This document shows, piece by piece, positions 1 to 64,000 of a DNA stretch of 64,000 nt; position 1 is the first letter of the stretch; every line of letters starts with the position of its first letter. The notes under the pieces are model-generated. The model saw only the letters and a list, made by a program, of their open reading frames with translations, was not told the DNA's origin and did no database searches. A program made the translations under genes and the position numbers. Source of the stretch: Xestospongia bergquistia. Taxonomy: Eukaryota > Porifera > Demospongiae > Haplosclerida > Petrosiidae. The stretch lies in the NCBI GenBank assembly GCA_963965975.1, contig OZ014416.1, positions 6,944,001 to 7,008,000 on the forward strand, in the 5' to 3' direction.

Positions 1-108
1 AAGGTGAGTGCCTCTCCATCCATCCATCCATCCATTTTTTAGTAATCCAGTTGTTCAAGATAACTTTCTTTTTCTTCTTCTATGCTCTCTACTTGTGGAC
101 TTATTAAG

Positions 109-190
109 AAGACTCTTGTGGATTGACTGGAGGACTCTTGTGGACTGACTGGAAGACTCTTGTGGATTGACTGGAGGACTCTTGGGGACT
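109..190 (+). repeat. 22-bp VNTR, three units plus a partial (unit I)
   Basis: Direct repeats of a 22-bp unit beginning aagactcttgtggattgac, alternating two variants. Unit II has one more repeat at the corresponding place. Confidence 0.85.
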
Positions 191-590
191 CTACAACTTT
201 TGGGACTGTCTTATTTCAATTTTTTTATTTTTTTTCTGTAATTTTTAATTCTGTTCTTTATAGTTTGTTTGTATATTGTTTTAAAGTTCTCAAAAACATT
301 TTTTAAAAATCTAAACTTTGTCAAAAGTCAATCTTCAGTTAAAATTAGTTATTAATCTTCAAGTCAACCATTCTATATTTTTTGAACTTTGAAAATTGCT
401 TCATGAAAATTGAGTTAGTTAAGAATTGAGTTTTTTACATCTACAAGAGATACTGAATATCTTAGTAATTTTTTTACAACTAATGTATTATACCAATATA
501 GATCATTTTTTTATTTTTGTTAATTGTTTTTTGAAAAACTAAAAGAACTTTAATAATATAAGTTTCTATCATATTATCATTAATGTTTTT

Positions 591-908
591 AGCAAAACAG
601 TTAATTAATAATCTTTTTTAATAATTAATTAAAAATCTATTAATGTCTTGCTGGTCTCAATATTTCCCGCCAAAATAGTGGTGGTCACGCGTTTATTGTT
701 CCTTCCTAGGTGTGTGCTCGTGATATTTTCCCGCCTAGCCAACGTGTGAATTCTCATTGGCTGTAGAGACCTTTGATCCTTTGACTGGACTCTCTCCCTC
801 CTTTGACTGACTCTTTCTGTTTTAGTGTTCCACTATACTCACTTACTTCATAGAATGTGCCAAGAACAAGAGTATTAAGGGAGAGTATCAAAAGCACTCT
901 TCATATTT
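591..908 (+). promoter_or_regulatory. Putative E2F/CCAAT-type promoter of the unit I coiled-coil gene
   Basis: Two exact TTTCCCGC matches to the E2F consensus TTTSSCGC lie at 663-670 and 727-734, followed by an inverted CCAAT motif (ATTGG, 756-760). The segment is locally GC-rich compared with its surroundings and lies 150-250 bp upstream of the candidate ATG at 909. No TATA box was seen. Paired E2F and CCAAT sites are typical of cell-cycle promoters; function here is inference. Confidence 0.5.
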
Positions 909-1265
909 ATGGATGTTACACAGCCATGGTTGACAATGGATGAAGAAAACAATGACTGGAGGTGGTATGTCATAAACTTAAGATTTGGCTATCATTTGAA
1001 TATAGTTCTCCAATCAATCAACTTATTTGTTAAATTTATATTTTATTTTTGTGTTTAATTGTTAAAATTAAAGTTTATTTATCAGTAGCAGTAGATTTAC
1101 ATGTAATACAGCAACATGTGTAAATGGCTATTGTATAATTTTATTAATGACAAATTAGAACTGAATTGAGTGCACGAAATGGTACATTTCAAAGTTCAGA
1201 TTTTTATGAAAGCTGGCACTAGTTGATTCAAGTCTAGTTAGGTTATTTAAGTTACCACAAATAGC

Positions 1266-1905
1266 AAGGATGTACATGTAATATGGTAGCACATGTGGTA
1301 TGGAAACTACCCTCAATATGTACACGTGTACATGTACATGTAATATGGTAATAATGGTATGGAGCTACCCTCAATATGTACACATGTACATGTACATATA
1401 ATATGGTAATAATGGTATGGAAGCTACCCGCAATAGGTACATATGTGCACGTATATGTAATATGGTAATAATGGTATAGAATCCACTCTCAATAGGTACA
1501 CTTGTACATATAATATGGTATGGAAGCTACACTCAATATCTACACTTGTACATGTACATGTAATATGGTAATAATGGTATGGAGCTACCCTCAATAGGTA
1601 CACATGTACATGTACATATAATATGGTAATAATGGTATGGAAGCTACCCGCAATAGGTACATATGTGCACGTACATGTAATATGGTAATAATAGTATAGA
1701 ATCCACTCTCAATAGGTACACTTGTACATATAATATGGTATGGAAGCTACACTCAATATCTACACTTGTACATGTACATGTAATATGGTAATAACGGTAT
1801 GGAGGCTACCCTCAATAGGTACACATGTACATGTACATATAATATGGTAATAACGGTTATGGAGTTAACCTCTATAGGTACACTTGTACTTGTACATGTG
1901 TATTA
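1266..1905 (+). repeat. ~220-bp higher-order repeat of ~55-bp units
   Basis: The phrase taatatggtaataatggtat recurs at 1341 and 1561, and in variant form at 1781, giving an exact 220-bp period. Each period contains about four ~55-bp subunits built on gtacatgtaatatgg and ctcaataggtacac. Many tacatgta palindromes occur. It lies inside the first intron of the coiled-coil gene. Confidence 0.8.
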
Positions 1906-2015
1906 GTTAATGTATTATGTGAAGGTATCATATGTATGATAAAGAAAAAAACTATCATAGCTCTTTTTGTTGGTCTCTACTCTTTACAACTACTGTATGT
2001 AGTAGTAATAATTAG

Positions 2016-2053
2016 CATGAGAATGAGACATTTAATATAGTCTCATTCTCATG
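2016..2053. repeat. Perfect 14-bp inverted repeat
   Basis: catgagaatgagac at 2016-2029 pairs with gtctcattctcatg at 2040-2053 across a 10-nt loop. The unit II counterpart has mismatches, so the stem is not strictly conserved. Confidence 0.6.
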
Positions 2054-2399
2054 TCATAGATTGATTCTCATACCATATCATAAAGATTGTATGAAAAAGA
2101 AGTCTCCTTTCCAATCCTCACGTTTCATTCACATATATAGAAACTGATAGGTACTTCAAAATTTAAATCTCATCTTTTAGATTATCCAAACTTGAAGAAG
2201 AGAACAAAATTTTTATTTCAAATATCTAATCAGCTCTCATCAGAAATAGAGGAATACCGGAAACCACTTGTTCAAGACTTAGATACTAAAACTAGAGAAG
2301 TTGAAATAACAAGAGAATGTTTACAGAGAACTGAACAAAACAGAAGTGTCTCTGAAGTAAGTTAACATCAAATTGTGTCTATCTGGACATATCATACTA

Positions 2400-2552
2400 G
2401 CGTGTTCATGTATCCATTTGTATCACTATACATCCATTGATTACATAAAAATTAGTCATTATTTTATTTATCTATTAATCCATTCATCTATCAATCCATT
2501 GATTCACCTATGTATCTATCCATTAATCAATCTATTTGTCCATTTTTATAAT
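2400..2552 (+). repeat. Degenerate relative of the 39-bp minisatellite (unit I)
   Basis: Poorly ordered atccattcatctatcaatcc and ctatttgtcc phrases resemble the unit of the main minisatellite but lack a fixed period. A parallel block is at 8103-8257. Confidence 0.55.
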
Positions 2553-3470
2553 AGTGAGTGATGTACTAGATTCCAACAGAATATTTATTAATTTTTCCAT
2601 CAAAAGTTAAACGACATGAATGACTGTATGTTCCCATTTCTTAACTACTCAATTCCAATTGTCGCATGTGATTAAGATGTCTTCATGTCCTTATGGTCAT
2701 CTCACAAGAGACTATATAGATAGAAAGATAGATAAATAGAAAGATAGAGACATGTCACACTAGTAATATAATAGCCCAATAAGTAATAAACCCTTTGCTA
2801 AATAATGATTTTAGTTAGTATAACATTTTTTTCAATTTGCTCTCCAGTTTTTGCCATTATCAGTTGAGACAATATACTTTTGCAAACCAAACCTCCATTT
2901 AAAATAGTGAATTCCTCATAAAAGTATTTTTTAATATAGTAAAGTGTGTTATATGTATAGTGTGTTATAACCACCTTTTACATATTTTTTTTAACATTCA
3001 GAGATCAAACATACTCCTACATAGCATTGTATTGTCATTTTGATAATATTTGTGATGATATTGAAGCTAACATTGATAGCATGACTGAAAGTCTTGTTAC
3101 TGAGAAACTAATAGAACAAACTGTACTGCTATCCTCTACAATTAGAAGGTGCTTCTGACTATAAAAAAGTCAGTCAATTAGTTTGTGAACTATATAGTAT
3201 TATCATAGTGATCCAGAACAATACTTAGTTATTAAGGTTTGTGATGTACTGTCAGGATATGATTACAAGTTAACTAACGTTGATGATAATATAAAAAGTA
3301 AGCTATATTTTAATATTCTTTAGTAGTATATATGGTACTGAAGATTACTACCTTAATGATCCAGTGGTTATCATATTGTTACCCAGTACCCCTTTAATCA
3401 AGTTATCTAATAATCACTTACGTCTTGATCTTCAATCATCATTATCAAAACATTATGATTGATGAGGTTT

Positions 3471-4290
3471 GTCCATCTATCCAACCATTCATCCATTCAT
3501 CATCTATTGTCCATCTATCCAACCATTCATCCATTCATCATCTATTTGTTCATCTATCCAACCATTCATCCATTCATCATCTATTGTCCATCTATCCAAC
3601 CATTCATCCATTAATCATCTATTGTCCATCTATCCAAACATTCATCCATTAATCATCTATTGTCCATCTATCCAATCATTCATCCATTAATCATCTATTG
3701 TCCATCTATCCAACCATTCACCCATTAATTTTCTATTTGTCCATATATCCAACCATTCATCCATTCATCATAAATTTGTCCATGTATCCAACCATTCATC
3801 CATTAATCATCTATTTGTCTCTCTATCCAACCATTTATCAATGAATTATCTAATCTATTTGTCCATTTATCCAACCATTCATCCATATATCATCTATTTG
3901 TCCATATATCCAACCATTTATCCGTTAATCATCTGTTTGTCTATCTATCCAACAATTCATCCATTAATCATCTATTTGTCCTTCTATTCTACCATTCATC
4001 CATTAATCATCTATTTGTCAATTTATCCAACCATTGATCCATTAATCATCTATTTGTCCATATATGCAACCACTTATCCATTAATCATCTATTTGTTCAT
4101 TTATCCAACCATTCACCTATTGATAATCTATTTGTCCATTTATCCAAACATTTATCCATTGATCATCTATTTGTCCATTTATCCAACCATTCATCCATTA
4201 ATCATCTTTTTGTTCATTTATCCAACCATTCACCTATTGATCATCTATTTGTCCATTTATTCAACCATTCATCCATTAATCATTTATTTG
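3471..4290 (+). repeat. 38/39-bp minisatellite, short array (unit I)
   Basis: About 21 units by length of a 39-bp repeat (ccatctatccaaccattcat plus 19 more bases), with divergent units and some 38-bp variants. Because 39 is 13 codons, the array reads as a repeating 13-residue peptide ([13 protein letters not shown]) in several frames without stops. That follows from composition and period and is not evidence of coding. It lies between exon-like sequences and is most simply intronic. Confidence 0.9.
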
Positions 4291-4452
4291 AAGCAGAAAG
4301 AAGAAGAGTTTGTAGTATTAATGACAAAAGCTGAAGAATACAAAGCTAAACGGCAAAAATATCGTGAATTGAATCACGTTTACAACAAGAGAGAGATGAC
4401 TTAGCTATGAAGCTTCATCAAAAAGATGACATTATTGATACTCTACACCAGT
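4291..4452 (+). pseudogene. Coiled-coil exon remnant after the minisatellite
   Basis: Immediately after the array, open sequence reads KQKEEEFVVLMTKAEEY and continues as a charged helix. At about 4376 one base appears to be missing, and the frame resumes as RLQQERDDLAMKLHQKDD up to a donor at CAG|GTGAGT (about 4451). Restoring the frame is my inference, from the unbroken heptad-like composition across the shift. It was probably an exon of the same coiled-coil gene. The equivalent is not visible after the long array in unit II. Confidence 0.45.
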
Positions 4453-5195
4453 GAGTCCAGTATTTAAAAGGTGAAGAAGACCATGCCCACGATGAGGGAA
4501 AAAATAGGTGGTTATTCTGAATAAGAGATCATTTGAATGACAATGATAAGTAGAGGAGTGGCTCTAATGACAGAGAGGTGGAGCTACATGTGCCATATGT
4601 ATTGTCTGACTCACTTACTTGTAAACCATTTAGCCATTTTTCTATGGGATCAATATATTCCATACCTCAAATGATAGTCAAAATTTTGACCACTCAATAG
4701 TTAAAGTGTTACCCTTGTCTGATGATCCCATTTTGCCAACCACCAGTCACATGACTTCAACACTTAGTTTATCGTCAGATAAACCACACCTCAAATTCTC
4801 AACACATTATTTACTGTAAGAATTCTATACTCTGTAAAACCATTCCCACACCCTTTACAAAGAGAGGGCTTCCCTCAAAGCTACTATATAGCACTGGCAG
4901 ATCTGAGTTCATACAACTAGTCGGATACACTATGATAGCTGTCTACTACTTTCACTAATTCAGATTTAATATATAGTGATATACATGTATTGTAACAGGA
5001 AATGCCATTAAATTGACTATATAGTTTGGAATTTTCTGACAGAAATATTGTACCCTATATGACATATAGACATTGTATTACAAATATATTTCTTTCCAGT
5101 AACAAGTTGTAGAACAGTACTGTTGAAGACTTTTAATTAATTGTTAATTAGATCAATTAAAAATCAATTAATATTGGTCACGTGGGTGGTGTCGA
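4453..5195. other. No gene recognised
   Basis: AT-rich sequence with no convincing exon on either strand. It has short AT palindromes near 5135-5175 similar to those at 600-650. Confidence 0.5.
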
Positions 5196-5283
5196 AGGTG
5201 ACAAATGTTTCACGAGTTTTCTTGACTGATTGTCAAATTGAAGCGTGAGAAAGATCTCTTGATAATATAAAAGGTACTCCATT

Positions 5284-5395
5284 TTTCATGTCTCTATCTT
5301 CTCTACGACTCGCCTCGTCGCTGGATCATCTCGTCACTTCGTTGGATCGACTCGCCTCATCGTTGGATCAACTCGTCTCTCGCTGGACATCTTTT
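5284..5395 (+). repeat. Degenerate ~25-30-bp repeats (cgttggatc phrases)
   Basis: The phrases cgctggatcatctcgtc, cgttggatcgactcgcc and cgttggatcaactcgtc follow each other as irregular tandem copies, richer in CG than the surroundings. Confidence 0.5.
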
Positions 5396-5530
5396 TGTTT
5401 TAGTTATGTCATCTTTATTTCTTTCTTTTCTTTTTTTATTTTATTTTTTAATTCTTTGTTTGTGTAAAGATTTTTATTTTCACCCTTCGTTTCTACAGGA
5501 CTCAACTTGGAAGTTCTTACTGATTGACCT

Positions 5531-5695
5531 GATGTTCTTGACTGTTCTTTTCTGATGTTCTTGACTGTTCTTCTTTGATGTTCTTGACTGTTCTTCTCAG
5601 ATGTTCTTGACTGTTCTTCTCTGATGTTCTTGACTGTTCTTCTCTGATATTCTTGACTGTTCTTTTCTGATGTTCTTGACTGTTCTATGATGTTC
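5531..5695 (+). repeat. 23-bp tandem repeat, about seven units
   Basis: Direct repeats of gatgttcttgactgttct followed by a variable five-base tail. The reverse strand is open across it and reads a repeated QEHQRRTVKN-like peptide, which is a by-product of the repeat. Confidence 0.85.
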
Positions 5696-5845
5696 TCTGT
5701 TTGCAAAAGATGAGTCGCTCTCCTGCTCACTCTTTCCTGTCTTCCTTCAAGCCTTCTTTCCTTTCTTTTATTTTTTTTAATTTTATTTTGGGCTATCTAG
5801 CCTATCTACACCATACACACACTCATACAATCTCTAAAAATCATA

Positions 5846-5913
5846 TTCCCCCTGCCGCCTGGCGGCCAAAAAAATTTTTTTTAATATCCAAGGCCGCCAG
5901 GTGGCGGGGGGAA
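5846..5913. repeat. GC-rich inverted repeat (potential hairpin)
   Basis: The arms are 5846-5867 and 5892-5913, 22 bp with two mismatches, around a 24-nt A/T-rich loop. The arms contain ccgcctggcggcc and its complement and are the most GC-rich segment in the window. A foldback element tip or a structured RNA are both possible. Confidence 0.75.
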
Positions 5914-5929
5914 CCTCTGATCTTCTAGG

Positions 5930-5961
5930 GTGCGTGTGTGTGTGTTGTGTGTGTGTGTGTA
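5930..5961 (+). repeat. (GT)n microsatellite
   Basis: An interrupted GT run just downstream of the GC-rich inverted repeat. Confidence 0.85.
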
Positions 5962-6064
5962 GGTTGGTAGTCCTTTTTCACTTCCTCTGTCTCTCTTCAC
6001 TCTCTATCCATTCATTGTCACCAGTTCAGTTATGACTACTCTTTCTTTCTTTCTTTCCCTACAG

Positions 6065-6082
6065 GAGCAGCACTGTTGAAAG
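6065..6082 (+). other. Candidate 18-bp micro-exon
   Basis: A pyrimidine-rich CTACAG acceptor, 18 bases, then AAG|GTGAGT. The same donor begins the window at position 1. It could be an exon of the duplicated gene or of its 5' untranslated region. Confidence 0.3.
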
Positions 6083-6187
6083 GTGAGTGCCTCTCCATCC
6101 ATCCATCCATCCATTTTTTAGTAATCCAGTTGTTCAAGATAACTTTCTTTTTCTTCTTTTATGCTCTCTACTTGTGGACTTATTAAG

Positions 6188-6293
6188 AAGACTCTTGTGG
6201 ATTGACTGGAGGACTCTTGTGGACTGACTGGAGGACTCTTGTGGACTGACTGGAAGACTCTTGTGGATTGACTGGAGGACTCTTGGGGACTCT
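6188..6293 (+). repeat. 22-bp VNTR, four units plus a partial (unit II)
   Basis: The same 22-bp repeat as at 109-190, with one extra unit. It shows that the array changed length after the segmental duplication. Confidence 0.85.
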
Positions 6294-6693
6294 ACAACTT
6301 TTGGGACTGTCTTATTTCAATTTTTTTATTTTTTTTCTGTAATTTTTAATTCTGTTCTTTATAGTTTGTTTGTATATTGTTTTAAAGTTCTCAAAAACAT
6401 TTTTTAAAAATCTAAACTTTGTCAAAAGTCAATCTTCAGTTAAAATTAGTTATTAATCTTCAAGTCAACCATTCTATATTTTTTGAACTTTGAAAATTGC
6501 TTCATGAAAATTGAGTTAGTTAAGAATTGAGTTTTTTACATCTACAAGAGATACTGAATATCTTAGTAATTTTTTTACAACTAATGTATTATACCAATAT
6601 AGATCATTTTTTTTATTTTTGTTAATTGTTTTTTTGAAAAACTAAAAGAACTTTAATAATATAAGTTTCTATCATATTATCATTAATGTTTTT

Positions 6694-7011
6694 AGCAAAA
6701 CAGTTAATTAATAATCTTTTTTAATAATTAATTAAAAATCTATTAATGTCTTGCTGGTCTCAATATTTCCCGCCAAAATAGTGGTGGTCACGCGTTTATT
6801 GTTCCTTCCTAGGTGTGTGCTCGTGATATTTTCCCGCCTAGCCAACGTGTGAATTCTCATTGGCTGTAGAGACCTTTGATCCTTTGACTGGACTCTCTCC
6901 CTCCTTTGACTGACTCTTTCTGTTTTAGTGTTCCACTATACTCACTTAATTCATAGAATGTGCCAAGAACAAGAGTATTAAGGGAGAGTATCAAAAGCAC
7001 TCTTCATATTT
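6694..7011 (+). promoter_or_regulatory. Putative E2F/CCAAT-type promoter of the unit II coiled-coil gene
   Basis: Duplicate of 591-908. E2F-like TTTCCCGC sites are at 6766-6773 and 6830-6837, with the same inverted CCAAT motif downstream. Both sites are unchanged between the copies. Confidence 0.5.
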
Positions 7012-9168
7012 ATGGATGTTACACAGCCATGGTTGACAATGGATGAAGAAAACAATGACTGGAGGTAGCATGTCATAAACTTAAGATTTGGCTATCATTT
7101 GAATATAGTTCTCCAATCAATCAACTTATTTGTTAAATTTATATTTTATTTTTGTGTTTAATTGTTAAAATTAAAGTTTATTTATCAGTAGCAGTAGATT
7201 TACATGTAATACAGCAACATGTGTAAATGGCTATTGTATAATTTTATTAATGACAAATTAGAACTGAATTGAGTGCACGAAATGGTACATTTCAAAGTTC
7301 AGATTTTTCTGAAAGCTGGTACTGGTTGATTCAAGTCTAGTTAGGGTAGTCAAGTTATCATAAATAGCAAGTATGTACATGTAATATGGTAATAATGGTA
7401 TAGAAGCTACCCTCAATAGGTACACATGTACATATAATATGGTATGGAAGCTACACTCAATATCTACACTTGTACAGGTACCAGTAATATGGTAATAACG
7501 GTATGGAGGCTACTCTCAATAGGTACACATGTACATGTACATATAATATGGTAATAACGGTTATGGAGCTAACCTCTATAGGTACACTTGTACATGTACA
7601 TGTGTATTAGTTAATGTATTATGTGAAGGTATCATATGTAAGATAAAGGAAAAAACTATCATAGCTCTTTTTGTTGGTCTCTACTCTTTACAACTACTGT
7701 ATGTAGTAGTAATAATTAGTATGAGAATGAGACTTTTAATAAAGTCTCATTCCCATGTCATAGATTGATTCTCATACCATATCATAAAGATTGTATGAAA
7801 AAGAAGTCTCCTTTCCAATCCTCACGTTTTATTCTTATATATAGAAACTGATAGATATTTCAAAATTTAAATCTCATCTTTTAGATTATCCAAACTTGAA
7901 GAAGAGAACAAAACTTTACATCAAATATCCAATCAGCTCTCATCAGAAATAGAGGAATACCGGAAACCACTTGTTCAAGATTTAGAAAGTAATACTAGAG
8001 AAGTTGAAATAGCAAGAGAATGTTTACAGAGAACTGAACAAAGCAGAAGTGTCTCTGAAGTAAGTTAACATCAAATTTTCTCTATCTGGACATTTCATAC
8101 TAGCGTGTTCATGTATCCATTTGTATCACTATACATCCATTGATTACATAAAAATTAGTCATTATTTTATTTATCTATTAATCCATTCATCTATCAATCC
8201 ATCGATCCACCTATGTATCTATCCATTAATCAATCTATTTGTCCATTTTTATAATAGTGAGTGATGTAGTAAATTCCATCAGAAAATTTATTAATCTTTC
8301 CATCAAAAGTGAAATGACATGAATGACTGTATGTTCCCATTTCTTAACTACTCAATTCCAATTGTTGTATGTGATAAAGATGTCTTCATCTCCTTATGGT
8401 CATCTCACAAGAGACTATATAGATAGAAAGATAGATAAATAGAAAGATAGAGACATGTCACACTAGTAATATAATAGACAATTAAGTAATAATCCTTTGC
8501 TAAATAATGATTTGTAGTTAGTATAACTTTTTTTTCAATTTGCTCTCCAGTTTTTGCCATTATCAGTTGAGACAATATACTTTTGCAAACCAAACCTCCA
8601 TTTAAAATAGTGAATTCCTCATAAAAGTACCTTTTAATATAATAAAGTGTGTTATATGTATAGTGTGTTATAACCACCTTTTACATATTTTTTTTACCGT
8701 TCAGAGATCAAACATACTCCTACATAGCATTGTATTGTCATTTTGATAATATTTGTGATGATATTGAAGCTAACATTGATAGCATGACTGAAAGTCTTGT
8801 TACTGAGAAACTAATAGAACAAACTGTACTGCTATCCTCTACAATTAGAAGGTGCTTCTGACTATAATAAAGTCAGTCAATTAGTTTGTGAACTATATAG
8901 TATTATCATAGTGATCCAGAACAATACTTAGTTATTAAGGTTTGTGATGTACTGTCAGGATATGATTACAAGTTAACTAACATTGATGATAATATAAAAA
9001 GTAAGCTATATTTTAATATTCTCTAGTAGTATATATGGTACTGAAGATTACTACCTTACTGATCCACTGGTTATCATATTGTTACCCAGTACCCCTTTAA
9101 TCAAGTTATCTAATAATCACTTACCTCTTGATCTTCAATCATCATTATCAAAAAATGATAGTTGATGA
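7012..9168 (+). CDS. Unit II coiled-coil gene, 5' exons (partial model)
   Basis: Exon 1 (7012 to about 7064) encodes [17 protein letters not shown] and ends in phase 2. Exon 2 (7885-8059, 175 nt) restores the frame and encodes a 58-residue charged helix with regular L/I spacing ([17 protein letters not shown] onward), likely a coiled coil. It ends in phase 0 at GTAAGT. This exon is intact here and frameshifted in unit I. The death-fold-like pieces at about 8705-9000 carry the same two apparent frame changes as unit I, so they are either shared decay or missed introns. I could not join exon 2 to them in phase. The gene may continue past the minisatellite to the Death-domain exon at 17614. Start chosen as the first ATG below the E2F-like promoter, supported by phase agreement across the first intron. 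Confidence 0.45.
7372..7606 (+). repeat. Short version of the 220-bp repeat in unit II
   Basis: The same family as 1266-1905 but only about one period long, at the corresponding intron position. Confidence 0.75.
8103..8257 (+). repeat. Degenerate relative of the 39-bp minisatellite (unit II)
   Basis: Counterpart of 2400-2552, with a few substitutions. Confidence 0.55.
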
Positions 9169-9172
9169 GGTT

Positions 9173-12100
9173 TGTCCATCTATCCAACCATTCATCCATT
9201 GATAATCTATTTCTCCATCTATCCAACCATTCATCCATTGATAATCTATTTCTCCATCTATCCAACCATTCATCCATTGATCATCTATTTGTCCATCTAT
9301 CCAACCATTCATCTATTAATCATCTATTTGTCCTTTTATCCAACCATTCATCCATTAATCATCTATTTGTCCATCTATCCAACCATTCATCCATTAACCC
9401 TCTATTTGTCCATCTATCCAACCATTCATCCATTAATCATCTATTTGTCCTTTTATCAAACCATTCATCCATTGATCATCTATTTCTCCATCTATGCAAC
9501 CATTCATCCATTGATCATCTATTGTTCATCTATCCAACCATTCATCCATTTATCATCTATTGTCCATTTATTCAACCATTAATCCATTAATCATCGATTT
9601 GTCCATCTATCCAACCATTCATCCATTAATCATCTATTTGTCCTTTTATCCGTCCATTCATCCATTAATCATCTATTTGTCCATCTATCCAACCATTCAT
9701 CCATTTATCATTTATTGTCCATCTATCAAACCATTCATCTATTAATCATCTATTTGTCCATCTATCCAACCATTCATCTATTAATCATCTATTTTCCATC
9801 TATCCAACCATTCATTCATTAATCATCTATTTGTCCATCTATCCAACCATTCATCCATTAACCCTCTATTTGTCCATCTATCCAACCATTCATCCATTAA
9901 TCATCTATTTGTCCTTTTATCAAACCATTCATCCATTGATCATCTATTTCTCCATCTATTCAACCATTCATCCATTGATCATCTATTGTTCATCTATCCA
10001 ACCATTCATCCATTTATCATCTATTATCCATTTATTCAACCATTAATCCATTAATCATCGATTTGTCCATCTATCCAACCATTCATCCATTAATCATCTA
10101 TTTGTCCTTTTATCAAACCATTCATCCATTGATCATCTATTTCTCCATCTATGCAACCATTCATCCATTGATCATCTATTGTTCATCTATCCAACCATTC
10201 ATCCATTTATCATCTATTATCCATTTATTCAACCATTAATCCATTAATCATCGATTTGTCCATCTATCCAACCATTCATCCATTTATCATTTATTGTCCA
10301 TCTATCCAACCATTCATCCATTAATCATCTATTTGTCCATCTATCCAACCATTCATCCATTAATCATCTATTTGTCCATCTATCCAACCATTCATCCATT
10401 AATCATCTATTTTCCATCTATCAAACCATTCATCTATTAATCATCTATTTGTCCATCTATCCAACCATTCATCCATTAATCATCTATTTTCCATCTATCA
10501 AACCATTCATCTATTAATCATCTATTTGTCCATCTATCCAACCATTCATCCATTAATCATCTATTTGTCCATCTATCCAACCATTCATCCATTAATCATC
10601 TATTTGTCCATCTATCCAACCATTCATCCATTCATCATCTATTGTCCATCTATTCAAACATTAATCCATTAATCATCGATTTGTCCATCTATCCAACCAT
10701 TCATCCATTAATCATCTATTTGTCCTTTTATCCGTCCATTCATCCATTAATCATCTATTTGTCCATCTATCCAACCATTCATCCATTTATCATTTATTGT
10801 CCATCTATCCAACCATTCATCCATTAATCATCTATTTGTCCATCTATCCAACCATTCATCCATTAATAATCTATTTTCCATCTATCAAACCATTCATCCA
10901 TTCATCATCTATTGTCCATCTATCCAACCATTCATCCATTAATCATCTATTTGTCCTTTTATTCCAACCATTCATTCATTAATCATCTATTTGTCCATCT
11001 ATCCAACCATTCATCCATTAACCCTCTATTTGTCCATCTATCCAACCATTCATCCATTAATCATCTATTTGTCCTTTTATCAAACCATTCATCCATTAAT
11101 CATCTATTTGTCCATCTATCCAACCATTCATCCATTAATCATCTATTTGTCCATCTATCCAACCATTCATCCATTGATAATCTATTTCTCCACCTATCCA
11201 ACCATTCATCCATTGATAATCTATTTCTCCATCTATCCAACCATTCATCCATTGATCATCTATTTGTCCATCTATCCAACCATTCATCTATTAATCATCT
11301 ATTTTCCATCTATCCAACCATTCATTCATTAATCATCTATTTGTCCATCTATCCAACCATTCATCCATTAACCCTCTATTTGTCCATCTATCCAACCATT
11401 CATCCATTAATCATCTATTTGTCCTTTTATCAAACCATTCATCCATTGATCATCTATTTCTCCATCTATGCAACCATTCATCCATTGATCATCTATTGTT
11501 CATCTATCCAACCATTCATCCATTTATCATCTATTATCCATTTATTCAACCATTAATCCATTAATCATCGATTTGTCCATCTATCCAACCATTCATCCAT
11601 TAATCATCTATTTGTCCTTTTATCCGTCCATTCATCCATTAATCATCTATTTGTCCATCTATCCAACCATTCATCCATTTATCATTTATTGTCCATCTAT
11701 CCAACCATTCATCCATTAATCATCTATTTGTCCATCTATCCAACCATTCATCCATTAATCATCTATTTGTCCATCTATCCAACCATTCATCAATTAATCA
11801 TCTATTTTCCATCTATCAAACCATTCATCTATTAATCATCTATTTGTCCATCTATCCAACCATTCATCCATTAATCATCTATTTTCCATCTATCAAACCA
11901 TTCATCTATTAATCATCTATTTGTCCATCTATCCAACCATTCATCCATTAATCATCTATTTTCCATCTATCAAACCATTCATCTATTAATCATCTATTTG
12001 TCCATCTATCCAACCATTCATTCATTAATCATCTATTTGTCCATCTATCCAACCATTCATCCATTAACCCTCTATTTATCCATCTATCCAACCATTCATC

Positions 12101-15100
12101 CATTAATCATCTATTTGTCCTTTTATCAAACCATTCATCCATTGATCATCTATTTCTCCATCTATGCAACCATTCATCCATTGATCATCTATTGTTCATC
12201 TATCCAACCATTCATCCATTAATCATCTATTTGTCCATCTATCCAACCATTCATCAATTAATCATCTATTTTCCATCTATCAAACCATTCATCTATTAAT
12301 CATCTATTTGTCCATCTATCCAACCATTCATCCATTAATCATCTATTTTCCATCTATCAAACCATTCATCTATTAATCATCTATTTGTCCATCTATCCAA
12401 CCATTCATCCATTAATCATCTATTTTCCATCTATCAAACCATTCATCTATTAATCATCTATTTGTCCATCTATCCAACCATTCATTCATTAATCATCTAT
12501 TTGTCCATCTATCCAACCATTCATCCATTAACCCTCTATTTATCCATCTATCCAACCATTCATCCATTAATCATCTATTTGTCCTTTTATCAAACCATTC
12601 ATCCATTGATCATCTATTTCTCCATCTATGCAACCATTCATCCATTGATCATCTATTGTTCATCTATCCAACCATTCATCCATTTATCATCTATTGTCCA
12701 TTTATTCAACCATTAATCCATTAACCATCGATTTGTCCATCTATCCAACCATTCATCCATTAATCATCTATTTGTCCTTTTATCAAACCATTCATCCATT
12801 GATCATCTATTTCTCCATCTATGCAACCATTCATCCATTGATCATCTATTGTTCATCTATCCAACCATTCATCCATTAATCATCTATTTGTCCATCTATC
12901 CAACCATTCATCAATTAATCATCTATTTTCCATCTATCAAACCATTCATCTATTAATCATCTATTTGTCCATCTATCCAACCATTCATCCATTAATCATC
13001 TATTTTCCATCTATCAAACCATTCATCTATTAATCATCTATTTGTCCATCTATCCAACCATTCATCCATTAATCATCTATTTTCCATCTATCAAACCATT
13101 CATCTATTAATCATCTATTTGTCCATCTATCCAACCATTCATTCATTAATCATCTATTTGTCCATCTATCCAACCATTCATCCATTAACCCTCTATTTAT
13201 CCATCTATCCAACCATTCATCCATTAATCATCTATTTGTCCTTTTATCAAACCATTCATCCATTGATCATCTATTTCTCCATCTATGCAACCATTCATCC
13301 ATTGATCATCTATTGTTCATCTATCCAACCATTCATCCATTTATCATCTATTGTCCATTTATTCAACCATTAATCCATTAATCATCGATTTGTCCATCTA
13401 TCCAACCATTCATCCATTAATCATCTATTTGTCCTTTTATCCGTCCATTCATCCATTAATCATCTATTTGTCCATCTATCCAACCATTCATCCATTTATC
13501 ATTTATTGTCCATCTATCCAACCATTCATCCATTAATCATCTATTTGTCCATCTATCCAACCATTCATCCATTAATCATCTATTTGTCCATCTATCCAAC
13601 CATTCATCCATTCATCATCTATTGTCCATCTATTCAAACATTAATCCATTAATCATCGATTTGTCCATCTATCCAACCATTCATCCATTAATCATCTATT
13701 TGTCCTTTTATCCGTCCATTCATCCATTAATCATCTATTTGTCCATCTATCCAACCATTCATCCATTTATCATTTATTGTCCATCTATCCAACCATTCAT
13801 CCATTAATCATCTATTTGTCCATCTATCCAACCATTCATCCATTAATCATCTATTTTCCATCTATCCAACCATTCATCCATTAATCATCTATTTGTCCTT
13901 TTATCAAACCATTCATCCATTGATCATCTATTTCTCCATCTATGCAACCATTCATCCATTGATCATCTATTGTTCATCTATCCAACCATTCATCCATTTA
14001 TCATCTATTGTCCATTTATTCAACCATTAATCCATTAACCATCGATTTGTCCATCTATCCAACCATTCATCCATTAATCATCTATTTGTCCTTTTATCCG
14101 TCCATTCATCCATTAATCATCTATTTGTCCATCTATCCAACCATTCATCCATTTATCATTTATTGTCCATCTATCCAACCATTCATCCATTAATCATCTA
14201 TTTGTCCATCTATCCAACCATTCATCCATTAATCATCTATTTGTCCATCTATCCAACCATTCATCCATTCATCATCTATTGTCCATCTATTCAAACATTA
14301 ATCCATTAATCATCGATTTGTCCATCTATCCAACCATTCATCCATTAATCATCTATTTGTCCTTTTATCCGTCCATTCATCCATTAATCATCTATTTGTC
14401 CATCTATCCAACCATTCATCCATTTATCATTTATTGTCCATCTATCCAACCATTCATCCATTAATCATCTATTTGTCCATCTATCCAACCATTCATCCAT
14501 TAATCATCTATTTTCCATCTATCCAACCATTCATCCATTAATCATCTATTTGTCCTTTTATCAAACCATTCATCCATTGATCATCTATTTCTCCATCTAT
14601 GCAACCATTCATCCATTGATCATCTATTGTTCATCTATCCAACCATTCATCCATTTATCATCTATTGTCCATTTATTCAACCATTAATCCATTAACCATC
14701 GATTTGTCCATCTATCCAACCATTCATCCATTAATCATCTATTTGTCCATCTATCCAACCATTCATCCATTAATCATCTATTTTCCATCTATCAAACCAT
14801 TCATCCATTCATCATCTATTGTCCATCTATTCAACCATTAATCCATTAATCATCGATTTGTCCATCTATCCAACCATTCATCCATTTATCATTTATTGTC
14901 CATCTATCCAACCATTCATCCATTAATCATCTATTTGTCTCTCTATCCAACCATTCATCCATTAATTATCTATTTGTCCATCTATCCAACCATTCATCCA
15001 TTAATCATCTATTTGTCCATCTATCCAACCATTCATCCCTTGATCAGCTATTTCTCCATCTATGCAACCATTCATCCAGTAATCATCTATTTGTCCATCT

Positions 15101-16478
15101 ATCCAACCATTCATCCATTAATCATCTATTTGTCCATCTATCCAACCATTCATCCATTAATCATCTATTGTCCATCTATCCAACCATTCATCCATTAATC
15201 ATCGATTTGTCCATCTATCCAACCATTCATCCATTAATCATCTATTTGTCCTTTTATCCATCCATTCATCCATTAATCATCTATTTGTCCATCTATCCAA
15301 CCATTCATCCATTTATCATTTATTGTCCATCTATCCAACCATTCATCCATTAATCATCTATTTGTCTCTCTATCCAACCATTCATCCATTAATTATCTAT
15401 TTGTCCATCTATCCAACCATTCATCCATTAATCATCTATTTGTCCATCTATCCAACCATTCATCCCTTGATCAGCTATTTCTCCATCTATGCAACCATTC
15501 ATCCAGTAATCATCTATTTGTCCATCTATCCAACCATTCATCCATTAATCATCTATTTGTCCATCTATCCAACCATTCATCCATTAATCATCTATTGTCC
15601 ATCTATCCAACCATTCATCCATTAATCATCGATTTGTCCATCTATCCAACCATTCATCCATTAATCATCTATTTGTCCTTTTATCCATCCATTCATCCAT
15701 TAATCATCTATTTGTCCATCTATCCAACCATTCATCCATTTATCATTTATTGTCCATCTATCCAACCATTCATCCATTAATCATCTATTTGTCTCTCTAT
15801 CCAACCATTCATCCATTAATTATCTATTTGTCCATCTATCCAACCATTCATCCATTAATCATCTATTTGTCCATCTATCCAACCATTCATCCCTTGATCA
15901 GCTATTTTTCAATTTATCTAACCATTCATCCATTAATCATCTATTTGTCTATCTATCACCCATTCATCCATTGATCATCTATTTCTCCATCTATGCAACC
16001 ATTCATCCATTAATCATCTATTTGTCCATCTATCCAACCATTCATCCATTAATCATCTATTTTCCATCTATCAAACCATTCATCCATTCATCATCTATTG
16101 TCCATCTATTCAACCATTAATCCATTAATCATCGATTTGTCCATCTATCCAACCATTCATCCATTAATCATCTATTGTCCATCTATCCAACCATTCATCC
16201 ATTAATCATCTATTTGTCCATCTATCCAACCATTCATCCATTAATCATCTATTGTCCATCTATCTAACCATTCATCCATTTATCATTTATTGTCCATCTA
16301 TCCAACCATTCATCCATTAATCATCTATTTGTCCATCTATCCAACCATTCATCCTTTAATCATCTATTTGTCCTTTTATACAAACCATTCATCCTTTATT
16401 CATCGATTTGTTCATCTATCCAACCATTCATCCATTAATCATCTATTTGTCCATCTATCCAACCATTCATCCATTAAT
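9173..16478 (+). repeat. 38/39-bp minisatellite, 7.3 kb expanded array with higher-order repeats (unit II)
   Basis: The same unit as 3471-4290, roughly 187 units by length. Higher-order structure is visible: blocks recur exactly 657 bp apart (12462/13119; 12694/13351/14008; 13622/14279), 427 bp apart (14896/15323/15750) and 464 bp apart (11998/12462). Frames change wherever a 38-bp unit (tattgtcc for tatttgtcc) occurs, which produces many apparent open frames of 60-210 codons. None should be read as a gene. The array occupies the position of the short array of unit I, so it probably lies within an intron. Confidence 0.92.
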
Positions 16479-17313
16479 AGAAACATTAGACAGTATAGTA
16501 AGTACAGCTGGTGTCTTGTTTTTGTAGTTCTTATATAATATTCATATAGTGTTTGATACTTTGTAAATATATTATATATTAACTATTGATTATAACATGT
16601 ACATTAGTATTGAGAAAATTCATACTATTTAGCAAATTAATTAAATAAAGGAATATTGTCACATTCATATTAATTTACTATTCCATATATTATTTTGTTG
16701 TTTGTTATCATCATTAATCATCTAATCATATTGATAGAATTGTTAATAAACTATCAATTTGTATTGTTAAGTACTTTAACAAAATTATTGTATGCTTTAT
16801 TATTGTAAGAATAAATGATTATTAATTATAACAATAACTTAAATAAATAATGAGACATCAATATATCTCAAGAAATATGTATTAATGACACAAATTTTTG
16901 TTTATTTCACTATAATAATATATTTATATATTATCAATTGTAATAAGTTGTTATGTCACATATTCTTCATATTAGGCGGCTCTTAAGTTTAATGTAACTA
17001 CAAAAGAGACTAAAATGATACTCATTAATTGTTGATATTCTTTGTGAAGATCTTGAGTTAACAGTAGTTAATTAAATTTATACTTCCTGCTCAAAAATAG
17101 TTTCTATGTGCCTTATACCACACCCCCTTAACATATACATCATGAGCCATATGTTGCTATGGAAACTGAACTATAGTTGTAAAATAACAGCAACAGTTAT
17201 TGTCCATATATGGACACTTCTAGTATTGTCTTCATGTCATATTATCTTAAGACATGAAGAAATGTCAGTAATGCCATGCTTTTTCTTTCTGACTTATTCT
17301 AGTGTCATTTTAC
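16479..17313. other. AT-rich interval between minisatellite and Death-domain exons
   Basis: A short exon-like block follows the array (ETLDS-like reading, then GTAAGTA near 16500). Another stretch at about 16976-17030, after a TTAG, reads AALKFNVTTKETKMILIN and recurs in unit B. Neither can be confirmed as an exon. The rest is AT-rich intron-like or intergenic sequence. Confidence 0.35.
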
Positions 17314-17505
17314 GGGTGCTTCTTTGTGTAACTTGTATGATGACGTAACTTAAATTCTGATGATGACATCATCACTATGTATGATAAGTTTAACAATAGT
17401 ACTGTGAAGGTATGCTTCATTGAATTCATCATATATGATGACATCACTATATACATGCCATTTCATGATGATGTCATCATAGTCAAGGTACACCAGCAAT
17501 CACTC
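17314..17505. mobile_element. MITE, tgacatcatc family, old copy in unit A
   Basis: Imperfect terminal inverted repeats (gggtgcttctttgtgtaact at the left; the complement of the right end begins gagtgattgctggtgta). The interior is full of gatgatgacatcatc-type palindromes. The same copy is present in unit B at 22891-23082, so it predates the duplication. Confidence 0.65.
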
Positions 17506-17613
17506 CATTTGCTAACATAGTGAAATCTTATTGAAGGTATATTAACCATATTTCAAAGCTACTAACCCTGATGAACATGCACAATGAACTTAATTTCTCC
17601 TGAGTCTGCTCAG

Positions 17614-17841
17614 TGGAAAGAGATTGAATGTCTATTTGGAGTTGGTGTTGACACCACTAATGGATTACATACTTCAAACTTAACTAACCAAGTTAAGTTG
17701 GGGATGTTACTGAGCTGGTATAACAATGAGGCTACTCTAGTAACATGTAGTAATGTTATTAGTGTTTTAGAAGGTCCACTTAAGAATAAATCCATAGCTA
17801 ATGAGATTCATACATCTCTTAGAATTAAACCAATTTCATAA
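17614..17841 (+). CDS. Death-domain terminal exon (unit A, intact)
   Basis: After a pyrimidine-rich acceptor (TCTGCTCAG) the frame is open for 75 codons to a TAA. The reading WKEIECLFGVGVDTTNGL, then MLLSWYNNE, a core ending in VLEGPLKN, and SIANEIHTSL follows the Death-domain pattern: W-K-I/L-G in helix 1, M-L-x-W in helix 4, L-E before helix 6, and A-x-E-I at the end. Death domains form homotypic six-helix contacts in apoptotic and innate immune signalling. The frame stays open 30 bases upstream to an ATG, but the splice acceptor is the better start. The upstream exons are not identified with confidence. The coiled-coil gene beginning at 7012 lies on the same strand and is a candidate. Confidence 0.6.
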   Translation, partial: WKEIECLFGVGVDTTNGLHTSNLTNQVKLGMLLSWYNNEATLVTCSNVISVLEGPLKNKSIANEIHTSLRIKPIS

Positions 17842-18846
17842 CATTGTATTGTTTATGTGTATTAGAATAACTCCCTGTGATTATAATAAATATTATTATA
17901 ATAACCACTATAACATGTACTACATCTCCTAATATGGAGTATTTATTAACTAAAATAGATAATGTTCTATTACTATATATACTATATAACTATAGCTAGG
18001 ACTGTTTAAATAAATTGGTAGTTTTAACTAATTCATGTACATTTTGGTTGAATGCATCACTACAAAATACATTGAAGTGTAGGTATGAATTTCATAGTAA
18101 CAGTTCTAGCCCATGATCTCATGACAATAATTATCTACATGAAGGGTCACTTTGATAGTACATTAATTACATTTGTAATAAAATCTGTACATGATGTTTA
18201 CTTTATTACATGAAATAGTTTGTATTAGTAATCCATATGATAATATCTTTATTATATTAACAATAACAACTGTACATTATCTTTACTCATTTGCATCAAT
18301 AAATTTCATTAGTAATATATAATAGTACATTTATTATATTAGTAAAGAAAGCTGTACATGATGTTTATTTAATCATGTTCATTATATGATGATTTATTAT
18401 AGATAAACATCAGCATTATGACAATAGTCTAGTTTTATAGAAGAATATACTAATTATTTATAATTGATGTTCCTTGTGACAATGTTTGGTTAATATGATT
18501 AAGAGTAGTTAATTAAACTTATACTTCCTGTAAAACGGAACCACAGCTGCACACTCAACCACAGCTCACAAATATTTTCATTATGAAACAATAACACTAA
18601 CAGTACTTGTCCATTTATGCATACTCCTAGCATTGTCCTCAAATTATAATGTCTTTATATATGAAGAAATGTCAATAATTCCATCCTTTTGCTTTCTTAC
18701 TTATTCCAGTGTCATTTCCTGACATAGTAATGTCTCATGTGAAAGTAAATAAACATTGATAATATTTGATTTATTTACCAATTTTCATAGCTACTAATCT
18801 TGATAAACACGCACTGTTCTACTTACTTTCTCCTGTGTTTGCTTAG

Positions 18847-19073
18847 TGTGAAGAGATTGGGGGTCTACTAAGAGTTGATGCTGATACCAGCAATGCGTTA
18901 CATACTTCAAAATTAACTAGCTACGTTAAGTTGGAGAAGATGTTACTGAGCTGGTTTAATAATGAGCCCACTCCAGTAACATGTATGCTATTAGCGTCAT
19001 AGAAGGTCCACGTACGAATAACTCCATAGCAGATGAGATTTATAAATTTATTGGAATTAAAACAATTACATAA
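18847..19073 (+). pseudogene. Death-domain terminal exon, second paralogue (unit A, frameshifted)
   Basis: The same architecture as 17614-17841: TTTGCTTAG acceptor, EEIGGLLRVDADTSNAL, MLLSWFNNEPTPVTC. A single missing base near 18985-18990 creates a TAG. The downstream frame resumes as SVIEGPRTNNSIADEI and ends at TAA. Its length is 227 nt against 228 in the intact paralogue. The identical lesion in unit B shows that the break predates the duplication. Confidence 0.6.
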
Positions 19074-19079
19074 CATAGT

Positions 19080-20330
19080 ATTGTATACATGTATTAAAAT
19101 AGCTTCCTGTGATTATAATTAATATTATTATAATAACCCCTATAACATGTTTATGCATTTCCTAATACAGAGTTTTTATTAACTAGAATAGATAATGTCC
19201 TATTACTATATAGCTATAGCTAGCACTGTTTAAATAAATTGGTAGTTTAAACTAATTCATGTTCATTACAGTTGAATACATTACTACAAAATACATCAAA
19301 GTGTAGGTATGAATTTCATAGTAACAATTCTTGTCCATGATCTCATATCGATAATTATCTATGAATGATCAAATCTATAGTACATTAATTACATTTTCAA
19401 TGAAATCTGTACATGATGTTTATTTTATTACATGAAATAGTTTGTATTAGTAATCCATGTAATAATATCTTTATTATATTAACAATAAAAACTGTACATT
19501 ATCTTTACTCATTTTCATTAATAAATTTCATTAGTAATATATAATAGTACATTATTACATTAGTAATGAAATCTGTACATGATGTTTATTTCATTACATG
19601 AAATAATTTTTATTAGTAATCCATGTGATATCTTTATTACATTAACAATAAAAACTGCACATAACCTTTACTCATTTGTATTAATAAATTCATTAGTAAT
19701 ATAAAATAATAAATTTATTACATTACTAAAGAAAGCTGTACCTGATGTTTATTTTATTATATTAAATAGTTTTTATTAGTGATATATGTAATTGTAGTAT
19801 TATTACATTAGTAATATAAACTGTACATTGTGTTTAATCATTGATGCTGTTCACTATTATATTCTGTATACTTTTATTTTATACTATTTTATGAAATTAT
19901 AGATGTGTGTTTTGGTTTAAGATCTACAAATCTCACAAGAAACTATAGATATGTCCAATAGATTCTTAAGCTATTTTATTTTATTTATTTTACTTTTTTT
20001 TATTTTTAAGTTGATTATATTATTCAACCTATCATTAAATCAGATCTAGACATTTGTCAGCAATGTTTTTTTATTGTGTTTTAAAATGATATTAAAGTTT
20101 CATCACCCTGGTGTTTTAATCATAGTTTAATTATAAAATCTGACCATGCGTTATAAAACTTGCCTGCGCAACTGTTCTTATTGTGACTAAATAATATATA
20201 CTGTTTAAAGCAAAAAATTAACAAAAAATTACTAAAAAGAAAGGCTAATCTAAATCAATGCATTGATATGACTCAAAATAGCTATTGTTCAAAAAGCAAA
20301 AAATATAAAAAATAGTAACCTAACTCAATG
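19080..20330. other. Intergenic AT-rich sequence, unit A
   Basis: No exon seen. Loosely repeated phrases such as ctgtacatgatgtttatttt and tattagtaat recur every 100-150 bp, suggesting an old decayed tandem repeat. Confidence 0.4.
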
Positions 20331-20355
20331 CATGATTTGGAAGTTAATGATCCCA

Positions 20356-21219
20356 TTAGAGACAGGCACGAGGCAGGAAACAAGTAACAACTGTCTGGAA
20401 CCAATTTGGAAGACAGCCATAACGACCATTTAGATAGTAACAGCCTTGAAATACAAATCCATACGTTTTGATGTTAGTGCCGAAAATCCTCATACTGTTA
20501 CCATGATCAGCTGACTCAAGAATTGACCTCCCTCTGTAGAATCCATCTTCCTCTTGAGTAAACCTCCTGCATACTGGAACAAGGCCATGTTTACCAGCAC
20601 AGGGAAATAACTTCTCGAGGTTAAGGAACACTGCACCATATTTAGTGTTGTGATAGCCATTGTACCTTGGTCTGTATGCAAGGATAGAGGAAGTCTTAGA
20701 TGTCACCCCATTCCCAATTGTAATTCTACTGAGGACTGGGCCTAGTCTAAAACTACCACCCTTCATCTTTTGAATTGTAAGTACACGACTTCCAGCACCA
20801 ATGGAAAGATAAAGCATTTGCACAACTGCATGTAAATAAATGAACAATCAAATAAATATACAATTTTTATTTTTAGACCTACCAGGTTGAGAAGCAAGTT
20901 TTTTGCTAATGACACAATTAATCAGTGTAGTAAGAGCTCGTACATTGATGCTGCAGAGGTTTGCAGAGGCAGGGATAACAGCTTGTTGGTTGCTGTCATC
21001 ATCTTCATCATCAGTCAGACTTTCTAGATCTAGATCTTCTTGGTTGTCTTCAGTGGACTTATCTGCTTCTTGTTTGTTGTCACCAAATGGTGTATCGACT
21101 TCTTGTTGGATCTCATCAAATGTCTTGTCCACTTCTAGTTGGTTGTCTTCAATTGATGTATCAAGGGGTTGTTGAGCAAACACTGCTGTAACAGCTAAAA
21201 GAACAAGAAAATACTTCAT
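20356..21219 (-). CDS. Secreted acidic/cysteine-containing protein, copy A
   Basis: Two exons on the minus strand: exon 1 21219-20883 (337 nt, phase 1, donor GTAGGT) and exon 2 20825-20356 (470 nt, after a GCAG acceptor). The product is 268 residues. Residues 1-16 (MKYFLVLLAVTAVFAQ) are a clear signal peptide. Residues 17 to about 85 are an acidic low-complexity region made of imperfect 11-13-residue repeats (IEDNQLEVDK-like), ending in DDEDDDSNQQ. A short helical segment with LCSINVRALTTLIN follows. The exon-2 domain of about 155 residues has six cysteines in A and hallmark pieces ILAYRP, FLNLE, CRRFTQEEDGF, MRIFG, TYGFV and CLP. No known domain was recognised. Start: the only ATG common to copies A, B and C, 47 bp below a TATA box. 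A secreted effector or matrix protein with an acidic pro-region is possible, but that is inference. Confidence 0.8.
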
Positions 21220-21265
21220 GTTGTGTATTTGTCTTTAAAAATGACAAGCACTTGTTACCTATCTT

Positions 21266-21274
21266 CTTATATAG
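21266..21274 (-). promoter_or_regulatory. TATA box of secreted gene A
   Basis: CTATATAAG on the minus strand, 47 bp upstream of the ATG. It is part of a conserved block with GAATTCCCATGG farther upstream that is shared with copies B and C. Confidence 0.7.
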
Positions 21275-21580
21275 CCATGGGAATTCGTATGAGTGACTAC
21301 ACTTAGACTATATTATTGGAAACGTGAACTCGTCGTGCAGGCCATAGTTATTTGCACAAAGCTGCATCACGTGCATACCTTGGAATGAATATAACCACAG
21401 ACGTCCAAAGTCAGTCATGGGTGAGTGTATTAATCCAAAATTATCGGAATGCCAACTGATCCGTACTTCTATTCTGGTGTTTTTCAATATATGTTCTAGA
21501 GAATATTGACACTAATTGGATAGTTTTGTAATATCAAGCGAATAAAAAAACTATTGTGACTTGTTCTAACGGCAAGCCTC

Positions 21581-21605
<25 letters not shown>
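21581..21605. repeat. (TA)n microsatellite
   Basis: A TA run, interrupted by tatg at its end, upstream of gene A. Confidence 0.9.
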
Positions 21606-21616
<11 letters not shown>

Positions 21617-21835
21617 ATTTGCATTAAAGGCCAAACACGTATATATCTATTGTTATTATAATTGATTTGATTTTCGCAGGATCTTATATTATTTTTGATT
21701 CTTGTCAATTACTGACATGATTACTTAACAAGATTACACTTGAAGTAAAGACATTTTTGTCTGAGACTAAAACAACAGCTACTAATTCAGGTAATTTCTA
21801 ATGATAGAAATTGCAAAGTAATTTTTTTAATTGTG

Positions 21836-22005
21836 GAGATTCCATAGTGACAGCCTTACATATACAAGACTCAATACACAGCAAAGTTACCACAGAATGC
21901 ATGTAGTGAAAGGTCATCTTTAGTGTATTATTGTCTGGTAACAAGTACTTTAGTGGAAACGTTTTGAATACAAAAGCCGTATATTTTTATTAAATTGACA
22001 AGAGG
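21836..22005. repeat. 170-bp segment shared with 34387-34555
   Basis: The run from attccatagtgacagcctta to ttaaattgacaagaggt is almost identical to 34387-34555. Weaker relatives lie at about 37438, 46662 and 58570, where they occupy the same position relative to the secreted gene. It marks the end of the ancestral secreted-gene unit. Confidence 0.8.
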
Positions 22006-22308
22006 TATTTAGCAAATTAATTAAATCAAGGAATATTGTCAAATTCATGTTAATTTACTATTCCATATATTATTTTGTTGTTTCATATCATCATTAATCA
22101 TCTAATCATATTGATAGAATTGTTAATAAACTACCAATTTGTATTGTTTAGGGTAACTACTTTAACAAAATTATTGTATGCTTTATTATTGTAAGAATAA
22201 ATGATTATTAATTATAACAATAACTGAAATAAATCATGAGACATCAATATATCTCAAGAAAGATGTATTAATGACACAAATTTTTGTTTATTTCACTATA
22301 ATAATATA

Positions 22309-22483
22309 GGGTCCTTCTTGGTGTAACTTCTATGATGATGTAACTTGTACTACATCAGTATGTGTCATAAGGTTTGGTTTAGGGTGTAGGTGATGGATTT
22401 AGATGATGTCATCATATATGATGACATCATTTCTGTCATTTAATGATGATGTCATCAGAATGAAGTTACACCAAGAACCACCC
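22309..22483. mobile_element. MITE, tgacatcatc family, young insertion in unit B
   Basis: 175 bp with terminal inverted repeats of about 20 bp (gggtccttcttggtgtaact; the complement of the right end is gggtggttcttggtgtaact). It interrupts sequence that is continuous in unit A at about 16915-16925, so it inserted after the A/B duplication. The target lies in a ta-rich stretch, so the target-site duplication cannot be sized with certainty. Confidence 0.8.
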
Positions 22484-22890
22484 AATATATATTTATATAT
22501 TATCAATTGTAATAAGTTGTTATGTCACATATTCTTCATCATAGCAGGCTCTTAAGTTTAATGTAACTACAAAAGAGGCTAAAATGATACTCATTAATTG
22601 TTGATATTCTTTGTGAAGATCTTGAGTTAACATGATCAACAGTAGTTAATTAAATTTATACTTCCTGCTCAAAAATAGTTTCTATGTGCCTTGTACCACA
22701 CCCCTTAACATATACATCATGAGACATATGTTGCTATGGAAACTGAACTATAGTTGTAAAGTAACAGCAACAGTTATTGTCCATATATGGACACTTCTAG
22801 CATTGTCTTCAAGTCATATTATGTTAAGACATGAAGAAATGTCAGTAATGCCATGTTTTTTCTTTCTGACTTATTCTAGTGTCATTTTAC

Positions 22891-23082
22891 AGGTGCTTCT
22901 TTCTGTAACATGTATGATGATGTAACTTAAATTCTGATGATGACATCATCACTATGTATAATAAGGTTAACAATAGTACTGTGAAGGCATACTTCATTGA
23001 ATTCATCATATATGATGACATCACTATATACATGCCATGTCATGATGATGTCATCATAGTCAAGGTACACCAGCAACCACTC
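22891..23082. mobile_element. MITE, tgacatcatc family, old copy in unit B
   Basis: Duplicate of 17314-17505, about 0.4 kb from the young insertion of the same family. Confidence 0.65.
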
Positions 23083-23190
23083 CATTTGCCAACATAGTGA
23101 AATCTTATAGAAGGTATAATAACCATATTTCATAGCTACTAACCATGATGAACATGCACAATGAACTTAATTTCTCCTGAGTCTTCTCAG

Positions 23191-23418
23191 TGGAAAGAGA
23201 TTGGATGTCTATTTGGAGTTGGTGTTGACACCACTAATGGATTACATACTTCAAACTTAACTAACCAAGTTAAGTTGGAGATGTTACTGAGCTGGTATAA
23301 CAATGAGCCTACTCTAGTAACATGTAGTAATGTTATTAGTGTTTTAGAAGGTCCACTTAAGAATAAATCCATAGCTAATGAGATTCATACATCTCTTAGA
23401 ATTAAACCAATTTCATAA
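23191..23418 (+). CDS. Death-domain terminal exon (unit B, intact)
   Basis: 228 nt after a TCTTCTCAG acceptor, 75 codons and TAA, differing from the unit A exon by a few substitutions (IGCLFG for IECLFG, LEMLLSW for LGMLLSW, NEPTLV for NEATLV). The B version is closer to the usual Death-domain pattern (W-x-x-I-G), so A probably carries the derived E. The open frame starts upstream at an ATG (23161), but the acceptor at 23188-23190 is preferred. Upstream exons are not identified. Confidence 0.6.
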   Translation, partial: WKEIGCLFGVGVDTTNGLHTSNLTNQVKLEMLLSWYNNEPTLVTCSNVISVLEGPLKNKSIANEIHTSLRIKPIS

Positions 23419-24428
23419 CATTGTATTGTATATGTGTATTAGAATAACTCCCTGTGATTATAATAAATATTATTATAATAACCATTATATCATGCATTGT
23501 AGTACATCTTCTGATATGGAGTATTTATTAACTAAAATAGATAATGTTCTATTACTATATAACTATATAACTATAGCTAGCACTGTTTAAATAAATTGGT
23601 AGTTTTAACAAATTCATGTACATTTTGGTTGAATACATTGCTACAAAGTACATTGAAGTGTAGGTATGAATTTCATAGTAACAGTTCTAGCCCATGATCT
23701 CATGACAATAATTATCTACATGAAGGGTCACTTTGATAGTACATTAATTACATTTGTAATAAAATCTGTACATGATGTTTACTTTATTACATGAAATAGT
23801 TTCTATTAGTAATCCATATCATAATATCTTTATTATATTAACAATAACAACTGTACATTATCTTTACTCATTTGCATCAATAAATTTCATTAGTAATATA
23901 TAATAGTACATTTATTATATTAGTAAAGAAAACTGTACATGATTTTTGTTTAATTATGTTTATTATATGATGATTTATTATAGTTAAACATCAGCCCTTA
24001 TGACAATAGTCTAGTTTTATAGAAGAATATACTAATTATTTATAATTGATGTTCCTTGTGACAATGTTTGGTTAATATGATTAAGAGTAGTTAATTAAAC
24101 TTATACTTCCTGTAAAACGGAACCACAGCTACACACTCAACCACAGCTCACAAATATTTTCATTATGAAACAATAACACTAACAGTACTTGTCCATTTAT
24201 GCATACTCCTAGCATTGTCCTCAAATTATAATGTCTTTATATATGAAGAAATGTCAATAATTCCATCCTTTTGCTTTCTTACTTATTCTAGTGTCATTTC
24301 CTGACATAGTAATGTCTCATGTGAAGGTAAATAAACATTGATAATATTTGATTTATTTACCAATTTTCATAGCTACTAATCTTGATAAACACGCACTGTT
24401 CTACTTACTTTCTCCTGTGTTTGCTTAG

Positions 24429-24655
24429 TGTGAAGAGATTGGGGGTCTACTAAGAGTTGATGCTGATACCAGCAATGCGTTACATACTTCAAAATTAACT
24501 AGCTACGTTAAGTTGGAGAAGATGTTACTGAGCTGGTTTAATAATGAGCCCACTCCAGTAACATGTATGCTATTAGCGTCATAGAAGGTCCACGTACGAA
24601 TAACTCCATAGCAGATGAGATTTATAAATTTATTGGAATTAAAACAATTACATAA
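24429..24655 (+). pseudogene. Death-domain terminal exon, second paralogue (unit B, frameshifted)
   Basis: Duplicate of 18847-19073 with the same one-base loss and in-frame TAG. It is 227 nt long. Inherited in broken form, it shows that the second Death-domain paralogue was dead before units A and B separated. Confidence 0.6.
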
Positions 24656-24659
24656 CATA

Positions 24660-25920
24660 GTATTGTATACATGTATTAAAATAGCTTCCTGTGATTATAA
24701 TTAATATTATTATAATAACCCCTATAACATGTTTATGCATTTCCTAATACGGAGTTTTTATTAACTAGAATAGATAATGCCCTATTACTATATAACTATA
24801 GCTAGCACTGTTTAAATAAATTGGTAGTTTTAACTAATTCATGTTCATTACAGTTGATTGCATCCCTACAAAATACATCAAAGTGTGTATGAATTTCATA
24901 GTAACAGTTCTAGCCCATGATCTCATATCATAGTACAGTACTTATCTACATGAATGATCAATTCTATAGTACATTAATTACATTTTCAATGAAATCTGTA
25001 CATGATGTTTATTTTATTACATGAAATAGTTTGTATTAGTAATCCATGTAATAATATCTTTATTATATTAACAATAACAACTGTACATTATCTTTACTCA
25101 TTTTCATTAATAAATTTCATTAGTAATATATAATAGTACATTATTACATTAGTAATGAAATCTGTATATGATGTTTATTTTATTACATGAAATATTTTTT
25201 ATTAGTAATCCATGTGATATCTTTATTACATTAACAATAAAAACTGCACATAACCTTTACTCATTTGTATTAATAAATTCATTAGTAATATAAAATAATA
25301 CATTTATTACATTACTAAAGAAAGCTGTACCTGATGTTTATTTTATTATATTAAATAGTTTTTATTAGTGATATATGTAATTGTACTATTATTACATTAG
25401 TAATATAAACTGTACATTGTGTTTAATCATTGATGCTGTTCCTATTTATATTCTGTATAATTTAATTTTATACTATTTTATGAAATTATAGATGTGTGTT
25501 TTGGTTTAAGATCTACAAATCTCACAAGAAACTATAGATATGTCCAATATATTCTTAAGCTATTTTATTTTATTTATTTTACTTTTTTTATTTTTAAGTT
25601 GATTATATTATTCAACCTATCATTAAATCAGATCTAGACATTTGTCAGCAATGTTTTTTTATTGTGTTTTAAAATGATATTAAAGTTTCATCACCCTGGT
25701 GTTTTAATCATAGTTTAATTATAAAATCTGAGCATACGTTATAAAACTTGCCTGCGCAACTGTTCTTATTGTGACTAAATAATATATACTGTTTAAAGCA
25801 AAAAATTAACAAAAAATTACTAAAAAGAAAGGCTAATCTAAATCAATGCATTGATATGACTCAAAATAGCTATTGTTCTAAAAACAAAAAATATAAAAAA
25901 TAATATCCTAACTCAATGCA
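24660..25920. other. Intergenic AT-rich sequence, unit B
   Basis: Counterpart of 19080-20330, with no exon seen. Confidence 0.4.
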
Positions 25921-25943
25921 TGATTTGAAAGTTAATGATCCAA

Positions 25944-26808
25944 TTAGAGACAGGCACGAGGCAGGAAGCACGTAACAACTGTCTCAAAATAATTTGGAAG
26001 ACATCCATAACGACCATTTAGATAGTAACAGTGTTCAAAAACAAATCCATACGTTTTGATGCTAGTACCGAAAATCCTCATACTGTTACCATGATCAGCT
26101 GACTCAAGAATTGACCTCCCTCTGTAGAATCCATCTTCCTCTTGAGTAAACCTCCTGCACACTGGAACAAGGCCATGTTTACCAGCACAGGGAAATAACT
26201 TCTCGAGGTTAAGGAACACTGCACCATATTTAGTGTTGTGAAAGCCATTGTACCTTGGTCTGTATGCAAGGATAGAGGAAGTCTTAGATGTCAGCCCATT
26301 CCCAATTGTGATTTTACTGAGGACTGGGCCTAGTCTAAAACTACCACCCTTTATCTTTCGAATTGTCAGTACACGGCTTCCAGAACCAATGGAAAGATAA
26401 AGCATCTGCACAACTGCATGTAAATAAATGAACAATCAAATAAATATACAATTTGTATTTTTTAGACCTACCAGGTTGAGAAGCAAGGTTTTTGTTAATG
26501 ACACCATTAATCAGTGTAGTAAGAGCTCGTACATTGATGCTACAGAGGTTTGTAGAGGCAGGGATAACAGCTTGTTGGTTGCTGTCATCATCATCTTCAT
26601 TAGTCAGAGTTTCTAGATCTAGATCTTCTTGGTTGTCTTCAGTGGACTTATCTGCTTCTTGTTTGTTGTCATCAAATGGCATATCGACTTGTTGTTGGAT
26701 GTCATCAGATATCTTGTCCACTTCTTGTTGGTTGTCTTCAATTGATTTATCAAGGGGGTGTTGAGCAAACACTGCTGCAACAGCTAAAAGAACAAGAAAA
26801 TACTTCAT
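25944..26808 (-). CDS. Secreted acidic/cysteine-containing protein, copy B
   Basis: Exon 1 26808-26472 (337 nt) and exon 2 26413-25944 (470 nt), with the same splice sites and phase as copy A. The product is 268 residues: signal peptide MKYFLVLLAVAAVFAQ, acidic repeats with KSIEDNQQEVDK, and the exon-2 domain with CRRFTQEEDGF, GFVFEHC, CLP and a terminal CFLPRACL. An in-frame ATG three codons upstream (26817) is not conserved in A, so MKYF is taken as the start. Compared with A, a cysteine in the exon-1 helix (LINCVISKK) is glycine here (LINGVINKN), while the six exon-2 cysteines are kept. The open frame and mainly substitutional divergence suggest function. The function itself is unknown. 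Confidence 0.8.
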
Positions 26809-26854
26809 GTTGTCCATTTGTCTTCACAAATGACAAGCACTTGTTACCTATCTT

Positions 26855-26863
26855 CTTATATAG
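26855..26863 (-). promoter_or_regulatory. TATA box of secreted gene B
   Basis: CTATATAAG on the minus strand, 47 bp above the ATG, in the same conserved block as gene A. Confidence 0.7.
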
Positions 26864-27684
26864 CCATGGGAATTCGTACGAATGACTGCACTTAGACTAT
26901 TTCATTGGAAACGTGGACTCGTCGTGCAGGAAAATCTCGCCCTAGTTATTTACACAAACTTTTTGAAGCTGGATCACGTGCACACCTTGGAATGCCTGTA
27001 ACCACAGATATGTAAGGTAAGTCATGGGTGAGAGGCTTGGGTTGAACTCCAAAATTAACGGAATGGATGACGTCAACAGCCTCTGCCAAGTGATCCGTAT
27101 TTCTGTTCTGGTGTTTTGCAATATGTGTTCTAGAGAATATTGACACAAATTGGATAGTTTTGTAATATCAAGTTAATAAAGAAAACTATTGTGACTTGTA
27201 CTAATGGCAAGCCTCACATATATATTTACATTAAATTGTAAAAAATGTCCTTATTATTATGTTTACATAAATTTGTGAAGACTCGTATTTGGAACAAGAC
27301 AAGTTATTAGTATTTTCTATTGTTATTATAATTGATTTGATTTTCACAGGATCTTATATTATTTTTGTATCTTGTCAATTATTGACATGATTTGTCATAA
27401 AATGTATTTGTCATGTCTACTTTTAATTCTAGTTATAGCTATGTTTGTTAAACATCATGCACATAACATTTTTCTCTACTTTATTGCAAAACCGCCAAAT
27501 CACTAAGATAATGAGTCTGTACTTAACAAGATTACACTTGAAGTAAAGACATTTTTGTCTGAGACTAAAACAACAACTACTAATTAGGTAATTTCTAATG
27601 ATAAAAATTGCCAACTAATTTTTTTAATGGTGGCTGGTATATTTGAGGGTTATATAATCAAATTTCTGAGAATGTGTCAATTCC

Positions 27685-27915
27685 ATGACTGATTTGGCCA
27701 CACTGGTAGAATTAGTAATATGGCTGAAGCTTATAGGAAAATGTGTAGGAAAAGTATTCCCTCGAGCTGATTTGAAATGCATCAATGGATCTGACTCTCT
27801 TTTAAGAATTTCACCTAGAGGCAATAAAGTTTATAGGAATAGACCAAACATGTCCTCAGTCTTGCTTAAATCTGACATTACTCTTAATCTTCATGTATGT
27901 TCTGTGGACCTGTAA
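27685..27915 (+). other. 76-codon open frame with a degraded relative at about 32370-32600
   Basis: The frame begins MTDLATLVELVIWLKLIG and ends at TAA. A similar stretch in unit C (gatttggccacactggcaga onward) is interrupted by indels that are not multiples of three. The reading resembles no family I know. It is most likely a fragment of an older gene or repeat duplicated with the unit, not an active gene. Confidence 0.25.
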
Positions 27916-29001
27916 GATGTTTTTCATGAGTAAATACATCCCTAATAAAGTGTCAACTCCAGATTTTTGCTTTCAGTTTGGAAAGTGGAAGGAAGTGTGA
28001 GTCACTAATGTACCTTCTGATGATAACTTTTGACATTAACAATATTTCTGAATGAACTATGATTGTCTTTTACCTAATCGCTATACCTTACCAAATGTAA
28101 ATAATAGCAACAATAAAAGAAAAAGGAAAGTTAGAGGAAAGGATGTGTTTGCGGCTATTTGAAATCAGATGGGCTATGGGATAAGACATTGTTTTATGCA
28201 TGTATTCTACAATTCTTTGATTATATAACAAAATATCACAATTTGTTCTAAAGGTTGTTTACCATTTAGAAACATCCATGCACAGCATTTACAGCGTTTC
28301 TATATTAATGATTGTAAAGCTTCAAATATATATCTCATTATTGCCGGCCACTTCCTCTAGCACAATAGTCTGTTTCATAAATGAATATACGAATCATTTA
28401 CTGAAAAGTGAAAATCTGTGTTAATTAAACTTATACTTCCTGTATAAACTGAACCAGAAACAACGCCCACATATACTTACAATGTATCCTTGTACATCTT
28501 TCCTGACTGGCCATGGACCACATGGTCCTATAGAAACTGCACTACAGACAACATTTCTCATTAAAGTCTAAACCACAAGCCTTATTGTAATATTAGTAGC
28601 TGCAACTACATTACTGTCATTAGTAAGTTTTATTAATTGACATGTCTAGTTAATTGTTGGAGCAATGAAAATTTTGTTTATTATCTTGTTTGTCAGATAA
28701 AATATAAATGACAAAGACTGTCACTATATGTATTCAGTGGTAGTTTTACTGTGTTAAGGATCTCATGCTATATGTATTTATTGGAAGATTTGGTAGACTG
28801 TGTATTATTTGTAGTTTGCCTTCCAAAGAGAGCATCTTGTGGTCTATAGAGATTTATTATTGCATATTCCTTAGTGTTATCCTTTGGATATAATTTGCAA
28901 CAAAGGAACCATCAATAACTATAGAACTGTGTACTTTGACTTGTCAAGAAAATGTACATATAGTATAATATTTAGCATAATACATTGTAAAGCTAGAGGA
29001 A

Positions 29002-29002
<1 letters not shown>
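27916..29002. other. No gene recognised
   Basis: AT-rich. A phrase at about 28425 (ttaattaaacttatacttcc) matches 18505 and 24093, so decayed unit sequence is present, but no Death-domain exon follows it here. Confidence 0.4.

Positions 29003-29036
<34 letters not shown>
29003..29036. repeat. (TA)n microsatellite
   Basis: About 17 TA units, directly abutting the foldback element. Confidence 0.95.
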
Positions 29037-29045
<9 letters not shown>

Positions 29046-29262
29046 AAGGAATCACTTCTGTCCAAACATTTGTGAATTGATTTGTGAAAAGAATACTGTT
29101 AAAAAAATCTCAAAACAGTTATGTATACATACAGTTTCTATATATACATAACTATTGTATATGTATGCAAAACTGTTGTTGATATGTTTTAACAGTGATT
29201 TTGTCACAAATCAGGTCACAATTTTTTGACAATAGTGTTTCTTTTGCAAATCACGTAACACA
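29037..29262. mobile_element. Foldback/MITE-like inverted repeat
   Basis: The left half (ttttcaaaaaggaatcactt ... gatttgtgaaaag ... aaaacagttatgtatac) pairs imperfectly with the right half (gtatatgtatgcaaaactg ... gattttgtcacaaatc ... cttttgcaaatcacg). The whole ~226-bp segment is one long imperfect palindrome with (TA)n runs on both sides. Confidence 0.6.
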
Positions 29263-29284
29263 AACGCATACACACATAAATTAC

Positions 29285-29289
<5 letters not shown>

Positions 29290-29337
<48 letters not shown>
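29290..29337. repeat. (TA)n microsatellite
   Basis: About 24 uninterrupted TA units. Confidence 0.95.
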
Positions 29338-29339
<2 letters not shown>

Positions 29340-29340
<1 letters not shown>

Positions 29341-30290
29341 GAATACATTAGTGACTGTCCACAAGTTGTGAAAAGTAATTAATTATCAATAGATCAACCG
29401 TACACTTTACAGTTTCAACAAATTGAATTAAGTTTGTTTGACCTTAAAATGCTTACCTTTAGAGTAATCTTCTTACCAAGTAGTGTGTTATTGAAACATT
29501 TTTAAGAGGAAGACCTATAGGGCAAATATATATATATACATACTTCATTGACGTATATAAATCTTTTCAGAGCAGGGTCAGTTGTGGTTACGATGCTAGT
29601 TGTAATAGACAAAGGGCTAGTTAAAAAATGAAGAACAAATGTATATCTTTCAATGAAAGAAATATATGTCTATTTAAGGATATGGATTAGTTCTATGACG
29701 TTAATTAATGTTTTAAGTTAATGTCTGAGCACATTTGCCCCTGTGCTTTAACAACATCAAATATCAATTTATATATACTTAATACACTATTAATATACAC
29801 TTGTGCATATATGTATATGTGCATATTATGTCAGTAATAGATAATAATTTGTGTTTAATAATCAATTAAGATTAAATCTACTTTAACTTTCATTAACATT
29901 TTATAAACCATATCACTTTGTTCTTATTTTAACATGTTCTTTATCATTATTCCATCTTAATTTACTCCTTTCTTTTATTTTGTTATCGATTGTCTTATTC
30001 AGTATGTATTTAAATCTGATTCTATAAATTGTTTATTTTGTAATAAACACTTTTCATTTTTTACCAATCTGGTTCCTTAATCATTATCAATTTAGAGCAT
30101 GCATTATAAACTTGGCCACACAACAACTCTACTTATTATGACTCAAAATGGTTATTTTTGCAGAAAAAACACTAAAAAAGGCCTAAGTCAAATCAATGCA
30201 TTATTATGATTAAAAATGATTATTGTTCCAAAAGAAAAAAATATATAAAAAAGAAAATAGTAATCTAAGTTAATGCATGATTTGAAAGTT
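29340..30290. other. Intergenic; end of unit B and start of unit C
   Basis: Positions 29360-29560 are weakly similar to 37510-37680 (ttatcaatagatcaacc; aagtagtgtgttattg). Positions 29562-29640 resemble 34552-34630. Both mark the recurrent unit junction. No exon seen. Confidence 0.45.
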
Positions 30291-30300
30291 AATGATCCCA

Positions 30301-31165
30301 TTAGAGGCTGGCACGAGGTAGGAAACACGTAACAACTGTCTGGAACCAATTTGGAAGACAGCTATAACGACCATTTAGATAGTAACAGTGTTCAAAAACA
30401 AACCCATACGTTTTGATGTTAGTGCCGAAAATCCTCATACTGTTACCATGATCAGCTTACTCAAGAATTGACCTCCCTCTGTAGAATCCATCTTCCTCTT
30501 GAGTAAACCTCCTGCACACTGGAACAAGGCCATGTTTACCAGCACAGGAAAATAACCTCTCGAGGTTAAGGAACACTGCACCATATTTAGTGTTGTGAAA
30601 GCCATTGTACCTTGGTCTGTATGCAAGGATAGAGGAAGTCTTAGATATCAGCCCATTCCCAATTGTTATACTATTGAGGACTGGGCCTAGTCTAAAACTA
30701 CCACCCTTTATCTTTCGAATTGTAAGTACACGTCTTCCAGAACCAATGGAAAGATAAAGCATTTGCACAACTGCATGTAAATAAATGAAAGATCATATAA
30801 ATATACAATCTGTATATTTTAGACCTACCAGGTTGAGAAGCAAGGTTTTTGTCAATGACACCATTAATCAGTGTAGTAAGAGCTCGTACATTGATGCTGC
30901 AGAGGTTTGCAGAGGCAGGGATAACAGCTTGTTGGTTGCTGTCATCATCTTCATCATCAGTCAGACTTTCTAGATCTAGATCTTCGTGGTTGTCTTCAGT
31001 GGACTTATCTGCTTCTTGTTTGTTGTCATCAAATGGCGTATTGACTTCTTGTTGGATGTCATCAGATATCTTATCCACTTCTTGTTGGTTGTCTTCAACT
31101 GATGTATCAACGGGATCCTGAGCAAACACTGCTGTAACAGCTAAAAGAACAAGAAAATACTTCAT
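30301..31165 (-). pseudogene. Secreted acidic/cysteine-containing protein, copy C, nonsense codon
   Basis: The structure matches A and B: exon 1 31165-30829 (337 nt), exon 2 30770-30301 (470 nt). A TCA serine codon in A and B is TAA here (30457-30459), so translation would stop after GRSILE, about 52 residues early. That removes the four C-terminal cysteine positions and the MRIFG and TYGFV pieces. Past the stop the frame stays open to the normal terminus, where the last cysteine has become serine (RASL). Intact splice sites and frame indicate recent loss. A truncated secreted product is possible, because the stop lies in the last exon and may escape nonsense-mediated decay. Confidence 0.75.
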
Positions 31166-31211
31166 GTTGTGCATTTGTCTTCACAAATGACAAGCACTTA
31201 TTATCTCTCTA

Positions 31212-31220
31212 CTTATATAG
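31212..31220 (-). promoter_or_regulatory. TATA box of secreted copy C
   Basis: CTATATAAG on the minus strand, 47 bp above the ATG, unchanged from A and B despite the broken reading frame. Confidence 0.65.
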
Positions 31221-31564
31221 CCATGGGAATTCGTATGAATGACTGTATATTATTGGAAACGTGAACTCGTCGTGAACATTTGAAGCTGGATCACGTGTAC
31301 GTCTTTGAAATGCCTGTATCCACAGACGTGAAAGGTCACTCAGTCAGTCATGGATGAGTGTACAAACAGGCTTGGATTGATGCAGGAAAGAAGCTTTAGT
31401 CCAAAATTAACGGAATGGAAGAAGCCAAGAAGCTGTAACAACTGATGCGTTTTTCTATTCTGATATTTTACTATATATGATCTAGAGAATATTAACACTA
31501 ATACTTTTGTAATATCAAGTGAGTAAAGAAAACTCTATTGTAATTTGTATTCTAATGATTTTGC

Positions 31565-31572
<8 letters not shown>

Positions 31573-31622
<50 letters not shown>
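31573..31622. repeat. (TA)n microsatellite
   Basis: About 25 TA units upstream of copy C, at the same relative place as the TA run upstream of copy A. Confidence 0.95.
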
Positions 31623-31629
<7 letters not shown>

Positions 31630-31868
31630 TAATTTTTCAATAAAAGTGGGAAGAACATGTCTTTTTATGTTATATAAAAATTTTTAAAGACAGTATTAAT
31701 AAATGTGAATGATATCATTGTCTGTTATTCGGCTAAATGCCAGTTACTAGTAATTGATTGATTAATGTTATTGATTTGATATTATCAGGAACTTATATTT
31801 TTTGAATCTTGTCAATTATTGACAAGATTATTAATTTGTCATGAAACGTATTTAGAGGTCTACTTCTA

Positions 31869-32100
31869 CACTGTAAAATAGTATATGTTATTTTAACAGT
31901 TAATTTGTACCTTATATAGGTGGATTACTATGGAATATAGAATTCATATGATTAATAATGTTTTATTTGTTGGTATGTAAAAGTACAACATAAAAACAAA
32001 TTATAATTCAATGTAATTCACATGAATTCTATATTCCATAATAATCCATCAATGTAAGCTACAAAATAGTTGCTAAAACGACATATTGATTTTTACAGTG
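31869..32100. mobile_element. 232-bp foldback MITE with CACTGTAAAA termini and TA target duplication
   Basis: Begins CACTGTAAAA and ends TTTTTACAGTG, flanked on both sides by TA (31867-31868, 32101-32102). The arms pair along most of the element; the left ggattactatggaatataga matches the complement of the right ggattattatggaatataga. The termini and target duplication match those of the 5.65-kb transposon at 38414. Unit B lacks the element at the equivalent position (about 27417-27440). Confidence 0.8.
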
Positions 32101-32102
32101 TA

Positions 32103-34386
32103 GCTTTAGTTCTAGCTATGTTTACTAAACATCATACATATATTGGCTATCTGTGAAAATGATCTTCTCTCTATTTTATGACAAACCCCTGAATCACAAA
32201 GACAATTAATTAGTCTGTACTTATGAAGATTATAATTGAAAAAAGAAATTGTTGTCTGAGACTAAACATCAGCTGCCAATTTAGGTAATTCCTACTGAGT
32301 AGAAATTCCTTAGATAATTACTTTTTTCGGCTATATTGGATATTTAATCAAACTTCTGAGAATGTGTCAATAATATGATTGATTTGGCCACACTGGCAGA
32401 ATTAGTAGAGCTGAAGTTTGTAGGAAAATGTGTAGGAAAAATATTCCTTCAATCTAGTTACAAAAGCATCAATTGCCCAAGAATCTGGATCCAAGCTTCT
32501 GCTATGAATTGGTCTCAGAGGCAATAAAGTTGATAGAAAATGGGTTAAACATGTCCTCGGTCTTGCTTCAATCTGACATGACTCTCAATCATCATGTAGG
32601 TTCTCTGAACCTGTTATGTTGCTCTGCATGAGTACATCCCTAAATCAAGAACTAACTCCAGATCTCTGCTGTCAGTTTGTAAAGGGTAAGGGAATGACAC
32701 AGAAAATTGAGGTTGATTTCAGTCTGAAAAAAATGACTTGATGAAATTGAAGACAGCTAATACCTTAAAATTGATTCATGTGATGTCTATTTTAAACTTC
32801 AATTTGTGTACTTGTTTTATTAATTTTTAGCAGTAGTTACTTGACTAATTATATAGTCATGTCAATTCATACAAAAGACTGGACTCAACTGACTAACAAG
32901 AAACAACTAATTTAATCAATGCAGCAAATCCCATCTGAGTTTATTTATAGAATGTACATAACTATAATATAATACGTACTTTTGTCTCCATGTCTTCATG
33001 TTATTTTGCTAGATGCAAAAATACAAACTTGACAACTTCAAAATCCATTTTTGACTATGTCCCATATTGAGGGCAGGCAGTTTGACAATCTCTAATTTTA
33101 TTCATATTCAGAAATTTCTATGTCTTGACCAAACATTTCTATTGTGTGTTACCATCAAACATTTTCTGTGCATTTTGATGTGGTCAAAACAATTATATGG
33201 TTGGCAAATGTGATTGGAAGAATACTTTTGACGAAGTAGTAAACTAATAATGACACACTATGTTAATAAACTAATAATTAATCTACAAATTAAGGACTAC
33301 ACTTAATCTTTGTACACACTAGAAATAAAAAGAATGAAGCCCTCACTACTAATTAAAGTGAACATGAATAAATACCTAAGACTTAGTTGAACAAGTGAGT
33401 TTTTCTAGTATATTTGTTTGACCAGTTGTTGTTAAATTGAGATCTGTTTACACAATGCTTGAATATTATATTTTCATGTACACAGCTATAGTAAAAAGCA
33501 AAGATATATAAGGATTGTGATACTCAAACGAATTATTCATAACCTAAAAATTCAATGTTATTTATACTTATTGCTAGTCACACGTACTATATTCACCTGC
33601 GACTTTTTTACTGCTTTAAATGAACGCATTTTAGTTATATAGCTTAAAATGGAATGTTTTTTTTATTATAATTGTATTGACATGAAGACATTAAGAGTTA
33701 AGTATAAGCCATGATAGCAGATTGGCCTTTTACCAGCTCTAAGTACAGTTTTTTGGGCAAACATTTGCCAAGACATTTTATGAGTTAGTAAGTAACCTTT
33801 GGTAAGTTGGTAAGTGAAAACAACTGTCTGCATGTCAAGTCTCAGATGGTCCTTATAAAAAGCCTGATAGTTCAAATGGTCTACCAAGTATCTTTCAATA
33901 TATCTACTTTTGCCTTAACAGAATAAATTTCAATAGTAATGCAAGATATAGTACCTTTATTACATCAGTAATAAAAGTTGTTAATTGTGTTTACTTATTT
34001 GCATCAAATAATTTACTATGCACATATAACCTAAAGAAGATACATTGGTGAAATCAACTAATAAATTTTTACACTGTTGACACATACAAAACACTCACTA
34101 ACCTAAAATATAGGCCTTATTATTGAATATTATTGTTGTGTATTGTGTGTAAGAACTGGTACAGTATGTTTTCTATGCATTGTACTTTTGCTGTGCATGC
34201 AAGGACTAGCACTATATCTATTCCATCATAGTCAGTTTACTGTCTATTATGTGTAAGGAATGTCACTACACGTATTCAACCCTTATACACAATGCATGGT
34301 CAGCAAAGCTACCACTAATTACTATTGAACTGTATACTTTGACTTCATGAAAAGCATTATACACTGTGTGGAAATTCTTATTTAGA
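32103..34386. other. Intergenic, unit C
   Basis: Contains the degraded relative of 27685-27915 at about 32370-32600 and otherwise AT-rich sequence with no exon I can support. From about 34130 it resembles the ~62-bp degenerate repeats of units D-F. Confidence 0.4.
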
Positions 34387-34555
34387 TTCCATAGTGACAG
34401 CCTTACATATACAAGTCTCAATACACAGCAAAGTTACCACAGAATGCATGTAGTGAAAGGTCATCTTTAGTGTATTATTGTCTGGTAACAAGTACTTTAG
34501 TGGAAACGTTTTGAATACAAAAGCCGTATATTTTTATTAAATTGACAAGAGGTCT
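34387..34555. repeat. End-of-unit segment shared with 21836-22005
   Basis: Almost identical to the segment that closes unit A. Here it is preceded by the fuller ancestral sequence (from about 34260) that A lacks. Confidence 0.8.
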
Positions 34556-35577
34556 TTTCAGAGAAGAGTGAAAGAAAGTGGACAGTTATGACTACAATGC
34601 TAGTTGTAATCATTAATGAACTAGTTGAAAAATTAAAACTATAAGATGGTTGTTATGTTGAAAGAATTCAATGTTTTCATTGAATCATATCCGTTGCATT
34701 TTTTGTTAAAATATGCTTTTAAAAATAAATTATAAATAATTTTATCATGCTTAGGAGATTTTACTAGTTTGATTTTAATACAATAATATAATATTGTAAG
34801 GCTGATAGTAAAATTAAGTAGGTGTGGATCTAGTTGATTATTCAGCTTTATACTCTAGTTTAGATAGTTATGTACAACGTATTCAAAATTATCTTATGTA
34901 ACAAAGTAGAGACAATAATTTTATCTCATTAGTAAAATTTCATTTGTATGTACATAATATCCATGTAGTTCCCAAACTAGATATGTTAACATTATTGTTC
35001 TTACAGTACTCACTAAGCTTACATTGACAATAACTTCTGTTACTATAATATTATACAAGCCAGAATTACTAATGTCTTGATAATGTTCTATAACTCATTC
35101 AACAGCTATTATTTTAGGTAGTGTGGTTTCTATGCTATAGAGATTGAAAGAGTGTTTGTCAACTTGTAATTTACGCGCCATACTCAGGCATACAACGTAC
35201 TTTTTGAAAACGTTCCTTCATACATAATGAGTACTACTATTATTATTCTATTGTCTAAACCTTCCTGGTCTTCATTTGAAATTTTGGTCAGAATAATAAT
35301 AAATATTCTTTGTTCTTTTTCGTAATGGCACTTCACGTAAACACTACTATACATATATACGTACAATATATTAACTGGCTAATTATTAGGAACATTTGTG
35401 AGTAGCTGCTACCTTTCAATCAAACTATCTTTTGCAAAAACAAAGTTGCGACTATTTTACAAAAAAAACAGTATATGCCAAAACTAATTATACAAAATTC
35501 CGACTAATTTTACAAAACAGTATATGCAAAAACTACTAATTATACAAAATTCGTTAAAGGAACGAGGCAGGATCCAT

Positions 35578-36367
35578 TTAGAGACAGGAACGTGGCAAAA
35601 CACACAGCACAACAGTCTGAAAAATCTTTGGAAGACAGCCATCGGCACCATTTAGATATCGACATTGTTCAATAACAAATCCATACGTTTTAATGCCAAT
35701 GCCAAAAATCCTCATATTGTTACCACCATCAGCTGCCTCAGCAATTGTCTTTCCTTTGAAGAAACCGTCTTCGTCTTGAGTGAACCTCCTGCACGGTGGA
35801 ACAACAAGGCCATTTTTTCCACAGGGAAACAGGTTCTCGAGGTTAAGGAATATCGCACCTAGTTGAGAGTTGTGATAGTCCTTGTAACTAGGTCTGTACG
35901 CAAGAATAGAGGAAGTCGTAGATGTCTTCCCATTCCCAATTGTAATGCTATCGAGGATAGGGCCTCGTGTAAGACTATCACCCTTTATCTTTTGAATTGT
36001 CAGTACACGGCTACCAGCACCAATGGAGAGATAAACCATCTGCACAACTGCGTAGATAAAAAGAACCATTGACATTATGCGTATGCAATATTGACCAATA
36101 ACTGTGTATGGTTTTAGACCTACCAGGTTGAGAAGTAAGCTTTTTATCAACGACAAAGTTAATCAGTTTCTCGAGGTGTGTGGAGGTAGGAATAACAGCT
36201 GATTCGCTGTTGTCACTGTTGTCATCTTCCATATTCGCACCTTCCATTTCTTGTTGGTTGACTTCAAAAGACTTATCCATTTCAAGTTGGCTGTCCTCAA
36301 ATGACGTCTCAACACGAGGGTCAGCAAACACCACTGCAACAACTAAGCAAACAATAAAATATTTCAT
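35578..36367 (-). CDS. Secreted acidic/cysteine-containing protein, copy D
   Basis: Exon 1 36367-36124 (244 nt, phase 1, donor GTAGGT) and exon 2 36047-35578 (470 nt), for a 237-residue product. Signal peptide MKYFIVCLVVAVVFA. The acidic region is about 31 residues shorter than in A-C, with FEDSQLEMDK and FEVNQQEMEG repeats and DDNSDNSE. Exon 2 has the same length as in A-C, with conserved ILAYRP, FLNLE, CRRFTQDEDGF, MRIFGIGIKTYGFV, CLPKIFQTVV and a terminal CVLPRSCL, keeping the six cysteines. An upstream in-frame ATG (MLVIREKIRK, 36397) overlaps the leader expected from the TATA box. MKYF matches the start in A-C and gives the better signal peptide. Function unknown. Confidence 0.8.
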
Positions 36368-36411
36368 TTTTCGTATTTTTTCACGAATGACCAGCACTGG
36401 TTGGCTACCTG

Positions 36412-36420
36412 CTTAAATAG
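36412..36420 (-). promoter_or_regulatory. TATA-like box of secreted gene D
   Basis: CTATTTAAG on the minus strand, 45 bp above the ATG, with GAATTC just upstream as in A-C. The D/E/F group carries TTTAA where A-C have TATAA. Confidence 0.6.
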
Positions 36421-36467
36421 CCTTGTGAATTCGTATAAAAGCCTACACTTACATTGCGTACATTATG

Positions 36468-36469
<2 letters not shown>

Positions 36470-36502
<33 letters not shown>
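36470..36502. repeat. (TA)n microsatellite upstream of gene D
   Basis: A TA run at the position equivalent to the shorter runs upstream of E (45720) and F (57605). Confidence 0.9.
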
Positions 36503-36506
<4 letters not shown>

Positions 36507-36850
36507 GATATATATTATATTATATAACGTGACGTTATTGACTTTCTATTATGTCTACGGGAAAGCGATTATTATCCTAATAAGAATCTTCAAAATAATT
36601 AAATCAGTAATGGACGAGTGTACTAATAGTCGAAAAACATGTCATATATATATGGAACATGTTGACACAGTAGTAACAAATGTGGTTAATATTAGTGTTT
36701 GTTGTTTGGTATAGTCCAATAGTATTCAATTTTCTAGTGCATGGAAAAATCGATTTTATTTACTCATTTTTGAATCTTGAATAAGTCTATAGTAGTTCTA
36801 GTTTTAGCTCTATTTTTATAAACTTCTATATAGGTTGTATATCTGTGAAA

Positions 36851-36876
36851 AAACTCTCTCTCTCTCTCTCTCTTTA
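36851..36876 (+). repeat. (CT)n microsatellite
   Basis: A CT run also present in unit E (about 46080) and unit F (about 58003). Confidence 0.9.
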
Positions 36877-37019
36877 CATTTTAAAATGTATGTTTAAAGC
36901 TTCATTAAATGGAATATCAACAAATAATAGCCACCTTTTCTTTTTGGCAGCTATATTTCCAGTCATGCCTTCATGTCATATAATTAATAGTCAGAGTAAT
37001 CACATAAGATACAACAGCT

Positions 37020-37335
37020 GGGACAGTATGTATTCTGCCCATTGTAGATTTGCTGTGCATTGTGTTAAAGAACATCCACTGTATATATTCCATTGGTATT
37101 CTCTCTATTGTAGTTTTGCTGTGCATTGTGTGAAAGAACTGCCCTTGTTTGTATTCCATTGCAGTCAGTTTAATTTGCTGTAGATTATGTTTAAATAAGG
37201 ACTGCCACTGTATGTATTCTATGCTTTGTGTTTTTGCTCTGTATACAAGGACTGGCACTATATTTATTTCTATCATAGTCAATTTATTGTTTATTATATG
37301 TAAGGAATGATACTACATGTATTCAACCCTTATAT
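37020..37335 (+). repeat. ~62-bp degenerate tandem repeat (unit D)
   Basis: Successive variants of tgtattccattg ... ttgctgtgcattgtgtgaaa follow each other about every 60 bp for five units. Counterparts lie at about 46245-46560 (E), 58165-58460 (F) and, shorter, 34160-34290 (C). Confidence 0.7.
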
Positions 37336-38744
37336 GTACACAATGCATGGTCAGCAAAGTTACCACTAATTACTATTGAAGTGTATACTTTGACTTCATA
37401 AAAAGCATCATACACTGTGTGGAGATTCCTATTTAGATTCCATAGTGACAGATTTTACATATACGAGACTCTATACACAGCAAAGCTACCATAGAACGCA
37501 TATAGTGAATGTCTTTGCAAGAACTGTCCATAATTATCAATATATCAAACCATCTCACTTTTACAAGGTCAGCAAAGTTAAATTCAGTCAAATTGACATC
37601 TAAACATCATCTTTTGAGTAATGTGGTCTGGTATCAAGTAGTTTAGGAAACAATGACCATATCTTTATTAGATTGAGCAATACATAAAAGTTAGCATTTC
37701 TGTTATTTCAGCACTCACTGAAGTGTATTGCCAATGTTTTGAACCTCTGTTATATACTAGTTTGATGAAAAAACATATACTTACAAAATTGATTTAAAAT
37801 ACCAACAACATATATATCCTATTTAGTAATAAATATGGAATTGACAGTTCATTAATTTATTAATAAATGACTTCTCAGTAAGGACATGTATGTGATATTG
37901 AGGTTTGTTATTAGCATCCTTAACATGTTACTCTTTATCCTTCAAATTGGCAATTGGCAGCTCTCTATAACGAAACTGAAAGTTTAAAAATTTGAACAGC
38001 TACTTTGAAACAGTTTTGACAAATAAACTATAAGTAATATCAAAATAACATAGCATATTATGCACATACATTTTCAAATAAGTATTAACATTGACTAATT
38101 GTTGACTTGTATATTTAAACCATACGCAGTTTAAATTAAAGAAGTTTATTAACAGCAATAGCTCTTATTATACAAGTTAGCATTAATAACACAGTGTTAT
38201 AGGTGTTACTCAATTTGACCTGACAGAAAATCAAACTGAATCCTGTATAAGCTTAAAATTTATAAAGCTTAATTTATAAAGCTATAAGATGGTTGTTATG
38301 TTGAAAGAATTCAATGGTTTCATTGAATCATATCTGTTGGGTTTTATGAGATTTTACTAGTTTGATTTTAATACAATAACATAATATTGTAAGGCTGATA
38401 GTAAAATTAAGTACACTGTAAAAATTGGGTTGTTACTACAACAATCTTAACAACCATAAGGAGAGAGTGGGTTGTTCCCAGAACATCAATGAGATGTAGT
38501 GGGTTGCTAAGGGTTGTCACACATGCAAACTTCTTGTTGAAAAGTGTTAATGTATGATCTTAAGGCAAGTTACTGAACAGCAAGTCAAGATTTACACATA
38601 TATTTCCGTTGAAGGAGCAAGTTATGGCTGTATATATAATATTAACTAATTGTCTTTTAATAATAACAATATTTGTTAAAATGTTATTGAATGGAAACAA
38701 ATATTGACAAAACACAAAACAGCATGTTACAAAAAGGAAAAAAC

Positions 38745-41700
38745 TTACACATACAATGTGTTACATATATGAAACTTAGGAACAACAGTTAGCATGGATG
38801 ATTGTACATGCAATTGCCTGATAAAATACAGTGTGGAATGATATCTGTTCAAATTTTTAAGTCAAATAAAGTGTATGTAGAAGTTGCTTTAATAACATAT
38901 GCATGATAATGAATGTTAAACTTGACGGTCGTATAACAGAGACAATATCCAAATGGCTGGTTTCCTCCAATGATGTATATGTGACATAACCTGGCAAACA
39001 CAGGGTGATCATCTTTGACATCAACTAAAAGTGTAGCATCTGGTTGATATTTGACACCAGCAATGATTAACCAGTTGGTTCTGAAAAAAATGAAGCAGTT
39101 TAGGTCAGCAAAACTGTTGCACTCATCAACTTATGGATTCATGTACTTGATGAAATTTACAGACATATAGACAGACACAAACACACACACATACATGAGT
39201 AGATTACAGTATCTATTCCTAATAATTGAAATCAAATAGAACTGATAATAAGACAATATGTTGTTTACATGCATAAGCATATACCTGTAACACTCTATTG
39301 ATTCATCTTGCAGATCATAGGGACGATCCATAACAGCAACACTACTCCCTGCATATAAGTATATAATTACTTGACACAGCTGAAGAACAAACAACAACTA
39401 TCAAATATACCTGGGCCAATTTGAAGGTCATCTTGGATTAAGGAAGTGTTGTCCAAGTTATTGTAGCAGGTCATAAATTGATGATGCTTTGCAAGAGTTA
39501 GGCTAATGTTTTTGTAATTTCCAATTTTTTGAGACAATTTTTTGAAGTATGAATGCTTTGCTTCAAACCTCATGCACCAGTGTCGAACCAGAGGTCCATA
39601 TCTAAAAAAATAGTATTGTTATGTTTCATAATAACAACACAATGTATGTAACTATTTGTACATATGTAACTTACTTTAGAATGAGTCTTGGCATGTGTAT
39701 GCAATAGTGCATTTTTGGGATCACACTTGACTGAGGATACAAGTCAAGGAATGCTGTATGATGGTCCTCTATTAAAAGTTTCAGATAACTAACATCATCT
39801 TCCAAAATCTCTGGTGCCATCAAGTAGTCCGTGATCTCCAGCATTAGTAGGTAATTTTTATAATGATCATCACTCTCAGGAATGAAACTACCAATCATAA
39901 AAGGTATGAGCCGGCATAGTAGTCATGCTTGAGATGCTGAATGCAATTAAGAAAGAAAAGAAAGAAGTTTTTGATTATGAACCCAGTCAGTATAACATGT
40001 AGCTTACCTTTTTGCTTTAAACTGCCAGTATCACTAACAAGGGTTTGGTGAGATATGGGTGCTGGACGATCAGTTTCGTTATATCCCAGCTCAATTCCTT
40101 CAATAAAATCATTCAAAGTGGCCAGCTAAAATATGTTGAAGTAATGATTGGTGAGCATAGAGTGCTGAAGAAATAACTTTAATTCATACTGCAGACATCC
40201 TTCCAGGATATCATGCATGACATCTGGTAGTAAACCTTCACAAACATTAAAATACCTTAAGTCCATTAAAACACTTCGTCTAGTAATTCCATATTTAATT
40301 GAGTAAGTCCCATCATCATCATTCATCAGATCACTTAAATGTGATTGGTGCAGTTCAATTGAGCGCAACTGAAACAGCTCTTCTTTGGACTAAATTTCAT
40401 AATAGAACAAGGGAAGTGAGAAGAACAGGGAACTTTAAACTCACAATCTCTTTACTCTCGTCTGCAGTACTTAAGCACTGGCGACAAAAACGATAAGCAC
40501 TGCTTCCTTCTTTGAACCCACCACAAGCACTGCTTGCTGGATTATCTGCTGATATCAAAGCAATGGTACCATATAACTTGATGTTTTCTTCATTGATCAT
40601 GAATATATGGCCAGACTCCTGTAAAGGTACACATATCAATACATGAAAGGTCAAATTTTACAATATCAAATTTACTAATTTTTTTTAAATCGTCCATAAT
40701 TGGCTTTAGCACAGAGTCCAATGAGTACTTCTTGATATATTTGTGCTTGCATATTGCCAGCTGTATGTTCCTGACCTTTGACCGATACTTAGGATGAAGG
40801 TTTGCCAGAGTGAAGTAAAAGAATCCTAAAATATTTTGTTCAACACTAAATGCATATAATGTCAATACTCAAATTACAACATACATATTTGATAACAGAC
40901 TCACCTACATCTACACTGAACTCAAAAAATACATGTATGTACCTAATTTGTGCTTCGTTCTACTTGATCCTAACGGATTACATAACTCCACATCATCATA
41001 GTATACTAACAGCTGCAAAGCATTCTACCAAACAGAAAACATTTGATGTATTTTGAAGTTTTCTCCATCACAGAAGTCACTAACTACTAAGTAAGAATCC
41101 CTGGAACCCTACTTGCATGGCCTCTCTGAATCTACAATATAATATAAGATTGGCCAGTATATACTCAAATGAAATGATTAGTCACTACATACCAGATTTT
41201 CTGAAATTGTTGGTGCATCACTAATTTATTAATTGCTGTAATCTTAATTTAACTAACCTCTTCCCAAACAGTGGAATTATTGAGCATCAATTGTAATGTA
41301 TCCAAAATTGGGATATAAGTCATTGTTTCACTTATCTCAACAACATGCCGTTTAGATCCACGTTTCTGAGGCCTTAGTTTGGTTCCTAAAACAATCTCAA
41401 TTGGATTCTACAGATTAAAAAGAAATCGATGGAACTCATTAATGATGTTGATATATATATTCTACATTAGTAATATAACTTGACTTAGATTATACATGTA
41501 AATTACCACCATGTTGAAGTTCTCACTGAAATATTTCATTTGTTGTGATTGTGTTTTACGTCCAGAGAATATTTTCTTCCTTGTAGTGAACTCTTTGGAT
41601 ACTTGTTCAATGGTAAATGTATCTACCTTAGCATCCCTAAGAATACTTGTTACACATGTGTTTTGTAATGACATATCATAGAGTGATTGAATATCAACCA

Positions 41701-42094
41701 TAACTGCATCCATTACTGACAAAGGTAGTCGATGAAGCTCTCGTGTCTTGAGTATCCATACAGCTGAAGCTTTCTGCATATCAACTATGCCAGTTTCAGC
41801 ACTGTCTTCCTCACTCACGTTTCTGTCATCAGAAGTAGAAGTACTATCAAGCAGGTTTGAGTTGGAATTTTCTTCTAAATTCACCAAGCAGTCATGATCA
41901 GTAACGATGATGGATGTGTCATGATAGTTGTAGATATGGTTACGATAACTTTCAAAGCTAGCATAGGTTCGGGAACACCCTTGGAGGTTACACTGTAAAT
42001 GAAAGTTTGGTTTGTCGGCATGTGATAGCCTTACGTGTCGTAGGAATTCAGACAAAGCACGAAAGTTATATTCACAACATAGCGGACATTTCAT
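38745..42094 (-). pseudogene. C2H2 zinc-finger transposase of transposon copy 1, multi-exon, decayed
   Basis: About 13 exons. Exon 1 (42094-41507) starts MKCPLCCEYNFRALSEF and carries two C2H2-type fingers (CPLCC...HVRLSH; CNLQGC...HIYNYH). Later exons include 41407-41258, 41024-40943 (VYYDDVELCNPLGS), 40825-40662 (FYFTLANLHPKYRS), 40618-40445 (ALISADNPAS, a C-x-x-C), 40368 down (LLPDVMHDILEG), 40125-40018, about 39948-39675, 39601-39411 (HWCMRFEAKHSYFK), 39349-39285 and 39080-38745. These blocks occur in this order in metazoan CACTA-like transposases. Breaks: a TAG at 40126-40128, a TGA in the exon near 39925 where relatives have tryptophan, both shared with copy 2, and a one-base deletion near 38858 not present in copy 2. 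Exons between 41257 and 41025 could not be joined in phase. Confidence 0.75.
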
Positions 42095-42315
42095 TTCTTC
42101 ACGTCACTGACCATAGATAGTAGAGTAGATCTATGCACTGACTGATCTAGACATCTAGTAGCGCCTGTATCAGGATTAAAGGTGTGACTGTACTAGGAGG
42201 GAGGAGTAAGTGCCATACTTTTACATACTGTTTTTGATTTCAACTATTATTATTGATTTCATTGTTATTGCTATACATTCACTAGGGAACTTGGAAAATA
42301 CAGCTCAGGCAGAAA
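42095..42315. promoter_or_regulatory. Shared bidirectional promoter region of the transposon
   Basis: 221 bp separate the divergent start codons of the transposase (42094) and the accessory gene (42316). No clear TATA box. The interval holds a purine-rich aggagggaggagtaag. It is repeated at 51343-51563 and 53756-53976 in copy 2. Confidence 0.4.
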
Positions 42316-43750
42316 ATGAGCAATATGAGAAGACCATCATCTTCATCTGATTTGGACGACGTGAGATAATTATGGTATTATGATTAAAATACTTTGTTCT
42401 TTCCATGTGGTAGATGGAGAATTGTGAAACTCCAAAGTCCCAAACTAGGAAACGCTCGGTAATAAATTAGTCTTTGTAAACTAATACATCATTATTATGT
42501 TGTAGTTATCAATAAAACTATTATTATGTATCTCCATCTAGATTGAAGCAGGTGGAACCCCTAAGAGACAAAAAGTTTCTGATAAGATCAATTTGGTGAG
42601 TATACGTTGAGGTTACATGATTTGTATTAACTGTTTTGTAATTTTAATGTTTACATGTAGTTTAATACTGAACAATCCCAAGAGACTGACCATGATGCTC
42701 ATGAGAGCAATCTTGCTCTCCTCCAACAGCATCTGGCCAAACAGGATCATGAAGTGTCAGACATAAAATCTTTGATGCATAAAACCTTTTCAACTCGAAA
42801 GAAATGGATAATTGAAGACATTCCACCCGTTTATCAAATCCTTGATTTGTTTCCATCACTAAAAAAAGTGAAATATGTGAGTAATGAAAACCATCATGTA
42901 CAATTATTCATTATCATTATTATTTAGTTGATGTGTGAATTGAAGTGTATAGTGGAACGGGATGACTCACTAGAGGCTTTCCCAACTATGTTCAAGGATG
43001 GAAAAGCTAACTTTATGCAGTTGCAATCTAAGATCAGAAGATATGCCAAGCTGGAAAGTGAGACATCTAGGTCTTTAGTAGCATTACTTGAAAAACAGAG
43101 TAATGAGTTGTCCTTTTGTCTTGGTGAGTTGATGATTGGTACATATTCCAACAAATTTGTAAATATTGCTTTTTTTATTTAATGATCAGATGCAGTTGAT
43201 GATCTAGAATCAACCAATGAAACTATCGACACTAGCAATCTTGAAAGCATGCATACCTTTCAGCAGTTAGAGTATCTCCTTCTACCAAAGTTGTTTACAA
43301 ACACATCTGTTATTAATGTTTTAACTGTGAGTATCATGCATGTTACATTAAAGTATCAAGTTACTTAATTTTTTAGTTACACCAATTTGTTTTCATATAG
43401 TCTATCATGCTTGATATATTTTTGTATAGGATCCATTTGATGACTTAGAGGAGCTGGCTAAAAGAGACAAACGAAACTATCCCTATATTACTGCTGTGAA
43501 CAACAGTGATACAATTCAGTTCTTCCTCATTGTTGAGCGCATTGTATTCACAAAGACATCTGACTTTTTTAAAGCTTTGTGGGGATTAATTGCGGCATAT
43601 TTCACTTTTAATATTCAATACCCCAAAGCACTTACCAACATCCTTGTTTTTATACAACATTTGCTGTTAGGAATCAAAAACAAAGGCCAGAAAATCCCTC
43701 CTCTTGTAAACCGAGTGTACAGTGCTGTGATGAAGACTGTGTCTGAATGA
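42316..43750 (+). CDS. Transposon accessory gene, seven exons, intact (copy 1)
   Basis: Exons 42316-42360, 42414-42458, 42542-42595, 42661-42876, 42928-43123, 43190-43326 and 43430-43750 all have GT..AG borders and matching phases and add up to 1014 nt (337 residues plus stop). The N-terminus is short, polar and basic (MSNMRRPSSSSDLDD, TRKRS, PKRQK), suggesting nuclear import. Then come a Q/H-rich helix, a block around VYQILDLFPSLKK, and a C-terminal block (FFLIVERIVF, FNIQYPKAL, FIQHLLLGI). That C-terminal pattern recalls repeat-associated animal proteins often annotated as SAM-domain-containing 3-like. The match is from memory and the role in transposition is unknown. The open frame contrasts with the decayed transposase opposite it. 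Confidence 0.75.
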
Positions 43751-43757
43751 ATGTCAT

Positions 43758-43759
<2 letters not shown>

Positions 43760-43777
<18 letters not shown>
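43760..43777. repeat. (TA)n microsatellite inside the transposon
   Basis: A short TA run just after the accessory-gene stop; also at about 55417 in copy 2. Confidence 0.85.
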
Positions 43778-43789
<12 letters not shown>

Positions 43790-44818
43790 ATGAGTATGCC
43801 TGATTTAGATGAATTAGATTGTAATACATTATTTTGTTTGGTTTTGTTTCGGTTTGATGAAGTTTCTCACATTTGTTGATTTTTAAGGATAAAAGACATT
43901 TGTTGAATAACTATAATTTATTTTGCTCTACATATAATGCAGAATTGTAGCAGCTACACCCTTGGGTTGTTACTCAGTAACAACTTTTGGGTTGTCATAT
44001 TTAAACCAGTGGGCGAGAAACCTTAGGGTTGTTATGACAACAACCTATTTTTTACAGTGTAGGTGTGGATCTAGTTGATTATTCAGCTTTATACTCTAGT
44101 TTAGATAGTCATGTACAACGTATTCAAAATTATCTTATGTAACAAAGTAGAGACAATAATTTTATCTCATTAGTAAAATTTCAATTGTATGTACATAATA
44201 TCCACGTAGTTCCCAAACTAGATATGTTAACATTACTGTTCTTACAGTACTCTCTAAGCTTACATTGACAATAACTTCTGTTACTATAATATTATACAAG
44301 CCAGAATTACTAATGTCTTGATAATGTTCTATAACTCATTCAACAGCTATTATTTCAGGTAGTGTGGTTTCTATGCTATAGAGATTGAAAGAGTGTTTGT
44401 CAACTTACGCGCCATACTCAGGCATACAACGTACTTTTTGAAAACGTTCCTTCATACATAATGAGTACTACTATTATTATTCTATTGTCTAAACCTTCCT
44501 GATCTTCATTTGAAATTTTGGTCAGAATAATAATAAATATTCTTTGTTCTTTTTCGTAATGGCACTTCACGTAAACACTACTAGACATAATTATATATAC
44601 GTACAATATATTAACTGGCTAATTATTAGGAACATTTGTGAGTAGTTGCTACCTTTCAATCAAACTAGTATGCAAAAACAAAGTTGCGACTATTTTACAA
44701 AAAAAACGGTATATGCCAAAACTAATTATACAAAATTCTGACTAATTTTACTACAAAACAGTATATGCAAAAACTACTAATTATACAAAATTCGTTAAAG
44801 GAACGAGGCAGGATCCAT

Positions 44819-45626
44819 TTAGAGACAGGAACGTGGCAAAACACACAGCACAACAGTCTGAAAAATCTTTGGAAGACAGCCATCGGCACCATTTAGATAT
44901 CGACATTGTTCAATAACAAATCCATACGTTTTAATGCCAATGCCAAAAATCCTCATATTGTTACCACCATCAGCTGCCTCCGCAATTGTCTTTCCTTTGA
45001 AGAAACCGTCTTCGTCTTGAGTGAACCTCCTGCACGGTGGAACAACAAGGCCATTTTTTCCACAGGGAAACAGGTTCTCGAGGTTAAGGAATATCGCACC
45101 TAGTTGAGAGTTGTGATAGTCCTTGTAACTAGGTCTGTACGCAAGAATAGAGGAAGTCGTAGATGTCTTCCCATTCCCAATTGTAATGCTATCGAGGATA
45201 GGGCCTCGTGTAAGACTATCACCCTTTATCTTTTGAATTGTCAGTACACGCGGCTACCAGCACCAATGGAGAGATAAACCATCTGCACAACTGCGTAGAT
45301 AAAAAAAAAAGAATCATTTGACATTATGCATATAAATTTACACATTTGACTAAACGTTAACTGTGTATGGTTTTAGACCTACCAGGTTGAGAAGCAAGCT
45401 TTTTATCAATGACAAGGTTAATCAGTTTCTCGAGGCGTGTGGAGGTAGGAATAACAGCTGATTCGCTGTTGTCACTGTCGTCATCTTCCATATTCCCACC
45501 TTCCATTTCTTGTTGGTTGACTTCAAAAGACCTATCCACTTCAGGTTGGCTGTCCTCAAATGACGTCTCAATACGAGGGTCAGCAAACACTACTGCAACA
45601 GCTAAGAAAACAATAAAATATTTCAT
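44819..45626 (-). pseudogene. Secreted acidic/cysteine-containing protein, copy E, frameshifted
   Basis: Exon 1 45626-45383 (244 nt) is intact, with signal peptide MKYFIVFLAVAVVFA and the shortened acidic region. Exon 2 45290-44819 is 472 nt instead of 470. A CG dinucleotide is inserted at about 45248-45252 (cacgcggct for cacggct in D and F), so the frame runs into TGA (45241-45243) some 16 codons into the domain. The rest of exon 2 is almost identical to D, which points to a very recent lesion or a sequencing or assembly error at a CG repeat. Splice sites are unchanged. Confidence 0.75.
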
Positions 45627-45670
45627 TTTTCGTATTTTTTCACGAATGACCAGCACTGGTTGGCTACCTG

Positions 45671-45679
45671 CTTAAATAG
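45671..45679 (-). promoter_or_regulatory. TATA-like box of secreted copy E
   Basis: CTATTTAAG on the minus strand, 45 bp above the ATG, as in D. Confidence 0.55.
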
Positions 45680-46244
45680 TCTTGTGAATTCGTATAAAAG
45701 CATACACTTACATTGCGTACATATATATATTATATAACGTGACGTTATTGACTTTCTATTATGTCAGTAATGGACGGGTGTACTAATAGTCGAAAAACGT
45801 GTCCTATATATATATATATATATGGAACATGTTGACACAGTATTAACAAATGTGGTTAATATTAGTGTTTGTTGTTTGGTATAGTCCAATAGTATTCAAT
45901 TTTCTAGTGCATGAAAACATTGATTTTATTTACTCAAGATATGATAACATTTTTGAATCTTGTCACTAGTGGGTGTAAATTCTCATAACATGTATTTGGA
46001 AGGTTTCTTTTGAAGTCTACTCGTTCTAGTTCTAGCTCTATTTTTATAAACTTCTATATAGGTTATATATCTGTGAAAAACTCTCTCTCTCTCTCTCTTT
46101 ACATTTTAAAATGTATGCTTAAAACTTCATTAAATGGAATATCAACAAATAATAGCCACCTTTTCTTTTTGGCAGCTGTATTTCCAGTCATGCCTTCATG
46201 TCATATAATTAATAGTCAGAGTAATCACATAAGATACAACAGCT

Positions 46245-46560
46245 GGGACCATATGTATTCTGCTCATTGTAGATTTGCTGTGCATTGTGTTAAAGAACAT
46301 CCACTGTATATATTCCATTGGTATTCTCTCTATTGTAGTTTTGCTGTGCATTGTGTGAAAGAACTGCCCTTGTTTGTATTCCATTGCAGTCAGTTTAATT
46401 TGCTGTAGATTATGTTTAAATAAGGACTGCCACTGTATGTATTCTATGCATTGTGTTTTTGCTCTGTATACAAGGACTGGCACTATATCTATTCCATCAT
46501 AGTCAGTTTATTGTTTATTATATGTAAGGAATGATACTACATGTATTCAACCCTTATATG
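46245..46560 (+). repeat. ~62-bp degenerate tandem repeat (unit E)
   Basis: Counterpart of 37020-37335. Confidence 0.7.
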
Positions 46561-47968
46561 TACACAATGCATGGTCAGCAAAGTTACCACTAATTACTAT
46601 TGAACTGTATACTTTGACTTCATAAAAAGTATTATACACTGTGTGGAGATTCCTATTTACATTCCATAGTGACAGACTTTACATATACGAGACTCAATAC
46701 ACAGCAAAGCTACCATAGAACGCATATAGTGAATGTCTTTGCAAGAACTGTCCATAATTATCAATATATCAAACCATCTCACTTTTACAAGGTCAGCAAA
46801 GTTAAATTCAGTCAAATTGACATCTAAACATCATCTTTTGAGTAATGTGGTCTGGTATCAAGTAGTTTAGGAAACAATGACCATATCTTTATTAGATTGA
46901 GCAATACATATATGTTAGCATTTCTGTTATTTCAGCACTCACTGAAGTGTATTGCCAATGTTTTGAACCTCTGTTATATACTAGTTTGATGAAAAAACAT
47001 ATACTTACAAAATTGATTTAAAATACCAACAACATATATATCCTATTTAGTAATAAATATGGAATTGACAGTTCATTAATTTATTAATAAATGACTTCTC
47101 AGTAAGGACATGTATGTGATATTGAGGTTTGTTATTAGCATCCTTAACATGTTACTCTTTATCCTTCAAATTGGCAATTGGCAGCTCTCTATAACGAAAC
47201 TGAAAGTTTAAAAATTTGAACAGCTACTTTGAAACAGTTTTGACAAATAAACTATAAGTAATATCAAAATAACATAGCATATTATGCACATACATTTTCA
47301 AATAAATATTAACATTGACTAATTGTTGACTTGTATATTTAAACCATACGCAGTTTAAATTAAAGAAGTTTATTAACAGCAATAGCTCTTATTATACAAG
47401 TTAGCATTAATAACACAGTGTTATAGGTGTTACTCAATTTGACCTGACAGAAAATCAAACTGAATCCTGTATAAGCTTAAAATTTATAAAGCTTAATTTA
47501 TAAAGCTATAAGATGGTTGTTATGTTGAAAGAATTCAATGCTTTCATTGAATCATATCCGTTGGGTTTTATGAGATTTTACTAGTTTGATTATAATACGA
47601 TAACATAATATTGTAAGGCTGATAGTAAAATTAAGTACACTGTAAAAATTGGGTTGTTACTACAATAATCTTAACAACCATAAGGAGATAGTGGGTTGTT
47701 TCCAGAACATCAATGAGATGTAGTGGGTTGCTAAGGGTTGTCACACATGCAAACTTCTTGTTGAAAAGTGTTAATGTATGATCTTAAGGCAAGTTACTGA
47801 ACAGCAAGTCAAGATTTACACATATATTTCCGTTGAAGGAGCAAGTTATGGCTGTATATATAATATTAACTAATTGTCTTTTAATAATAACAATATTTGT
47901 TAAAATGTTATTGAATGGAAACAAATATTGACAAAACACAAAGCAGCATGTTACAAAAAGGAAAAAAT

Positions 47969-50900
47969 TTACACATACAATGTGTTACATATATGAAACT
48001 TAGGAACAACAGTTAGCATGGATGATTGTACATGCAATTGCCTGATAAAATACAGTGTGGAATGATATCTGTTCAAATTTTCTAAGTCAAATAAAGTGTA
48101 TGTAGAAGTTGCTTTAATAACATATGCATGATAATGAATGTTAAACTTGACGGTCGTATAACAGCGACAATATCCAAATGGCTGGTTTCCTCCAATGATG
48201 TATATGTGACATAACCTGGCAAACACAGGGTGATCATCTTTGACATCAACTAAAAGTGTAGCATCTGGTTGATATTTGACACCAGCAATGATTAACCAGT
48301 TGGTTCTGAAAAAAATGAAGCAGTTTAGGTCAGCAAAACTGTTGCACTCATCAACTTATGGATTCATGTACTTGATGAAATTTACAGACATATAGACAGA
48401 CACAAACACACACACATACATGAGTAGATTACAGTATCTATTCCTATAATAATTGAAATCAAATAGAACTGATAATAAGACAATATGTTGTTTACATGCA
48501 TAAGCATATACTTGTAACACTCTATTTATTCATCTTGCAGATCATAGGGACGATCCATAACAGCAACACTACTCCCTGCATATAAGTATATAATTACTTG
48601 ACACAGCTGAAGAACAAACAACAACTATCAAATATACCTGGGCCAATTTGAAGGTCATCTTGGATTAAGGAAGTGTTGTCCAAGTTATTGTAGCAGGTCA
48701 TAAATTGATGACGCTTTGCAAGAGTTAGGCTAATGTTTTTGTAATTTCCAATTTTTTGAGACAATTTTTTGAAGTATGAATGCTTTGCTTCAAACCTCAT
48801 GCACCAGTGTCGAACCAGAGGTCCATATCTGAAAAAATAGTATTGTTATGTTTCATAATAACAACACAATGTATGTAACTATTTGTTCATAATGTAACTT
48901 ACTTTAGAATGAGTCTTGGCATGTGTATGCAATAGTGCATTTTTGGGATCACACTTGACTGAGGATACAAGTCAAGGAATGCTGTATGATGGTCCTCTAT
49001 TAAAAGTTTCAGATAACTAACATCATCTTCCAAAATCTCTGGTGCCATCAAGTAGTCCGTGATCTCCAGCATTAGTAGGTAATTTTTATAATGATAATCA
49101 CTCTCAGGAATGAAACTACCAATCATAAAAGGTATGAGCCGGCATAGTAGTCATGCTTGAGATGCTGAATGCAATTAAGAAAGAAAAGAAAGAAGTTTTT
49201 GATTATGAACCCAGTCAGTATAACATGTAGCTTACCTTTTTGCTTTAAACTGCCAGTATCACTAACAAGGGTTTGGTGAGATATGGGTGCTGGACGATCA
49301 GTTTCGTTATATCCCAGCTCAATTCCTTCAATAAAATCATTCAAAGTGGCCAGCTAAAATATGTTGAAGTAATGATTGGTGAGCATAGAGTGCTGAAGAA
49401 ATAACTTTAATTCATACTGCAGACATCCTTCCAGGATATCATGCATGACATCTGGTAGTAAACCTTCACAAACATTAAAATACCTTAAGTCCATTAAAAC
49501 ACTTCGTCTAGTAATTCCATATTTAATTGAGTAAGTCCCATCATCATCATTCATCAGATCACTTAAATGTGATTGGTGCAGTTCAATTGAGCGCAACTGA
49601 AACAGCTCTTCTTTGGACTAAATTTCATAATAGAACAAGGGAAGTGAGAAGAACAGGGAACTTTAAACTCACAATCTCTTTACTCTCGTCTGCAGTACTT
49701 AAGCACTGGCGACAAAAACGATAAGCACTGCTTCCTTCTTTGAACCCACCACAAGCACTGCTTGCTGGATTATCTATCTGCTGATATCAAAGCAATGGTA
49801 CCATATAAGTTGATGTTTTCTTCATTGATCATGAATATATGGCCAGACTCCTGTAAAGGTACACATATCAATACATGAAAAGTCAAATTTTACAATATCA
49901 AATTTACTAATTTTTTTAAATCGTCCACAATTGGCTTTAGCACAGAGTCCAATGAGTACTTCTTGATATATTTGTGCTTGCATATTGCCAGCAGCTGTAT
50001 GTTCCTGACCTTTGACCGATACTTAGGGTGAAGGTTTGCCAGAGTGAAGTAAAAGAATCCTAAAATATTTTGTTCAACACTAAATGCATATAATGTCAAT
50101 ACTCAAATTACAACATACATATTTGATAACAGACTCGCCTACATCTACACTGAACTCAAAAAATACATGTATGTACCTAATTTGTGCTTCGTTCTACTTG
50201 ATCCTAACGGATTACATAACTCCACATCATCATAGTATACTAACAGCTGCAAAGCATTCTACCAAACAAAAAACATTTGATGTATTTTGAAGTTTTCTCC
50301 ATCACAGAAGTCACTAACTACTAAGTAAGAATCCCTGGAACCCTACTTGCATGGCCTCTCTGAATCTACAATATAATATAAGATTGGCCAGTATATACTC
50401 AAATGAAATGATTAGTCACTACATACCAGATTTTCTGAAATTGTTGGTGCATCACTAATTTATTAATTGCTGTAATCTTAATTTAACTAACCTCTTCCCA
50501 AACAGTGGAATTATTGAGCATCAATTGTAATGTATCCAAAACTGGGATATAAGTCATTGTTTCACTTATCTCAACAACATGCCGTTTAGATCCACGTTTC
50601 TGAGGCCTTAGTTTGGTTCCTAAAACAATCTCAATTGGATTCTACAGATTAAAAAGAAATCGATGGAACTCATTAATGATGTTGATATATATATTCTACA
50701 CTAGTAATATAACTTGACTTAGATTATACATGTAAATTACCACCATGTTGAAGTTCTCACTGAAATATTTCATTTGTTGTGATTGTGTTTCAAGTCCAGA
50801 GAATATTTTCTTCCTTGTAGTGAACTCTTTGGATACTTGTTCAATGGTAAATGTATCTACCTTAGCATCCCTAAGAATACTTGTTACACGATGGCATGTG

Positions 50901-51342
50901 TTTTGTAATGATATATCATAGAGCGATTGAATATCAATCATAACTGCATCCATTACTGACAAAGGTAGTCGATGAAGCTCTCGTGTCTTGAGTATCCATA
51001 CAGCTGAAGCTTTCTGCATATCAACTATGCCAGTTTCAGCACTGTCTTCCTCACTCACGTTTCTGTCATCAGAATAGAAGTACTATCAAGCAGGGTTGAG
51101 TCGGAATTTTCTTCTAAATTCACCAAGCAGTCATGATCAGTAACAATGATGGATGTGTCATGGTAGTTGTAGATATGGTTACGATAACTTTCAAAGCTAG
51201 CATAGGTTCGGGAACACCCTTGGAGGTTACACTGTAAATGAAAGTTTGGTTTGTCGGCATGTGAATGATGTGATAGCCTTACGTGTCGTAGGAATTCAGA
51301 CAAAGCACGAAAGTTATATTCACAACATAGCGGACATTTCAT
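47969..51342 (-). pseudogene. Transposase of transposon copy 2, decayed
   Basis: The same exon order as 38745-42094. Shared lesions are the TAG before the LATLNDF block and the TGA before the LLCRLIP-like block. Private lesions are a one-base loss at about 51075 after LLDSTS in the zinc-finger exon, a T lost in the poly-T at about 49912 (frame ends LKKLVNLIL), and a 4-bp insertion at about 49773. The C-terminal exon (48226-47969 portion) keeps the frame that copy 1 has lost. A 9-bp insertion lengthens the first zinc-finger spacer (RLSHHSHADK). Not able to encode a full transposase. Confidence 0.7.
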
Positions 51343-52830
51343 TTCTTCACGTCACTGACCATAGATAGTAGAGTAGATCTATGCACTGACTGATCTAGAC
51401 ATCTAGTAGCGCCTGTATCAGGATTAAAGGTGTGACTGTACTAGGAGGGAGGAGTAAGTGCCATACTTTTACATACTGTTTTTGATTTCAACTATTATTA
51501 TTGATTTCATTGTTATTGCTATACATTCACTAGGGAACTTGGAAAATACAGCTCAGGCAGAAAATGAGCAATATGAGAAGACCATCATCTTCATCTGATT
51601 TGGACGACGTGAGATAATTATGGTATTATGATTAAAATACTTTGTTCTTTCCATGTGGTAGATGGAGAATCGTGAAACTCCAAAGTCCCAAACTAGGAAA
51701 CGCTCGGTAATAAATTAGTCTTTGTAAACTAATACATCATTATTATGTTGTAGTTATCAATAAAACTATTATTATGTATCTCCATCTAGATTGAAGCAGG
51801 TGGAACCCCTATGAGACAAAAAGTTTCTGATAAGATCAATTTGGTGAGTATACGTTGAGGTTACATGATTTGTATTAACTGTTTTGTAATTTTAATGTTT
51901 ACATGTAGTTTAATACTGAACAATCCCAAGAGACTGACCATGATGCTCATGAGAGCAATCTTGCTCTCCTCCAACAGCATCTGGCCAAACAGGATCATGA
52001 AGTGTCAGACATAAAATCTTTGATGCATACAACCTTTTCAACTCGAAAGAAATGGATAATTGAAGACATTCCACCCGTTTATCAAATCCTTGATTTGTTT
52101 CCATCACTAAAAAAAGTGAAATATGTGAGTAATGAAAACCATCATGTACAATTATTCATTATCATTATTATTTAGTTGATGTGTGAATTGAAGTGTATAG
52201 TGGAACGGGATGACTCACTAGAGGCTTTCCCAACTATGTTCAAGGATGGAAAAGCTAACTTTATGCAGTTGCAATCTAAGATCAGAAGATATGCCAAGCT
52301 GGAAAGTGAGACATCTAGGTCTTTAGTAGCATTACTTGAAAAACAGAGTAATGAGTTGTCCTTTTGTCTTGGTGAGTTGATGATTGGTACATATTCCAAC
52401 AAATTTGTAAATATTGCTTTTTTATTTAATGATCAGATGCAGTTGATGATCTAGAATCAACCAATGAAACTATCGACACTAGCAATCTTGAAAGCATGCA
52501 TACCTTTCAGCAGTTAGAGTATCTCCTTCTACCAAAGTTGTTTACAAACACATCTGTTATTATGTTTTAACTGTGAGTATCATGCATGTTACATTAAAGT
52601 ATCAAGTTACTTAATTTTTTAGTTACACCAATTTGTTTTCATATAGTCTATCATGCTTGATATATTTTTGTATAGGATCCATTTGATGACTTAGAGGAGC
52701 TGGCTAAAAGAGACAAACGAAACTATCCCTATATTACTGCTGTGAATAACAGTGGTACAATGCAGTTCTTCCTCATTGTTGAGCGCATTGTATTCACAAA
52801 GACATCTGACTTTTTTAAAGCTTTGTGGGG
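50418..52830. repeat. First copy of the 2413-bp tandem duplication inside transposon copy 2
   Basis: Covers the transposase 5' exons, the divergent promoter and the accessory gene up to the middle of its last exon. The left edge reads gtcACTAcatacc. Confidence 0.9.
51564..52830 (+). pseudogene. Accessory gene of transposon copy 2, first copy, 3'-truncated
   Basis: The exons correspond to those of 42316-43750. A one-base deletion near 52560 (attatgt for attaatgt) shifts exon 6, and the last exon is cut at the duplication junction, where the sequence passes into antisense transposase. The conserved C-terminal block is missing. It also has a Lys-to-Met change in the PKRQK motif. Confidence 0.75.
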
Positions 52831-55244
52831 ACTACATACCAGATTTTCTGAAATTGTTGGTGCATCACTAATTTATTAATTGCTGTAATCTTAATTTAAC
52901 TAACCTCTTCCCAAACAGTGGAATTATTGAGCATCAATTGTAATGTATCCAAAACTGGGATATAAGTCATTGTTTCACTTATCTCAACAACATGCCGTTT
53001 AGATCCACGTTTCTGAGGCCTTAGTTTGGTTCCTAAAACAATCTCAATTGGATTCTACAGATTAAAAAGAAATCGATGGAACTCATTAATGATGTTGATA
53101 TATATATTCTACACTAGTAATATAACTTGACTTAGATTATACATGTAAATTACCACCATGTTGAAGTTCTCACTGAAATATTTCAATTGTTGTGATTGTG
53201 TTTCAAGTCCAGAGAATATTTTCTTCCTTGTAGTGAACTCTTTGGATACTTGTTCAATGGTAAATGTATCTACCTTAGCATCCCTAAGAATACTTGTTAC
53301 ACGATGGCATGTGTTTTGTAATGATATATCATAGAGCGATTGAATATCAATCATAACTGCATCCATTACTGACAAAGGTAGTCGATGAAGCTCTCGTGTC
53401 TTGAGTATCCATACAGCTGAAGCTTTCTGCATATCAACTATGCCAGTTTCAGCACTGTCTTCCTCACTCACGTTTCTGTCATCAGAATAGAAGTACTATC
53501 AAGCAGGGTTGAGTCGGAATTTTCTTCTAAATTCACCAAGCAGTCATGATCAGTAACAATGATGGATGTGTCATGGTAGTTGTAGATATGGTTACGATAA
53601 CTTTCAAAGCTAGCATAGGTTCGGGAACACCCTTGGAGGTTACACTGTAAATGAAAGTTTGGTTTGTCGGCATGTGAATGATGTGATAGCCTTACGTGTC
53701 GTAGGAATTCAGACAAAGCACGAAAGTTATATTCACAACATAGCGGACATTTCATTTCTTCACGTCACTGACCATAGATAGTAGAGTAGATCTATGCACT
53801 GACTGATCTAGACATCTAGTAGCGCCTGTATCAGGATTAAAGGTGTGACTGTAATAGGAGGGAGGAGTAAGTGCCATACTTTTACATACTGTTTTTGATT
53901 TCAACTATTATTATTGATTTCATTGTTATTGCTATACATTCACTAGGGAACTTGGAAAATACAGCTCAGGCAGAAAATGAGCAATATGAGAAGACCATCA
54001 TCTTCATCTGATTTGGACGACGTGAGATAATTATGGTATTATGATTAAAATACTTTGTTCTTTCCATGTGGTAGATGGAGAATTGTGAAACTCCAAAGTC
54101 CCAAACTAGGAAATGCTCGGTAATAAATTAGTCTTTGTAAACTAATACATCATTATTGTGTTGTACTTATCAATAAAACTATTATTATGTATCTCCATCT
54201 AGATTGAAGCAGGTGGAACCCCTAAGAGACAAAAAGTTTCTGATAAGATCAATTTGGTGAGTATACGTTGAGGTTACATGATTTGTATTAACTGTTTTGT
54301 AATTTTAATGTTTACATGTAGTTTAATACTGAACAATCCCAAGAGACTGACCATGATGCTCATGAGAGCAATCTTGCTCTCCTCCAACAGCATCTGGCCA
54401 AACAGGATCATGAAGTGTCAGACATAAAATCTTTGATGCATACAACCTTTTCAACTCGAAAGAAATGGATAATTGAAGACATTCCACCCGTTTATCAAAT
54501 CCTTGATTTGTTTCCATCACTAAAAAAAGTGAAATGTGTGAGTAATGAAAACTATCATGTACAATTATTCATTATCATTATTATTTAGTTGATGTGTGAA
54601 TTGAAGTGTATAGTGGAACGGGATGACTCACTAGAGGCTTTCCCAACTATGTTCAAGGATGGAAAAGCTAAATTTATGCAGTTGCAATCTAAGATCAGAA
54701 GATATGCCAAGCTGGAAAGTGAGACATCTAGGTCTTTAGTAGCATTACTTGAAAAACAGAGTAATGAGTTGTCCTTTTGTCTTGGTGAGTTGATGATTGG
54801 TACATATTCCAACAAATTTGTAAATATTGCTTTTTTATTTAATGATCAGATGCAGTTGATGATCTAGAATCAACCAATGAAACTATCGACACTAGCAATC
54901 TTGAAAGCATGCATACCTTTCAGCAGTTAGAGTATCTCCTTCTACCAAAGTTGTTTACAAACACATCTGTTATTAATGTTTTAACTGTGAGTATCATGCA
55001 TGTTACATTAAAGTATCAAGTTACTTAATTTTTTAGTTACACCAATTTGTTTTCATATAGTCTATCATGCTTGATATATTTTTGTATAGGATCCATTTGA
55101 TGACTTAGAGGAGCTGGCTAAAAGAGACAAACGAAACTATCCCTATATTACTGCTGTGAATAACAGTGGTACAATGCAGTTCTTCCTCATTGTTGAGCGC
55201 ATTGTATTCACAAAGACATCTGACTTTTTTAAAGCTTTGTGGGG
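52831..55244. repeat. Second copy of the 2413-bp tandem duplication
   Basis: The junction at 52831 reads ggggACTAcatacc. The parental sequences are gtcACTAcatacc (50415) and ggggACTAattgc (55241), so the join used a 4-bp ACTA microhomology. Confidence 0.9.
52836..53755 (-). pseudogene. Transposase 5' fragment, second copy
   Basis: Duplicate of the zinc-finger exon and the next exons (53755 down). It shares the one-base loss after LLDSTS with the first copy, so that lesion predates the internal duplication. It has no downstream catalytic exons of its own, because the accessory gene lies beyond. Confidence 0.75.
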
Positions 55245-55410
55245 ACTAATTGCGGCATAGTTCACTTTTAATATTCAATACCCCAAAGCACTTACCAACA
55301 TCCTTGTTTTTATACAACATTTGCTGTTAGGAATCAAAAACAAAGGCCAGAAAATCCCTCCTCTTGTAAACCGAGTGTACAGTGCTGTGATGAAGACTGT
55401 GTCTGAATGA
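53977..55410 (+). pseudogene. Accessory gene of transposon copy 2, second copy, nonsense codon
   Basis: All seven exons are present. In the last exon a TAT tyrosine codon of copy 1 is TAG (55258-55260), truncating the protein within its C-terminal block (after LWGLIAA). Exon 6 lacks the deletion seen in the first copy. Exon 4 ends with a Tyr-to-Cys change at its splice edge (aaatgt|gtgag). Confidence 0.7.
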
Positions 55411-55940
55411 ATGTCATTATATATATATATATATAAAATTATACATTATGAGTATGCCTGATTTAGATGAATTAGATTGTAATACATTATTTTGTTTGGT
55501 TTTGTTTCGGTTTGATGCAGTTTCTCACATTTGTAGATTTTTAAGGATAAAAGACATTTGTTGAATAACTATAATTTATTTTGCTCTACATACAATGCAG
55601 AATTGTAGCAGCTACACCCTTGGGTTGTTACTCAGTAACAACTTTTGGGTTGTTATATTTAAACCAGTGGGCGAGCAACCTTAGGGTTGTTATGACAACA
55701 AACTATTTTTTACAGTGTAGGTGTGGATCTAGTTGATTATTCAGCTTTATACTCTAGTTTAGATAGTTATGTACAACGTATTCAAAATTATCTTATGTAA
55801 CAAAGTAGAGACAATAATTTTATCTCATTAGTAAAATTTCAATTGTATGTACATAATATCCATGTAGTTCCCAAACTAGATATGTTAACATTATTGTTCT
55901 TACAGTACTCACTAAGCTTACATTGACAATAACTTCTGTT

Positions 55941-56330
55941 ACTATAATATTATACAAGCCAGAATTACTAATGTCTTGATAATGTTCTATAACTCATTCA
56001 ACAGCTATTATTTCAGGTAGTGTGGTTTCTATGCTATAGAGATTGAAAGAGTGTTTGTCAACTTGTAATTTACGCGCCATACTCAGGCATACAACGTACT
56101 ATAATATTATACAAGCCAGAATTACTAATGTCTTGATAATGTTCTATAACTCATTCAACAGCTATTATTTCAGGTAGTGTGGTTTTTATGCTATAGAGAT
56201 TGAAAGAGTGTTTGTCAACTTGTAATTTACGCGCCATACTAAGGCATACAACGTACTTTTTGAAAACGTTCCTTCATACATAATCGCGCCATACTCAGGC
56301 ATACAACGTACTTCTTGAAAACGTTCCTTC
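55941..56330. repeat. Local tandem duplication unique to unit F
   Basis: A 157-bp segment (55941-56097) is repeated from 56098, and a third partial copy of the cgcgccatactcaggcatac block begins at 56284. D and E have a single copy. It lies downstream of the secreted gene F stop. Confidence 0.85.
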
Positions 56331-56743
56331 ATACATAATGAGTACTACTATTATTCTATTGCCTAAACCTTCCTGATCTTCATTTGAAATTTTGGTCAGA
56401 ATAATAAATATTCTTTGTTCTTTTTCGTAATGGCACTTCACGTAAACACTACTAGACATAATTATATATACGTACAATATATTAACTGGCTAATTATTAG
56501 GAACATTTGTGAGTAGCTGCTACCTTTCAATCAATGAAAGTAGTCAAACTAGTATGAGCGAACTACCATATGCAAAAACAAAGTTGCGATTATTTTACAA
56601 AAAAAACAGTATATGCCAAAACTAATTATACAAAATTCCTATGCCAAAACTAATTATACAAAATTCCCACTAATTTTACAAAACAGTATATGCAAGAACT
56701 ACTAATTATACAAAATTCGTTAAAGGAACGAGGCAGGATCCAT

Positions 56744-57512
56744 TTAGAGACAGGAACTTGGCAAAACACACAGCACAACAGTCTGAAAAATCTTTGGAAG
56801 ACAGCCATTGGCACCATTTAGATATCGACATTGTTCAATAACAAATCCATACGTTTTAATGCCAATGCCAAAAATCCTCATATTGTTACCACCATCAGCT
56901 GCCTCAGCAATTGTCTTTCCTTTGAAGAAACCGTCTTCGTCTTGAGTGAACCTCCTGCACGGTGGAACAACAACGCCATTTTTTCCACAGGGAAACAGCT
57001 CCTCGAGGTTAAGGAATATCGCACCTAGTTGAGAGTTGTGATAGTCCTTGTAACTAGGTCTGTACGCAAGGATAGAGGAAGTCGTAGATGTCTTCCCATT
57101 CCCAATTGTAATGCTATCGAGGATAGGGCCTCGTGTAAGACTATCACCGTTTATCTTTCGAATTGTCAGTACACGGCTACCAGCACCAATGGAGAGATAA
57201 ACCATCTGCACAACTGCGTAGATAAAAAAGAATCATTGACATTATGCGTATGCAAATTTTAAATTTACCAGGTTGAGAAGCAAGCTTTTTATCAATGACA
57301 AAGTTAATCAGTTTCTCGAGGCGTGTGGAGGTAGGAATAACAGCTGATTCGCTGTTGTCACTTTTGTCATCTTTCATATTCGCACCTTCCATTTCTTGTT
57401 GGTTGACTTCAAAAGACCTATCCACTTCAGGTTGGCTGTCCTCAAATGACGTCTCAATACGAGGGTCAGCAAACACTACTGCAACAGCTAAGAAAACAAT
57501 AAAATATTTCAT
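56744..57512 (-). CDS. Secreted acidic/cysteine-containing protein, copy F
   Basis: Exon 1 57512-57269 (244 nt) and exon 2 57213-56744 (470 nt) give 237 residues. Signal peptide MKYFIVFLAVAVVFA; acidic repeats FEDSQPEVDRSFEVNQQEME; the usual exon-2 domain ending CVLPSSCL, with all six cysteines. The intron is shorter at its start than in D and E, and its donor is GTAAAT instead of GTAGGT, the only copy with a different donor. Lys replaces Asp/Glu at two acidic positions (MKDDKSD). The frame is open, so together with A, B and D this is one of four intact members. Function unknown. Confidence 0.8.
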
Positions 57513-57556
57513 TTTTCGTATTTTTTCACGAATGACCAGCACTGGTTGGCTACCTG

Positions 57557-57565
57557 CTTAAATAG
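57557..57565 (-). promoter_or_regulatory. TATA-like box of secreted gene F
   Basis: CTATTTAAG on the minus strand, 45 bp above the ATG, as in D and E. Confidence 0.6.
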
Positions 57566-57688
57566 CCTTGTGAATTCGTATAAAAGCATACACTTACATT
57601 GCGTACATATATATATTATATAACGTGACGTTATTGACTTTCTATTATGTCAGTAATGGACGAGTGTACTAATAGTCGAAAAACGTGT

Positions 57689-57690
<2 letters not shown>

Positions 57691-57742
<52 letters not shown>

Positions 57743-57745
57743 TAT
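57691..57745. repeat. (TA)n microsatellite, expanded in unit F
   Basis: The same position holds about 10 TA units in E (45805-45823) and a single short run in D. Confidence 0.95.
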
Positions 57746-58164
57746 GGAACATGTTGACACAGTATTCACAAATGTGGTTAATATTAGTGTTTGTTGTTTG
57801 GTATAGTCCAATAGTATTCAATTTTCTAGTGCATGAAAACATTGATTTTATTTACTCAAGATATGATAACATTTTTGAATCTTGTCACTAGTGGGTGTAA
57901 ATTCTCATAACATGTATTTGGAAGGTTTCTTTTGAAGTCTACTCGTTCTAGTTCTAGCTCTATTTTTATAAACTTCTATATAGGTTATATATCTGTGAAA
58001 AACTCTCTCTCTCTCTCTCTTTACATTTTAAAATGTATGTTTAAAACTTCATTAAATGGAATATCAACAAATAATAGCCACTTTTTTGGCAGCTATATTT
58101 CCAGTCATGCCTTCATGTCATATAATTAATAGTCAGAGTAATCACATAAGATACAACAGCTGGG

Positions 58165-58460
58165 ACAGTATGTATTCTGCCCATTGTAGAATTGCTGTGC
58201 ATTGTGTTAAAGAACATCCACTGTATATACTCTATCTGTATTCTCTCTAGTGTAGTTTTGCTGTTCATTGTGTGAAAGAACTGCCCTTATTTGTATTCCA
58301 TTGCAGTCAGTTTAATTTGCTGTAGATTATGTTTAAATAAGACTGTATGTATTCTATGCATTGTTTTTTTGCTCTGTATACAAGGACTGGCACTATATCT
58401 ATTCCATCATAGTCAGTTTATTGTTTATTATATGTAAGGAATGATACTACATGTATTCAA
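58165..58460 (+). repeat. ~62-bp degenerate tandem repeat (unit F)
   Basis: Counterpart of 37020-37335, with small deletions. Confidence 0.7.
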
Positions 58461-59057
58461 CCCTTATATGTACACAATGCATGGTCAGCAAAGCTACCAC
58501 TAATTACTATTGAAGTGTATACTTTGACTTCATAAAAAGTATTATACACTGTGTGGAGATTCCTATTTAGATTCCATAGTGACAGACTTTACATATACGA
58601 GACTCAATACACAGCAAAGCTACCATAGAACGCATATAGTGAATGTCTTTGCAAGAACTGTCCATAATTATCAATATATCAAACCATCTCACTTTTACAA
58701 GGTCAGCAAAGTTAAATTCAGTCAAATTGACATCTAAACATCATCTTTTGAGTAATGTGGTCTGGTATCAAGTAGTTTAGGAAACAATGACCATATCTTT
58801 ATTAGATTGAGCAATACATATATGTTAGCATTTCTGTTATTTCAGCACTCACTGAAGTGTATTGCCAATGTTTTGAACCTCTGTTATATACTAGTTTGAT
58901 GAAAAAAACGTATACTTACAAAATTGATTTAAAATACTAACAACATATATATCCTATTTAGTAATAAATATGGAATTGACAGTTCGTTAATTTATTAATA
59001 AATGACTTCTCAGTAAGGACATGTATGTGATATTGAGGTTTGTTATTAGCATCCTTA

Positions 59058-59062
<5 letters not shown>

Positions 59063-59089
<27 letters not shown>
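59063..59089. repeat. (TA)n microsatellite replacing unit sequence
   Basis: A TA run stands where D and E have about 130 bp containing the gttactctttatccttcaaa stretch, so unit F has lost that piece. Confidence 0.85.
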
Positions 59090-59095
<6 letters not shown>

Positions 59096-59340
59096 GTGAA
59101 TTTAAAATAAGAACTATAAGTAATATCAAAATAACATAGCATATTATGCACATACATTTTCAAATAAATATTAACATTGACTAATTGTTGGCTTGTATAT
59201 TTAAACCACACACAGTTTAAATTAAAGAAGTTTATTAACAGCAATAGCTCTTATTATACAAGTTAGCATTAATAACACAGTGTTATAGGTGTTACTCAAT
59301 TTGACCTGACAGAAAACCAAACTGAATACTGTATAAGCTT

Positions 59341-62300
59341 AAAATTTATAAAGCTTGATACCTTTATTTTTCCTCTGTATCCCCTGGCTTTGTGTGGATT
59401 GTCCAGTATCTCTATATAAGAAGAATGAACATACACACCTTAGTTGTTATGTGTATGTGCATTTTAATGTATAACCTTCTTTCTTTGAAGTGCGGGTTTT
59501 CTTTTCTGCAATAAGTGTATGATTTTCATTGTATGCAATATCCTTAATATATAATAACACATACTAAATAAACAGAAATGCTTAAGATAAATAATCTACC
59601 TGTTCTAATTTCCTGATCAGGCAACAACAAAAGTGCTATCAATCACTAGCAGGATGAAGACAACATTTATACAAATAACATTTAATTTTATATGTACAAG
59701 AAAGTTTAGTGTTACTCCACATTACATGATACACACTGATTTTTAAGGTGTTAGAATTAACAATCTCTACACTGCTGTTATAGCATCTTTACTGTCTAGC
59801 TCTAACTTGAATGTTGTCTTTGAAAAAGAGAATTGCTCTCCCACTTGGACTTCCTCCTGTCTTCCTTTCATTCTTATTTCTCTCTTTTCTTTTCTTTTTG
59901 TTATATCAACTTACCTCATTTATTGAATCTCTTTATCATTGGAACAACTTTACTTCTATAGTTAGGTTAATCATCATTTTTGTTTCATTTCTGTTATTTT
60001 TTTTATTTTTTTTACATTTTATTTTCAAGTTCTTTCAATAATTGATTCCTTTCCTTTTCCACAGGATGTAACAATATTCTTATCAGGATGTTCAGGAAGT
60101 TCTCAATTGAATTAATATTGTTAACTAAACTAGAAGCTCTTATTACATGAATTGAGATGGTCTTGTAATTGCCTATGGAGCAAAAGATGAATCACTCTCC
60201 TGCACTCCTGTTTTTCTTTCTATTATCTTTCCTCTTCTTTGTAAATTATTGATTACTCCTATAGTTATTTAATTAGTATTATTATTACAAGTTGGTGAAT
60301 AATTGCATTTAATTTTCAAATTCAATAATTGAATTAAAGTAATCTCAATAATTATCTATGATCCACAGTTATTGAATCGAGTGGTGGTGATGTTGAATAG
60401 CAAATATCCAAAAACCAAAGCAAGGTGTTTCATTTTTTCCACAATATCATTCAGTAGTTATAAAGGAGAATTTTGAATACATTGTCTTTCCAAAGTAGAA
60501 AAAGCTGAGTTTGCTTATAACTTATATCCACTTTGAATAGTGGACACCTGCATGTGAAAATTATGTGAGAAATAAACACAAACACATACACATGTACACA
60601 CAAAATGCAATATGTAAAAGTCATGTTTTTTTATTAATACCTTGTATGACACTAGGAAAATACAATTAAGCATATGGTTCTGTAATATTTTCTTATAGTG
60701 TGAGTGCATTGTTTCTGAGTTACAATTGAAAACAGCAGGTGTTTGCAGTGCAGATGTGCACAAGTGTTTCTACCCATAATGCTTCAGGGTAAAAGTATAT
60801 AATACATTTCTATAGTATTCAATCAATTGAAGTATTTTCACACTTAAAACAGTCTGTGCATGCTTTTATTCATGTTTTTCATTTCAATCTATAATTTTTC
60901 TCTATGTAAAGGCAGGCATTGTTTTACCATAACTCCTGTTGAATTACTGGCTTGTTACCTTATCCTGATCAATATCATAATTCATCATGACAAGCAGTAA
61001 AGTGCTCACTGTTGAAATATTATAGTAAAACAGATGACTTTTTTGATACCTGTCTAATTTCATACTTAAAATTTAAAGGATACAGTATCAGACTGGGACT
61101 AAAGTATATCAGTGAGGAATTTTAGTAATTTGGTACCAAGTGTAAACTGTAGCATTAAATACTTATTTCTCAAAAGAAAATTTCAAAGTATTTTTAAAAA
61201 ATTCTAAACTTCTAAAAGGCCTAAAATTTAAAATACTTTACACAATCAAAATTTTTTCAAAAGGGTTTATCACTCTTCATCTCCAATTATGATGCTTAAT
61301 GAATTTGATTTTGTCTATGGCACTTATAAATCAAGAAAATTTGTTAAACTCCATTCACTATTGATGATAATATTGAAAACATTACTGGCACAGATGTTCC
61401 TTGAGATGTTATTGTAATAATATTTGCTTGTCAGCAACACAACTTTATTTAAGCAATAAGATTTGCTTGAAATTAAAGCATCATGACTTTACAATAACCT
61501 TAAGAACATGTTTATGAAGAAGTCATAGAGTAATTAGATTAATAAACTATTTTGGACAAGATAGAACATTTCAGACTTTATGTTTGTCTGTACAACTAAT
61601 ACTAAAAATCAATAAACAAAACCAAGCTATATATACAACACAACAACCAATCAAAATACATCTAATGAGTCTATAGCAACAGCCAATACCTATTACCTCT
61701 CCACCTATGCCTTTTCAACAACTATTTTAGATAAGTTTCGCCTCACCTCCTTGCTTTAAGAAATATGGCATCTAATTAAATAAGGTAAATGATTTTGTTT
61801 ATTTATTACGTGGAAAAAATAAAACAGCTTAGAAAATAGTGTTCTTGGTAGAATCCTGATGTATTTAAACTCATTTTATTTCAATTATGAATGGATACAG
61901 TTAGCAATATATACTAACAATGGAATGAACCCAGTAAGTTGACATACAAATTAAAACATAAGAAAATTAAATGAGGAGGGAGATTACAATGTGTTTATGG
62001 ACTTGTAAATAGTCCCTTATCAAGTATGCACACACTAAAATACATCTATAAATGCATGTATGTGTTATGTACACATGAGTATGTATATATGAGAAGGTTG
62101 TTTAATACATTCACTGAGTATTTAAAAACGTATAGATTTACTAGAGATGTGTATACATAGACTTGTGATACACTAAAAACAGCTATATTATGACTGACTA
62201 CTTATGAAGAACCACCAATATGCAATGCTTATACACTTAATGTATTAGCAGTCTCAATTATATAAACTTCAATTCAATTAGAATCCATGTTAGGAATGAT

Positions 62301-64000
62301 TAATTGTACAGTGCTGTAAACAATTAAAGCATCTAGATAACTAATGTAGTAATTATATATATATATGGAAACAATTATGTGCATATATACATTGTAGATT
62401 TATTTATTATTCCAATTAACTAAGTAATATGTAATAAATGAAATGAATATGGTATAGCAACTTAAAATGACATGTCACTATTTACTGTTACAAATGTACA
62501 TAGTTTCTATTTATTAAATTAATTGTAGTAGTAGTGATTATTAGTACAATTTACAGATTCATTGCCTCATTGTTTACTACTTTCTATGAATTCTAATTAA
62601 GAGTATATTTCCTGTGTCATATCAACATGCATGAATAATATTATAAAGGTAGTATGCATTGATTAATTATATGCTCATTAACTTATCATTTTGTAGGAGC
62701 ATATATATAATATGCATATATATATACTTTGTTATTCTTATTAATTACATTTAGTGTTATCGTACGTATACATTTAATTTCACAGCTGAATAAAAACTTT
62801 TCACATAAATTCCCAATATCTATTACTAGCGACCTATTAAATATTGTATACATTTGTTAACATTTCATTATGAGTGCTATATAGGATAAACTATTTTTTG
62901 GCATATCAAATGGGAATATTTTGGTTATATGTAATATAGTTTGAAATGAAAATGTAACATTGAATTATTAAATACTCCATAGGAATTTTGCAGTAACTGA
63001 TACATTACATAATATATCCTTATAGCAATTTATGAGGCCAAACAGAAGTCGTTGTAGGAGTGATTTATGGGTGGGGTCAATGTAGGTGTTTATGTGTATG
63101 TGTAGTCTTTGTAGATGAAATTGTATATGCTTCATTATTTAACCCAATTATATAGCCAGTGATATCACTTACTGATAAGGCTTGTACCTTTAAATAAGCA
63201 GACCTTTATATAAATTTTAACAACTCCATGATTTTACATGTATGTTGATTTAAAATTACACTACGTTTCATGTATATATGTTACCATAATTACTGTGTAA
63301 GTACTATTATAATATAGGTAAGAGCAGTGTTGATGTTAGTTAATATGATATATATACTAGTGTGTGCGTATACTAACGTTATTGGTCTATATTTAAAAAG
63401 TATTACAATTCATCTATGTATTATATGTACTATTATAAATTATCTTAACATACAAATATTATACTGGCTTCTGTTGCACTCTTTTTATTATCAACATAGA
63501 TAACAGACTAAAAAGAGATGATAACAAACACTATCAACACTGGCTGTATTAATTGAAGGTGCATATGATTGTACAATAACTTTTATTAAGAAAAGTAATT
63601 AAGGAGTTAGCTACACATGTTTTGAAGTAGTCTTTGTGAATACAGGTATGGTAAAGCAATTATGTTGGTGAAGTCCCACTTAGAAGCCAAATGTTTGTAT
63701 AAGCCTTTGTGTAGTATGTACATCTACTATGTAATATTGTAATATAAAATTACACAATAGTAGCATAACTCAAGAGTATTACATGACAGACTATGTAACT
63801 GACTAGTATAGTTGTAGTTTTAGTTAAAAGGTAAAAGATGTTTAGTTTAGTTTAGACATATTTTAATTACCTAACTATAAACAGATGATAAAACCACCTA
63901 TAAGTAAATAAATTTAAACTAAAACATATTTTACATGTTTTGGTTTTGTTATCTTATAATATTTTTAGTTAGTTTAAACAAATTAAAAAATACATAAGAT
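59341..64000. other. AT-rich sequence without a recognised gene
   Basis: No exon with supporting splice sites and composition on either strand. It contains pyrimidine-rich tracts (59850-60060), scattered TA runs (62345-62365, 62700-62730) and two degenerate copies of a dispersed repeat at about 59815 and 60175. Confidence 0.45.
60176..60225 (+). repeat. Dispersed repeat fragment, also at 5701 and about 59820
   Basis: gcaaaagatgaatcactctc followed by a pyrimidine tract matches gcaaaagatgagtcgctctc at 5703, with a weaker copy (gaaaaagagaattgctctcc) at 59820. All three are followed by cctgtctt/cctttc tracts. Confidence 0.5.

Follow-up and report, generated by a model that had tools for sequence, protein, structure and literature searches.

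A maintained orphan family of secreted six-cysteine proteins in a demosponge, with a suggestive charge offset between acidic arm and basic head

What is the protein family encoded by a tandem gene array on C6 of the demosponge Xestospongia bergquistia, and how might its members work? The array lies in C6:6944001-7008000, the 64,000-nucleotide stretch analysed here (the window), which belongs to a 146.46-Mb assembly of 21 contigs. A sequence-only reading of this DNA had taken the array for an unrecognised secreted family, subject to gene birth and death, at an interface with microbes, mates or neighbours.

The array and its genes

All six window copies (A to F) are on the minus strand, within positions 20356-57512. 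In each, a first exon codes for a signal peptide and an acidic arm, and a second exon, beyond a phase-1 intron, codes for a head of ~155 residues with six cysteines. Matches of the window copies to the head of A ranged from E 2e-110 to 5e-63, which excludes chance. The features of the window are as follows, in order of position.

20356..20825, minus strand: gene A, exon 2; head with six cysteines, intact, net charge +13
20883..21219, minus strand: gene A, exon 1; signal peptide, acidic arm, AVIP boundary and pre-head segment (helix-like by eye)
21066..21162, minus strand: 33-nt tandem repeat in exon 1 of A, 2.9 copies
21266..21273, minus strand: gene A, TATATAAG, TATA-like element 54 nt before the ATG
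25944..26413, minus strand: gene B, exon 2; intact
26472..26808, minus strand: gene B, exon 1
26655-26741: 33-nt repeat in exon 1 of B, 2.6 copies
30301..30770, minus strand: gene C, exon 2; in-frame stop, and the sixth (last) head cysteine also gone
30829..31165, minus strand: gene C, exon 1; open
31012-31098: 33-nt repeat in exon 1 of C, 2.6 copies
34818..59359, no strand: duplication-unit region carrying D, E and F; offsets ~9.24 and 11.7-11.9 kb
35578..36047, minus strand: gene D, exon 2; intact
36124..36367, minus strand: gene D, exon 1; arm shorter and, beyond the signal peptide, free of cysteine
36243-36305: 33-nt repeat in exon 1 of D, 1.9 copies
44819..45290, minus strand: gene E, exon 2 (472 nt); a 2-nt insertion shifts the frame early in the exon
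45383..45626, minus strand: gene E, exon 1; open
45498-45564: 33-nt repeat in exon 1 of E, 2.1 copies
56744..57213, minus strand: gene F, exon 2; intact
57269..57512, minus strand: gene F, exon 1
57384-57450: 33-nt repeat in exon 1 of F, 2.1 copies

The two-exon, phase-1 structure first described for these genes was confirmed to the base in 6/6 copies: every intron runs GT...AG and divides a Val codon into one base and two. The introns of A, B, C, D, E and F measure 57, 58, 58, 76, 92 and 55 nt, respectively. A second exon of 470 nt, claimed for the whole array, was found in five of the six copies but not in E, which has 472 nt. The beginning of exon 1 resembles a signal peptide in its sequence (MKYF...VFA). 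Genes A, B, D and F have uninterrupted reading frames, while C and E are broken by the stop and the insertion, respectively; the sequence-only reading likewise counted four intact genes and two broken ones. TATA-like elements stand 51-55 nt before the ATG in 9/9 C6 copies, as counted by eye on the sequence.

The copies D, E and F were carried by larger duplication units, and most ungapped pieces sampled from these were 96-100% alike, with some down to 60-87% (20 of 52 repeat families listed). Comparison of D with E showed a single synonymous change in the open part of exon 2 that was compared, and about 13 changes in exon 1. Given the near-identity in exon 2, that exon of E was broken very recently or copied recently, or its lesion is an assembly error.

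Three clusters and their history

A search of the same genome with the head of A returned 23 matches at E<=0.001, and a search with the head of a C5 gene (C5b) returned 29 at E<=1, the last two of them weak. The matches sit in three places: C6, with nine copies and a fragment over 85.5 kb, three of the nine (G, H and I) lying outside the window to its left; C1, with two copies and fragments; and C5, with seven copies and fragments. Among the 18 copies for which spliced models could be built, C6 has seven intact genes, C5 five and C1 one, 13 in all; the five broken models are C, E, C1a, C5d and C5f. Phase 1 was assumed in splicing the models beyond the window, and the junction was open every time. 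The intron is preceded by Gln-Pro in 18/18 models (His-Pro in C5d). Separately, we noted that a mitochondrial contig of 18,997 bp contains a COX1 match that spans nine TGA codons and, by eye, an atp9-like frame of 78 residues; ARAGORN found 12 and 13 tRNAs in two stretches of this contig and none in their overlap. Set beside the usual gene order of demosponge mitochondria, the contig points to a demosponge.

The six conserved head cysteines, another feature of the original description, were kept in 13/13 intact genes, with a seventh in C5a and the last one missing from broken C. In the head of A they occupy alignment positions 75, 85, 128, 137, 148 and 154 (the last two placed by eye). Eight polar residues (S45, Y50, R51, H58, N68, D93, D106 and N109) are invariant in 16/16 aligned heads, an alignment of all models but C and E, and as a sequence pattern they suggest a site for binding or catalysis. 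Outside the head the family is less uniform. Directly after the otherwise variable arm, the motif AVIP stands in 9/9 C6 copies; the C5 genes keep the head and have no acidic arm. The signal peptide and acidic, repetitive N-terminus attributed to the array hold for A-F, but such an N-terminus does not extend to the whole family, since C5 lacks it.

The segment ahead of the head looks similar in all three clusters and seems doubled in some C5 genes, both by eye. It could belong to a protein with a structural or matrix role (in cuticle or egg coat, or spongin-like) that assembles into oligomers through this segment, and the extra pre-head cysteines of A, B, G, H and I could cross-link such chains. 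However, D and F have no cysteine before the head, and no Gly-rich or collagen-like repeats were seen by eye; we regard a matrix protein as improbable.

In a tree of 16 heads, which leaves out C and E, the copies of each chromosome fell on one side of a branch, with supports of 98/98, 100/100 and 100/99. This split by chromosome indicates that the family has three old lineages and that each has duplicated locally. The subfamilies proposed within the array, A-C and D-F, were supported: A and B grouped at 100/99 and D and F at 99/99 in the tree of heads, and A, B and C grouped at 100/99 in a tree of exon-2 DNA from which E was left out. With 13 intact genes standing among five broken models and fragments, in clusters that separate by chromosome, the proposal of birth and death in place was likewise upheld.

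Pairwise dN/dS was calculated among the intact C6 genes (seven), with 19 divergent pairs treated separately from the young pairs A-B and D-F. In the head, dN was below dS (bootstrap P<0.05) in 16/19 divergent pairs, with a median ratio of 0.58; in the arm exon this was so at P<0.05 in 1/19, with a median of 0.77. Among the young pairs the head ratio was 0.34 for A-B (P 0.016) and 2.2 for D-F (P 0.79). Across A, B and C, exon 1 was relatively richer in amino-acid changes than exon 2 (49:8 versus 42:28, Fisher p 0.0014, on hand-rounded counts from pooled, non-independent pairs). The same contrast gave p 0.018 for A-B alone and p 1.0, no contrast, for D-F. An excess of amino-acid change between D and F was also considered; 18/20 changes were nonsynonymous against 78% expected, which is not significant (p 0.14). 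These ratios indicate that the head is maintained and that the arm is either diversifying or under loose constraint. A ratio near 1 across all copies, which the sequence-only reading had named as evidence against itself, was not what we found: the head ratio is below 1 in most pairs. This is a maintained orphan secreted family of a demosponge, undergoing birth and death in place.

Searches for relatives

None of the 16 heads matched any Pfam family at E<=1, ependymin (PF00811), C1q/TNF and the ML domain included. A search of NCBIfam with the same heads gave nothing beyond one phosphatase match (E 0.026, in 1/16 heads), and a search of PDB sequences gave three matches at E 0.34-0.86 and none below 0.34; all were taken as chance. 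Four Pfam matches of the acidic exon 1 of A (E 0.019-0.17) fell under the curated cut-offs and were set aside in the same way. Prokaryote genomes were searched with the heads of A and C5b as single-protein queries, which reach close relatives only, and viral contigs with the alignment and the same two heads, a search that reaches close relatives best; neither yielded a confirmed relative, and a prokaryotic or viral origin was therefore rejected. Judged by sequence comparison, the family is unrecognised by Pfam, NCBIfam, PDB sequences, prokaryote genomes and viral contigs, in agreement with the original claim.

Structure prediction was of little help. Two AlphaFold2 runs, each on seven rows of window copies, reached mean pLDDT values of 41.5 and 33.2 and were unusable; both of these poor models contain many strands. 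A Foldseek listing for the first model was disregarded as meaningless (best E 0.54, query TM 0.11-0.31 among the matches listed).

The many strands leave room for descent of the head from a known secreted family (ependymin-related, C1q/TNF-like or ML domain), with divergence beyond what sequence comparison detects; the array would then be an ordinary sponge expansion. C1q/TNF-like secreted heads have a short N-terminal neck. The proteins described here similarly have a head of ~150 residues, probably rich in strands, behind a short segment that looks helix-like by eye; they differ in lacking a Pfam match and in the six cysteines of the head. Ependymin-related proteins were the strongest candidate considered. 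As a passage of PMC6280359 describes them, they are secreted, cysteine-patterned and very divergent, with at least 15 genes in the sponge Amphimedon queenslandica; the present family is likewise secreted, cysteine-patterned, very divergent and multiplied by duplication in a sponge. Against this, a search of the X. bergquistia genome for ependymin (PF00811) found six matches at E<=10, the best at 4e-10; all were on C8 and none in the C6, C1 or C5 clusters. The head profile also showed no similarity to one 74-residue stretch of the C8 ependymin matches (a match over four columns, probability 0.1%). The ependymin-related profiles share three cysteines (alignment positions 23, 94 and 186) and have others specific to each profile; the head of A has six. 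Together with the Pfam result, the C8 matches and the low profile probability leave ependymin-related membership unsupported by sequence, and we consider descent from any of these known families quite unlikely.

Charge balance between arm and head

A signal peptide, an acidic segment and a basic, cysteine-containing part follow one another in the seven intact C6 genes and in C1b. Net charge was computed as K+R-D-E after the signal peptide. The arm and head charges are -18/+13 in A, -17/+12 in B, -10/+6 in D and -6/+5 in F, and outside the window -10/+6 in G, -4/+4 in H and -12/+8 in I; in A, the arm before AVIP has a net charge of -21. Values for the broken genes are consistent with these: -21/+13 in C and, for the downstream piece of E, -10/+6. 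When the seven intact C6 genes were compared, arm and head charge were correlated at -0.97 (Pearson) and -1.0 (Spearman). The plain correlation survived the removal of any single gene and was robust to an assumed signal length of 15-20. By charge component, the correlation was -0.80 for K+R and 0.65 for D+E, and for five non-charge properties of the head its size was 0.40-0.62. In C6 the variance of the summed charge was 3.9, compared with 27.0 for the arm and 12.2 for the head.

Could the offset be a coincidence among a few related genes? The pattern was noticed before it was tested, in seven genes, and within C5, which has no arm, no such charge relation was found (r +0.16, n=5). Yet contrasts that take relatedness into account still gave -0.90 in C6 (six contrasts, p 0.006), and the plain correlation held without A and B (-0.94, n=5). 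Adding C1b brought the independent-contrast value to -0.89 (seven contrasts, p 0.003), and the full set of 13 intact genes gave -0.78 (12 contrasts, p 0.0016). Coincidence therefore seems unlikely to us. The offset between arm and head is a new element of the family, observed post hoc in few genes; it is suggestive and needs other species.

The arms in the window contain 33-nt units, each coding for 11 residues: there are 2.6-2.9 copies in A-C and 1.9-2.1 in D-F, whose arm is shorter. Gain and loss of these units is a simple stepwise way to change the negative charge of the A-F arms. The repeat was also looked for in G, H and I, and none was detected, so that it is present in 6/9 C6 copies. 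Repeat number thus cannot account for all arm charges, and the repeats were rejected as the source of every arm.

A similar arrangement occurs in better known systems. Alpha-defensins and frog antimicrobial peptides carry a signal peptide and come from duplicated genes. A passage of PMC7073735 reports that anionic propieces neutralise alpha-defensins and that propiece and peptide charges are negatively correlated, weakly, in two of three frogs, the correlation being absent in the third. As in the net charge balance hypothesis set out in that passage, an acidic segment precedes a basic product and the two charges are negatively related. Here, in contrast, a head of 155 residues that contains six cysteines takes the place of the short basic peptide, and 33-nt repeats occur in the arms of 6/9 C6 copies. 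The likeness is one of working, with no claim of homology.

On this model, the reading we tentatively put first, as a possibility short of an even chance, is that the C6 members are secreted basic, disulfide-rich heads masked in cis by the acidic arm, whose removal or displacement exposes them. After signal cleavage, the C6 protein would consist of an acidic arm that evolves fast and contains 11-residue repeats in part of its length, the conserved helix-like segment and the basic head of ~155 residues, probably stabilised by disulfides. During synthesis and storage the arm would neutralise the head within the same molecule. It would then be removed or displaced, perhaps at the AVIP boundary, whose conservation is the one sign of such a step; from its sequence, AVIP could mark the removal site. 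The exposed cationic head may then bind to microbial surfaces, glycans, matrix or another anionic target. Head charges of +4 to +13 over ~156 residues are moderate and unlike those of antimicrobial peptides. The C5 genes keep the head without an arm, so the head probably does something that does not depend on masking, and the lack of a charge relation in these genes means that an ancestral masking cannot be shown. A broader version, in which an unnamed demosponge secreted fold has given rise to large charge-balanced effectors by tandem duplication, the acidic mask of each duplicate tracking the charge of its head and being resized partly by 33-nt repeats, appears to us rather unlikely.

A different reading of the same numbers would keep the arm in place. 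The offset may merely bound the charge or solubility of the whole protein, or aid granule packing, while the head, as a soluble domain, uses its invariant polar residues for recognition or catalysis. Whole-protein net charge is confined to -5 to 0 in the seven intact C6 genes, and this range, the eight residues invariant in 16/16 aligned heads and the arm-less C5 heads are in keeping with such a reading; but no catalytic family was matched in Pfam or NCBIfam, and the AVIP boundary and the faster evolution of the arm fit a removable arm as well. We judge this reading doubtful, if possible.

Overall, the observations behind the sequence-only reading were confirmed and its interpretation was partly supported; a role of the family at an interface with microbes is plausible. 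The secreted repertoire of sponges appears to be largely uncharacterised, and cis-masking by the arm, if true, would add a candidate interface or defence family to it. It would also provide a natural set of paralogues in which to test how an acidic, disordered segment co-evolves with a basic, folded domain of the same protein. If masking is wrong and the family is new, there would still be an orphan domain, three old gene clusters and a clear record of birth and death.

Repeats and gene pieces around the copies

Two arrays of a 39-nt minisatellite were located in the window, as was a gene piece present in three near-identical copies that lie between the D-F duplication units:

3468-4290, shorter minisatellite array, 21 copies
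9171-16478, longer minisatellite array, about 189 copies
41462-42103, gene piece
50696-51351, gene piece
53109-53764, gene piece

The longer array exhibited an extreme C skew, with a GC skew of about -0.8. Reading frames at 4952-6442 of the flanking stretch L012 carry the repeat peptide of the minisatellite; a looser resemblance to it was seen in another stretch, L019. The first gene-piece copy, the one scanned against Pfam, exhibited weak, sub-cut-off similarity to zinc fingers (best E 0.0057). The second and third copies lie 2.4 kb apart and are split across two frames.

Neighbours of the array and other loci

Further features were found beside the array on contig C6 and elsewhere in the assembly (G000):

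L009:3969-4526 and 5991-6557, a pair of similar frames next to the array
L010:4186-4984, retroelement frames that by eye look like a zinc knuckle and a protease
G000:C6:3154917-3155898 and 3199148-3200446, pieces with stops in a nuclear contig, similar to mitochondrial COX1
G000:C8:7218498-7231410, six clustered ependymin-like matches

The L009 frames resemble beta/gamma-crystallin motifs, as judged by eye. The retroelement frames sit between array copies I and H. The ependymin-like cluster is probably a separate tandem family.

Upstream element and exon histories

All nine C6 copies, including the broken ones, share a TATA-like element located 51-55 nt upstream of the start ATG (by eye, upstream of A-F in the window and in L010 and L012), and in all nine, counted by eye, a slightly variable ATACGAATTC-like stretch precedes it. 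Between A (window 20356-21219) and G (in L012), synonymous distance was 0.11 in exon 1 but 0.28 in exon 2, a hint of conversion or of histories that differ between these exons.
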